Shown here piece after piece: positions 1-64,000 of a stretch of DNA of 64,000 nt. Positions within the stretch are counted from its first letter, which is position 1; each line of letters begins with the position of its first letter. The translations under genes were made by a program, and so were the position numbers. The notes beneath the pieces were generated by a model. The model searched no databases. It worked only from the letters and a program-made list of their open reading frames with translations, and was not told where the DNA came from. Origin of the DNA: Cephalotus follicularis (taxonomy: Eukaryota; Streptophyta; Magnoliopsida; Oxalidales; Cephalotaceae); contig BDDD01000078.1 in the NCBI GenBank assembly GCA_001972305.1, positions 968,428 to 1,032,427 of the forward strand, given 5' to 3'.

Positions 1-859
1 TAATCCCTCGTAATCCTCGACTATGATCGCGGCCTAAGGTAAGGATATCTGCCAACCTTAGATTTGTCAGTATCTATAAATCTGTAATTACCATCATGAC
101 TATCAACAAGCCTTTCCCGAAACTCTAGGTTTCCGCTCCTTATAACTTAGCTAGGTATTTCAAAGTCCACAATGAATACAGATACTATAGAGCCAATCCC
201 TTACATTAACATAAATCCTGGAAGTCTCAAAAACTGTCTGTTTGCAAGCCATGCCAAAGAACTGGTTAGGGCAAAAATCAAAGTCATACAGTCTTTATGC
301 AATGTAGAGTAGTCGCTCAGGTCTAAGGATCAGACAAGTCCAACAAGAACTTGCTAGACTCGTAGATCCTATACACTACTGCCTCAGATGGGAAACTCTA
401 CTGACACGGGATATGTGACCATCCAAATAGAATTCCCATGGTGGGTCAAGTTCAGTGTACATACTCCCAGCAAGCACCCCGTATTAGCTTTGGGGTTCAA
501 CCTAAGTGGCAATGAGATACTCCACCCTCCCATTCACGAGAGCAAGCATAATACGACAAGTCTATCCGGTTCACTAATGCCCAAAATAAGTGATCCTCTG
601 ACTTGGAATAGTTTACTCATAGGGAATAAGGAAGTCACTCTCATAGACCTTGGCTTGACAACCAACCCTTTGATGTGACAGGGCACCATATATGTAAGCA
701 GTAACATGCTTCAATTGTGTGATAAAACATATATAGAGAACTCCATTAAAATATAATTTGCAAAATGTAACACGGATAGAATATGACTGTATATAATATG
801 AGCAAAGCACAAGAACATCCACCCACCTTGTTGCTTGACGGGTCACACTTCCTCTAACA
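1..859 (-). repeat. 3' LTR of copia A (part in window)
   Basis: On the minus strand the LTR begins TGTTAGAGGAAGTGTGACCC at 859, directly after a purine-rich tract (860-875). It aligns along its length with 31100-32002, the matching part of element C's LTR, including shared stretches around 60-130 and 560-800. The window starts inside this LTR, so its outer end is not visible. No open reading frame in it is credible. Confidence 0.85.
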
Positions 860-1021
860 ATCTGCCACTTGGCCCTCAAGCCACGAAGCCTTATAGTTCA
901 AGCCCTTAATACTATGATGACGATCGAATACAATGTATCCTCTGTCAATGATCTCTCGGATCAAGTGATAACGCCACTTGATAAGTTTGGACCGCTGGGT
1001 TGGGGGGCATTGGAATGGTTA
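860..1021 (-). pseudogene. Copia A polypurine tract and RNase H end
   Basis: This short stretch holds the 3' end of pol between A's 3' LTR and the border of inserted element B. Its minus-strand sequence matches the RNase H tail of the related element at 32331-32560, including the stretch around 930-990. The polypurine tract is 860-875 on the minus strand. Confidence 0.7.
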
Positions 1022-1544
1022 TGCAAAAAATAACCACCCTTTAAAAAAAAAAATTAACAAATGTTTAATGAAGTTACTTTAAACAAATATAAGCAATACA
1101 ATAACTTGCAAATGATTAAAATATTAAGGGATAGAAAGTTACAAACAAGTTTTATAGTGGTTTGGCAAACCGTGCCTACGTCCACTATCCCAAGCCGCAC
1201 TTGAGGTTCCACTAGAATGTAATCCCCCGATCAAAAATAGTAACTCTGGATTTTTACAAGTTCAATCCTAACTTGAATTATTGTGTGGTAAATTCTAACT
1301 CGGATTTTGAAGCTAAATCCTAACTTTGAGTAAGGTACTAATGACCTTCGGTATACAACAAGAATGTGAAGTGTTTGTTGTTTATATGCAACCACTACAA
1401 ATGTTGATATAATAGTTTTAAGTATGAAAAAGAAAGACTTGAAGATAGCTCAAGAACTCTTTGAAAATATGAAGACTAGAATGTTTTTCTTTGTTATTTG
1501 GCTTGCTCTTTCTTGCTTGACTGTTTCTTCATGGATTAAGCCTC

Positions 1545-1552
1545 TTTTTATA
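1545..1552 (-). promoter_or_regulatory. TATA box of B 3' LTR
   Basis: The minus strand reads TATAAAAA followed by GAGG. The same box occurs in the other LTR at 6954-6961. Transcription would start roughly 30 bp further left. Confidence 0.6.
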
Positions 1553-1669
1553 GCCTTCAAATCATTATTGGCATTGCTAGAGTTCAGGAACTCATCAGAT
1601 AGCCACTGGAGCTATTCATGGAAAGGATCACCATTTCAGCACCTTCAAATTTTGTAGATTTCGAGTTTA

Positions 1670-2110
1670 GCTATCATTGGCGTTGACGTGTACGCATGGC
1701 GTTGACGTTTATCCCCTTATGCGTTGACTCCTCTGGTTCTTTGCGTTAACACTTCAAGCTTTTCTTCAGCTTGACTTCTATTCATGTTGACGCACATTTA
1801 TAGCGTTGACGCTAATATCATTTGAGTTGACTCCATAATATCTTCACGTTAACGTCCAAACTCACAGTCCGAAATGTGCACAATTTACGTTGACGTCTTG
1901 ATATGGCGTTGACGTCTATAGACAAGGTGTTGACTCCATTTGTTTTCTACATTGACGTGGACGTCTTCCTAAAGGCGTTGACTAAAATCATCAGTTTTCC
2001 AGAACGTTGACTAGAATAAAGATGGCATTGACGAGAATCATCTTATAAACCCATATCAGGTACTTAAACCCAACACGTTGACGCCTATAATATAGTCGTT
2101 GATGCCAAAA
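1670..2110 (-). repeat. GCGTTGACG word array, B 3' LTR
   Basis: About 15 or more degenerate copies of GCGTTGACG(T/C) lie at mostly 19-22 bp spacing; the first three gaps are 19, 22 and 22. The words resemble the palindrome GCGTCGACGC with the central CpG changed to TG. They include TTGAC and TGACG, the cores of plant W-box and as-1 elements. The array sits directly upstream of the LTR's TATA box. Confidence 0.75.
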
Positions 2111-2249
2111 GTACTGATATGCATTTCTAAAATCTCTTACACAGCCAGGAAACTTAGTTAAACTATTCCTTCATATCAAACACACATGTCAGGTGTTTTG
2201 TTATCATGAAAACAAGGATTGTAAGGATTGTAACATATAAATGTCAACA

Positions 2250-2640
2250 ATCTCCCCCTTTTTTATGATGACAAAACATTCACAATACGAAGGTATAAAA
2301 CATATAATAAGTTAACTTGTGCAAGAAATGTCAATACAAAAATACCAATTAAATTTCTAAAGCTTTAAAAACTCCAAAAACTATGCATACATACCTTATC
2401 ACAAATGCAAACTCAAATACCAACTCCCCCTTAATATGAGGATAGCACAATTTAAATTTAAAAATAATGCATATCAAAAGATACATATCACATAAAGACT
2501 CATATAAACATTGTCCTCCTTAATAATCAATCTCTCCCTTTTTTCAACCAAAATCAATAAGCACACTCCCCCTTTTTGGAAATCATCAAAAGGGATTCAT
2601 AAAGTAAATTCTCCCCCTTAAACAACAACACAAGTGCATA
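2250..2640 (-). other. Polypurine tract and 3' noncoding stretch of B
   Basis: On the minus strand a polypurine run (AAAAAAGGGGGAGATTG) abuts the 3' LTR at 2250-2266. Further GGGGGAG-like runs occur near 2425, 2560 and 2611. Repeated purine runs between pol and the LTR are typical of SIRE-type elements and are also seen in F (23011-23315). No gene is seen here. Confidence 0.75.
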
Positions 2641-2645
2641 TGAAA

Positions 2646-5600
2646 TTATTCTATTTCACATAAACCTAGTTCTCTCCTAAGATGTGAGAATGTACTTTCA
2701 TCAAGTGGTTTGGTGAAAATATCAGCAATATGTTCTTGTGTGGGAATGTATGTGAGAGTGACATCTTCTTTTTCTATGTGATCTCTAATGAAATGATGTC
2801 TAATGTCTATATCCTTTGTTCTAGAATGATGAATAGGATTCTTAGACAAACAAATGCTATTAGTATTATCACATTTAATAGGATTTCTACTAAACATATA
2901 ACCATAATCCACTAGTTGTTGTTTCATCCAAAGTGCTTGGGCACAACAACTTCTGGCCGCAATGTATTCAGCCTCAGTAGTGGAAAGTGCAACAGAGTTC
3001 TATTTTTTACTAAACCATGATACTAACATGCTACCTAAGAATTGACAAGAGCCACTTGTGCTCTTTCTATCAACCTTGTACCCACCCAAGTCGGCATCAG
3101 AATAGGTATGCAATTCAAAATTAGAATCCCTAGGATACCATAAGCCTAGTGAATATGTATATGCAAGATATTTAAAGATGCGTTTAGCAGCAAAAACATG
3201 TGACTCTTTAGGATCAGACCGAAAACGAGCACACAAACACACAGCAAACAATATGTCAGGTCTACTGTTAGTAAGATACAACAAAGAACCTATCATACTT
3301 CTATAAAGCTTTTGATCAACAGATTTACTTTTCTCATCTATATCAAGCTTTGTCGAAGTACTCATCGACGTCTTGCTTTGTTTTGCATTCTCCAATCCAA
3401 AACGTTTGAGTAGATCCCTTACATATTTGGATTGACTGATGAAGATTCCATCTTTGAGTTGTCTAATTTGAAGTCCAAGGAAGAAACTGAGTTCTCCCAT
3501 CATACTCATTTCAAACTCATCTTGCATCAACTTAGCAAAATTCTTACACATCGATTCGTTTGTAGAACCAAACACAATGTCATCCACATAAATTTGAACA
3601 ATTAAAATATCATCAATATTTTTCTTTGTAAACAAAGCAATATCAACGAAACCATGTTTAAAATAATTTTAAAGAAAAAAAGTGCTCAATCTTTCATACC
3701 AAGCTCGTGAGGCTTGTTTTAAACCATACAAAACTTTTTGCAATTTTAAAACATGATCAGGATAAAAAGGATCAACAAACTAGTGGGTTGTTCAACAAAA
3801 ACTTATTCTTTTATAAAGCCATTTGGACAAGCACTTTTAACATCTATTTGATATAAAGTAAAATTTTTATGAGATGCAAAAGCAAGTAACATGCGATTGA
3901 TTTCAAGTCTAGCTACGGGAGCATATGATTCATCAAAATCTAATCCTTCTTCTTGGGAATAGCCTTTAGAAGCAAGTCTAGCCTTGTTCCTAACAACTAT
4001 ACCTTGATCATCCATTGTATTTCTAAAAACCCATTTTGTTCCAATAACCAAATGATCATCAGGTCTAGCAACAAGTTCCCATACATTATTACGTTTAAAC
4101 TGATTTAGCTCTTCTTTCATAGATATAACCTAGGAATCATCAATTTCGGCCTCATTTATATTTTTAGGCTCGATTTGTGAAAGAAAAGCTAAATAGTTAG
4201 ACGCATTGTATGAGGACCTAGTAGTTACACCTCTAGAAGGGTTACCTATGAAAGCATTAATAGGATGGTCTCTAACAATATTTCTATTTCTAACATGGGG
4301 AATACTAATATCTAAAGATTGAGAAGATGTTCCAACTACATCATCTAAAGATTGACTATCTCTCAAAGAAATATCATTAACTTTTTCTTGAAGTAAATCA
4401 ACATCATCATCATCAATATTACTAGAAATAAAAACATTCGATTCATCAAATATAACATGCACGGATTCTTCAACAACTAATCTTTTCTTATTGAAAATTC
4501 TATAAGCCTTACTAGAGTTGCAGTATCCAAGAAAAATACCATCGTCAGCTTTTGCGTCGAACTTACCGAGGTTGTCCTTGCCGTTGTTATGCGCGGAACA
4601 CTTGCAACCGACTGCTCGGAAGTAACTAATGTTAGGCTTTCTCTGCCTCCATAATTCATATGGAGTCTTTTTGAGAATCGGCCGTATTGTTATTCCATTC
4701 AACACATAACATGCAGTGTTTAAAACCTCAGCCCAAAAGTATTTTGGTAAACCATTTTCACATAACATAGTTCTAGCAATGTCTTGTAAAGTACGATTTT
4801 TTCTTTCTACAACTTCATTTTGTTGAGGAGTTCGAGGAGTTGAAAAATTATGACTAAAATCATTTTCATTACAAAAATTTTCAAAATCAACATTTTCAAA
4901 TTCTCTACCCTGATCACTTCTAATAGTTTTGATGGTAGAGTTTTTTTCATTTTGAACTTTCTTACAAACAAATTTTAAACTCTTTAAAGGCATCACTTTT
5001 ATTTGTCAAAAATAAAGTCCAAGTAAATCTTGAAAAATCATCAACAATTACTAATGCAAATTGTTTTCCACCAAGGCTTCTTTTTCTGGATGGTCCAAAC
5101 AAGTCCATGTTTAATAGTTCTCATGGCATAGTTACAGAAATAACATTTTTACTTTTAAAAGATGATCTAGTTTGCTTCCCCATTTGACAAGCATCATAAA
5201 TCTTACCTTTTTCAAAAGAAATTTTGGGAAGACCTCTAACAAGATCAAATTTCAAAATTTTCGAGATAGCATGCATATTAGCATGTCCTAATCTCCTATG
5301 CCATACCCAACTATTATCATTGTTCATAGAAACAAGACATTTAACGTTTTGAAAATCAAGATCTTTTATATTAAAACATAAACATTGTCTTGCCTATATG
5401 CAATGAACTTGATTGAATTATCTAAAACATTTACTACAATGCAATGTGTATTTTTGAATGTAACTCTGTAACCTTTATCACACAATTGACTTATGCTAAG
5501 AAGGTTATGTTTGAGTCCTTTAACAAACAAGATATTATCATTAGAGGTTGAGGAATTTTTACCTATGGTGCCAACTCCTTCAATCTTCCCTTTTGCATTG

Positions 5601-5720
5601 TCTCCGAAAGTTACAAGTCCTTTGTCTTTTAGCTTTAGGGTAATGAATTGATTCTTGTTACCTATCATATGTTTGGAGCAACAACTATCCATGTACCATT
5701 GATTGGTTTTTGCATTCAAG
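2646..5720 (-). pseudogene. Copia B pol region (PR, IN, RT, RNase H)
   Basis: Pol domains in minus-strand order. Protease is at about 5366-5719, with the WYMDSCCSKHMIG active-site surround. The integrase zinc region is at about 5121-5327 (WVWHRRLGHANMHAISKI). The integrase core is at about 4130-4996 (IRSDQGREFEN and STPRTPQQNEVVERKNRT). Reverse transcriptase is at about 3000-4120 (the YVDDIVFGS motif and the KARLASKGYSQEEGLDFDESYAPVAR region). RNase H ends near 2646 (IADIFTKPL). In life this polyprotein copied the element's RNA and inserted the DNA. It is now a fossil with several breaks. Confidence 0.88.
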
Positions 5721-5740
5721 TGCTCCTACAAGGATCAAAA

Positions 5741-6421
5741 TCATGTTGATGCTTTTGGTACCCAAACAACCTTGGGTCCTTTTAGGTTAGTTGTAAAAGT
5801 TCCTTTTGGAACCCAAATTCTTTTAACATTAACATTATAACTTCTATGCCAACATGTATTTGAAGTATGTCCATACTTGCCACAAAAATTACAAGAGATA
5901 CACATGCTTTCTATGCCAACATTTACTAGAAACATGTCAACTTTACCAGAATAATTGCAAGAAACAATATTATTAGTTTTCTTTCTGACAACATCATTAT
6001 CTTTCGTTCTATCAACCAAATTATTAAAATGAGCAACCTTGTTCATTTCATCAAGACCTAAGGCAGCCCTATGAAAGACACATCTTTGAACACCTAAAAG
6101 GCTATCAAGTTTATCACTACTATTTGAAAATTTTGAAAAGGTCTTTTTAAGAGCATCTACTTCAATTTCTAATTTCTCATTTTCATCCTTAACACTAGTA
6201 GATAATTCTAAAGACATGTTAACAACATCAAGCTCATTTTTCAAAGAATCATTCTCTTTAGACAAACGATTAACCTTATTTTTCAATAAAGCTATTTCAT
6301 CCTTTTCAGAAGCATTATCATTTATCAGAGAAGTATTTGATTTTAGCTCATTATTTTCAATAGTTAAACACTTAATCTTGGTCTTTAAAGAAGAAATGAT
6401 AGAAGTATACCTATCTACAAC
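5741..6421 (-). pseudogene. Copia B gag, C-terminal part
   Basis: This is the tail of a SIRE-type gag: a long charged coiled-coil stretch (repeated LKNKVN / LKNELD-like heptads), then a zinc-knuckle-like CNFCGKYGHTSNTCWH, then a tail ending in WVPKAST. The same three parts occur in the same order at the end of F's gag (21096-22760), whose tail reads KWVPKA. Only part of gag lies between the 5' LTR and protease, so the element is incomplete. Confidence 0.8.
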
Positions 6422-7672
6422 TTCAAAAATAACCACCTTTTTTTTTTAAACTTAAGAAATGCAAACAAACGTTTAATCAATTTACTTTAAACAAATTTAA
6501 GCAATAAAATAACTTGCAAATAATTAAAAGATTAAGGGATAAAATGTTGTACACAAGTTTTATAGTGGTTCGGCAAACTGTGCCTAAGTCCACTCTCCCA
6601 AGACGCACTTGAGGATCCGCTAGAATGTAATCCCCCGATCACAAACAGTAACTCAAGATTTTTACAAGTTCAGTCCTAACCTCAATTTTTGCGAGCTAAA
6701 TTCTAACTCGGATATTGAAGCTAAATCCTAACTTTGAGTAAGGTACTAATGACCATCGGTATACAACAAGAATGTGAAGCATTTTTTGTTTATATGTAAC
6801 CTCTACAAAGGCTGATATAACAGTTTTAAGTATCAAAAAGAAAGACTTGAAGATAGTTCAAGAGCTCTTTGAAAAATATGAAGACTAAAATGCTTTTCTT
6901 TGTTATTTGGCTTGCTGTTTCTTGCTTGATTGTTTCTTCATGGATTAAGACTCTTTTTATAGCCTTCAAATCACTATAGCCATTGCTAGAGTTTAGGAAC
7001 TCATCAGATAGCCGTTGGAGCTATTCAAGGAAAGGATCACCATTTCAGCACCTTCAAATTTTGAAGATTTTGAGTTTAGCTGTCATTGGCGTTGACGTGT
7101 ACGCAGGGCGTTAACTTTTATCCCCTTATGTGTTGACTCCTATGGTTCTTTGTGTTAACACTTCAAGCTTTTCTTCAACTTTACTTCTATTCATGTTGAC
7201 GCACATCTATAGCATTGACGCTAATATCATTTGAGTTGACTCCATAATATCTTCACGTTAACGTCCAAACTCACTGTCCGAAATGTGCATCATTTACGTT
7301 GACATCTTGATATGGCGTTGACGTCTATAGACAAGGTGTTGACTCCATTTGTTTTCTGCATTGACGTCCAAGCCATTGACGTTGACGTCTTCCTCAGGGT
7401 GTTGACTAAAATCATCAGTTTTGAGAATGTTGACGAGAATAGAGATGGCGTTGACGGGAATCATCTTGTAAACACAGATCAGGTACTTAAACCCAGCATG
7501 TTGATGCCTATAACATAGTCGTTGACACCAAAAGTAGTAATAAGCATTTCTAGGCTTTCTTACATAGCAAGTAAACTTAGTTAAACTATTCCTTCACATT
7601 AAACGCACATGTCAGATGTTTTGTTATCATCAAAACAAGGATTGTAAGGATTGTAACATATAAATGTCAACA
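6422..7672 (-). repeat. 5' LTR of copia B
   Basis: This repeat of about 1251 bp pairs with 1022-2249. Its outer end is TGTTGACA on the minus strand at 7672. A TATA box (TATAAAAA, minus) is at 6954-6961, and the word array upstream of it covers 7085-7530. Element A's RNase H resumes at 7673. Confidence 0.85.
7085..7530 (-). repeat. GCGTTGACG word array, B 5' LTR
   Basis: This is the counterpart of the array at 1670-2110: GTTGACG-type words about every 20 bp upstream of the TATA box. Individual words differ between the two LTRs, mostly by C/T or G/A changes at the central CpG. Confidence 0.72.
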
Positions 7673-9433
7673 ATTGTCACAGTAGAGCACTACAAGACAA
7701 CTAATGATCGAAACCACTCCAAGTTTTGCTATGAACTTACGCATCCAAACACCCTCCTTTGCAGTATCTGAGGCTGCTATATACTCTGCTTCCGTATTGG
7801 AATCTGCCATAGTCTCCGATTTTGAGCTTCTCCAACTCACAGCATCGCCATTCAGGATATAGACATATCCCGATACTGATTTGTGATCATCCAGATCACT
7901 ATTAAAGTGGAGTAAGTGTATCCCTCCAATTTCAACTCATTATTTCCACCATAGATCAAGAAAGCATCCTGAGTCACTCTAAGGTACTTAAGGATCCCCT
8001 TGACTACTTCCCAGTTTTTCATTCTGAGATTGGACTGGAATCAACTTTCCATACCTAAGGCATGTGCGACATCAGGCCTACTATATAGCATGACTTACAT
8101 GATCGATCCTACAACCGAAGCATAAGGCATCCGACTCATGAGTGTCGTTTCCTCAGAAGTATACGGGGACATCTTCTTGGGAAGTTGAATTCCATGTCCT
8201 ATTGGAACTAAGCCCCGTGTGGAATTTTCCATACTAAACTGTTTCAGTACTTTGCTGATGTACTGGCTTTGGGAAAGCCCAAGTAACCTACGAGATCTAT
8301 CCCTGTAGATCTTTATATCCAGTATGTAGGAGGCATCTCCCAAATCCTTCATGGAGTAGTTCTTGCCAAGCCATACTTTTACGGATTGCAACATCCCTAC
8401 ATCATTCCCGTTGAGTAGGATGCCATCCACGTATAGTACTAAGAAAGTGATACAGGAGTCATCCTTGCTCTGTTAGACACAAGACTCGTCTACGTTTCTA
8501 ATGAAGCCAAAAGACTTGATAGCCTTATCAAAACATATGTTCCAGCTCCTAGATGCTTGCTTTAGGCCACAAATCGACCTTTGAAGCCTGGACACCATGT
8601 GCAACGATTCAGTGGATGTAAACCCCTCAGGTTGAGACATATAATTGTCCTCTTCAAGATGTCCATTCAAGAACGCAGTCTTGACATCTGTTTGCCATAT
8701 CTCATAACCATAATGAGCGGCAATAGCAAGCAAAATCTGAATGGATTTGAGCATCGCAACAGGTGAGAAAGTTTTTCTATAATCGACACCATGTCGTTGT
8801 CTATACCCTTTCACCACGAATCACGCTTTGTATGTCTCAATCCTTCCATCTGCGCCAATCTTCTTCTTGAAGATCCCTTTGCAACCAATAGGCACTATGC
8901 CCTCGGGAGCTTCGACCAAGTTCAAAACTTGGTTGGCATACAAGGAATCTGTCTCGGATTTCATCGCATCTAACGAGGCTTTGAATTCAGTGCTCTGCAC
9001 TGCTTCTTGATAGTTGGCAGGCTCATCATCCTTGATGATGTTGGGTTCATCAGTGACTTCGACAAGAAAACCATATCTCTTGGGTACTGTTGAAACTCTG
9101 CCTGATCTCCTCAATATATGAGTGCCTGAATGAGATCCAATCTCATGTTGGGATTTTACTACGGTTATGCCTTTAGAGGTACCAACCTCTAATTCCTTTC
9201 AGTTCTGTGGTGTTTCTCCCGATGGAAACTCCTTGAGTTCCACTTTGCTTCTACTGCTTCCTGCGCGTAGGAATTCCTTCTCCAAGAAATCTGCAGTACA
9301 CGAAACAAAAACCTTTTTTTCACTGGGATGGTAGAAATAATATCCCATTGTTACCTTGGGATACCCCACAAACCGGCACTGATCCGATCACGCCTCTAGC
9401 TTACTAGGATCCAACCTTCTAACTTAAGCTGGA
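7673..9433 (-). pseudogene. Copia A pol region (RNase H, RT, integrase end)
   Basis: Minus-strand copia pol. RNase H is at about 7673-8090. Reverse transcriptase is at about 8095-9114, with [37 protein letters not shown] and an [12 protein letters not shown] region. The integrase tail lies near 9300-9433 and is shared with element J at 59590-59720. It is the same lineage as C and J and has several breaks. Confidence 0.85.
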
Positions 9434-10246
9434 CAATATTAGGTTATGAGTGTCCCTATGCTACGATACGACTCTTTGGTTGTATAAATACACTCTTGAT
9501 TTACACAATTCTGAATTCCGTTCATATTTCATGTGCATATTCTTTTTATTGGAAAGGCTATGTGGCTCATCCCAACCAACGAAAAGGAACAGAATAATTA
9601 TTCATAATTAACTGTATGTCATGTAGCACACTGTCACATTCAAAGTGTTTGATCTTATGCCAAGGAGGCTGTGAGAATGACGTCCTTACTCCCTGTGACA
9701 AATGCTCCAAGTCATAGGTTCAATTTCTTTGGGATATTGATGAACCGCGAAGACTTGTCACGTTATGCTTACTCCCAGGTTAGCAGTGGAGGATGGTTAT
9801 CTCATAGCCATTTGGGTTTATCCCTAAAGCTAAATGTGATGTATATGCTAGAGAGCGTGACACTAACTGACCCCCAATAGCAAACCTATTTGGGTAGTCA
9901 ATACCCTATGTCAATAGGATTCCTATGGTCTCGGTAGTGTACAGTATATGGTGATTAGTAGTCTATAGCCAGCATTTTCTCCTTTGACCTGAGTGGCTGG
10001 CATGCATTGTGTGGTGACTTCTTGACTTTGATTTCTGTACTACCCAGCACTAGCCAGGTGCTGGCAAAAGGGTTCTCTTTGGGTTTTATGGGAGATGCAT
10101 TGAGATGTATGGGCGAGTACGCAATAGGGGATTGTCAGATCCCGACTGAGGGTGGCCGGCTCTATTTATCTATGTATGTTGTAGACTTAAAAGTCCTAAT
10201 TAGGCATAGGTGGACTGGGAATAAGAGGTTCCCGTGGGAGGTCTAC
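9434..10246 (+). other. Locus L, left half: unidentified, LTR-like
   Basis: There is no recognisable coding domain. A TATA-like TATAAATA lies at 9483-9490. The short open frames here show no family motif. This stretch lies between copia A and the left end of gypsy E and continues beyond E at 24896. It may be part of an older LTR or leader, but I cannot assign it. Confidence 0.4.
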
Positions 10247-10251
10247 CGATA
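10247..10251. repeat. Target-site duplication of E, left copy
   Basis: CGATA precedes E and TGATA follows it at 24891-24895. The single difference is C to T at a CpG, the usual decay of a methylated site. It is a 4-of-5 match, so it is likely but not certain. Confidence 0.6.
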
Positions 10252-10429
10252 TCTAACACCCGGAATTTTCTTTATTGTAATGTTTCGTTTAAGATGTAAT
10301 CTTATGCTTGAATTAGTGAAAATTTTTGAGATTTCGGCCTCAAAGATGTTTCCAAACCCTAAATATTGTTTTGGGGAAGAAAGGTGTATGTTAACCAAAA
10401 ACAGTGCGATTTTGGGACAATCGCGTCTA

Positions 10430-10540
10430 TGTCTTTGGAAAGACGTCGACGCCTATGGGAACCCAGATGCACGTGAATGCATGGACATGCACGTCGATGT
10501 AGGGTGAAGACATCGACGTCTAAGGAAAGACGTCGACGTC
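10430..10540 (+). repeat. GACGTCGACGTC word cluster in E 5' LTR
   Basis: Words such as GACGTCGACGCC, CACGTCGATGTA, GACATCGACGTC and GACGTCGACGTC are spaced about 20 bp apart at the end of the cluster. Similar words recur at 11285-11370 and 11590-11730. The 3' LTR has them at 18235-18390, 19140-19225 and 19440-19570. The words are self-complementary around GTCGAC, with C/T and G/A variants at CpG positions. Confidence 0.75.
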
Positions 10541-11052
10541 TTTGAAAGGAATATCAGTCACATTATGAACTGACAGGATAACGTGCAAGGGAGGGTATCC
10601 AAGACCTCTGGCAGGTGTTTTGAGGCACGAGAAGGGGGACGTGTTGAACATTCACAATGACCTCCTGACCTGCAAGGATGAAGAGAGAATACTTGGGATT
10701 ACATGCAAGGACTTAGCAGCCAAACGGGGACACCTGGTGCGCCATGCAACCAGGTGTGAGGGAGGTGTAGAAGGTGAGAATCTTGCCTTAATGCAGATGG
10801 AAACAAAAACCCCACTCTACATAAAACTCCCTTCCCTCCCTAGAAATGAGAGAGCTAAAGAAGAGAAACGGAAACACTGTGAGAAAAGTGACAGAACAGA
10901 GAAAGAGATAGAGAAGATAGAACCACCATTGTTGAGCACTTGGAGCTTAGACCGTGGAACTCCTGGGATTGAAACCTGGGCGAGTTGGGGCAACTGTGAG
11001 CAACCCTTGGAACGCAAAGAGGTGGACTTTCTAGTTCCTAACTTGGAACAAC

Positions 11053-11061
11053 AAGGTAGGG
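11053..11061 (+). other. Putative splice donor in E 5' LTR
   Basis: AAG|GTAGGG has its exon end at 11055. The same site is at 18900/18901 in the 3' LTR. G has AG|GTAAGT at 33981/33982 and H has AAG|GTAGGG at 43778/43779. It pairs with an acceptor just before gag (13024). The splice itself is an inference. Confidence 0.4.
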
Positions 11062-12137
11062 GAAAGTGATGATTCTTATACATGCATTTTGAGTTTTAAA
11101 GATAATGAATGCCATTGGTGAATTGCATGTTAATGGATGAATTGTAGTCTCTAGACTTGTTGTGATGACCACCGTGATGTACGGAGTGAACATGCATGTG
11201 CAAATTACATGAATATTTGAACTGGTTTATGTAATGGATGATTTGGGTAATGACCTGGTGTGTTAAAAATATGGAAATGACGTTCTGGACTGAATAGACG
11301 TCGACGTCTACCTAAAGACATTGATGTCTTCACGTGTGAATGAAAAGACATCGATGTTTGAGTGAAAACATCAACGCCTTTTCTGGGTATTCATAGAACA
11401 GTAGTGTTTACTACAGATGGTGAATTGGCCATTTGTGGTTACGTGTGTATTTACGGATGGATGTTCTTGTTACATATCCTGATAACCAGTAGCATGTCTT
11501 ACACCTTGAGAGGGTGAGTTTTGCTTATACGAGGGTTATGGGCCAGATTCTTCCCCCTAGAATCAAGATTCGTGAACTGATACCTTCTGGAATCATAAAG
11601 ACATCGACGTCTTTGGAAACGCATCGATGTCTTTAACCCCAAAATGCCTGGGAATAACTGCACGAAATATTGGCGACTTAAGGTAAAGACATCGACGTCC
11701 TGGGAATAAGCATCGACGCCTATCCCCCTGTTTGAAGAAATTTTGCTCGAATGGGACCCGTTAGACCCGAAATGACTCTAGAAATGATCCTAGATGCATT
11801 CTGAGCATATGACTGCATTATTACTAAACTGTGAATTGCATTAAGGTTGATTTCTAAAAGTGTTAACCATTTTGAAAAGCTTGTATGATTATTATAATCA
11901 TTATTGTACGAAAATGTATATTTGTCAATATATGAATATATATATTTTAAAAATGAGTGGGGAAAGTATTTTCCAAAGACGGAGAAATATTTTAAAGGAT
12001 TGGTTACACAATTCAAAATGTATTGTTTTAAGATTTATAACTTATCACAACCTGAGAACGGAGTAATATATTTTAAACAAATATATTTGATAAAGTAATT
12101 ACATTTTATTGCTTGACTTGTACTGTGCAATGTTTGT

Positions 12138-12205
12138 GCTTGTTGATTATTAGCCGTTGTGCTAATAACCTGTTGATTGTTTGGCCGTCGTGCTAAGCAA
12201 ACTGT
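12138..12205 (+). repeat. Paired mini-hairpins in E 5' LTR
   Basis: TTATTAGC-CGTTGT-GCTAATAA is a perfect 8 bp stem with a 6 nt loop. It is followed by a second, looser hairpin with arms GTTTG and CAAAC around GCCGTCGTGC. The family resembles the longer hairpin array in H (40603-40830). Confidence 0.55.
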
Positions 12206-12922
12206 ACGGAGGAATTACTCCAAACCATTCGCAAACGGGGATGGGGTAAGAGTACATGACGTTGGGGCCAGGAGGTGGCGACAGTCATGACCACTTGTTT
12301 GTCTGGTTCCTTTTGGGACATGCTTACTGCTTGTGTTGATGTAGCCTTACGAGGTTATACCTGTATTGTGAACATGCATATACTTTATACATCTATACAC
12401 TGCGATATATATACTGCGATATATATATATTGTACTGCATCATAATACATTCATTCATGATACTCATTATCATATACGTTGAACTGCATTTATGAGTTTA
12501 TTCACTTAGCTAAGTGAGGACAAAGGCTAACCCCCTACTGTAACAGATTGATGGAGTGGATATTATATGGAGCACGCAAGGAGACTTAAGGAGAAGACTG
12601 AGTTGTTTCTCTTATTTTATGTACTGGATTAATGAACATGTGTTATGTTAATTGGATTATTGTAACGTGGTTTACTTCATCCTGTACTGTTTTATCACGC
12701 TCCGTTATGGGCGATCGACTATGTTGTTGAGTTTTATACTAACTTGTTGGGTATCACGTAGTATGGGATACGTGATACATATTTAAATTCAGCTTATTTC
12801 ATGTTATTGCTTCCGCTATTGAATGTTTTGTTTATACGTTTTATCGCATAAGCTAAATTATGTTGTGGTGATTGCCTTAACACTTTAATGTTGTCCTCTT
12901 GGAAAAACGGGGTGTGACAGAG

Positions 12923-12934
12923 TGGTATCAGAGC
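12923..12934 (+). other. Primer-binding site of E
   Basis: TGGTATCAGAGC lies four bases after the LTR end and is complementary to the 3' end of initiator-Met tRNA. It primes minus-strand DNA synthesis. Confidence 0.9.
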
Positions 12935-13029
12935 ATATAACATATATGCTTAGCTAGGATACTTTCCTTGGCAATCAATAAATTGTTTTCCTAAAGTTGC
13001 GACTGACCGTCATCCTTCTTATAGGAACA

Positions 13030-14650
13030 AATGGAATGAAGGAGAACACGTACTAGGGCTAGAGCTATTGGAGCCAATGCCCCTGAGGAAGCGAATATGC
13101 CGCAAGGAGTGAATATCCCTCAAGATGATAGGGACCCGATCACCTGGATTGCAGATTACTTCCAACAACAGATGGCCTTTAATATGGCTAATGCAGAGGA
13201 GATGCGCCAGTACTACACACAAGCTTGACCGTAACGTAAAGCTCTCGATCACTACCCGGGAGAGGATAGTAATCAGTTTGGAAGGGACATTGAAAGGTTT
13301 ATGAGACAGAATCCACCCAATTTCCGGGGAGAACTTGATGCTACTGTGGTTGAAAGATAGCAGCAGGACTTGGAGAAAATCTTCGAAGTAATGGACTGCA
13401 CTGATACTCAAAAACTGAAGTTTGCTGTATACCGTCTATGGGGCGAGGCCACTCATTGGTGGGAGATGTTGAAGGCAAAATGGGAATCTCAGAGGCTTGA
13501 CATTACATGGGAAAGATTCCAGACAGAATTCTTGGACACATATGTTCCATGGATTGAACGGGAGCGCCGGGAGATGGAGCTCTTATAGTTACGACAGGGA
13601 GAAATGACAGTGACCAAATATCAATCAAAGTTCATGGAGCTAGCCAGGCATTCACCTTATCTGGTAGCCAATGAAGTGAAGAAGATACGGAGATTTTTGA
13701 GGGGTCTGCGACCGGATCTTTGGTCAAGGATCAGAGCTATGGAGTTGCGAACTTTTGTAGAGGTTGCTCAGAAAGCGAGATTGCCGGAGAGCATATCCAA
13801 CGAGGACCGAGCATAGAGGGCCCAAGCATAAAAAAATAAACGGAGCCCGACGAGACCATGTTCTTCAAAATGGCAAGGCGGTGGTTCTCCGACGAAATCA
13901 TCGAAGAATAGATCTGGGCAAACTGCCACACAGGGTACTCCTAGTCAGGGGGGTAATGCGGGAACTGGAGCATGTTATCGCTGTGGTCGTAAGGGCCACT
14001 TACAGAAGGATTGCTGGAGGATGAACGGACTGCGTTTGAGGTGTGGGGCATCTGGCCATTCCGTGAGAGATTGCCCGAAGAGTCAGGCTACAACACCTAC
14101 TGGACCAGCTATGTAGCGCCCCCGATCCGAGTCCACTTTATGCTCAAAGCGAGCTCCGAAGATCGGTGTGTTACGTGGGTGTAACCTTTGACCGTCAAAT
14201 CGTTTAACCATTTAACGATCCATTTCACCCATGTGCATAATTCCCTCAATTCAGCTGATGCCACCTGCCCTTTCTTATCAAAAAAACATAAGTCTTCCAT
14301 CCCTTGCTTGCCACGTGTCCTACAATTCATTTAATTCCTCCGAAACGGGGTAAAAAGTTAGAATTATGCACTTAACACAGGGCAAAGCGTCGACTCTTTA
14401 TCTCTAAGCGCGACGGTCACAGCCTTTACCTGCGTTTTTCACCAAGCGTAGGGTCATACTACGGTCCCTTGAAATATTTTCCAACTACACAATAGCAATC
14501 ATTTTCCACAATTAATATCCTTACTAGAAATCCGGGTCATCACAAGCTAGTAGCAGCGGGGCCATCACAGCAAAGGGACACAGGCAAAGGCATTGCGAAA
14601 GGTAGAGTTTTTACCCTTTCATAGACAGAGGTTCCAGAATCTACCTCGGT
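13030..14650 (+). pseudogene. Gypsy E gag region (interrupted by a solo LTR)
   Basis: This gag follows an acceptor-like TTCTTATAG|GAAC at 13024. Retrotransposon-gag matrix/capsid motifs are visible: FAVYRLWGEATHWWEMLKA near 13430 and FMELARHSPYLVANEVKKI near 13640. Two zinc-knuckle regions follow near 13970-14090. The 433 bp solo LTR at 14112-14544 sits between the knuckles and protease. Gag would form the virus-like particle. The region is a fossil with several breaks. Confidence 0.8.
14112..14544 (-). mobile_element. Solo LTR (433 bp, I-related) inside E
   Basis: The insertion runs TGTAGCGCCCCCGATCCGAG to GGTCATCACA, flanked by perfect AGCTA duplications at 14107-14111 and 14545-14549. Its plus-strand left end resembles the left end of the I LTR (TGTAACGCCCCCGAATCCGAG at 53668), and its right half resembles the I LTR around 48440-48490. 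This is therefore a small relative of the I family in minus orientation. It contains its own short word cluster (AAGCGTCGACTC, AAGCGCGACGG) near 14385-14460. A single LTR with a clean duplication is the classic product of LTR-LTR recombination. Confidence 0.85.
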
Positions 14651-14689
14651 TGTTGGAGGTACACTGTGTATTTATGGTTTTTCTTCTAG

Positions 14690-17600
14690 AGTATTGATGG
14701 ACCCTGGGGCTTCACATTCCTTTGTTTCATCACAATTTGCATCATGTTTAGATGTAATACCAGACTGTATGCCATATACCTTCGATGTGAGCACACCTGC
14801 TGGAGTTTCCATGTATATAGATACCGTATATAGGGGTTTTGAGATGTCTATGGCAGGCATTTCCTTGTATGCATATTTGATAGTATTGCCTATCCACGAC
14901 TTCGATGTTATTTTGGGGATGGATTGGCTGTCAGCACATCATGCTTACATGGACTGCTACAGCAAGACGGTTGATTTTTGTCTGCCCGATGGTACCGTTT
15001 TCCAGTTTAAGGGAGACAAGGGGTTTTCTACACCGATTATATCCTTCATCCGTGCATCGAAGTATCTCGAGAAAGGATGCGAAGGATATCTTGCTCATAT
15101 AATTGACCGGAGGAAAGAGAAGGGTTTGAGCCTAGAGGAGATCCCAGTGGTGTGTGAATTTCCAGATGTATTTCCTGATGACTTGGAATCTTTTCCACCA
15201 AAGTGGAATATGGAGTTTGTTATCGATCTTATACCAGGTACAGCTCCTATTTCTAAAGCAGCATATAGAATGGCTCCTGCAGAATTGAGGGAACTGAAAT
15301 TGCAGTTACAGGATCTTATCGATAAGGGTTTTATTCAACTCAGTGTTTCTCCGTGGGGTGCGCCTGTACTGTTTGTCAAGAAGAACGATGGATCGATGAG
15401 GCTTTACATCGACTACAGAATGTTAAACAAGGCAACTATCAAGAACAAGTATCCTTTACCTCACATCGAGGATTTGTTCGACCAGCTGCAAGGGGCGAGA
15501 GTATTCTCCAAGCTTGATTTGAGGTCAGGTCATCACCAGTTGAGAGTGAGGGAGGGAGATATTGAGAGGACTGCTTTCCGGACAAGGTACGGTCACTACG
15601 AGTTCCTTGTGATGCCTTTTGGTGTTACCAATACACCGGTTGCGTTCATGTCAATGATGAACGATGTGTTTTGACCGTACCTGGACCGATTTGTCATTGT
15701 GTTTATTGAAGACGTACTTGTATACTCAAAGAGTGAGGAAGAGCATGCTTGCCACCTGAGGTTGGCATTGCAGATTCTCTGAGAACAGCAGCTGTATGCC
15801 AAATTCAGTAAGTGTGAATTTTGGCTTGACCGTGTGATCTTTCTTGATCACATTGTATCTGGAGAAGGTTTGGCGGTGGATCCGTCAAAGACAGACGTGG
15901 TAAGAGATTGGCCACAGCCAAAGAATGTGACGGAGGTACGCAGTTTTCTTGGCTTGGCGGGGTATTACAGGAGGTTTATCCATAACTTTTTGAGAATACT
16001 CGAGCCCTTGACTAGACTGACCCAGAAACAGACCTTGTTTGTCTGGGATGAAGATTGTGAAGCTAGTTTCCGTGAACTAAAGGATCGGTTGGTTTCCGCT
16101 CCTATCTTGGCATTACCTGAGGGTAATGAGGGCTTTGCAGTCTATAGTGATGCATCGGGTAAGGGCTTGGGCTGCATGCTGATGCAGCGAGGAAGGGTGA
16201 TTGCTTATGCTTCTAGGAAGCTGAAGCCGTACGAAGAAAATTACCCGACTCATGACCTTGAACTTGCAGCTATTATCTTCGCCCTTCAAAAGTGGAGACA
16301 CTATCTTTATGGGGCGCATTTTGAGATCTTTACCAATCATAAGAGTTTGAGGTACCTGTTTTGTAAGGACACAATCAACATGAGACAGTGCAGGTGGGTA
16401 GAATTCTTTAATGACTATGATTGCAGCATTCAGTACCACCCGGGGAAAGCGAATGTTTTCGTTGATGCCTTGAGCCACAAGGCTATGGTTGCCAGTGCAA
16501 TGGTGTCGCAATGGAAGATGTTAGAGGACTTCCAAGAGTGGTCTCCGTTCAATCAGTCACCGGGGATTTTTGTGGCCGACATGCGGGTCCAGCCAGTGTT
16601 ACGGGATCACATCAGGGATGCCCAACCACATGATCCGGAGTTGCAACGAATTCGGGAGAACCTGTACTCAGAATCCCATTTTTGAGTGCATGCTGATGGT
16701 ATTCTGAGATATCGAGGACGTGTGTGTCTTCCGAATGAACAAGGATTGAAGAACGAGTTACTCCGCGGGGCTCATCAATCTCTGTACAGTATCCATCCTG
16801 GTAGCACTAAAATGTAGCAACACATGAAGAAGACCTACTGGTGGCCCGACATGAAACGCAAAATTTTTGAATACGTCGCGAAGTGTTTGACTTGCCAGAG
16901 GGTCATGGCCGAACACCAAGACCGGCAGGACTGTTGCAGTCATTACCAGTGGCGGAATGGAAGTGGGAACACATTACGATGGACTTTGTTTCTGGGTTTC
17001 CACAGACTAGGCATCGTCATAATGCCGTGTGGGTTATTGTTGATAGACTCACCAAATCAGCACACTTTTTACCTACTCACGTCACTGATTCCACAAGCAA
17101 GTTAGCTCGATTGTATGTAAAGGAGATTGTGAGGCTGCACGGTGTTCCGGTGAGGATCGTTTGCGATAGCGATTCGATCTTCAATTCCAACTTCTGGAAG
17201 AGATTCCAGACAGCCTTCGGAACAAGATTGAATCTCAGTACTTCTTTCCACCCTTAAACCGATGGACAGTCTGAGCGTACCATCCAAACCTTGGAGGATA
17301 TGCTTTGGGCTTGTGTGATCGATTTTGCTGGAACCTGGGAGGACCATATCCCTCTGACAGAGTTTTCTTATAATAACAGCTATCACGCGAGTATCGGTAT
17401 GGCTCCATATGAGGCACTGTATGGGAGAAAGTGTAGGTCACCCGTCTGTTGGGACAAAGTTGGTGAACGACCATTGCTTGGGTCGGATTTGGTGAAGGAG
17501 ACTTTGGAGAAAGTCAAGTTCATCAGAGAGAAGTTGCTAGCAGCATAGAGTCGGCAGAAGAGCTAATCCGATAGTGCTAAGAGAAGGCCTTTAACCTTCG

Positions 17601-18020
17601 ATGTTGGGGATTACGTGTTTTTGAAGGTATCTCCGTGGAAGGGGGTGCAAAGATTCGGGAAGAAGGGCAAGCTAGCGCCACGCAATATTGGTCCTTTTGA
17701 GATTCTGAAGAGGGTTGGGGAGGTAGCTTATCAGCTAGCCTTGCCTCCTACCTTGTCGGGTATACATGATGTCTTCCATGTATAGATGCTACGAGGTTAT
17801 ATCCAAGATCCATCACATGTCCTGGATTATGACCTGGTTACGGTGAGGGATGATCATTCCTGCGAGGAGTCACCCGTGGGAAGCTTGGATTGGAAGACAC
17901 AAGTATTAAGGAACCGGACCATTCCGATGGTAAAGGTCCAGTGGTAATTTCACCGGCCAGATGAAGCGACTTAGGAACGTGAGGATGACATCCGAGAACG
18001 TTACCCGTATTTGTTTTAAG
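14690..18020 (+). pseudogene. Gypsy E pol region (PR, RT, RNase H, IN)
   Basis: Domains in gypsy order. Protease is at about 14694-14940 ([15 protein letters not shown]; flap region VILGMDWL). Reverse transcriptase is at about 15130-15800 ([56 protein letters not shown]). RNase H is at about 15990-16460 ([30 protein letters not shown]). The integrase zinc region is at about 16780-16920 and the core at about 16950-17550. The C-terminal chromodomain-like end is at about 17860-18020. It is a fossil with several breaks. Confidence 0.9.
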
Positions 18021-18050
18021 TATTGTGTTAATTTTGAGGATGAAATTTCT

Positions 18051-18065
18051 TGAGGGAGGGGTGGA
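18051..18065 (+). other. Polypurine tract of E
   Basis: TGAGGGAGGGGTGGA immediately precedes the 3' LTR start at 18066. It primes plus-strand synthesis. H has a very similar tract ahead of 43151. Confidence 0.85.
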
Positions 18066-20389
18066 TGTAACACCCGGTATTTTCTTTATTATAATGTTTC
18101 GTCTAAGATGTAATCTTATGCTTGAATTAATGAAAATCTTTGAGATTTCGGCCTCAAATATGTTTCCAAACCCTAAATATTGTTTTGGGGAAGAAAGGTG
18201 TATGTTAACCAAAAACGGCACGGTTTTGGGACAATCACGTCGATGTCTTTGGAAAGACGTTGATGCCTATGGGAACCCAGCTGCATGTGAATGCATGGAC
18301 ATGCATGTCGATATAGGGTGAAGACATCGACACCCTCTTATGAAAAAGGAAAAGACATCGACGTCTAAGGAAAGACGTCGACGTCTTTGAAAAGAATATC
18401 AGTCACATTATGAACTGATAGGATAACGTGCAAGGGAGGGTATCCAAGACCTCTAACAGGCGCTTTGAGGCACAAGAAGGGGGAAATGTTGAACATGCAC
18501 AATGACCTCCTGACCTGCAAGGATGAAGAGAGAATACTTGTGATTACATGCAAGGACTTAGCAGCCAAAGGGGGACACCTGGTGCGCCATGCAACCAGGT
18601 GTGAGGGAGGTGTAGAAGGTGAGAATATTGCCTTAATGCAGATGGAAACAAAAACCCCACTCTGCATAAAACTCCCTTCCCTCCCTGGAAACGAGAGAGC
18701 TGAAGAAGAGAAATGGAAACATTGTGAGGAAAGTGACATAACAGAGAAAGAGAGAGAGAAGATAGAACCACCATTGTTGAGCAATTGGAGCTTGGACCTT
18801 GGAACTCCTGGGATTGCAACCTGGGTGAGTTGGAGATACTGTGAGCAACCCTTGGAACACAAAGAGGTGGACTTTCCAGTTCCTAACTTGGAACAACAAG
18901 GTAGGGGAAAGTGATGATTCTTATACATGCATCTTGAGTTTTAAAGATAATGAATGCCATTGGTGAATTGCATGTTAATGGATGAATTGTAGTCTCTGGA
19001 CTTGTTGTGATGACCACTGTGATGTACAGAGTGAACATCCATGTGCAAATTACATGAATATTTGAACTGGTTTATGTAATGGATGATTTGGGTAATGACC
19101 TGGTATGTTAAAACTATGGAAATGACGTTCTGGACTGAATAGACGTCGACGTCTACCTAAAGACGTCGACGACTTCGCGTGTGAATGAAAAGACATCGAT
19201 GTTTGAGTTAAAACATCGACGCCTTTTCTGGGTATTCATAGAACAATAGTGTTTACTGCAGATGGTGAATTGGCCATTTGTGGTTACGTGTTTATTTATG
19301 AATTGATGTTCTGGTTACATATCCTGATAACCAGTAGCATGTCTTACGCCTTGAGAGGGTGAGTTTTGCTTATACAAGGGTTAGGGGCCGGATTCTTCCC
19401 CCTAGAATCAATATTCGCGAACTGATACCTTCTGGAATCATAAAGACATCGACGTCTTTGGAAACGCATCGATGTCTTTGACCCAAAAATGCTTGGGAAT
19501 AACTGCACGAAATGTTCGCGCCTTAAGGTAAAAACGTCGCCGCCCTGGGAATAAGCATCGACGTCTATCCCCCTGTTTGAAGAAATTTCGCTCGAATGGG
19601 ACCCGTTAGACCCGAAACGACTCTAGAAACGATCCTAGATGCATTCTGAGCATATGATTTCATTATTACTGAACTATGAATTGCATTATGGTTGACTTCT
19701 AAAAGTGTTAACCATTTTGAAAAGCTTGTATGATTATTATAATCATTATTGTACGACAATGTATATTTGTCAATATATGAATATATATTTTTTCAAAATG
19801 ACTGGGGAAAGTATTTTCCAAAGACGGAGAAATGTTTTAAAGGATTGGTTACACAATTCAAAATGTATTGTTTTAAGATTTATAACTTATCACAACCTGA
19901 GAACGGAGTAATATATTTTAAACAAATATATTTGATCAAGTAATTACATTTTATTGCTTGACTTGTACTCTGCAATGTTTGTGCTTGTTGATTATTAGCC
20001 GCTGTGCTAATAACCTATTGATTGTTTGGCCGTTGTGCTAAGCAACCTGTGCGGAGGACTTACTCCAAACCGTTCGCAAACAAGGATGGGTTAAGAGTGC
20101 ATGACGTTGGGGCCAGGAGGTGGCGACGGTCATGACGACTTATTTGTCTGGTTCCTTTTGGGACATGCTTGCTGCTTGTGTTGATGTAGCCTTACGAGGT
20201 TATACCTGTACTGTGAACATGCATATACTTTATACATGTATACACTGCGATATATATATACTGTACTACATCATAATGCATTCATTCATGATACTCATTA
20301 TCATATACCTCAAACTGCATTTATGAGTTTATTCACTTAGCCGAGTGAGGACAAAGGCTAACCCCCTACTGTAACAGATTGATGGAGTG

Positions 20390-20394
20390 GATAT
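20390..20394. repeat. Target-site duplication of F, left copy
   Basis: GATAT directly precedes F's TGTTGAGTC end and recurs at 24530-24534. The uninterrupted site can be seen in E's 5' LTR near 12555. Confidence 0.88.
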
Positions 20395-21040
20395 TGTTGA
20401 GTCTCAATCATGGGGAGATTCATGGGGAGATTGTTGAGTCTCAATCATATGTTTTAATGATTACAAATTTGCATTTAACTTTGTTGCTTGATGTGCAAGA
20501 TATTACAAAGTTCCATAAAAGGCAAAACTAATCTGCAGGAAAAAGACATTGATCTTCCAGTAATGACATCGACATCCGTACAGAAAGACATCGACTCCTT
20601 TCAAGAAGACATCGATGTCTTCAGTGCCAGATGCTACTGATCAAATGTTTTAGAGAAGACATCGATCCATACAAGCAAAAACATCGATGTCCGTACAAAA
20701 GAAGTCGATCCCGGAACCCAAAATCAAGTGTAAGGTGTTTGTTTGATTTGCACCCGGAACCCAAAATCAAGTGTAAGGTGGTTTCTTTGATTTGCACCCG
20801 TAAGCCGAAAATCAAAGGTTGCTAGTGGTAGCTAGTGGAATCTCAAGGGGTTCTTGAGAAAGTGGACGTAGGCACAGATTTTCTGAACCACTATAAATTT
20901 GTTTGCACACTCCTATCCCTTATCTCCTTACTATTGCATTGATTGTTTTCTCGTGTGCTTGTTCATAGTTTAATTTGTTAATTCCGCAAACAAATTAAAT
21001 TGTACTTTAAGGTTGCCATATACATAGTTTTTATATTTCA
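20395..21040 (+). repeat. 5' LTR of F
   Basis: It runs TGTTGAGTCTCAATCATGGG to TTATATTTCA. It contains a short array of GACATCGATGTC-like words (20543-20710) and copies of a 43 bp tandem repeat (about 20715-20815), both shared with the right LTR. Confidence 0.88.
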
Positions 21041-21042
21041 AT

Positions 21043-21055
21043 TGGTATCAGAGCG
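21043..21055 (+). other. Primer-binding site of F
   Basis: TGGTATCAGAGCG lies two bases after the 5' LTR and is complementary to the initiator-Met tRNA 3' end. Confidence 0.88.
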
Positions 21056-21095
21056 GTTATCTTATTATTCTTAATTGTTAGAGATATAAAGATCC

Positions 21096-22760
21096 ATGGC
21101 AAACCATATGAACATAGGATTAGAAGGTTCCTCCATAACTAGACCTCCGTTCTTTGACGGAATTAACTATAGTTTTTGGAAGACTAGAATGACCATATTT
21201 TTACAATCTCTTGACTATCAATTATGGCATATAATTGTTAATGGTCCTAGGATGCCCACAAGAACAATAGAAGGAGTAGTCTCTCCTAAACCCGAAAATG
21301 AATATAATGATAATGATTTTAGGATACTCCATTTAAATTCTAAAGCTAAACATGTTTTATTTTGTGCCGTTGGCCCGAATGAATTTAATCGGATATCTTC
21401 TTGTGATTCGGCAAAGGAAATGTGGGATTTGTTAGAAATCACTTACGAAGGCACAAATCAAGTAAAGGAATCGAAAATAAGCATGCTTGTACATGAGTAC
21501 GAATTATTTGTGATGCATGATAATGAGCGTATTAGTGATATGTTTTCTCGATTTACTACTATTATTAATTCTCTTAAGAATCTTGGCAAATCATATTCTA
21601 ACCAAGAACTTGTTAGAAAAATCTTAAGATGCTTGCCGAAGAGTTTGACGCCTAAGGTGACGGCCATTGAGGAGGCTAAAGATCTTTCCACTCTTCCACT
21701 CGAACAACTTCTAGGTTCCTTGATGACACATGAGACAACGATGAAGAATCATGAGAATGTGGAAGTCAAGAAGAAAAAGGCAATCGCTTTTAAAGCTTCA
21801 AAGGAAGATAGTGAAAGTGATGAAAATGGAGATGTTGCACTTATCACTTCCCAATTTAAAAGGTTTCTCAAAAATCAAAAAGGGAAAAAGGCTTTTAAAA
21901 AGGAATTTCTTCAAGATGAAGAGTCAAGCAAAAGGGAAGAACCAACATGCTACGAATGCAATAAGCCCGGCCACTACAAAAATGAGTGTCCAAACCTTAA
22001 AAAGAAAGAGAAATTCAAGAAAAAGAATGAATACTTCAAGAAGAAGAAAGCGATGGTAGCCACATGGTCGGATAGAGATCCCTCAAGCTCCGAAGAGGAA
22101 AGCGATGAAGAAGTCGCACACATTGCTTACATGGCAATTGAGGACGAGGAAGAAGATGAGGTAAACTTTTCATTTGATGAATTGCAAAATGTCTATGAGA
22201 AATTATATGTAGAATATGAAAATGTTTGTTTGAAAAATAAGACCCTAAAGAAAAATGCTATTTCTATGACTAACGAATTAGAAATTCTAAGGAATGAAAA
22301 TAGCAAATATGTGAATGAAATTGAATCTCTAAAGGATAAAAATAGTTTTTATATAAATGAGATTGATGTTTTAAATGTTTCTTCAAAATTGTCTATTGAT
22401 TTTATGGAAGAAAATGAAAAACTAAAAATTGTAATTGATGCTTTGAAGAAATCCTTTTCTACTTTTTCAAATAGTAGTGCTAAATTGGATAATTTGTTAG
22501 GTCTCCAAAGGTATGTGTTTGACAAAGCCAGTCTTGGCTATGAAGAAATGAAAAATGTCAAACACTTTAACAATTTCTTTCTTAAGAAATTTGAGCCTAA
22601 AATTGTTTACAATTATTGTGGTAGAATAGGACATATTTCTACTTCTTGCTTTGTTAGAAATAATCTTTGCTATGGTAAAACTAGAAAGATTTGGGTTCCA
22701 AAAGGAACTCTTTTGACTAACTTGCAAGGACCCAAATTAAAATGGGTACCAAAAGCCTAA
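21096..22760 (+). CDS. Gag polyprotein of element F (SIRE type)
   Basis: A 554-residue gag and the only long, undisturbed frame of recognisable origin in the window. The N-terminal capsid-type domain (about residues 1-200) carries FDGINYSFWKTRMTIFLQS and EMWDLLEITYEGTNQVKESK. A zinc knuckle, CYECNKPGHYKNEC, sits near residue 288. An acidic serine/glutamate stretch follows (near 330), then a long coiled coil (about 365-470). A second knuckle-like CGRIGHISTSC lies near 510, and the tail is IWVPKGTLLTNLQGPKLKWVPKA. Gag builds the virus-like particle and binds genomic RNA. The start is the first ATG after the primer site (ATGGCAAACC). B carries the same tail (5741-6421). Confidence 0.9.
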   Translation: MANHMNIGLEGSSITRPPFFDGINYSFWKTRMTIFLQSLDYQLWHIIVNGPRMPTRTIEGVVSPKPENEYNDNDFRILHLNSKAKHVLFCAVGPNEFNRISSCDSAKEMWDLLEITYEGTNQVKESKISMLVHEYELFVMHDNERISDMFSRFTTIINSLKNLGKSYSNQELVRKILRCLPKSLTPKVTAIEEAKDLSTLPLEQLLGSLMTHETTMKNHENVEVKKKKAIAFKASKEDSESDENGDVALITSQFKRFLKNQKGKKAFKKEFLQDEESSKREEPTCYECNKPGHYKNECPNLKKKEKFKKKNEYFKKKKAMVATWSDRDPSSSEEESDEEVAHIAYMAIEDEEEDEVNFSFDELQNVYEKLYVEYENVCLKNKTLKKNAISMTNELEILRNENSKYVNEIESLKDKNSFYINEIDVLNVSSKLSIDFMEENEKLKIVIDALKKSFSTFSNSSAKLDNLLGLQRYVFDKASLGYEEMKNVKHFNNFFLKKFEPKIVYNYCGRIGHISTSCFVRNNLCYGKTRKIWVPKGTLLTNLQGPKLKWVPKA

Positions 22761-23315
22761 ACTTTGTTTTGTAGGTGTACTTGAAGTCAAGCTAAATATG
22801 TTCAAGTACGTATCTTGGGGAGAAAGCTTTTGTTGAGGGGAGGTATTGATATATTGATATTATAATAATAATGTTTTATTTTATACAACAATTGGTATAT
22901 CTCAATTTTTTTATAATATTGTAACTTTCAATTGGTATCTTCCATAATGTATCCCTTTAAAATGGTTTAATTGGTATCATTTTTTTAAATACTCTTTTTG
23001 ATGCTAACAAAAAGGGGGAGAATGCTTATTGATTATGGAAAAATTGATTGGCATATGCTAAGGGGGAGCTACATACCTTTGCTAAGGGGGAGATTGTTAT
23101 GAAAGTGTGCTATTAATGATAAATATGTTAAGGGGAGTTTATGATAAAGCTAGATACGGTTTACTTGCATAAATCATTTTTGTTTGAAAATTAGATATCA
23201 CAGTAAGGGGGAGTATATCTAATGTCTTTTATCTAAAAGAAAATCTTCTTGCTTTGAATTGTCATATTTTTTCCATAATGAAGCAAATTTTTGTAATCAT
23301 CAAAAAGGGGGAGAT
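22761..23315 (+). other. F 3' noncoding tail with repeated polypurine runs
   Basis: AT-rich DNA with GGGGGAG runs at 23011, 23061, 23084, near 23206 and 23303-23315; the last abuts the 3' LTR. One internal run (23084) even reads GGGGGAGATTGTTA, close to the true tract-LTR junction. Multiple runs are usual in SIRE elements. No gene is seen. Confidence 0.75.
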
Positions 23316-23461
23316 TGTTGAGTCTCAATCATGGGGAGATTCATGGGGAGATTTTTGAGTCTCATCATATGTTTTAATGATTACAAATTTGCATTTAACT
23401 TTGTTGCTTGATGTGAAAGATATTACAAAGTTCCACAAAAGGCAAAACTAATCTACAGGAA

Positions 23462-23890
23462 AAAGACATTGATCTTCCAGTAATGACATCGACGTCCGTA
23501 CAGAAAGACATCGACTCCTTTCAAGAAGACATCGACGTCTTCAGTGCCAGATGCTACTGATCAAATGTTTTAGAGAAGACATCGATCCATACAAGCAAAA
23601 ACATCGATGTCCGTACAAAAGAAGTCGATCCCTTTCCTAAGACATCGACGTCTTTCTAGACAAATCTACAAAAGCCAGAAAAGACATCGACCCATGAAGA
23701 AGAAGTCGACGTGATGTTCAAAGAAGCAAAAACCTGGACATTTCCCAAAAATGACATCGAAGCCTTTAAAAAAACATCGACGACTTTTTAAATGGTTTGA
23801 CCCGGGAAACACGGAACGGCTAGTTGGCGAACTTTCAACGGCTAATAACAAAAAAGACATCGAAGCCTTTTGAAAGACAACGACGTATTT
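23462..23890 (+). repeat. GACATCGACGTC word array, F 3' LTR
   Basis: A dozen or more words of the GACATCGACGTC / AAGTCGATCCC type lie mostly 20-23 bp apart (for example 22, 21, 23). The array ends about 95 bp before the TATA box at 23983. The word is almost the same as in E's LTR although F is copia and E is gypsy. Confidence 0.78.
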
Positions 23891-23982
23891 ATACCAGCAG
23901 AGACCAAAAACAAGGATGCATCAACATATTATTATATCCAATATGCCCAAGACTTTTGCAAAGGCTATAATCTGAATGAGGC

Positions 23983-23990
23983 TATAAATA
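23983..23990 (+). promoter_or_regulatory. TATA box of F 3' LTR
   Basis: TATAAATA followed by GAGGCC. The leader with Met-codon-poor sequence follows about 30 bp downstream. Confidence 0.65.
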
Positions 23991-24175
23991 GAGGCCAAGA
24001 AACAAAAACAATATCATTAGAGAGAAGAACTTTGATCATCTAACATTCAAGCTCAAACTTGCACATCTACATCAAGCTTTTGTTTACACTTTTATATCCA
24101 ACCTTTGAGAGGTTACTTGTAAACACAAAATTATCTTTACAATTCATTCATTGTAAAAGAGGGGAGTGAACCCTT

Positions 24176-24306
24176 GTAAGGTGTTTGTTTGATTTGCACC
24201 CGGAACCCAAAATCAAGTGTAAGGTGTTTGTTTGATTTGCACCCGGAACCCAAAATCAAGTGTAAGGTGGTTTCTTTGATTTGCACCCGTAAGCTGAAAA
24301 TCAAAG
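24176..24306 (+). repeat. 43 bp tandem repeat in F LTR
   Basis: Three head-to-tail units begin at 24176, 24219 and 24262 (GTAAGGTGTTTGTTTGATTT...). The first two are identical or nearly so, and the third is more diverged. Related units are in the left LTR. Confidence 0.85.
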
Positions 24307-24529
24307 GTTGCTAGTGGTAACTAGTGGAATCTCAAGGGGTTCTTGAGAAAGTGGACGTAGGCACGGATTTGCCGAACCACTATAAATTTGTTTACACACG
24401 CCTATCCCTTATCTCCTTACTATTGCATTGATTGTTTTCTCGTGTGCTTGTTCATAGTTTAATTTGTTAATTCCGCAAACAAATTAAATTGTTCTTTAAG
24501 GTTGCCATATACATAGTTTTTATTTTTCA

Positions 24530-24534
24530 GATAT
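24530..24534. repeat. Target-site duplication of F, right copy
   Basis: GATAT matches 20390-20394. E's 3' LTR resumes directly after it. Confidence 0.88.
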
Positions 24535-24890
24535 GATATTGAGCACGCAAGGAGACTTAAGGAGAAGACTGAGTTATTTCTCTTATTTTATGTACTGGAT
24601 TAATGAACATTGGTTATGTTAATTGGATTATTGTAACGTGGTTTACTTCATCCTGTACTATTTTATCATGCTCTGTTATGGGCGATCGACTATGTTGTTG
24701 AGTTTTATACAAACTTGTTGGGTATCACGTAGTATGGGATGCGTAATACATATTTAAATTCATCTTATTTCATGTTATTGCTTCCGCTATTGAAGGTTTT
24801 GTTTATACGTTTTATCGCATAAGCTGAATTATGTTGTGTTGATTGCCTTGCCGCTTTAATGTTGTCCTCTTGGAAAAACGGGGTGTGACA

Positions 24891-24895
24891 TGATA
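24891..24895. repeat. Target-site duplication of E, right copy
   Basis: TGATA pairs with CGATA at 10247-10251. Confidence 0.6.
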
Positions 24896-26490
24896 GTCTC
24901 AATGCGATCATAGATTCATAGTTATCGCAGCAATACTAGGGGTGACATTCATCAAAGCCCTAGGCTGTGATCGGAGCCAAGTATGACAAGGGAAACATGA
25001 CACATATGCCGATGACTTGGTAAAGCAACTGGCTATTCGGACCATGATAGATAGACGTGGTAATACACAGATCCGAGAGGTGACTGGTGCTCACACCGGG
25101 GCTGTTTTGATAGTTGGTGACTATTAGAATGGCCGTAGCAGAATTCAAGATGTTCTGGAAATTTATCTTCATACCGGAGAACGACAAGCTTTCGGGTCGT
25201 GCCTGACTTTGAACAGGTTGATATGTGGTGGGACACATGTCATTTAGTGAAAGGGCAACATTAGGGAAGATGTTGCTTTGCTAGTGAGTATTTCATTTGC
25301 TGGATATAAGTTCACGTAATGCCACTATGAAATATTCCAAGTAGAGGGTTTGAAAATAGAAGAGAATGTCTTATCTTTGCCTTAGGCGTCCACTCCATGG
25401 AGAACATGCATCGACGCCATGTCTAGTTGAGTCGTTGGGCGTTATCGTCATGAAGAGCATACGTTGACATTGTGAACACCAGTGACTTAGCGTCGATGCT
25501 AAGACAGGAAGAGACTATGCATTTGTTTCATCTTATCATTGTTTTCGACGCCAAGATAGGATGAGACGCATGCGGTTGACGACAAGAGGGCTGACACATG
25601 GCATCTCACCTGACTTGAGAGTAGTTGGTGTGACTTTTGCGATAAAGTGAAGAGAGAATTCAAAATCTATAAATAGCTAAAGACAGGAGGTCAAAGCTTA
25701 CACAACGCACTTCACCTTTTTTCTCTTTCTCTCTCTTCTTCCCTACCCTCTCTCTTCTTTTTGCTGCTAGCGTACACGTCGACGCCATACACCTAGGTGT
25801 TGACGCCCAAATCGCCTAGTTTGATTTGCAGCCTTTTTCAACCCTCCTTTCACCCCTCAAAGTTCATGATAGGTGGAGATAACTTGTACACTACATCTTA
25901 TCTTTACCTACAGTGATTTAGTGTAAGTTAAACACTTGGCTTGCATCCTTGATCTTCCTTATCTGTGGCTTAAGGAGGAGCTTGGAGTTCTTTGATTCAA
26001 AGGGTAGAGGGAGCTTAACTTGAAGAAAGGAGTCTTCACCATTGGTAAGAATCTCTTCTCTTCTTGTTCCTGTGGCCATGGCAGCAAGTTGTAGCTTGGG
26101 TTAGAGAACCCTAGCCGAACCCCCTTGCCCATATGGTGGTTTCCTTGCCATCCCTTAGGGTTAAGGATTTTTGGGTTCAGGTTGTTTGGACATTTGGCTA
26201 GGGTTTGTGTGTTTCCTTGTGAGCCATTATTGGAGTCCATTTCTAGGGTTTACTACAACCCTATTGTTCCAATCCGTTTTACCCTATGCTTGGTTTTCGT
26301 TTCAGTTTGATTGGTTGTTCTATTAGGGTTCCTTGGCACTCATTGGGACAATTCACACTTAGATTAGGGCATCCCAATTCCTGGGGATTAATCAATTGGA
26401 TGAAATTTAATATAAAATGCCCTAAACCCTAATGTCTGAATGGTTTGCATTTCTTCCCCTGCGCTTCAGCCCATTCCCAACAGACCATCC
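24896..26490 (+). other. Locus L, right half: LTR-like promoter and leader
   Basis: No protein domain is recognisable. The plus strand nevertheless shows the same order as the gypsy LTRs here: a word array (about 25385-25600: GCATCGACGCC, GCGTCGATGCT, TTCGACGCC), a TATA box at 25668-25675, a CT-rich leader (25720-25765), further GTCGACGCC words near 25780, and a splice-donor-like G|GTAAGA at 26044/26045. It is therefore probably part of an older gypsy LTR into which E inserted. Similarity to copia C's integrase begins near 26490. Confidence 0.5.
25668..25675 (+). promoter_or_regulatory. TATA box in locus L
   Basis: TATAAATA within AATCTATAAATAGCT, about 70 bp downstream of the end of a GTCGAC-type word cluster and followed by a CT-rich leader. 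Confidence 0.6.
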
Positions 26491-27158
26491 CAAACTTTCA
26501 AATGTTTTAGGCTGGGTGTCCTCCTTGTCCATAACTAGTATGGAGTGCAGGGAACGGATTTTGAAGGAATCTGGTTGAGGACATATGCAGTTGTTTCCAG
26601 CTCATGACCCCAAAAAGAAGAAACGAGATCTGCAAAAGACATCATGGACCGAACCATAGTCATCAAGGTCCAATTCCTCCGTTCGGACACACCATCATGT
26701 TGTGGTGTTCCTGGAGGTGTCCATTGTGAGAGAATCTCATTATCTCTAAAATAATCCAGGAATTCAGCAGACAGGTATTCGCCCCCTCAGTCTGACCGAA
26801 GTGTATTAATGGGCTTACATGTTTGCTTCTCTACTTCGTGTCTAAATTTCTTGAACCTCTCAAAGGAATCTGATTTGTGTCTCATATAAAACACATACCC
26901 ACACCGTGAAAAATCATTGGTAAAAGTAATGAAGTAAGGATATCCTCCTCGCCCACTGACCGACATTGGCCCACAGATGTCAGTGTGGATTAAACCCAGT
27001 ATATCCCCCGCCCTCTCTCCTTAACTGGAGAAGGGAGATTTGGTCATTTTTTCAATCAGGCAAGATTGACATGTTGAAAAAGACTCTAAGTCTTGGATGT
27101 CCAAACGACCATCCTTAACCAACTTTGACATCCTTTCCTCACTAGGATTACCTAATAT
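26490..27158 (-). pseudogene. Copia C integrase part
   Basis: Minus-strand sequence aligned with element J's integrase (59593-60333) across the core region. Only weak open frames remain, so this is a fossil. Confidence 0.75.
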
Positions 27159-28271
27159 TCAATGCCAAGTATAGGATTGATTAATTTCCTTATTCTCTCT
27201 CTGTCTTTTAGTTCCTTGCTTCATTGACAATGCCATATTGTGATCAATATTTAAAATATGAATCCCATTATCAATATGTCTAGCACATATGAAATTTTTG
27301 TCCCTAGACAAAAGAGAACAACCACAAACATTAAAATTAAGCTCCCAGCCCAATTTATACAAGTATAAAACACTAACAATGTTCCGAATTAAGTTCTTAA
27401 TAAAATAAAAGGGATTCAAACTGATTACAAAACCACTTGGAAAACGTAAATCATAAACACCTATAACTCTAATGATGATCCTTGATCCATCACCTAGTCG
27501 CAGGTCCACTGCTTCTTCAGCTCTAAGCTGCCTTGCGTTTCTTAGACCCTGCCAAGAATTGCAAATATTAGTACCACAACCAGTGTCTAACACCCAAGTA
27601 GAACTAATATTAGAAGCTACATGGAGCTCAATCATGTAGGTACCTGAATCAGAGGCATCAGAAGTGGAAGCTAGGAACTCCTTGAAATCCCTTTTCAAAT
27701 GGCCTGGCTTCTCACAGAAGAAGCAAGCCCCCTTCCATTTAAGCCATTGGATCCTACTCTTACCAGCACCCCCTTGACCAAGCGGTCTCTCCATTAAGGT
27801 CTTACCTTTGGAACTTGATCCCTCAAATCTACCCCTCTCAGAGGTTATTCCATAAAAGGGGAGAGGCCTTACAGACGAGTTTAACCCTTCAAGGTCAAAA
27901 TCTACCTCACTAGTCATAGACTATGTGCCATACAACTCCTTGTGTTGCATAAGTATGGCACGCAAGGTCTATAAATGGTCACATTGCCTTTTCTATTCTG
28001 GCATCATGCCTTCAATTTCTAGGTAACATGCTCGGTCATTGTCAAACCACCACTTGGCCACTAAAGCCTTGTGGTCCTCAAACAGGTTGGTACCTTGTAC
28101 CAGGGGTTCCTCAATCACAACATGAGAAGTATTTAGGCTTCTTAAAATAAGGACCAGATTTTGCTGCCAATCGAGGAAATTTGGCCTAGCCAACTTGTTA
28201 GTCTCAAGGACTCTAGCAATAGCGGCGCTGACAGACATGTTTGCAAAGTATATACATCCTAAAGGAAACAA
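27159..28271 (-). pseudogene. Copia C gag and protease
   Basis: The gag start resembles MSVSAAIARVLETNKLARPN with FLDWQQNLVLILRSL, matching J's gag (ETNKLEGPNFPDWHRNLKIIL). A zinc-knuckle-like CFFCEKPGHLKRD lies near 27700. The aspartic protease motif WVLDTGCGTNICN is near 27570, followed by a GDGSRI flap-like stretch. An acceptor-like TGTTTCCTTTAG lies upstream of the ATG on the minus strand. It is a fossil with several breaks. Confidence 0.82.
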
Positions 28272-29876
28272 TAGAGGTTATTAGCAAATATTCCATTTTT
28301 CATGTTACTACCATAACACTTGGTCTTTAGTGCTTATGGTACCTCCCACTATTCTAATCATATCCCACACCTCCATGTGGAATTCGGGAGATCCAATCTC
28401 CTAATGGGGATTGGAATCCAACTTACCATATTATGGCCTCAGCATTAGCATGACAAACCATAATATCCAATCTGGGTAGGCTCGCTTGACAATTTACATA
28501 GCTCGGGATCCAATCCCCCATGCTTGTGTAAGATCCAATAATAGATTCAGACTACCAGCTCAATATGATCTCAGCCTTAGCATGACAAACCATTAGAGCC
28601 AGCATAAGTCAATTCCCACAATCCTCAAAGAAATATGCACGTTTTGACACCCACATGTTTGCGTGTCCAAGTGCCAAATCATTTCTATTCCTTGCAGTGC
28701 TGAACACTGACATTGACATGGCATCTTGCAAATTGTAGACCTCAGCTTTAGCATGAGCACCCACAATCTGCCCATTACACTCAACGAGAACTATGGAAGG
28801 CCACGTCGGGTCACTCCTAGTATCACTGGAATTTATGACTTATTATTTAAAACTTGGAGGGATTTTAGGTCTCACATTTTAATTATCCAATCCATTAATT
28901 AATTCATTGGTTTCATTCAGCCAAATCCAATTAATTACCGGTTACATGCATTGACGTGTTAGGACCATACATCTAATGCACCCTATGGTCCAACATAAAA
29001 TAAAACGGTTAGGCTAGGGACAATTCTATAGTGATTCACATGAGCCAATGTGATCCTTGGGTCTCCTAGGTGAACTATTTAATTATACTTTATTACATAG
29101 TCTACCATGCATTCATGGCCTTCATTTGGTATTGCAACTTCCTTGATCTTCTTCTCCATCCTTCATCTGATTCTCCTCCTTTGCTTACAAACTTTTAATA
29201 AAATTACATTTAATTTTAAAAGATAAAACAAATATAGGGAGAAGAGAATCATGTCCTAGAGAGGAATTAAAGAGAGGGAATTTATGGTGCACGCATACAA
29301 CCTTATTACAAACCAAATAAAATTAATAAAGCAAATTAAACATCCACAAAAGAAACCGAAAACTAGGTCAAGTCCCATAGCCTACCATCATGCATAACAC
29401 ATTCCAAAAATATATCTAATATAAATTTTGAATAAGCACATAACATTTTAATTTTCCATGGCTAATCGAATAAAATGTGGCATAATATGGTATAACTCCC
29501 ACTAGATTAATTAAAATCTAGCATCCACAGGGATTACACACCAACAGTCCAATCTTGAATTTGTCCCGTCAAAAGCGTCGATGCTTTACCATAAGCATCG
29601 GCGGTAATACGCATCGACGGTTTGCGTAACCATCCGTGCTTTAAACAAAGCGTCGTTGTTTTAGAACCTTAAGCGTCGATGCTTTTACCAAACCGTCATT
29701 GTTTAATGTAATCGCCAGTGCTTAACTTCAATTCATCAGCACTTAACGTCTAATTGTTGACGTTGTACTTGAAATCGTTGACGGTTAGACAGTATAGAAT
29801 GATAAACAGCCACCAATATAATCCAAAATAGCCATGAAAAACCAAAAAAACAAAGTGTAACTAGGGTTGATTAGTT
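28272..29876 (-). other. Leader of copia C with word array
   Basis: Noncoding leader between primer site and gag. It aligns with J's leader (for example 28310-28390 with 61860-61930). A GTCGAC-type word array occupies 29568-29785 (AAGCGTCGATGC, AAGCATCGGCGG, ACGCATCGACGG), with gaps of about 16-22 bp. No gene is seen. Confidence 0.7.
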
Positions 29877-29891
29877 GGCTCTGATACAAAT
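29877..29891 (-). other. Primer-binding site of copia C
   Basis: The minus strand reads AATTTGTATCAGAGCC directly after the LTR end at 29892; it resembles the initiator-Met tRNA complement. Confidence 0.8.
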
Positions 29892-32002
29892 TGAAAGAAA
29901 AATACTTGATTTATGGCCATTTTAGGTGTTAGGTGTAGAGGCTGTTCAACTATAATTTTTATTAAAGTGGCTCCAATACTATGAACATCCTATAATCCAA
30001 CTCCGTAAATGATCATAACCATCCTAGTATCTCCAATAAACAGTCCAATCAAACATAACATGCATATATAGAAAGATAGAGATTATACCTAGCAACCAAC
30101 TCCTTCCTTTAAGAATCCGTTCTGAGACTTCAAGCTTTAACTCAGGAACATATAGTAGCAAAACAACCAATCCAAGTCCTATATGTCTAATCCTAATCTA
30201 GGATCAATATAGAAGAAGTAGTGCTCAATGAAAGGCAATACACCATCTAAACAAATCAGGTAGTGGTGCTTAGGATTTAGGTATGAAGCTTTCTCTCTTT
30301 TCTCCCTTGTTCCATAAGAACAAAAACAGAATGGTCTCTCTCTGCAAAACGTCTTGCTGCTGCAAAGTGTTTCCCACTGCGAAAACAATCAAAAGACCAG
30401 TTTCAAAGCCTTTGCAGAAAATGTGTTCAGTGTTCTCCAAGAACTCAATCAATATGAAACACGTTCTCTCTATTTAATCACCCAGTGTCATGATCCACTA
30501 AAAACGGATCACCATAAAGCAGTCAATGAAGAAAACTTATTACCAGGATTTTATTCTTTGAATACAAACCAGTTTCCTTTTATTGCACCATGACAAACGG
30601 CTTATCCTTTTGGTGTTGGATGACTCACGCATTGTCCAACAATGAAGTTGCGTGTTCATGCAAGGAAGAAAATGTGTTTTGTTGTCTTCCAATAGCCAAC
30701 CAATGAGAGGAGAGATTGACAGATAAGAGATAATAATCCAATTAACACATAATACCATAATCATACTATTGTGTTATGTCAACTAATCAGTAACGTAACA
30801 TCACTAATACACCACAATATAACATGTGCCATCACACATTATAAAACTATACGATATATGTATCCAATACATATACTCATGAGGTGGGACCCGAAAATCC
30901 AGAATAAAATCGATAACGATGGCATGTTACTAACACGCCTTGCTCTTAAGTAAACTTACCATAAATAGTCCTTCACTATTTTAAGACCCTGAACCTATGA
31001 CCATCATATTCCACGTGTGTAAATTAATTCCTTAATTAATTTCCAAAAATTTAGCCTATTTCGGATACATCCGATACTTTATCCTGGCGACAGTTACAGT
31101 GTACTATAATTCCTTGTCATCGTCGGCTCCGATCACGGCCTAAGGTAAGGATATGTGTCAACCCTACATTTTTTGGTATCTATCAATTTGTAATTACTAT
31201 CATGACTATCAACAAGCCTTTCCAGAAACCCTAGGTTCTAGCTCGTCATAACCTGACCAGGTATTTCAAAGTCCACAATGAATACAGATACTATAGAGTC
31301 AATCACCATCAGATCAGGTGTGACGATTCCTTGTTGCGAACTAACTTACATTCACATAAATCCTGTAAGACCCAAAAGCTACCTATTTGCCACCCCCATG
31401 AAAGAACTGGGTAGGGTAGAAATCAAAGTCAGACAATCTCTATGCAATGTAGAGTAGCTGCTCAGGCTAAGGATCAGACAAGTCCAACAAGAACTTGCTA
31501 AACTCGTAGAGCCTATACACTATTGCCTCAAATGGGAAACTCTACTGAAACGGGATATGTGACCATCCAAATAGAATTCCCATGGTAGGTCAAGTTCAGT
31601 GTACATGCTCCCAACACGTATCCTGCATTAGCTTTAGGGTTTAACTCAAGTGGCAATGAGATACTCTACCCTTCCATTCACGATAGCAAGCATAATACGA
31701 CAAGTCTATCCGGTTCACTAATGTCCAAAATAACTGATCCTCTGACTTGGAACAATTTAGTTACAGGGAATAAGGAAGTCTCTATCATAGCCCTTGGCTT
31801 GACAACCAACCCTTTGATGTGATAGGGCACCATATATGTAAGCAGTAACTTGCTTCAATTATGTGATAAAACATATATAGAGAACACCATTAAAATATAA
31901 TTTGCACAATGTAACATGGATAGAATAAGACTGTATATAATATGAGCAGAGTCAAGTACATCCATCCACCTAGTGGCTTGATGGGTCACACTCTCTCTAA
32001 CA
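29892..32002 (-). repeat. LTR of copia C
   Basis: This 2111 bp LTR runs TGTTAGAGAGAGTGTGACCC (from 32002) to TTCTTTCA (29892). A minus-strand TATA-like TGATTAAATA is at 30471-30480. It matches A's LTR (1-859) over 31100-32002. Confidence 0.85.
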
Positions 32003-33199
32003 CCCTCCCCGGGAGCAAGCAACGAATGCATTTATCTGGTTCACTAATGCCCACAAAGTGAACCTATGACTTGGAACTAATTTGACATTAGGAATAAGGT
32101 AGCCAATCCCACTACCTCTATGTTGGCATCCAACCTTATCTCAGGGCATCACTAGCATAAGTAGATTAATTTAGACTACTTCTATTAAGTGATAAAACAC
32201 AATTGATATTACATATCTTAATATAATCAAAATAGCACGTGTCATATATATGGAAAAAGACTGTTTATATACATAGACAGGTCCGATACATAAGCCCATC
32301 CAATGGCTTATCGGATCACCCTATCTAACAGTCTCCGACTTGATCATCAAGCCATGCACTCCTATAGCCTAAGCCCATCGTCCCACGATGATGCTCCAAA
32401 GCTTCGGTTCGCATTGCCTTGGTCAGTGGATCTGTTGTGTTCTCCTCAGAGGAGACTCTCTCAAGCTAAATGTCTCCCCTACCAATGATCTCTCCGATAA
32501 GATGATAGCGCCGCTTGATGTGTTTGGATCATTGGTGAGATCGTAGTTCCGTGGCCTGTTCTACAGCCCCAACATTTTCACAGTATTTTACAACCGGACT
32601 ACTGATGTTAGGAACAACTCTGAGTTCAATAATGAACTTGTGCATCCATACAACCTCCGTGGTGTCATCCGAGGATGCTATATATTCAGCTTCTATAATG
32701 GAGTCCGTTATAGTCTCCTACTTTGAGCCGGGCCATCTCACATCTCCTGCATTAAGCATAATCACATATCCAGAGATTGACGTGTGATCACCAAGATCAC
32801 TATAAAAACTAGAGTCTGTATAGGCCTTAAATTTCAACTCACAATCTTTTCCATATGTCAAGAAGAATTAATGAGTCCTTCTAAGGTATTTCCGGATTCC
32901 CTTGACCACTTCCCAGTGTTTCTCACCTGGATCGGACTAAAATCGGCTTGCCATACCCAGGGCATGCGCAACATTAGACATAGTACATAATACGGTATAC
33001 ATGATCTACCCTACTACTGAAGCATAAGGCATCTGACTCATGCGTGTTCTCTCTTCAGATGTCTGTGGAGACATCTTCTGAGAAAGTAGAATTCCTTCAC
33101 CTATTGGCAATAGGCCTCTCTTGGAATTCTCCATGCTAAACCTTTTCAGTACCTTACTGATGTACTGGCTTTGGGAAAGCCTAAGGAACCTATTGGATC
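32003..33199 (-). mobile_element. Copia D/J, 3' part (LTR remnant, RNase H, RT end)
   Basis: Part of a 3' LTR (32003-32330, starting TGTTAGATAGGGTGATCCG on the minus strand) is followed by a purine tract and then RNase H and reverse-transcriptase sequence up to 33199. It aligns with A's RNase H at 7700-8300. It stops in the RT-RNase H stretch where gypsy I begins (33200). Element J (58706 onward) starts at nearly the matching place in RT in the same orientation. D and J are therefore probably one element split by the gypsy nest. It is a fossil. Confidence 0.75.
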
Positions 33200-33249
33200 T
33201 GTAAAGCCCCCGAATCTAAGTTCACATTAAGCTAATCTCGAGGAATCGG
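33200..33249 (-). repeat. Outer end of I's 3' LTR (left of G)
   Basis: TGTAAAGCCCCCGAATCTAAG matches the left end of the middle I LTR at 53668 and runs on to AATCGG, where G is inserted. The LTR continues at 46337. Confidence 0.85.
33245..33249. repeat. Target-site duplication of G, left copy
   Basis: ATCGG lies directly before G's TGTAATAACC and recurs at 46337-46341, directly after G's GTGTGACA. The uninterrupted site is seen in the middle I LTR (AGAATCGGTGCG near 53730). Confidence 0.88.
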
Positions 33250-35791
33250 TGTAATAACCGCAATTTCAATTCATGTATTTTGTACCCAACTATGAATAAA
33301 CTATGCTTTTTGAGATATTATGTTGGTTATCTTTTGAATAGAGTGAATTGGAAATAAATTCTTAGATGAAAATTAAAGAAATAAACTATGGTATTAAACC
33401 GCCGATGCCTAAAGTCGTACCGTCTACGCATTAAGCCCAGACACGTGCACAGAACGCACAGTTGAAGGCTGAGTTAAGGCACCAAATCGTCGACCTTTAA
33501 ATGCCCAGCATCGACGCTTAAAGGCGTATAAGCGTCGACGCCAACAATAAAACCGGCGACGCTTTAGACGTGTTCTGGCACAAAGACATGTGTCAGTTGG
33601 AATGGAATGACAGAGTTTAAATGATGGTAACATAGGCATGTGTCCATAGACGTGTTGGCCATGCAAAGAGGCTTCACTAGCTGTTGCCAAGGCAGACTAA
33701 GGTGTCTTGCATGTATTCCTTTCACCTGCACTGCCTTAAAATTAAAGAGAAAGAACAAAAGAGAGGATGCATGCATGAGGGAGAGAGAAATGCACATTAA
33801 ATGTTAAACCAACTGAGGAATGAAAGACACAAGATTGAGCACTTATATCAGCTGATACTTGACCTATTCGAGTGTTGAAAAACACTGAGGAAGAGGAGGA
33901 CTAGCAGGACAGTTGTTGGGAAGTACTAGAGGTTACATGTTAATATTTGAAGAGTTCAAGTGGTTGAAGCTTTGATTCTAGGTAAGTTACAATTCGAAGC
34001 TCACTTACTGTGGTTAAGATGGTTATGTAAACATGTTGATGTCAATGATATACCTACTGTTGAACATGCAAATCAGTAGTTGGATTGTAGAAGTTAATTG
34101 AAAAATGGAGAAGTGATTTAAATGAGATTACAAACTTAGAAGTTCTAGTAATCCTTTTTTATTCAAATCAGATAATGATTATAGTAACTGGCTTGTATAT
34201 ACATACTGATTTCGCGTATATATATCTTTTGTTGAAAATGAAAATATAGATTGAAACTATTGGGATTGAAGGATTGAAAGGAGCGTGAATAACATTGGAC
34301 ATAAAGAGAGAAATCAATTCCAATTAATTTTGGGATAGCGATTGAGGTAGGGGTTTTGACATGTTTTCGAACATATGACATATATAATGTGTAGTGATGG
34401 TTAATACTTGATTGCATCTTGAAATGGACTGAGATTGAGTGGAATTTATGGATCCCCTGTTTTGATTTTTGCTCCTGGAATTCGTAAGAACGACAGAAGC
34501 GCCGACGCTTAAATTAAGACCGTCGACACTTTGGTGTGGAAAACGCCTGTTAAGGCTTAGAATGTCGACGCTTAAGCTTTGATCATGCATGTAGTGTCAA
34601 CGCTTAGTCAACAACCATCGTCGCTTACAAAGAAACTGTCAGCGCTTTAGAACAGTAAATATAGAAATGTTCCAATTGTTGATTGACTTGATTGTGGTTG
34701 CAATTATCCTTGATCTGCTATATTGTAACAATTATTACTGTTATCCAATGAAATTACTATTGTTATATATATATAAATATTCAAGGATTTTACCAGCTTA
34801 ATGCTTAAAGCATAAATAATGATTTTTAACAATGGATTTCATACAGAAAATCTCATTGTATACAATTGCTATATTCCTCTTCAAGAGGTACTGTATCGTT
34901 TTGTTCTCCAAGAGAAGCACTGACTGAACTGTTATGTTTTCTAAAAATGAAAACTACCATTATATTGCATATTATAGATATATATAATATTACCACTGAA
35001 TTGATTGAATTGATTATCTATGCTATTGCCGTTAGTCGAGTGATAGGAGACATCACTGGCTACGGAGGGGGTCCTATGTGCCAGGAGTTGGCTAGAGTAT
35101 CCACCAAAACTGTCTGCAATACAGATCTTGATTGTTAAACTTCCCGCTAATGCCGGTAGTAAATGACCTAATTTATCATCCTCGGAGTGAAGGGTGATAG
35201 ATAGGTGGTGCACAGTTGGTGCTAGGAGTTAGTGACATGTGACACCCAAACCACTGTACTGATTGATTGTACCCTTGTACGGTATTCATGCATTGTACTG
35301 TCTATGGACACTTGGCATGATTGCGTATATATTGGAATATTATATATATATGTTATTTCATTTAAACTGTCACGCATATTTACATTTATAGATTCAATTA
35401 TCATGCATTATTCCTACTTAGCCAAGTGAGGACAACGGCTAACCCCCTACAATTTTAGATTAAGCAAGGGCATTCGGAAGGTGCTGTTGAAGCTTTTGGA
35501 GAGCTTCTTTTCTGCTTAAGGTGGTTACCTTTATGTCGTAATGTTTTGTAATGAACAGTTTGCACTCCGTGTTGTTGTTTTACTTTCCTTATGTAAAAGG
35601 ATAATTGTTGGATTGTACGAGCACGTAGTATGGGCTGTGTGCGAATGACTTTTATTTTTATAATCCGGCTTATGGAATGCTTCCGCTATGGTTTGTGAAT
35701 GTTAATGATTATTGCTGGATTATTTGCTTATTCCTGATATCACCACATATGTTGTCTAAACGTAATGTAATTGGAAAGGCGGGGTGTGACA
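33250..35791 (+). repeat. 5' LTR of gypsy G
   Basis: This 2542 bp LTR runs TGTAATAACCGC to GGGGTGTGACA. Word clusters lie at 33400-33565 and 34495-34645 (AAGCGTCGACGCC, ACCGTCGACAC, gaps mostly 21-23 bp). A strong splice-donor match, AG|GTAAGT, is at 33981/33982. The block shared with E and H is at 35417-35450. Confidence 0.88.
33400..33565 (+). repeat. AAGCGTCGACGCTT word array in G LTR
   Basis: Words include ATCGTCGACC, AGCATCGACGCTT, AAGCGTCGACGCC and ACCGGCGACGCTT, with gaps of 21, 23 and 22 bp. The ideal word is a 14 bp palindrome. A second cluster at 34495-34645 has gaps of 21 and 22 bp in several places and lies downstream of the donor site. Confidence 0.78.
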
Positions 35792-35794
35792 GCG

Positions 35795-35806
35795 TGGTAT
35801 CAGAGC
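35795..35806 (+). other. Primer-binding site of G
   Basis: TGGTATCAGAGC lies four bases after the LTR; it is the Met-tRNA complement. Confidence 0.9.
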
Positions 35807-35893
35807 ATATTCCATATATGCTACCTGGGATAAGTTTCTCGAAAATTAAGTGAATTGTTCCTAATGATTGTGTCATTCCATATAGGAAACCGA

Positions 35894-36990
35894 ATGGACC
35901 TACGAAGAGGATGAAGGGGAAGGGGTAGAGCCGCCGAAGGAGTCAATGCACCACCAGTGCATGGAAATGATATGGCAGCGAATGAAGGAGTGAATATTCC
36001 TCCAGTACAAGATGAGAGGAGTAATTTTGACCGCATGGCTGATCTTTTCCAGTAGCAGATGCAAGCTAATGCAGCGAACATGGAATTGATTCGGCAAATG
36101 TACGAGGCTAATCGGGCTTATCAGCAGGCTCCTGAAGCTTGTCATACCGGTGGATTTGGGCGAGATCTGGAGCGGTTCATGAGACAGAATCCTCTGACAT
36201 TCAATGGTGAGTTGAATGCTACTGTGGCCGAGCAGTGGATGAGAGATTTGGAGAAAATATTTGCTGCCCTAGAATGTACTGATGAGCAGAAACTCAACTT
36301 TGTTGTATACCGCTTATGGGGCGAGGCAACCTATTGGTGGGAAAGGACTGAAGCAAAATGGGAATCTCGTGGACTTGACAAGACTTGGGACAGATTTCAG
36401 TCTGAGTTCCTTACAACTTATGTGCCACAGATAGAACGTGACCGGAGGGAGACCGAACTGATGGAGTTACATCAAGGGGACATGACGGTAGCTCAATACC
36501 AGACCAGATTTGTGGAGCTGGCAAGACATACACCTTATCTTGTGGAGGGTGAATCGCGAATGATCCAAAGGTTTCTGATAGGCCTTCGACCTGACATCAG
36601 ATCCAAACCGTTAATTTTGCATCTAACCTCTTTTGTGGATATTGTAGAGAGGGCCATGATTCTGGAAGCCGATGCGAATGACAGAAGGGCATAACAGACT
36701 CGTACTAATCAATTGAGGGCCGTACAGTCACAGGGGCAAGGGAGTAATAATCCTGCTAAGTCAACAAAGTCTGACAACAGAGGTCAATGAGGTTCTCGAC
36801 GCAGAAATTCATGATCAAGGACTCCTAACCGAAGCGGTCAACATAATTCAGGAGGTTTTACCTTTTGTGGTCGCCAGAACCATGATGAGACGGAATGCTG
36901 GAAAAGGATGGGGAAATGCTTGAGGTGTGGTTCACAAGAACATATGCTGAATAGTTGTCCAATGATGAGGGATCAAGCACGCGACCAATA
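35894..36990 (+). pseudogene. Gypsy G gag region
   Basis: It follows an acceptor-like CATTCCATATAG|GAAAC (35885). Motifs are FVVYRLWGEATYWWERTEAKWES (near 36300) and FVELARHTPYLVEGESRMIQRFLIGLRPDI (near 36510), then two zinc-knuckle regions near 36860-36960. It is close to E's and H's gag. A fossil with several breaks. Confidence 0.82.
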
Positions 36991-37049
36991 GGGAAGTGCT
37001 GGTGCAAGTGGTAGTGTTGCGGCTGCTCAACCGCGGAAGGATACCGGAA

Positions 37050-40000
37050 AGGGGATTGTGAAAGGTAGGGTCTACACCTTATCTAAAGATGATGTGCCAG
37101 AATCTACTACTATTGTGGGAGGTACCATTTTTATATCTGGCATACTAGCTCATGTATTGATTGACCCTGGTGTGACACATTCATTCATTGCATCTGAATT
37201 TGCTCACAATTTGCATGGTATCACTTCTAGACTACCTTATGTATTAGAAGTGAGTACTCTAGCGGGTACTTGTCTTCTATCTAATACTATAATGAAAGAT
37301 TGTGAGATCATGGTAGTTGGGATTAAGTTATCTGCTAACTTGATACTATTACCCATCCGAGATTTCGATGTAATCTTGGGAATGGACTAGTTGTATGCTC
37401 ATCATGCTTGTGTTGATTGCTACAACAAGATGATGACATTTTACCTTCAAGATGGGACAGAGTGCAAATTTATCGGAGAGAAGAGTGTTTCTGCTCCGAT
37501 CATTTCCTATACTCGAGCATAGAAGTATCTCAGGCAACGATGTGAAGGCTATTTGGCATATGTGATTGATCATACGAAAGGTACGCCTAGTATTGAGCAC
37601 GTTCCTGTTGTATGTGAATTTCCTAACGTATTTCCAGATGATCTCACTACGTTTCCACCGGAGAGGGATATAGAGTTCAGCATTGAACTATTTCCAGGGA
37701 CTGCTCCTACATCCAAAGCTCTGTACCGAATGGCTCCTACTGAACTGAAGGAGTTGAAGGCTCAGTTGCAGGATTAACTTGATAAGGGCTTCATCAGACC
37801 GAGTGTATCACCATGGGAAGCACTGGTTCTGTTTGTGAAAAAGAAGGATGGATCGATGCGTCTATGCATCGATTACAGGCTGCTAAATCAGGTGACTATG
37901 AAGAACAAGTATCCTCTGCCACATATTGAGGAGTTGTTCGACCAATTGCAAGGCTCTACTGTATTCTCCAACCTTGACCTGAGAATAGGTTATCATCAGT
38001 TGAGGATCAGAGAATGTGATGTGGAGAAGACCGCATTTCGAACCAGATATGGGCATTATGAATTTTTGATACTACCGTTTGGTTTGACAAATGATCCTGC
38101 AGCATTTATATGTCTGATGAACAAAGTGTTCCAACCCTACCTTGACCAGTTTGTTGTTATATTCTTAGATGACATCCTGATCTAATCAAAGAGCATCGAG
38201 GAACACACACAACACTTGAGGATTGTATTGCAGACACTACGGAAGGAACAACTATATGCCAAATTCAGCAAGTGCGAATTTTGGTTGGATCACGTGACTT
38301 TCCTAGGTCACATAGTGTCGAGGGAAGGATTGTCTGTGGATCCTTCGAAGATAGAAAGTATTATTGATTGGCCCCAACCAAGAAATGTTACTGAGGTTCG
38401 TAGTTTCTTGGGATTGGCTAGCTATTACCGAAGGTTCATCAAAGGGTTTTCGAAGCTTGCCACCCCGTTGGCACAGTTGACTCAGAAGAAGTCAAGTTTT
38501 CTGTGGGATGATGCTTGTGAGGCAAGTTTCTAAGAGTTGAAGAGTCGGTTGATTTCGGCTCCAGTGTTGGCATTATCGGAAGGTAATGAGGGGTTTACTG
38601 TCTATACTGATGCCTCTGAGAAAGGTTTGGGATGCGTTCTTATGCAACATTGTAGGGTAATTTCATACGCGTCAAGGAAATTAAAGCCGTATGAAGAAAA
38701 TTATCCCGTACACGATCTTGAGTTGGCAGCCATAGTGTTTGCTTTGCAGAAATGGAGGCACTACAACCATGTTGTTCAATTTGAGATCTTTACAGACCAT
38801 AAGAGTTTAAAGTATTTGTTTTCCCAGAAGGAGCTCAACATGAGACAAAGACGATGGGTGGAATTCTTTAATGACTACAACTGCGACATTCAATACCACC
38901 CGGGAAAGGCTAATGTAGTGGCAAATGCAATGAGTCGCAAGGCAATGATTGCTGGGGCAATGGTTTCACAGTGGAAGTTATTGGAGGAATTTCAAAGATG
39001 GAATCCGTTCATGGTTTCCCGTGGAGTTATTGTGGCAAATCTGTGGGCACAACCGAAACTTCTTCAGCGTATTATGACTACTCAGTACAGTGATTCTGAG
39101 TTATGGAGTATTCGTGAGAACCTAGACACTGATTCTGAGTTCTCCATTCATACTGATGGCATACTGAGGTTCCGAGGAAGGATATGTGTTCCGGATGACG
39201 AGAGCATCAGAAATGAACTACTGCAACAAGCTCACAAGTCAAAATACGGTGTTCACCCGAGAAGTTCCAAAATGTGGCACGACCTGAAAAGAGACTACTG
39301 GTGGAGTTTCATGAAAAGAGAGATTTCCGAATACGTAGCAAGATGTTTGACCTGTCAGAGAGTGAAGGCTGAACATCAGAAACCTGCGGGACTGCTATAA
39401 TTGCTACCAGTGGTTGAATGGAAATGGGAGCACGTGACCATGGACTTCGTGTCAGGATTACCGAGGTCACAGAATCAGGATGAATCATTTATGGGTAGTA
39501 GTGGATAGACTCACTAAGTCTGCTCACTTTTTTCCAATGAACATGACGTATTCTATCGAGAAGCTTGCTCGATTCTATATCCGGGAGATAGTGAGATTAC
39601 ATTGAGTGCCGGTCAGTATTGTTTGTGACCTAGATGCTAGATTTACTTCAAGGTTCTAGAAGAAGTTCCAAGCAGCAATTGGAACAACCTTGAACTTTAG
39701 CACTGCATTCCACTCACAGACTGACGGACAGCCCGAGCATACCATTCAGACCATGGAAGATATGCTACGGGCTTGTATGATTGATTTTGTTGGGAGTTGG
39801 GAGGATCACCTGGCACTGATTGAGTTCTCCTACAACAATAGTCTTCACACCAGCATTGGAATGGCTCCCTATGAAGCCTTGTATGGAAGAAAGTGCAGAT
39901 CGCCTACCTGCTGGGACGAGGTAGGTGAGAGACAAGTGCTGTTACCACAATTGGTACAAGAGACGACCGATAAAGTGGAGATAACCAAGAAAAGACTGCT

Positions 40001-40396
40001 AGCTGCACAAAGTCCGCAGAAGAGTTACGCCGATAGCAAGAGGAGAAAGCTAGAATTTGAGAAGGCGGATCATGGTTTCCTGAAGATCTCGCCTTCGAAA
40101 GGGATACACCATTTCGGCCACAAAGGGAAGTTGGCACCGAGGTATATTGGGCCTTGTGAGATACTGGAAAGAGTGGGGGATGTGGCATATCAGATTGCAC
40201 TATCGCCTAGTTTGTCAGATGTGCGTATTTCATGTTTCCATGTTACGGAAATACGTACCTGATCCATCTCACATATTGAGCTACGACCCTGGATTCATCA
40301 GTCTTAGATTGTCTTATGAAGAAAGACCGACGAGGATAGTGGATCGAATGGAAAAGGTGCTAAGGAACAAGACTATTCCTATGGTAAAAGTGCTAT
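37050..40396 (+). pseudogene. Gypsy G pol region (PR, RT, RNase H, IN)
   Basis: Protease is at about 37058-37390 (VLIDPGVTHSFIASEFA; VILGMD). Reverse transcriptase is at about 37600-38185 ([50 protein letters not shown]). RNase H is at about 38400-38950 ([16 protein letters not shown]). The integrase zinc region is at about 39220-39380 ([15 protein letters not shown]), with the core and C-terminal part at about 39400-40396 ([18 protein letters not shown]-type motif; KTIPMVKVL at the end). It is a fossil with several breaks. Confidence 0.88.
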
Positions 40397-41541
40397 GAAG
40401 CATAATTTACTTGGGAAATGGAGTGTTATATATATATTTTGACAAATATAAATATGTTGTAAGTATTTATACTTTAAACGTTTTGAAAACGAACTGCAAT
40501 GTTTTGAACGAGATGTTTTGATCAAGTATTTATTTTATAAACTACTTGAGTGGTTTTGGGTGTGCTGTGATTGCACTGTTATCGTGATTGTGTTGAGTGT
40601 TGGTGCTTAGCCACCGTGCTAGTATCGTTTACTGTCTATTGATTGTTGTTACTTAGCCACCGTGCTAGTAACGTGGATGTTATTGTATTGATTGTGATTG
40701 AGTGTTGTCGCTAGCGGGGTAATGTTGGTACTTAGCCGCCGTGCTAGTATCGTGAGTGTTGGTACTTGCCACCGTGCTTGTATCGTAGTGTGTTCTGAGT
40801 GTTGTTACTCGCCGTCGTGCCAGTGACGGGAACAATTGTTTGCATTGAGTGTATTGATTGTCTGCTATAACATGCCTGATTGAGTATAGTGTTGTCCTGT
40901 GGGACGTGACTAATCGTTATTGTGGAGTGATGGGTCCTTAGAGACTTGAGACATAGTTGACTACTTGTGCTGTCGTGATATTGTGAACCGTGTAATGTGT
41001 TGATCTGCTCTGGTGACATCGTGGGCTGTGACCTTGTGGTCGTGGAATATGTATATATGTTTATATATACGCATCGAGATATAGTATGTACTGCATCATT
41101 GTGCATTCATGTCATGACATGTTTTATCCTGGACCCTGGATCGCTTATATGGCTTTGCCGAGTGAGGACAAAGGCTAACACCCTACAACTTCACTGTGTT
41201 TCAGGTTGGTGCAGCCGTTGGTTACCGTTGGGCTCCGAGGAGCAAAGTGAAGTTTTATGTTTTTTACTTTTGAGGAATGTTATTGGATCTTTGTAATAAA
41301 TGAATGGTTGTAATAATGAATATTGTTCACGCTCCGTTTGTGGGCAGTTAACTGTGATGATGTTTACTGTTGTAGCATGTAGTATGGGATGCATGTTGTG
41401 TTGTGATTCGGCTTATATTATATGCTTCCGCGAGTTGTTAATGGATATGGAAAGTTTTAATTTTATGGTAAATTGCATAAGCCGGATTTGTATGTTGATT
41501 GCCACCACTTATGTATGTTGTTATGGGAACAGGGTGTGACA
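40397..41541 (+). repeat. 5' LTR of H (part)
   Basis: It matches 45010-46177 of the 3' LTR and ends GGGTGTGACA. It contains the hairpin array (40603-40830) and the shared block (41159-41186). Confidence 0.85.
40603..40830 (+). repeat. Mini-hairpin array in H 5' LTR
   Basis: Five degenerate units of TACTTAGCCACCGTGCTAGTA type occur, each able to fold as a small stem (TACT-AGC with GCTAGTA) around a CCGTG-like loop. Units are separated by TGTTGxxxTTG-rich linkers. The same array is at 45219-45465 in the 3' LTR. Confidence 0.7.
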
Positions 41542-41544
41542 AAG

Positions 41545-41556
41545 TGGTATCAGAGC
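41545..41556 (+). other. Primer-binding site of H
   Basis: TGGTATCAGAGC lies three bases after the LTR end; it is the Met-tRNA complement. Confidence 0.9.
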
Positions 41557-41657
41557 ATATATCGATTTATATGCTTAGCTTGGATAAGTTCCTTGGCAAT
41601 TAACGAATTGTTTCCTTGAGATGACTACTAATGACATCTTTTCCATATAGGAACAAG

Positions 41658-42862
41658 ATGGACGATCAGAGAAGACGCGGAAGGCGTGGGTTTGTTAATG
41701 AGAACGTTCCCGAGGGAATGAATGTTGGAGGAGACCCTATGGACAATGTTCCACAAGGAGCTGCGAATGTGAATGTGCCGGGGGCAGCGCCCGGAGTGGG
41801 AGACCCATTGGACCGCATCGCTGATTTCTTTCAGCAATAGATGGCTGCCTATCAGCAACAGATGGCTGCTAATGCAGCAAATATGGAGGTGATGCGGAGA
41901 TTGTATGCCCAAGCTCAGCCTCAATACATGGCTCCGGCTCATGGTGCATGTGATGATGGTAATCAGTTTGGGAGGGAGCTTGAGAGGTTCATGAGACAGA
42001 GTCCACCCAGTTTTAGGGGAGAGTTGGATGCTACCATTGCTGAGAGGTGGTTGCAGGATCTAGAAAAGATCTTTGATGTGATGAACTATACAGATAACCA
42101 GAAACTAAAGTTTGTTGTGTACCGTTTGTGGGGTGAGGCCATCCACTGGTGGGAGATGGTCAAGGTAAAGTGGGAGTCAACTGGACTCGGTTGTACTTGG
42201 GAGGGGTTCCGGAAGGAGTTCCTCGATGCTTATGTGCCTTGACTTGAGCAAGAACGAAGGGAGACAGAGCTCTTGGAGCTACGTGAAGGAGAAATGACTG
42301 TGGTGGAGTATACAACAAGGTTTATGGAGCTACCCAGGCATTCCACCTATCTGGTAGCTGATGATGGTAAAACGATACGGAGGTTTTTGAAAGGTCAGCG
42401 ATCGGATCTTCGGTCAAGGATATGGAACTGAGGACTTTTGTGGAAGTCGCTCAGAATGCAAGGTTGTTAGAAAGCATCTCAAACGAAGACCGTGCTGAAA
42501 GGGCTCGTAAGCAGCAGAGCCAACAAGGCCCTACTCAGTTCAGGTCAGTGTCATCACAATGGAAGGGCAGTGATTCTCCGCCCAGATCATCTGAGAACCA
42601 GTCTCAGCAGACTGCCACCCAAGGAACTCCTAGTCAGGGGAGTAATGTAAGGTCTGGGATTTGTTTCCACTGTGGTCGTACTGGTCATCAAGTGAAGGAT
42701 TGTTGGGTAAAGAAAGGGTTGTGTTTGAAATGTGGAGCATCTAGTCACTTGGTGAGGGATTGTTCAGAGATTTCAATGGCAGTAACCACAGGACCTGCTG
42801 GCGGTAGTGGCGCTGCAGCTGGGCCTTCGCAGCGAAGGGACATCGGCAAGGGCATCATGTGA
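41658..42862 (+). pseudogene. Gag region of element H
   Basis: It starts MDDQRRRGRRG just after an acceptor-like TTTTCCATATAG|GAACAAG (41650). A capsid-type domain follows (FGRELERFMRQSPPSFRGELD, FVVYRLWGEAIHWWEMVKVKWES), then two zinc knuckles, CFHCGRTGHQVKDC and CLKCGASSHLVRDC, near 42660-42765. A Gly/Ala-rich tail ends near 42862. It is close to E's gag. Gag would package RNA, with enzymes supplied in trans. There are few breaks. Confidence 0.85.
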
Positions 42863-43150
42863 GGTAAAACTCCTTACTTTTGTTTTAAGCATGAGTTTGA
42901 TTTCTTTGCTTTTGTAAGTGACTTGTTGTTGCCAATCAGAGTTATTCTGGCTTTACGGACCGTCCGAGGTTTAAGTAAAATTTTTAGGAGGACCAACTCC
43001 TTGTAAGGGTTGTAAGCGTAGATGAACCATACACGGCTGTGGGCCGTGAACAGACGGGGGATCGTGAAAGAGAAAATGCGAGAGCGTTGTTCTCACTTGC
43101 CCTGGTGTTGTTCTAATTTCGAGGATGAAATTCCGTGAAGGAGGGGTGGA
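42863..43150 (+). other. H 3' noncoding tail and polypurine tract
   Basis: There is no coding domain. The last 35 bp (ATTTCGAGGATGAAATTCCG, then GTGAAGGAGGGGTGGA) closely match E's pol end and polypurine tract at 18030-18065. This suggests the tail of a full element is retained next to gag. Confidence 0.75.
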
Positions 43151-43293
43151 TGTAACGCCCGGGGTTTTCGTTAAGGTGTAATGTTGCATTTCTAATGTAA
43201 TTTTACGCATTGAGTTAATGAGAATTGTGTTTTTCCCCTTTGGTGTGTTGGAAGTTGCAAGAAAAAGTGTGTTAGTGTGTTTTTGTATAGGGG

Positions 43294-43440
43294 GCAGCCG
43301 ACTGCCACAGGGAGGCAGCCGACTGGACTCCCCTGGTGAAGGCGGCAGCCAGCTGCTGTGAGGAAGCAGCCGGCTGGTGGGGGTGTCAGCAGAAACAGTC
43401 GACTGCCAAGTCATGGCAGCCGACTACCAGGCGCCAGACA
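43294..43440 (+). repeat. GGCAGCCGACTGCC array, upstream block
   Basis: Six words of GGCAGCCGACTGCC type (one exact CAGTCGACTG palindrome) lie just upstream of the TATA-like box near 43528. Confidence 0.8.
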
Positions 43441-43960
43441 GCCCACGTGCTGACAGCCTTAAAGTGATAAAAGTGGGAGTTTTGGCATTTGGGGCAGATG
43501 ACAGAGAGAGGGGGCCGGGTTTTCTCCATAAAAACACAAGCTTCCCTTCTCAAATCTCCATCTTTCTTAGTGGATTCAAGAGTGTTTGGGAGTAGAGAAA
43601 ATGGAGTGAATGTGTGTGTGTTGTGGACATACGGAGCTTCATGTTGAACCGTGGACTTGGAGGCCGGACCAGTGGAGGAACCGGACTAGTGGAGGCTGCT
43701 GGACGAATTTGGGAGTGCAAGGACCTCGGATCCGGGACTTAAAGAGGTGGATTGCAACTCCTAACTTTGAGTTCTAAGGTAGGGGAAAGCTATATTTGTG
43801 ATTCAAAGTCATTTATAATGATGTTCATGAGTGAAATGCATGTGTTATATTGTGATAAAAGCATGAATGTGTATTGTGGTGATAGTGCTTTGTGGTTGGG
43901 TTGGGTTAAAGTGGATTGAACGTGTGTGATTTCTGCTGTTTTTGGGCACTGACCGTAGGG

Positions 43961-44490
43961 GCAGTCAACTGTCCAGGGAGAACAGCCGACTGTCCGAGGC
44001 CAACAGTCGACTATTCGTGAGGAACAGCCGACTACCCATGGAAAACAGCCGACTGTGCATTGGAGCCAGTCGATTGTTCGTGCCTGGTGTTGCAGGTTGC
44101 TTCCTGTTGATTGTGTAGCCGGCTGCCAGAGGAAGGCAGCCGACTGTGGGTGGTACAGCCGACTGTTTTGGGTGACAGCCGACTGCCCACGTGTCACTCT
44201 ACCCGGGCTTGCTGAGGTGGCATGCTGGGACAAGTGGTGACAAAGGAAATGTGTATTGTGCATGGACCAGCCGACTGCCTGGGAAGGGCAGTCGACTGCT
44301 AAGTGAGGGACAGCCGACTGCCAAGTGGGAGACCACCGACTGTTGGTTGAGGGCAGCCGACTGTTGGTAAGGGACAGCCGACTGCCAAGGAGGGCAGTCG
44401 ACTGTTGGTTAAGGGCAGCCGACTGCCAAGTGGGAGACAGCCGACTGTTGAAGGAGAACAACTAAGTGTCAGTGAGAGACAGCCGACTGT
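43961..44490 (+). repeat. CAGCCGACTG array, downstream block
   Basis: About 20 copies of CAGCCGACTG or CAGTCGACTG occur, mostly 20-23 bp apart, with 21 the commonest gap I counted (sampled gaps 23, 20, 21, 20, 21, 22, 21, 21, 21). It contains many GCCGAC cores, the plant DRE/CRT word. The block lies downstream of the putative splice donor. The long minus-strand frame across it is a by-product of the repeat. Confidence 0.85.
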
Positions 44491-46177
44491 TTGGGACTGT
44501 TTTGTATGGTGAGCATATGTGTGCATCTTGTACCGTGATAAACTGTATTTCGAATTGGTTATTGATGATTGTGAAACGTTTTACCCCTTTTGGAGGTGCA
44601 AACATGATTTCTATAAATCATTACTTTATGTGAAATGTACGTTTTGAGATATATATATTTTCTCGAAAGATTGCGAAAATGGCTTCCACAACCTTGTGAA
44701 AATGAGTTTGGTTAATTGAATGGTTTATTAAAATCATTTGTTGTTTCGAAAAGTATGTTTTCCAAAAGGATTACGAAAATGACTTTCAAGTGATTGCGAA
44801 ACTGTTATACGAAATACGTATTTTTGAGGTATTTGAATGTAGTTCAAATAACCGGGTTTTACGGAAAGTGTATGATTCCAAGTACTTTGATACTTGAGTT
44901 TTCGGGAAAAGTATTGTTATATATATTTTGACAAATATATATGTTGCAAGTATTTATATCTATAAATTACTTGAAATATTTGAAGGAAAACGTATTGTTG
45001 CAAGTATTTTATGAAGCATAATTTACTTGGGAAATGGAGTGTTATATATATATTTTGACAAATATATATATGTTGTAAGTATTTATACTTTAAACGTTTT
45101 GAAAATGAACTGCAATGTTTTGAACGAGATGTTTTGATCAAGTATTTATTTTATAAACTACTTGAGTGGTTTTGTGTGTGCTGTGATTGCACTGTTATCG
45201 TGATTGTGTTGAGTGTTGGTACTTAGCTGCCGTGCTAGTATCGTTTACCGTGTATTGATTGTTGTTACTTAGCTGTCGGGCTAGTAACGTGGATGTTATT
45301 GTATTGATTGTGATTGAGTGTTGCCGCTAGCGGGGTAATGTTGGTACTTAGCCGCCGTGCTAGTATCTTGAGTGTTGCCGTTAGCGGGGAAGTGTTGGTA
45401 CTTGCCGCCGTGCTTGTATCGTAGTGTGTTCTGAGTGTTATTACTCGCCGTCGTGCCAGTGACAGGAACAATTGTTTGCATTGAGTGTATTGATTGTCTG
45501 CTATAACATGCCTGCTTGAGTATAGTGTTGTCCCGTGGGACGTGACTGATCGTTATTGTGGAGTGATGGGTCCTTAAAGACCTGAGACATAGTTGACTAC
45601 CTTTCCTGTCGTGATATTGTGAACCGTGTAGTGTGTTGATGTGCTCCGGTGGAATCGTGGGCTGTGACCTTGTGGTCGTGGCATATGTATATATGTTTAT
45701 AGATACGAATCGAGATATAGTATGTACCGCATCATTGTGCATTCATGTCATGACATGTTTTATCGTTGACCCTGGATCGCTTTTATGGCTTTGTCGAGTG
45801 AGGACAAAGGCTAACCCCCTACAACTTCAGTGTGTTTCAGGTTGATGCAGCCGTTGGTTACCGTTGGGCTCCGAGGAGCAAAGTGAAGTTTTATGTTGTT
45901 TAGTTTTGAGGAATGTTATTGGATCTTTGTAATAAATGAATGATTGTAATAATGAATATTGTTCACGCTCCGTTTGTGGGCAGTTAACTGTGATGATGTT
46001 TACTGTTGTAGCATGTAGTATGGAATGCATGTTGCGTTGTGATTCGGCTTATATTATATGCTTCCGCGAGAAGTTAATGGATATGGAAAGTTTTAATTTT
46101 ATGGTAAATTGCATAAGCCGGATTTATATGTTGATTTCCACCACTTATGTATGTTGTTATGGGAACGGGGTGTGACA

Positions 46178-46336
46178 GGCTGCGTGCATATGACTTTTAT
46201 TTTTATAATCCGGCTTATGGAATGCTTCCGCTATGGTTTGTGAATGTTAATGATTATTGCTGGGTTATTTACTTATTCCTGATATCACCACATATGTTGT
46301 CTAAACGTAATGTAATCGGAAAGCTGGGGTGTGACA
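46178..46336 (+). repeat. End of G's 3' LTR
   Basis: It matches 35630-35791 of G's 5' LTR (ATAATCCGGCTTATGGAATG and onward) and ends GGGGTGTGACA at 46336, directly before ATCGG. Confidence 0.88.
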
Positions 46337-46341
46337 ATCGG
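46337..46341. repeat. Target-site duplication of G, right copy
   Basis: ATCGG matches 33245-33249. Confidence 0.88.
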
Positions 46342-47689
46342 TGCGTTACAAGGGGGTGAAACCTTTAATCCTTTAACAATCTTACTAATTGCTAATATTT
46401 ATCCAATTTCTTGCAACTTGTCATTCAAATATTATACTCTCATTGAAATCATCATAAACCATAACAGTCATAGTCAATGTCTTACATCTACACAGGATCT
46501 ATCATAAGGCACTACACAACGGAAAATATTAACTTACTACATCAACAGCAGTTTATATAAAACATTAATGTATAATGTAATTGCTTTCCATATATGCTTT
46601 CCGAGCTTCCTTTAAAGTTCGAATTCCATGTCAATCATCTCCTGAAAATTTTATTTGAAAACAAAACATTGCAAGGAATGAGCTTTAAACAGCCCAGTAA
46701 GAATCATAGTTATACAAATGTTATCAAAATTCCTTTTTGGTAATTATTGTCAAAACGTTCTTAATCATACATTTTTCTGGCATATAACATAGCCATACTT
46801 GAAAATAAAACATCATTAAAATCCTTTTCTGGTATAAAACCAAAACGTTTCACATTCATTTCTTATTTAAAATCACATTCATTCTTTTCTGTTCATATCT
46901 CATGAAACAGAACATTTCATTTCTTTTTCTGACCATATCTCATGAATAAGAACATTTCATAAAAAACTGAGGGGTTGTATACACTTAAATAACCCAATTG
47001 AACCAGTAATCGGAGCATTGTGCACTTCCCCGATCACCAATTTACATCACATGCATGTCCGTGAGCACTCTCCGCACATAACATTAATCCTTGTCTAGAT
47101 TAATCCTCCCTGGATCGCAATCCAATAATTTTTCATCTCAGTTCATTTCATTTTCACCTTTCATAAATCATTTTCTTAAATACTTTGAGTGATCAGCTAA
47201 AAGCATTTATAAAATAAATTCGTACAACATTTGAAAAACTGAGTTTACATATAGCAACGTAAAATAGTAAAATCATAAAATCATAACTTTCATAACGAAA
47301 CATAAACAACGTAAAATAGTAAAATTAGCTCAATAACTTCAAATGATAAAATCATAATATAAAAATTGGCAAAATTTTGGAATACATAAAGCATGATAAA
47401 AAATTAAAGTATTAACATTAAGATAAATATCTCAATGAATTTAGAAAGCTAAAACTCGTAAATAAAGTTAACGTAAATATTTTAACGAATTCGTAAATTT
47501 TAACTGGTAAATAAAACAATAACAAAATATCAGAAAATACAACATTTAGTAATTTAGAAAATAAATGGAATAAAATACTTTGGCAAAAGTAAGATTTTTC
47601 CTTACATTACTTTAATCTCCTTCTCTTATTTTCTACACTGAAGTAATTTCAGCAGAACTTTTCCTCTCTTTTCTCCTATTTCTCTACTT

Positions 47690-47755
47690 ATTTCTCTCTT
47701 TCTCTTCTCTTTCTCTCCTATTTCTCTCTTTCTCTCCTCTTTCTCTCGCAGACTT
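47690..47755 (-). repeat. CT/GA-rich microsatellite in I LTR leader
   Basis: Repeated TCTCTTTCTC units (GA-rich on the element's sense strand) lie just downstream of the TATA-like box. The same tract occurs at 55080-55155 in the middle LTR. Confidence 0.8.
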
Positions 47756-48044
47756 TAGGACTCTCCTTCTCTCTTCCCTTAGAAAAATTCTATCAGAACT
47801 CACTACTGCTTCTATGTTTACTTTACCTGTTTACTTACCCCGTATTTAAAGGAAGTAAACAGCCGCCTTAGATTTGTCGTTTTCTGCTTAAAATATTCAT
47901 CACCGTTTGTGTGTCGACACATGGCGTCTTTTTACTTAAGGCAGCTAAAATTTTTACCACTTTCCACCTGTTGCTCGCCACGCATCCATTTTTAATATCT
48001 TTAATTTTCTAAATGACAAAACAACCGGCATTTTCGAGGAATAT

Positions 48045-48280
48045 TCCTTAAGCGTCGGAGGTTAACCGCTAAGCGTCACCACTTTAGCCTTAAAGCGCTG
48101 CCGCTTAGACCACGAAGCGTCGCCGGTTAAATGCATTAACAAAGAAAATAGGATTTAAGCGTTGATAAAAAACGTTAAAAGCGTCGGCAAATCAACTCAA
48201 AAATTTCGTGCCACGAATTTGTCGAAATTACGGCATTTCTTCGCATAACGAAGTCAAACTGTCGACGCTTTAAATAAGGG
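48045..48280 (-). repeat. AAGCGTCGxCGCTT array, I 3' LTR
   Basis: Words include AAGCGTCGGAGG, AAGCGTCACCAC, AAGCGCTGCCGCTT and AAGCGTCGCCGG, with gaps of 21, 22 and 22 bp. Its counterpart in the middle LTR is at 55450-55700. It lies upstream of the TATA-like box on the minus strand. Confidence 0.75.
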
Positions 48281-48582
48281 TTTTCACGCTTTATGGCACA
48301 AAACGCACAACTACCGTGCACACATTACAATCCCCAAAACAACCATATAACAATGAATTCAACAAAATTTTCAATCCAAAACAAATAACCAAATTCAATT
48401 TTTTTCCGGGAGCGGAACCCCCGAACCCCCCGACCGTCAGGGTCATATTACGGGCCCCATAAAAAATTTTCCATCCTTAAAAATGGAAATCATATTTCCA
48501 TATAACTTTAACAAAATTTTCCAGTCATTACATTTTACCCTCCTTATAAAAATTTTGTCCTGAAAATTTGTTACACATTAGA

Positions 48583-51330
48583 CTAAAAAAGGTGAGGGTA
48601 TTCCTTTCTCATTGTTTCTTCCAATTCCCAGGTAGCTTCTTCAACTCCATGATTTATCCATGACACTTTTACTAAGGGAATTGTCTTGGTCCTTAGAATT
48701 TGCTCTTTATGATCCAGAATTTCCATTGGTTGTTCATCGTATGACAAGTCTTCATGTACTTGAATCGATTCAGCTCTTAGAACATGATATGGGTTAGCCA
48801 TATACTTTCCGAGTAGCGATACATGGAACAGATTGTGAACGTGAGATAGACTTGGGGGCAAAGCAAGCCTATACGCAACTTCTCCTATCCTTTCCAAAAT
48901 CTCATACGGACCAATGTATCGAGGACTAAACTTTCCCTTGTTGCCAAACCGCATCACTCCTTTCCATGGTGATACCTTGAGAAAAACATGATCTCCCACT
49001 TCAAAATGTTGCTCTCTCCGTCTTTTATCTCCATAGCTCTTCTGTCTACTTTGGGATGGTAAGAGGCATTTCCGAATCAGTTTCACTTTCTCGGTAGTTA
49101 TTTGTACAATTTCTGGTCCCAATAACTTCCGTTCTCCTACCTCTTCCCAACAAATAGGCGTTTGACACCTCCCTCCGTAAAGTGCTTCAAAAGGTCCCAT
49201 CTGTATGCTAGCTTGGAAGTTGTTGTTGTAAGCAAACTCAATCATATTCATATGATATTCCTAGTTTCCTTGGAAATCTATAATAGAAGCATGTAACATG
49301 TCTTCTAATGTTTGAATGGTTCGTTCCGATTGCCCATCTGTTTGTGGGTGGTACGTCGTGCTAAAGTTTAATCTTGTACCCAAAGCATTCTGTAAACTCT
49401 TCCAAAAGCGTCACGTGAAGCCGGGGTCTTGATCAGAATTGATCGATACTGGTACACCATGTAATCTGATGATCTCTTATTCATATTCCCTTGCCAATTG
49501 ACTCAATGAATGACTGTCTTTGATCGGTAGAAAATGAGCTGACTTCGTTAAACGATCCACAACTACCCATATTACATTATTCCCTTGTGTTGACCTTGGA
49601 TGTCTGGTTACAAAGTACATGCTGATATGCTCCCACTTCCATTCAGGTATGGAAGCGACTGTAGAGTTCCTTTTGGCACTTGATGCTCAGCTTTCACTTG
49701 TTGACATACAAGACATCGTTACACAAAGTCCGCAATTTCTCTTTTCATATTATTCCACCAATATAGATCTCGCAGATCCCTATACATCTTTGTACTTCCA
49801 GGATGGACTGAGAAATTTGAACTATGTGCTTCCGTCATTAGTTCCTTTTTCAATTCTGCCTTATCTGCAACGCATAATCGTGTATCGAATCTCAATACGC
49901 CATCCACTCTCACGTTAAAACGTGATACTTTTCCATTCTGCAATTGGTCCACTATCTCCTTCAGTTCCAAACCCTTAAGCTGACAATATTTTATTCTTTC
50001 CACTAAAGAAGGTTGAGCTATGACTTGAGATAAGGAAGCTCCTTCTCCTGGTCTTTTCACTTCCAATTTCATCCTTTGGAAATCTCTTATTAATTCATTC
50101 TGCGAGGTGATCATCATTGCCAAGTTCCCCATGCTCTTCTGAATCAGGGCGCCTGCCATTACATTTGCCTTTCCTGGATGGTACTGAATAGTACAATCGT
50201 AATCCTTGATAAGTTCTAACCATCTTCTTTGCCTTATGTTTAACTCCTTTTGGGTGAAAATATACTTGATGCTTTTATGGTCGGTGAAGATTTCACACTT
50301 CTCTCCATAAAGATAGTGCCTCCAAATTTTCAACGCAAATATAATTGCGGCCAATTCTAAATCATGGTTAGGATAGTTCTACTCATGTGCTTTAAGTTGT
50401 CTGGAAGAATAGGTGATCACTTTTCCTTGTTGCATCAGCACGCAACCCAACCCTTTGTGAGATGTATCACTGTACACCACAAAACTTTCTAATTTCATTG
50501 GCAAGGCTAATATTGGAGCATTCATTAATCTTTTCTTCAATTCCAAGAAACTCTTCTCGCATTGGTCGGACCACTCGAACTTTACATTTTTCTACGTCAA
50601 CCTTGTGAGTGGGTTCGCAATGCGAAATAAATTTTTAACAAACCTTTGATAATAGCCTGCCAGTCCCAGAAAACTCCGTATCTCAGCTACTGAGGTAGGC
50701 CTCTGCCATTCTCTTATTGCCTCTGTTTTGGTGGGATCTACCGATATTCCTTCTCTTGTGATCACGTGTCCCAAAAAGGATACCTTCTCCATCCAAAACT
50801 GACATTTGTTGAACTTAGCGTAGAGTCGTCCTTCTGCAATGTTTGCAACACACAGGTTAAATACTTCTTATGCTCCTCTCAACTCTTCGAGTATATTAGT
50901 ATGTCATCGATGAAAACTATCAAGAACCGATCCAAATATTCACTGAATACTTTGTTCGTCAAACTCATAAATACTGTTGGAGCGTTCGTCAATCCAAATG
51001 ACATTACCAAAAACTCATAGTGTCCATGTCTTGTCCAAAAGGCAGTTTTTGATATATCATCTTTCTTGACCTTCACTTGATGGTATCCCGATCGAAGATC
51101 AATCTTTGAGAAGTATCAAGCATTTTTGAGCTGGTCAAACAAGTCGTCAATCATTGGTAGTGGGTATTTGTTTTTATTGGTGACTTGATTAAGCTGTCGG
51201 TAGTCTATGCAGAGTCTCATTATCTCGTCCTTCTTTTTCACAAACAATACCGGTGCACCCCAAGGTGATACACTCGGTTGGATAAACCCTTTATCCAAAA
51301 GTTCTTGTAACTGACTCTTCAATTATTTCA
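48583..51330 (-). pseudogene. Gypsy I pol region (RT, RNase H, IN)
   Basis: Reverse transcriptase is at about 50590-51322 ([52 protein letters not shown]). RNase H is at about 50160-50560 ([24 protein letters not shown]). Integrase is at about 48900-49900 (zinc region near 49740; PFEALYGGRCQTPICWEEVG). The chromodomain-like end is at 48583-48720 (RTKTIPLVKVSW, WELEETMRKEYPHLF). It is a fossil with several breaks. Confidence 0.88.
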
Positions 51331-51361
51331 ATTCGGCTGGCGCCATGCGGTACGGACTTTT

Positions 51362-53040
51362 TCAAATAGGAACTGTTCCCGACACCACATCAATGGTAAA
51401 CTCCACTTCTTGATCTGGTGGAATACCAGGTAGATCTTCAGGAAATACATCCCTAAATTTTTTCATAATATGAACATCTTCGATTCTCAATTTCTCTTCC
51501 TTGGTGTCAACTACATATGCGAGGTAACTTTCACAACTGCTTTTCAATAATCGCTTAGCTTGTATTGACGATATGAACTTCAAAGGTTTGCTAACTCCAG
51601 TACTCTGGAAGATAAACTCAGGTTGACCCGGTATAGTAAACTTTACTAGCTTTTTGAAACAGTCAACACTAGCATGATTCGCTGAAAGGCAATCCATGCC
51701 TAGTATGACGTCAAAGTTTAGGATTGCTAAATGTACTAGGTCTACTAGCATCATCCTTTCACATATTAGTAGGTCACAAGATTTATATACTTTGTCTGCT
51801 CCCAAGGTATTACCACTTGGCTTTTCAACGACTAAACCTATTTCTAATTCTTGTGATGGGGTATTTATACATTGTGCAAAAGATAAAGAGACAAACGAAT
51901 GCGTCGCTCCCGTATCAAACAATATATCAGCAGCTTTAGAGCATACGGGAAAAGTACCTATCACCACATCGTTGGGATTTTCCATCTCATCAGCTGTCAT
52001 AGCATATCTTCTGGCTGGTGCTCTTTGTTGCTGGGCTCCGTTCCCTCCTTGTCCTCCCGTTCTTGGTCGGGTGCATTGGTTGGACATGTGTCCTTCTTGA
52101 CCACAATTATAACATCTGATGGGTCGTTGATTCTGGATTTGACCTTGTCCTTGCTTGCATTCTCTTATTTGATGTCCTGGTTTTCCACACTTATAACAGA
52201 CTCCCTTTCCTAGCAAGCATTCCCTGCGATGAATTTTTCCGCATTGCTGGTAGGGTTTGTGGTCTCCTCCCCCATCAGATTTTCCTTTCTTGTTTTTGTT
52301 ATTAGAGGATTCATCAGCCTTCCTCTTCCCTTTCCCTTGACCTGCTCGTTGTTGTTGGTACTTTTGATTATCCACCTTTATCCTCATCGCACATCTCAAG
52401 ACTGCCTCATAAGTTTGTAGGTCTTGTGCTCTCAACAGTCTTCGAATATGAGGCTTCAAACCCTGGCAAAACCTGTTTGCCCTTCTCTCTTCTGTTGATA
52501 CTATATGAGTCGCGTATCGAGATAATCTTGCAAAGTTTTCCTCATATTGGGCTACAGTTTCTGATTCACCTTGTTCCAAATGAAAGAAGTCCTCTTCCAT
52601 CTTATCCTTCATTGCTTGCGGAAAATATTTGTCCATGAATATTTTCTTAAACTCCTCCCATGTCATTGCTTCTATTTCTCAGCGTGTCTTCATCCCTTCT
52701 ATCATATCCCACCATTGATTTCCCTCTCTGTCGAATTTGTATATTGAAAACTCCACTTTTTGATGATCTGTACAATCTAGTGCTCTGAAAATCTTTTCAT
52801 TACCTTGGATCCATGCTTCTGCTTGTAAAGGATCTGTCATTCCCAAAATGGTTCTCGGATTGTGCCTTGAGATTTGTTCTAATGTTGATCTTGCTGGCGG
52901 AGGTGCTTGATGATTATTACCATTGTCATTGGCTACAACCTGAGCCAATCGGTTCAACACAGTGTTTAGAGAATTATCTCCTCCCTCGTCGTGTGCGTTT
53001 CCATTTCTTCTTTAGTTACGATTCCTTCTTGCGTTAGCCA
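51362..53040 (-). pseudogene. Gypsy I gag and protease region
   Basis: On the minus strand gag begins near 53040 (ATGGCTAACGCAAG). The capsid-type domain spans about 52470-52960 (IYKFDREGNQWWDMIEGMKTR; FFHLEQGESETVAQYEENFARLSRYATHIV). Two zinc knuckles, CYKCGKPGHQIREC and CYNCGQEGHMSNQC, lie near 52085-52200. Protease carries DILFDTGATHSFVSLSFAQC near 51920. RT begins near 51400. It is a fossil with a few breaks. Confidence 0.85.
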
Positions 53041-53221
53041 TCTAGTTAGCATTCACAAGTTAGTTCTTATTTTTAGACAATTCTACTCATACTAGGTAAA
53101 ACAATTAAATTTTAATGCCCCAGATTTCTCATGAAACAAACACTTTTATTTATTCTACACTTTCTTTTACACATATTTGACATATCATACATATTATACA
53201 TCAAGTTTCTTTCCTATCTCT

Positions 53222-53476
53222 CTAATTTTCATCACTAGAATCATCCGTATCGGGTAACTCCTCTTGCGTACGCCTAATCATCATCTGCAGATTTTCTCTA
53301 ACTCCTCTCATGATTATTCCGTTAATCCACCATATATATCTTAGAAGGACTTTCATACTTGATTTAGTTTCTCTAAGGATCTCGTTCTTTCTTTTTAACT
53401 CTGCATTATATTCTCCCTCCATCTGGTATGTATGTGTATAAAACTCCTCTCTATTATTTGCTATCATTTGTCTCAA
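53222..53476 (-). CDS. Small open frame upstream of gag in gypsy I
   Basis: An 84-residue, charged frame lies between the primer site (53663) and gag (near 53040). It is rich in Glu, Lys and Arg, has a heptad-like stretch (MEGEYNAELKRKNEILRE) and ends ELPDTDDSSDEN. I do not recognise it. An extra frame before gag is unusual for gypsy elements and is not seen in E, G or H. It could be a leader peptide or chance. Confidence 0.35.
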   Translation of the reverse strand: MRQMIANNREEFYTHTYQMEGEYNAELKRKNEILRETKSSMKVLLRYIWWINGIIMRGVRENLQMMIRRTQEELPDTDDSSDEN

Positions 53477-53652
53477 AGCTTATTTTTCCTGACACAACTT
53501 CTGCTTCTTATCCATCAGAACTTGTACATGCCATTCTACCTATTCAGACGATCCGCATTGAGAGGATTGCGTATTACCGCTTGTCGTTGACATCTAAAAA
53601 TCAAATTACAAAATACACAATTTATATCCTCAAATAAATCAATAAATCAATT

Positions 53653-53663
53653 CTCTGATACCA
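53653..53663 (-). other. Primer-binding site of gypsy I
   Basis: The minus strand reads TGGTATCAGAG, four bases after the LTR end at 53668; it is the Met-tRNA complement. Confidence 0.88.
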
Positions 53664-53667
53664 TTAC

Positions 53668-55938
53668 TGTAACGCCCCCGAATCCGAGTTCACTTTAAGT
53701 TCAAAGCTAATCTCGAAGAATCGGTGCGTTACGTGGGGGTGAAACCTTTAATCCTTTAACAATCTTACTAATTGCTAATATTTATCCAATTTCTTGCAAC
53801 TTGTCATTAATATATTATACTCTCATTGAAATCATCATAAACCATAACAATCATAGCCAATGTCTTACATCTACACAGGATCTATCGTAAGGCATTACAC
53901 AGCGAAAAATATTAACTTATTACATCAACAGTAGTTTATATAAAACATTAATGTATAATGTAATTGCTTTCCATATATGCTTTCTGAGCTTCCTTTAAAG
54001 TTCGAATTCCACGTCAATCATCTCCTGAAAATTTTATTTGAGAAACAAAACATTGCAAGGAATGAGCTTTAAACAACCCAGTAAGAATCATAGTTATAAA
54101 AACGTTATCAAAATTTCTTTTTCATAATTTTTGTCAAAACATTCTTAATCATACATTTTTCTGGCATATAACATAGCCATACTTGAAAATAAAACATCGT
54201 TAAAATCCTTTTCTGGTATAAAACCAACACGTTTCACATTCATTTCTTATTTAATATCACATTCATTCTTTTCTGCTCATATCTCATGAAACAAAACATT
54301 TCATTTCTTTTTCTGACCATATCTCATGAATAAGAACATTTCATAAATAACTGAGGGGTTGTATAAACTTAAATAACCCAATTGAACCAGTCATCGGAGC
54401 ATTGTGCACTTCCCCGATCACCAACTTACATCACATGCATGTCCGTGAGCACCCTCCGCTCATAACATTAATCCTTGTCTAGATTAATCCTCCCTGGATC
54501 GCACTCCAATAATTGTTCATCTCAGCTCATTTCATTTTCACATTTCATAAATCATTTTCTTAAATATTTTGAGTGATCATCTAAAAGCATTCATAAAATA
54601 AATTCGTACAACATTTGTAAAACTGAGTTTACATATAGAAACGTAAAACAGTAAAATGATAAAATCATAACTTTCATAACGAAATATAAACAACGTAAAA
54701 TAGTAAAATTAGCTCAACGTCAAATGATAAAATCATAACTTCCGTAATTGTAGAATATAATCATGTAAAAATTGGCAGAATTTCGGAATACATAAAGCAT
54801 GATAAAAAATTAAAGTGTTAACATTAAGGTAAATATCTCAATGAATTTAGAAAGCTAAAACTCGTAAATAAAGTTAACGTAAATATTTCAACGAATTCGT
54901 AAATTTTAACTGGTAAATAAAACTATAACAAAATATCAGAAAATACAACATTTAATAATTTATAAAATAAATGCAATAAAATACTTTGACGAAAGTAAGA
55001 TTTTTCCTTACATTGATTTAATATCCTTCTCTTCTTTTCTAGACTGAAGTAATTTCAGCAGAACTTTTCCTCTCTTTTCTCCTCTTTCTCTAGTTCCTTC
55101 TCTCTTTCTCTTCTCTTTCTCTCCTCTTTCTCTCTTTCTCTCCTCTTTCTCTCGCAAACTCTCAGACTCTCCTTCTCTCTGCTCTTAGAAAAATTCTATC
55201 AGAACTTACTACTGCTTCGATGTTTACTTTACCCGTTTACTTACCCCGTATTTGTAGCAAGTAAACAACCGCCTTAGATTTGTCATTTTCTGCTTAAAAT
55301 ATTCATCACCGTCCGTGTGTCGACACGTAGCGTCTTTTTACTGAAGGCGGCTAAAATTTTTACCGCCTTCCACCCGTTGCTCGCCATGTGTCCGTTTTTA
55401 ATATTTTTAATGCTCTAAACGACAAAACAGCCGGCATTTTCGAGGAATATTCCTTAAGCGTCGGAGGTTAAGCGCTAACCGTCGCCACTTTAGCCTTATA
55501 GCGCTGCCGCTTAGACCACAAAGCATCGCCGATTAAACGTATTAACAAAGAAAATGGGCTTTAAGCTTTGATATAAAACGTTAAAAGCGTTGGCGCATCA
55601 ACTCAAAAATTTGGTTCCACGAATTTGTCGAAATTGCGGCATTTCTTCGCATAACGAAGCCAAACTATCGACGCTTTAAATAAGGCTGTCGACGCTTTAT
55701 GGCACACAATGCACAACTACCATGCACACATTACAAGCCCCAGAACAACCATATAACAATGAATTCAACAAAATTTCAAGTCCAAAACAAATAGCCAAAT
55801 TCAATTTTCTTCCGGGAACGGAACCCCCGAACCTCCCGAGCGTTAGGGTCATATTACGGGCCCCATAAAATATATTCCAACCTTAACAATGGCAGTCATA
55901 TTTCTGCATAACTTTAACAAAATTTTCCAGTAATTACA
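53668..55938 (-). repeat. Middle LTR shared by gypsy I and K
   Basis: This 2271 bp LTR starts TGTAATTACTGG at 55938 and ends GGGGGCGTTACA at 53668 on the minus strand. It is I's 5' LTR and also lies where K's 3' LTR should be, because K's pol end and polypurine tract abut its other side (55939). It contains the word array at 55450-55700. Confidence 0.88.
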
Positions 55939-58705
55939 TTCTACCCTCCTTATAAAAATTTTGTCCTCAAAATTTGTTACACATCAGACTAAAAAAAGTG
56001 AGGGTATTCCTTTCTCATTGTTTCTTCCAATTCCCAGGTAGCTTCTTCAACTCCATGATTTCTCCATGACACTTTTACTAAGGGAATTGTCTTGGTACTT
56101 AGAATTTGCTCTTTATGATCCAGAATTTCCATTGGTTGTTCATCGTATGACAAGTCTTCATGTACTTGAATCGGTTCAGCTATTAGAACATGAGATGGGT
56201 TAGCCATATACTTTCGGAGTAGCGATACATGGAACACATTGTGAATGTGAGATAGACTTGGTGGCAAAGCAAGCCTATACGTAACTTCTCCTATCCTTTT
56301 AAAAATCTCAAGTGGACCAATGTATCGAGGACTAAGCTTTCCCTTCTTGCCAAACTGTATCACTCCTTTCAATGGTGATACCTTGAGAAAAACATGTTCT
56401 CCCACTTCAAAATATAGCTCTCTCTGTCTTTTATCTACATAGCTCTTCTGTCTACTTTGGGCTGTTAAGAGGCGTTTCCGAATCAGTTTCACTTTCTCGG
56501 TAGTTATTTGTACCATTTCTGGTCCCAAGAACTTCTGTTCTCCTACCTCTTCCCAACAAATAGGCGTTCAACACCTTCGTCCGTAAAGTGCTTCAAAAGG
56601 TGCCATCTGTATGCTAGCTTGGAAGCTGTTGTCGTAAGCAAACTCAATCAGAGTGATAAGCTGTTCCTAGTTTCCTTTGAAATCTATAATACAAGCACGT
56701 AACATGTCTTCTAATGTTTGAATGGTTCATCTCGATTGCCATCTGTCTGCGGGTGGTACGTTGTACTAAAGTTTAATCTTGTACCCAAAGCATTATGTAA
56801 ACTCTTCCAAAAGCGTGACGTGAAGCGGGGGTCTCGATCAGAAATGATCGACACTGGTACACCATGTAATCTGATGATCTCTTGTTCATATACCCTTGCC
56901 AATTGACTCAATGAATGACTGTCTTTGATCGGTAGAAAATGATCTGACTTTGTTAAATGATCCACAACTACCCATATTGCATTATTCCCTTTTGCTGACC
57001 TTGGATATCCAGTTACAAAGTCCATGCTGATATGCTCCCACTTCCATTCAGGTATGGGAAGCGACTGTAGAGTTCCTTTTGGCACTTGATGCTCAGCTTT
57101 CACTTGTTGACATACAAGACATCTTGACACAAAGTTCGCAATTTCTCTTTTCATATTTTTCCACCAATATAGATCTCACATATCCCTATACATCTCTGTA
57201 CTTCCATGATGGACTGAGAAATTTGAACTATGGCTTCCGTCATTAGTTCCTTTTTCAATTCTGCCTTATATGGAATGCATAATCTTGTATCAAATCTCTA
57301 TAAGCCATCGACTCCCATGTTAAAACGTGATACTTTTCCATTCCGCACTTGGTCCACTATCTCCTTAAGTTCCAAATCCTCAAGCTGACATTGTTTTATT
57401 CTTTCCACTACAGAAGGTTGAGCTATGACTTGAGATAAGGAAGCTCCTTCAACTGGTCTTTTCACTTCCAATTTGATCCTTTGGAAATCTCTTATTAATT
57501 CATTCTACGAGGTGATAATCTTTTCCAAGTTCCCCATGCTCTTCCGACTCAGGGCGTCTGCCACGACATTGGACTTTCCTGGATGGTACTGAATAGTACA
57601 ATCGTGATCCTTGATAAGCTCTAACCATCTTCTTTGACTCATGTTTAACTCCTTTTGGGTGAAAATATACTTGAGGCTTTTGTGGTCGGTGAAGATTTCA
57701 CACTTCTCTCCATAAAGATAGTGCCTCCAAATCTTCAACGCAAAAATAATTGCATCCAATTCTAGCTCATGGGTAGGTTAGTTTGCTCATGTGCTTTAAA
57801 CTGTCTGGAAGCATAGGCGATCACTTTTCCTTGTTGCATCAGCACGCAACCCAACACTTTGTGAGATGCATCACTGTACACCACAAAACTTTCTGATTCC
57901 GTTGGCAAGGCTAATATTGGAGCATTCATTAATCTTTTCTTAAATTCCAACAAACTCTTCCCGCATTGGTCGGACCACTCGAACATTACATTTTTATGTG
58001 TCAACCTCGTCAGTGGGTTCGCAATGCGAGAGAAATTTTTAACAAACCTTCGATAATAGCCTGCTAGCCCCAGAAAACACCGTATCTCAGCTACTGAGGT
58101 AGGTCTCTGCCATTCACTTATTGCCTCTGTTTTGGCGGGATCTACCGATATACCTTCTCTTGTGATCATGTGTCCTAGAGAGGATACCTCCTCCATCAAA
58201 AACTGACATTTGCTGAACTTAGTGTAGGGTCGTTCCTTCTGCAGTGTTTGAAACACACATGATAAATGCATCTCATGTTCCTCTCGACCCTTCAAGTATA
58301 CTAGTATGTCATCGATGAAAACTATCACGAACTGATCCAAATATTCACTGAATACTTTGTTCATCAAACTCATAAATACTGTTGGAGCGTTCGTCAATCC
58401 AAATGACATTACCAAAAACTCATAGTGTCCATATCTTTTCTGAAATGCAGTTTTCTGTATATCATCTTTCTTGACCTTCACTTTATGGTAGCTCGATCGA
58501 AGATCAATCTTTGAGAAGTATCGAGCGTTCTTGAGCTAGTCAAACAAGTCGTCAATCAGTGGTAGTGGGTATTTGTTTTTAATGGTGACTTGATTCAGCT
58601 CTCGGTAGTCTATGCAGAGTCTCATTGTCTCGTCCTTCCTTTTCACAAACAATACCGGTGCACCCCAAGGTGATACACTCAGTCGGATAAACCCTTTATC
58701 CAAAA
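55939..58705 (-). mobile_element. Gypsy element K (pol part)
   Basis: A second copy of the I family represented by pol only. Minus-strand order: RT (about 57990-58705), RNase H (about 57505-57900), integrase (about 56100-57160: [34 protein letters not shown]), chromodomain-like end (55989-56130) and polypurine tract (55939-55955). It stops at 58705 against copia J. A fossil with several breaks. Confidence 0.85.
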
Positions 58706-60333
58706 GTGTGCTAGCCATGCATTTACAGACTGCAACATCCCTACATCATTCCCAATGAGTAGGATGTCATCTACGTATAGCATTAAGAAAGTGATATTAG
58801 GCCCATCTTGCTTTCGATAAACCCAAGGCTCATTTGCATTTATAATGAAGTGAAAAGATTTGACCGCCTCATCAAAACGTAGATTCCAGTCTCAAGATGC
58901 TTGCCTTAGTCCATAAATGGACTACTCGAGCTTGCACACCTTGTGTGGATGCTCGGTGGATGTAAACCCCTTGAGTTGGGACATATAGATGTCCTTTTCA
59001 AGATGCCCATTTAAAATTATCGTCTTGACATCCATTTTCCATATCCCATAATCATAATGAGCGGCAATAGGATGCAGAATCCGAATAGATTTTAGCACGG
59101 CGACAGGTGAGAATGTCTCAGTATAGTCGACACCATGTTGATGTCTATACCATATTTCCACTAATAGAGCTTTATATGCCTCGAGTTTTCCATCTGCGTT
59201 CATCTTTTTCTTGAAGATCCATTTGCAGCCAATAGGCACTCTGCCTTCAGGTGCTTGAACCAAATTCCAAACCTGGTTGGAGTACATGGAATCCATTTCA
59301 GATTTCATGGCTCCAAGACATGTCTAAAATTCAGTGCCTTGCACTGCCTCTTGATAGCTGGTAGGGTCGCCATCCTCAACGATGTTGATTTAATCAGCAC
59401 CATCAACGAGGAAACCATTGCCTGACTGAGATCCAATCTCAGTTTGAGGTCTAACCTCACTTGTGTCTATTGAAGGTCCAACCCCCAACTCCTCCATTTC
59501 CTGCATGGTCTCTACCTGTGGCAACTCCTTAGTTCCACATGGCTCCCATTGTTTTCTTCAATTAGGTATTCCTTCACTAGGAACATAGTATTTCACGAAA
59601 CAAATATTCTTTGTTCACTAGGGTGGTAGAAGTAGTATCCTTTAGTTTCTTTAGGATACCCCACAAACCTGCAACAGTCCGACCGCGCTTCCAACTTATC
59701 CATTTCAAGCCTCTTGACATAAGCCAGACAACCCCAAGCCTTTTGATGACTCGGGCTATGTTTCCTCCCTGACCATAGCTCGTATGGAGTGGAGGGCATA
59801 GATTTCGAAGCAATTCGATTAACGATATATGCAGCAGTATCTAGGGCATATCCCCATAGATAGGTGGAAAGGTCAGTCAAAGACACCATGGACCGAACCA
59901 TGTCCAACAAGGTTCGATTCATCCTTTCGGGCATACCATTATGCTGTGGTGTTCCAGGAGGTGTCCACTGAGAAAGAATTCCGTTATCTCTAAGATAATC
60001 TAGGAATTTAGTTGACAGGTATTCGCCACCTGCGTTCGACCGAAGTATTTTAATTGGCATACCAGTCTGCTTTCTTACTTCAAATCCAAACTCCTTAAAT
60101 TTTTCAAAGGATTCTGACTTGTGTCTCATCAGATACACATAACCAAACCAGGATAAATCATCAGTAAAGGTTATGAAGTAGATATAACCCTCTCGTGCAC
60201 TGACCGACATAGAACCACATACGTCGGTATGGACTAATCCCAGCAAGCCCACTGCCCTTTCTCCTTCCCCGGAGAAGGGAGATTTGGTCATCTTTCCGAA
60301 TAAGCAGGATTCGCATGTTGGATAGAACTCCAA
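58706..60333 (-). pseudogene. Copia J RT and integrase
   Basis: The RT N-terminal half carries WNLVQAPEGRVPIGCKWIFK and HGVDYTETFSPVAVLKSIRI. The integrase core carries RSNAGGEYLSTKFLDYLR, WTPPGTPQHNGMPERMNRTL and TPYELWSGRKHSP. The region aligns with A (8821-9433) and C (26490-27158). It is a fossil with several breaks. Confidence 0.85.
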
Positions 60334-60404
60334 GTCTCGGATATCTAAAATATCATCCTTAACGAATTGTGTAAGCCTAGCATCAGTAAATGTCCAAGTC
60401 TACC

Positions 60405-61787
60405 TTACCAAGTATAGGTTTTATTCAACTCAGTTTCTCTATGTCTTTTCTTTTTACTTTGCCTAATGGATAAGATTTTAGAATGTTCATTATTCAAGAC
60501 AAATAATCCATTGTCGATAAAACCATTACCAACACAAACACTGTTAGAATATACAAAAATTTGAATGCATGGGAATATGAGCTTTAAGCTCAAATTACAT
60601 AAGTATGATACAGTTACTATATTTCTTACAATGCTCGGTACAAAATAGCATGGATCAAGAGTTAATACAAAACCATTACAAAAAGTAATGTAAAAAATCC
60701 CGAAAGCTTCAGCAATGATCCTGTTTCCATCCCCAAGCCATAGATCCAAGTCTCCAGCTCCAAGCTGTGTAACTTTTCTTAACCTCTGTAATGAATTGCA
60801 AAGATTAGTTCCACATCTATTATCCAATACCTATGTAGAACTGTTATTCAAAGTTAGATTCAGTTCAATCATGAACACACCTGATGAACTCGCACCATGC
60901 GGTGTATCAATATAGACTGTAGCACAAGTAATCCGACAATCCATCTTCGAGTGTCCAGACTTTCCACATTGAAAGCAGGCACACTCAGGCGTGAACTGCT
61001 TCATTCAATTCTTTGCAATACTCCCCGTAGCTCCAAGCTTGCCCTTCTTCTTCTTGTTCTTCTTCTTACCCTTGCCTTTTATGTTGACAAGCCTAGGTCT
61101 GCCTTTCCCTTTAGAGGAAGACGAGGCATTGCCCTTTCCTTGGGCAGCCCTAGAAGAAGGAAGAAGTAAGGCGGGGGACTTTGACTTCCCATAGTCAAAA
61201 TCTGCCTCTACCATCCTCAACATAGATATTCACTCAGTAAGAGTCTTTTCTATCTTGTTCATGTGAAAATTCACCAAGAACTGCGATAATGACTTAGGAA
61301 GGGACGTAAGAATTAGATCTACATAATGATCATGGTCCATGACAAACCCTAACTAAGCTAGTTGCTCAATCATGTCTATCATCTTCAAACCATTATCATG
61401 GACTGAATCTCCCTCTGGCATCTACGCTTTGAAGAGCCTGCACGAGAGATTGAACCTCTGAGTCCTAGACTCAGCCCCATACATCTCTTGAAGACAGAGT
61501 AGTATAGCGGATAAGATCTCTATCTTCTCAAGATGGCATTGTAGCTCTGGTTTCATCCCTAGAAGGGCTAGACACCGAGCTTGCTCGTCGTCCTCCAGCC
61601 ACTTGGCCAGACGGTCTGACTCCTCAGGGGTAGGGTCATCACATAGTGATGGAGGCCCCCCAGTCATCACATATGCCATTTTATTGGCCGTTAGGATGAT
61701 TTTGAGGTTACGATGCCAATCAGGAAAATTGGGGCCCTCTAATTTGTTGGTTTCCATAATACGGGAAATAGCATATTGAAAAGCCAT
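60405..61787 (-). pseudogene. Copia J gag and protease
   Basis: Gag starts at 61787 (MAFQYAISRIMETNKLEGPN). A lysine-rich segment (GKGKKKNKKKKGKLG) near 61050 precedes a zinc-knuckle region, CFQCGKSGHSKMDC, near 60950-60985. Protease follows, with MDNRCGTNLCNS near 60810 and the flap-like WLGDGNRI. An acceptor-like TTCCTTATCTAG lies just upstream of the start on the minus strand. It is a fossil with several breaks. Confidence 0.82.
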
Positions 61788-63951
61788 TTTCTAGGAATCT
61801 AGATAAGGAAACAAAAAGTAGAGTCAGCATTTATTCCAATTTTAATATATGACAACCATAACACTTGGTCTTTAGTACTTACGGTTCCTCCCACTATTCT
61901 AATCGTATTCCATACCCCCATATGGAAATAGAAAATTCCACCTTCCTAGTGGGGATTGGAATTCATCACAATCATATTATGGCCACATGTGCACTTGTCC
62001 AACCATAATATATCCAATTGGTAGGCTATCTTGCCAATTTACATTCAATGCAAGATCCAATCATAAAAGTCAGCCTCTCGATTCAATATGGCCTTAGCTT
62101 TGGTATAACAAACCATTAGAATCAAGATAAGTCAAACACCCACAAGCTACATCGGAATGCACTAGTTTTAACACTCACATGTACACGTGTCCAAGTGCTA
62201 AAACATTGCCACCCTCTGCAGTGTCTAACACCAACGTCGACATAGCATTCCATAGGCTACTAGCCTCAGCTTTGGCAGAACAAACCAATAACCAATGTAC
62301 GCCACTCAACGAACACTGTAGAAGGCCACGAGGAACCACTCCATGGGTCCCAATGTTAATAGTTATTATTGAGTTGAGGGAATTTGAAGTCTCACATTTT
62401 AATTACCAAGCCTTTAATTAATTCATTGGTTTCATTACCCAATTCCAATTAATTACAACTTTGCATGCATGACGTGTATTTGGGCTATCCATCTTATGCA
62501 CCTTGGATTTATTTCTGAAATAAATCAAATTGAATGGCTAAGGACCTCACTATAAGTAATGACTTGAGCCTAAAGTCATTACTTGGTCTTCCTAGGTGCA
62601 ATGATTAAATATATCCATTACATATAGCACCATGCATCCATGGTCTTCAATGGTCTTGTACTTCTCTTCTCCATCCTTCCCTGCAAGGTCTTCTTTACAA
62701 ATGCAACTTACATTATAAATGATATTACATATAAATTATTAAAGAAGAGAATACATATTAAAGATGAGAAGAGATCATATTCTAAAGAGGATTCAGAAGA
62801 GAAAACTAAGATGGTGCACGTAGGCACCTTATTACAGACCATTAATGAATAACAGATAAATCATCCACAAAAGAAAACCAAACTAGGGCTTGTCCGTATA
62901 GGCCATCCATCGTGCATAAGAGAAGCAAAGTATATATCTAATATAACTTTAAAACACTACACAAATGCCTCCCACAATAACCAATTACAAAATTTAATAT
63001 CAGAGGTTGTTTATGGGTTTAACTCCCACTAAATCAAACAATGATCAATTATCCTCTAAGTGCCTTAGGCCAAAAATTCCAAACTTTTAGAAATCGTGTC
63101 TTTCTCTATCTAAGCGTCAACTGTTTGTCTAAAGTGTCGCCGGTTACACATTAAGCGTCGACAGCTCATTTCAAACCATCAGCGCTTCGTGCAACCTCTC
63201 GCGCTTTAAGGTAACCGCCGAAGCTGTAGCGCTTAAGTGTTGACAGTTTACATAAAACCGTCAGCGTTCCATGCTTCCACCAGCGCTTAACCTTTGAGCT
63301 TAGGCTAACTGTTGATGCTTTAATCAAAAGCGTTGGCTGTGAGGCTGCTGTAGGATGGCACTATGACAAAAAATTGCAGCTTTCCCAATGTTTGTACTTA
63401 GGCATTCAAAAATTATGCACTTTGCAAAACTTTGGCAATCCTCATATTGCACTATGCAGGTTCTAAACCAAATGGACTACGCAATTCACACATTCTTCAA
63501 CCATTGCCCATAAACTAGAAACCAAACGCATATCAAAGGATTACATGCAAGAGTATCATGAAGCAAGACAATGTTGCATTAATGCTCCCACTGTCTCAAG
63601 CCACAAGACACTGCCCTGCACATATTAAGTGCAGAAAAATCTGCACAATCCAAGTTATGCAGAAACAATTTCATATGTCTATGAACCTAGTCAAACGAAC
63701 TCCAAATTGCATTGCATCTTTTGGGAACAACTTGTAATGCAATCCTATACATGTTAAAATTAACATCCAATGCCAATTCAAATAGGACAGCAATGCAAAT
63801 CAGTTTTGAATTAAATCCAATTTGACTCAAAACCGTTACAAACACACCAAGGCACTATAGGATGAGTTTCACCACAAAACACAAACGTCTAATTAAACTT
63901 CTAATTAGTCATCATCCTAGGCATATTAATTCAATTAAGATTGATGTAGTT
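61788..63951 (-). other. Leader of copia J with word array
   Basis: A noncoding leader of about 2.2 kb, aligned in part with C's leader. A word array at 63105-63335 (AAGCGTCAACTG, AGTGTCGCCGG, AGCGTCGACAGC, ACCATCAGCGCTT) has gaps of 21, 21, 21, 20 and 19 bp. No gene is seen. Confidence 0.72.
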
Positions 63952-63965
63952 GGCTCTGATATCAA
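63952..63965 (-). other. Primer-binding site of copia J
   Basis: The minus strand reads TTGATATCAGAGCC directly after the LTR end (CA at 63966-63967). It is close to the Met-tRNA complement and to C's site. Confidence 0.78.
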
Positions 63966-64000
63966 TGTTGGGAATCGATAATCATCCCGGGTGTCAAAAT
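63966..64000 (-). repeat. End of copia J 5' LTR (continues past window)
   Basis: The last 35 bp of the 5' LTR end ...TTCCCAACA on the minus strand. The remainder lies outside the window. Confidence 0.65.

Follow-up and report, generated by a model that had tools for sequence, protein, structure and literature searches.

The window analyzed here, a stretch of 64,000 nt of Cephalotus follicularis (contig BDDD01000078.1, 968,428-1,032,427) from which all the counts given below derive, contains LTR retrotransposons, designated by letters, in which short GTCGAC-like near-palindromes form arrays. Two copia elements, B and F, are Sirevirus-like. The 3' LTR of B (1026-2251, reverse strand) has an array of 17 words at 1678-2108, i.e., 151-567 bp from the start of this 1226 bp LTR, with a TATA at 699, and the array is repeated at 7085-7530 in the 5' LTR (6425-7674, 89% identical, same strand). 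The symmetrised consensus of the B word is TTNGCGTTAACGCNAA and its usual core on the LTR strand is GTCAAC. F, on the forward strand, has 13 words AAGACATCGATGTCTT at 23482-23890 in its 3' LTR (23316-24529), located at 176-567 of 1215 bp with a TATA at offset 668; the first part only of this array is present in the 5' LTR (20543-20712), from which ca. 566 bp of the 3' LTR are missing. Both elements carry the landmarks of Sireviruses, several polypurine tracts before the 3' LTR and the AT/TG junction. The tract AGGGGGAG occurs nine times in the window (1.0 expected), always in B (four copies at 2252-2618, reverse strand, the terminal copy lying at the edge of the LTR) or F (five copies at 23013-23313, forward strand, the last adjoining the 3' LTR), and GGGGGAGATTGTTG is found at both LTR edges. 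F additionally has the CA/ATTGG junction; for B, in which the PBS junction was unseen, the evidence consists of the tracts and the LTR edges.

The gypsy elements are E and G on the forward strand and I and K on the reverse one, to which the gypsy-like H (forward) can be added. The 5' LTR of E (10251 to about 12919) holds the word AAGACRTCGAYGTCTT in a proximal array (10420-10545) and in distal arrays (11285-11725, offsets 1052-1464), 13 words being clustered under the tighter 70 bp cluster rule, and more copies appear at 18351-19460 in the 3' LTR (18065-20394), which is interrupted by F and resumes at 24530-24890. The G LTR (33200-35791) has 12 clustered words in a proximal (33395-33565) and a distal array (34495-34648); its word is AAGCGTCGACGCTT, given as an ideal form in the original prediction and with zero exact occurrences in the window. 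The 26 clustered words of the H 3' LTR (43150-46177), of the type CAGYCGACTG, are located at 43291-43430 and 43958-44492, the latter array having 20 words with a run of exact 21-bp spacing. The 3' LTR of I (46337-48532 by inspection) contains seven words near AAGCGTCGACGCTT at 48049-48293, at offsets 248-476 of 2196 bp and upstream of a TTTAAATA box, and the same array is found at 55450-55700 in K, a second copy of I (92% identical). Pfam gypsy gag/pol domains and an SH3_Tf2-1 domain were detected in E, G, I and K. The gag region of H aligns with that of E, its own Pfam gag match being below the cut-off. A chromodomain, which in chromoviruses comes after the SH3-like domain of the integrase, was matched under the Pfam cut-off with E values of 0.016 in I and 0.0011 in K, and none was reported in G.

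The copia elements C and J, both on the reverse strand, are related to each other and their integrases are 33-35% identical to that of B. Judging from PBS matches with one mismatch each, their arrays probably sit in the 5' leader and not in an LTR. The nine words AASCRTCGAYGSTT of C (29572-29788) are 99-299 bp past the match at 29878-29889, where the junction CA/ATTTG is one base from CA/ATTGG, and the ten words AASCGTCGACGSTT of J (63111-63343) are 619-835 bp past the match at 63953-63964. We found no paired LTR for C or J in the window, in which their 3' ends were not identified, and they have no copy of AGGGGGAG. Arrays had been predicted in every LTR family, and this holds for six families within the LTR, while those of C and J are likely in the leader past the PBS. 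A solo LTR for which an array was claimed at 14385-14460 has a single core match only. In the case of L the claim is half right, the B word being enriched (seven against 0.77, shuffle maximum 4) but with no regular array by profile, the gaps between loose cores measuring 22, 53, 29, 52, 31 and 3. CACTA elements have a recognisable end pattern, and the idea that AAGCGTCG arrays were CACTA subterminal repeats was dropped when this pattern gave 9 matches against 8.9 expected.

As predicted, GTCGAC-like words are more frequent than composition would give. The window has 28 near-palindromes of 14 bp centred on TCGA (both LTR copies included for some elements), compared to a mean of 3.13 in 60 shuffles (sd 1.62, maximum 8). 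Among the 14 centres listed, TATA and ATAT were also raised, less than TCGA (18 against a shuffle mean of 7.2, maximum 14, and 16 against 7.9, maximum 16, respectively). Fixed words were counted with 100 shuffles per word and region. The E word was found 10 times in the E LTR (0.10 in the shuffles), 10 in the F LTR (0.03) and four in the B LTR (0.03); the G word eight times in the G LTR (0.04), five in the C leader (0.03), four in I (0.11), five in K (0.18) and two in J (0.02); the H word 22 times in the H LTR (0.63); and the B word 11 times in the B LTR (0.46), nine in the E LTR (1.18) and six in the F LTR (0.52). For the internal regions all the counts of fixed words were inside the shuffle range, the top value being that of the B word in the E internal region (six, shuffle maximum 7).

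The spacing is also far from random. Over eight families (B, E, F, G, H, I, C and J; gap and family counts are without L and the solo LTR, and K is treated as a copy of I, used separately only in the fixed-word scan and in the I/K pair for CpG changes), 68 of the 98 gaps between adjacent words were 19-23 bp long, as anticipated, against a mean of 16.4 and a maximum of 31 in 5000 random placements. The share of such gaps was 11/16 in B, 6/13 in E, 8/12 in F, 6/10 in G, 19/24 in H, 4/6 in I, 6/8 in C and 8/9 in J, once the isolated profile matches outside clusters were dropped (one of 17 in E, one of 13 in G, two of 28 in H and three of 10 in I). When the palindromic profile was refitted on 100 shuffles per region the summed shuffle means amounted to 0.3 gaps, and all eight regions surpassed their own refitted maxima in both gaps of 19-23 bp and summed score; the number of matches was not above the maximum in E (17, maximum 20), G (13, maximum 13) and I (10, maximum 13). 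Word counts and spacing differ from those of the shuffles, the opposite of what had been named as a refutation. Nine internal regions run with four seeds (36 runs) gave five gaps of this size, at most two per run, and no arrays, so that by fixed words and by profile runs the gag/pol DNA is devoid of arrays, as expected. With permuted seeds, between 3 and 99 of 200 runs, depending on the region, yielded three or more gaps of 19-23 bp; for E and I the best permuted seed converged on a different palindrome and exceeded the own word by one gap (7 vs. 6 and 5 vs. 4). The autocorrelation suggested as a check, done on motif-free symmetry, peaked at 21 and 42 bp when all arrays were pooled, H being mainly responsible, but by group the top lag was 7 for copia alone and 17 for E/G/I alone. 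Gaps of 24-70 bp leaned to whole helical turns (n=23, 10.45 bp test, P=0.0014), as did those of 24-110 bp (n=29, P=0.0097); with the period left free, the best fit for the 24-70 bp gaps was 11.8. The spacing fits two helical turns, and the longer gaps add limited support.

Words cross the superfamilies, E sharing with F, and G and I with C and J. In profile transfers (30 shuffles each) the G profile gave 10 matches on the C leader (0.1 in the shuffles) and nine on J (0.0), the C profile 11 on the G LTR (1.0), the E profile 13 on F (0.4) and the F profile 12 on E (0.7). The word groups leak, E being matched by the profiles of B (11 vs. 0.9) and G (9 vs. 0.6), and H by that of J (8 vs. 1.4). No alignment of at least 35 bp at E 1e-3 spans array DNA between superfamilies, which argues against the inheritance of all arrays from one ancestor LTR. 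The words of B and H are oriented, imperfect palindromes: on the LTR strand the B centre is CA in 14 of 17 words and TG in none, and the H LTR contains GCCGAC 16 times and GTCGGC never. CpG decay, invoked originally for many of the variants, is then not a full account of them.

Taking random pieces cut from each region as the null, the spacers between words are more alike than expected in E (0.53, null 0.30), F (0.49, null 0.34), G (0.41, null 0.27) and H (0.43, null 0.31), indicating that tandem duplication contributed, and in three of these elements (E, F and H) tandem repeats of period 20-22 were called. In B (0.39, null 0.35), I (0.33, null 0.34), C (0.39, null 0.34) and J (0.31, null 0.34), with 4-11 spacers each, shared copying alone explains little because the spacers are at the random level. 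The CpG observed/expected ratio was 1.20-2.10 in 10 of the 12 array stretches, compared to 0.63 for the window overall; the stretches of H were CpG-poor (0.42 and 0.55). Summing three LTR pairs and the I/K pair, transitions affected 25 of 162 CpG sites in words and 55 of 250 elsewhere in the LTR, against 11 of 439 and 139 of 4702 non-CpG sites, respectively. Word CpGs therefore mutate readily between copies and the CpG richness is not explained by a protection of dead copies; that most arrays are CpG-rich in spite of it hints at selection in active copies. Folding z was below -2 (down to -5.3) in 9 of the 12 array stretches and in 3 of 24 flanks, the weak cases being I (-0.9), G2 (-0.9) and B (-1.6). 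A TATA-like box follows the last word by 132 bp in B, 101 bp in F and 207 bp in I (TTTAAATA). None is clear in the LTRs of E, G and H, where the words stand in two or three clusters, reaching 1464 of 2669 in E.

We propose, at a probability slightly better than even, that the arrays are helically phased candidate sites for homodimeric DNA-binding proteins of the host, acting as enhancers in U3 or in the leader. Each array would be a transcription-control module with one homodimer of a host protein per palindrome, and with words about two DNA turns apart the dimers would lie on one face of the helix and could bind cooperatively. In LTRs the module would occupy the initial portion, ahead of the TATA where this is clear, and in C and J probably the leader that precedes gag. 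Wherever the host factor is present, the module would enhance or protect the transcription of the element. Lineages living in one host may have acquired or tuned their words for the same or related factors, and the word class would for that reason not follow the element tree. Words, symmetry, spacing, place, sharing between superfamilies without alignable DNA, and CpG richness of most arrays are seen directly. From these we infer protein binding, dimerisation, the host origin of the factor and the effect on transcription, and in that sense the common binding factor of the original prediction is still the best reading, with counts and spacing unlike the shuffles and array DNA that does not align between superfamilies. 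Against it are the tandem duplication, the leaking word groups, the results with permuted seeds, the oriented words of B and H and the CpG-poor H, as well as the free period of 11.8, the lack of a clear TATA in E, G and H, the 9 of 12 arrays that fold above the shuffles, a point in favour of hairpins, and the restriction to a single window.

A more specific version, which we hold tentatively and consider rather doubtful, is that one host protein family reads CGTCGACG-type palindromes two turns apart and that several lineages of both LTR superfamilies converged on it. These would be the Sireviruses, the C/J copia group and chromovirus-like gypsy elements, with word arms switched in step with changes of the factor or of the silencing machinery. 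If true, the arrays would amount to a shared address code that switches plant retrotransposons on, or lets the host find them. If unrelated lineages within one genome use the same words and spacing, one would expect the factor to come from the host, as a protein that could be caught with few probes. The window provides word classes and a spacing rule, together with unrelated elements serving as mutual controls, by which enhancer, anti-silencing and small RNA readings can be compared.

Neutral minisatellites, the product of old slippage of a 21-bp unit without function, would account for the similar spacers of E, F, G and H and for the period 20-22 repeats in E, F and H; we regard this as very unlikely, since the words stay alike in B, I, C and J over spacers near the null, the same words appear in two superfamilies and the arrays are CpG-rich inside a CpG-depleted window. 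In Drosophila, the gypsy retrotransposon carries an insulator in its leader, made up of a row of sites for the Su(Hw) protein, and by analogy the arrays might be insulator or boundary modules. The probable position of the C and J arrays between PBS and gag would fit, but the other six families hold theirs in the LTRs, Su(Hw) sites differ from the words found here in being animal zinc-finger sites, and we know of no shared use of such sites by unrelated plant elements, so that we give this idea an equally small chance. Least probable of all, to the point of being barely credible, is that the self-complementary words pair two genomic RNAs as dimerisation or packaging signals. The arrays of C and J are probably in leader RNA, but helical spacing would be unneeded, and the LTR arrays, being upstream of the TATA where it is clear, would reach RNA only via the 3' LTR.

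Two other readings are unlikely as well. One is that the arrays are targets of anti-silencing proteins encoded by the elements, as VANC proteins bind short tandem motifs in VANDAL transposons. The words are family-specific, internally homogeneous, oriented and located in non-coding DNA; VANC targets consist of tandem repeats whose sequence changes rapidly from one related element to another, and VANC6 acts also on an unrelated element with its motif (PMC5735166). Active sunflower Tekay elements have been reported with an extra ORF resembling dsRNA-binding proteins (PMC12844716). On the other hand, a factor encoded by the element less easily accounts for a word present in both gypsy and copia, and the term "palindrom" is absent from the main text of PMC5735166. 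A Pfam scan of 26 ORF pieces (20 of the 35 ORFs with 130 aa or more, and six others) gave no DNA-binding domain beyond gag/pol above the cut-off, an absence weakened by the decay of the copies; one B piece, which aligns with the F gag, had coiled-coil matches below the cut-off including part of bZIP_1. The other reading, slightly less probable, is that hairpin transcripts of the arrays feed small RNAs, as silencing triggers or by-products, which has been proposed for the maize Sirevirus palindromes. In maize, LTR regions rich in palindromes are hotspots of small RNAs (PMC5311732, PMC10760457), and the excess of folding over the flanks would agree. However, the folding is weak in I, G2 and B, any palindromic word yields some excess, and hairpins do not require a 21-bp spacing.

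We return to the candidate host-protein sites to compare them with systems already described. VANC targets resemble the arrays in being short tandem motifs in non-coding DNA that differ between related elements, but VANDALs are DNA transposons encoding the binding protein and their motifs, YAGTATTAY and AGTTGTCC/AGTTGTAC (PMC5735166, PMC10398659), do not resemble the words of the window. Searches by tblastn with pieces of E RNase H, J integrase and B integrase found no relatives in viral contigs. Among the matches listed in our literature search, titles and abstract openings mentioned neither such arrays in Ty3/gypsy LTRs nor a 21-bp spacing of LTR palindromes, and "palindrom" is absent from the main text of the Retrosat2 paper (PMC3485330). 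In maize, the Sirevirus LTR palindromes CACCGGACNNNGTCCGGTG (Bousios, 2016, as cited in PMC10760457 and PMC5311732) form an inverted repeat with a loop, and one palindrome occurs in two element types, copia and Helitron (PMC5311732, PMC10760457). They are similar to our case in being palindrome arrays in the LTR control region. The maize Ty3/RLG elements are generally without a structure peak (PMC10760457, PMC5311732), unlike the Ty3/gypsy elements of the window, which do carry arrays.

The closest precedent is the repeated-motif (RM) boxes of Sireviruses (Bousios, 2010; PMC2829016), and the original statement that no described element covers the arrays was wrong, since B and F have polypurine tracts that make them Sirevirus-like. 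RM boxes are palindromic arrays, rich in CpG, that occupy the first half of the LTR and precede the TATA; they were proposed to be regulatory, and no common binding factor could be named for them. Their core is CGG-CCG except in Tnd-1, they are reported as absent from classic Ty1/copia elements, and the mean gag/pol identity of Sireviruses is 34.1% (PMC2829016). The text covered of that paper contains neither a Ty3/gypsy survey nor a spacing rule. As here, there are many palindrome copies per LTR and RM families differ in their arms, and the Vitis CGGTCGACCG and Tnd-1 ACAATCGATTGT RMs are TCGA-centred like most words of the window (PMC2829016). RM boxes come in at least eight copies per element; here the clustered words number 17 in B, 13 in both E and F, 12 in G, 26 in H, nine in C and ten in J, I falling short with seven. 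In contrast to the CGG-CCG core, the words are CGTCGACG-like or AGYCGACT, the consensus lacking CGG...CCG in all eight regions, and, unlike the RM hosts, which are Ty1/copia, E, G, H and I/K are not Sireviruses but gypsy or gypsy-like. What is new here, together with the sharing of words between superfamilies, is an RM-like array design in Ty3/gypsy elements (E, G, H and I/K) and, probably, in the leader of C and J.

Self-comparison, Pfam matches and junctions indicate that the 64-kb window is made of nested LTR retrotransposons. B is a copia element on the minus strand with LTRs at 1026-2251 and 6425-7674. The gypsy element E has LTRs at 10251-about 12919 and 18065-20394, the latter continued at 24530-24890, and inside this 3' LTR sits F, a short copia element (20395-24529) with GATAT flanks on both sides and gag as the only coding domain found. 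The copia elements C and J, both on the minus strand, are related to each other, with about 66% identity between integrase pieces; G and H are gypsy or gypsy-like and on the plus strand, and I and K are two minus-strand copies of one gypsy element. Because SH3_Tf2-1 is present in E, G, I and K (Pfam), and Chromo matches below the Pfam cut-off appear in I and K, these four are probably chromoviruses; going by LTR starts and lengths, they may belong to the Tekay/Del lineage. To judge by the types of element, the DNA probably comes from a plant. The minus strand of 7675-9403 holds a remnant of a further copia element, related to J and with an RVT_2 piece, whose 5' part was not found in the DNA preceding the start of E. 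A pair of stretches, 1-859 and 31107-32002, is 84% identical and shares a frame on the plus strand (78% over 77 aa); neither of the two pieces scanned matched Pfam.

The control regions of these elements, i.e., the LTRs of B, E, F, G, H and I and the probable leader of C and J, contain rows of short near-palindromic words. The window has 28 14-bp near-palindromes centred on TCGA (3.1 expected in shuffles), and the fixed words of each family were far above shuffles in that family's control regions and inside the shuffle range in internal DNA, so that the excess over shuffled sequence expected in the original prediction was indeed found. With a looser core rule, control regions had 1.0 to 6.7 words/kb vs. 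0.19/kb in 31.8 kb of internal DNA. One palindromic profile fitted to each of the eight regions gave 17 words in B, 17 in E, 13 in F, 13 in G, 28 in H, 10 in I, 9 in C and 10 in J, and identical fitting on 100 shuffles per region gave means of 0.5 to 5.8. By number of hits alone E, G and I did not exceed some of their 100 shuffles; judged by summed score, and likewise by the count of 19-23-bp gaps, each of the eight regions beat every one of its own. As a control we used 200 permuted palindromic seeds per region, of which from 3/200 (C, J) to 99/200 (H) yielded at least three gaps of 19-23 bp. The best of them converged on the family's own word, or nearly so, in B, F, G, H, C and J, and in E and I on a different palindrome, one gap above their own word; for E and I the exact word is therefore less certain than for the other families.

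The arrays lie where they had been predicted in B, E, F, C, G, H, I/K and J. In the LTR-like stretch L, also proposed to hold one, the words are present (B word 7 vs. 0.77), with a TATA box downstream, but the regular spacing is absent, and a solo LTR thought to carry an array has a single core. With its scattered TCGA words and a CTATAAATAG box, L (24891-26480) resembles an LTR promoter; it has in addition two words near 25780 and 25803, at a distance of about 23 bp. I and K have in addition a TGTGTCGACACA-type palindrome around 47915 and 55321, near the promoter and separate from the array.

Over 12 clusters, 68/98 adjacent gaps measured 19-23 bp, as against a mean of 16.4 and a maximum of 31 in 5000 random placements of equal word number and span, confirming that the predicted spacing is not due to chance. 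Without H there were 49 (12.0 at random), in copia alone 33 (8.2) and in gypsy minus H 16 (3.7), with 3000 trials each. The remaining gaps cluster at 28-32 (6), 41-42 (6) and 49-51 bp (5). Tested against the DNA pitch (10.45 bp), P was 0.0014 for gaps of 24-70 bp (n=23) and 0.0097 for gaps of at least 24 bp (n=29); when the period was also fitted, it came out at 11.8 and 12.6, respectively. This suggests helical phasing of the words and does not prove it. Motif-free symmetry autocorrelation of the pooled arrays supported 21 and 42 bp, mostly via H.

Words span LTR offsets 151-567 in B, 176-567 in F and 248-476 in I, and a TATA-like box follows the array end by 132, 101 and 207 bp, respectively. 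The words of E, G and H are split into a proximal cluster (offsets of about 150-360) and distal clusters (between 817 and 1464), and their LTRs show no clear TATA. The original prediction had put arrays in every LTR family, which holds for B, E, F, G, H and I/K; in C and J, for which we looked for an LTR pair and found none, the words come after a primer-binding-site match (one mismatch in each) and so are probably located in the 5' leader. About 566 bp of the F 3' LTR (23316-24529), with the TATA box and the array's second half, are missing from the 5' LTR (20395-21040), and both LTRs have a 43-bp tandem repeat (20710-20815, 2.4 copies; 24175-24304, 3.0 copies). Long minus-strand ORFs overlap arrays at 43790-44461 and 18365-18940, the latter with no Pfam match; as a 21-base spacing equals 7 codons and may hold frames open, they are probably not genes.

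When the profile learned in one element was run on the others, the groups were E + F (gypsy and copia) and G + I + C + J (gypsy G and I, copia C and J), with H nearly alone and B closest to E and F; the word class therefore crosses the superfamily border. There was leakage between groups (B on E 11 vs. 0.9, G on E 9 vs. 0.6, C on E 9 vs. 0.8, J on H 8 vs. 1.4), and relatives of one superfamily differ in word (E, G and H; likewise B and F). BLAST matched E, G and H to one another at their LTR ends, and B and F in parts of their LTRs, and no array DNA aligned across superfamilies. Common LTR ancestry by homology, the alternative raised with the original prediction, thus finds no support, recombination moving whole arrays between superfamilies seems unlikely, and the arrays are most simply explained by convergence on the same sites.

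Members of one family have similar words (mean identity 0.58-0.75). Spacer likeness is above random level in E, F, G and H, so tandem duplication contributed in some families; it is near random in B, I, C and J, where duplication alone cannot hold the 21-bp spacing. CpG o/e was 1.20-2.10 in 10/12 array stretches, H being CpG-poor, and below 0.7 in 18/24 flanks, both I flanks being above 1.2. Summed over the LTR pairs of B, E and F and over I and K, the last two being separate copies whose differences are not purely post-insertion, transition differences at CpG were 25/162 in words and 55/250 at other LTR CpG sites; non-CpG sites gave 11/439 and 139/4702, and spacer sites 4/28 and 13/455. Word CpGs thus change several times faster than other sites (and, by counts alone, somewhat slower than CpGs elsewhere). 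The most likely source of so many CpGs in words is selection in active copies, or else recent renewal.

Judging from sequence, the arrays are on balance somewhat more probably than otherwise a phased enhancer of putative host homodimer binding sites, in which host proteins would bind the words and the row would act as the enhancer. Its rivals are VANC-like anti-silencing, small RNA hairpins, insulators, neutral minisatellites and RNA dimerisation. H has GCCGAC, like a drought-response core, and B has TTGAC, like a W-box core; sites of these kinds would be oriented and leave the palindromes unexplained, so neither gives the arrays a binding factor.

The RM boxes of Sirevirus LTRs (palindromic repeated-motif arrays; PMC2829016) are like our arrays in symmetry and, with I at the low end, in copy number; for part of our arrays the likeness probably extends to place, to CpG richness and to the position of TATA. 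Sirevirus tracts are present in B and F, and F has the CA/ATTGG junction as well, so their arrays are Sirevirus arrays with a different core. For C and J, whose 3' ends are missing, the AGGGGGAG tract was not found; their integrase and that of B share 33-35% identity, about equal to the mean Sirevirus gag/pol identity of 34.1% given in PMC2829016, and the C junction differs from the Sirevirus form by one base. Unlike RM box hosts, E, G, H and I/K are gypsy elements, with arrays RM-like by anatomy and not classifiable as RM boxes. The same paper of 2010 (PMC2829016) reports classic copia elements without RMs, and a structure peak was generally absent from maize Ty3 elements. As far as the literature searched shows, the gypsy arrays, the probable leader array, the spacing and the sharing of words across superfamilies are new.
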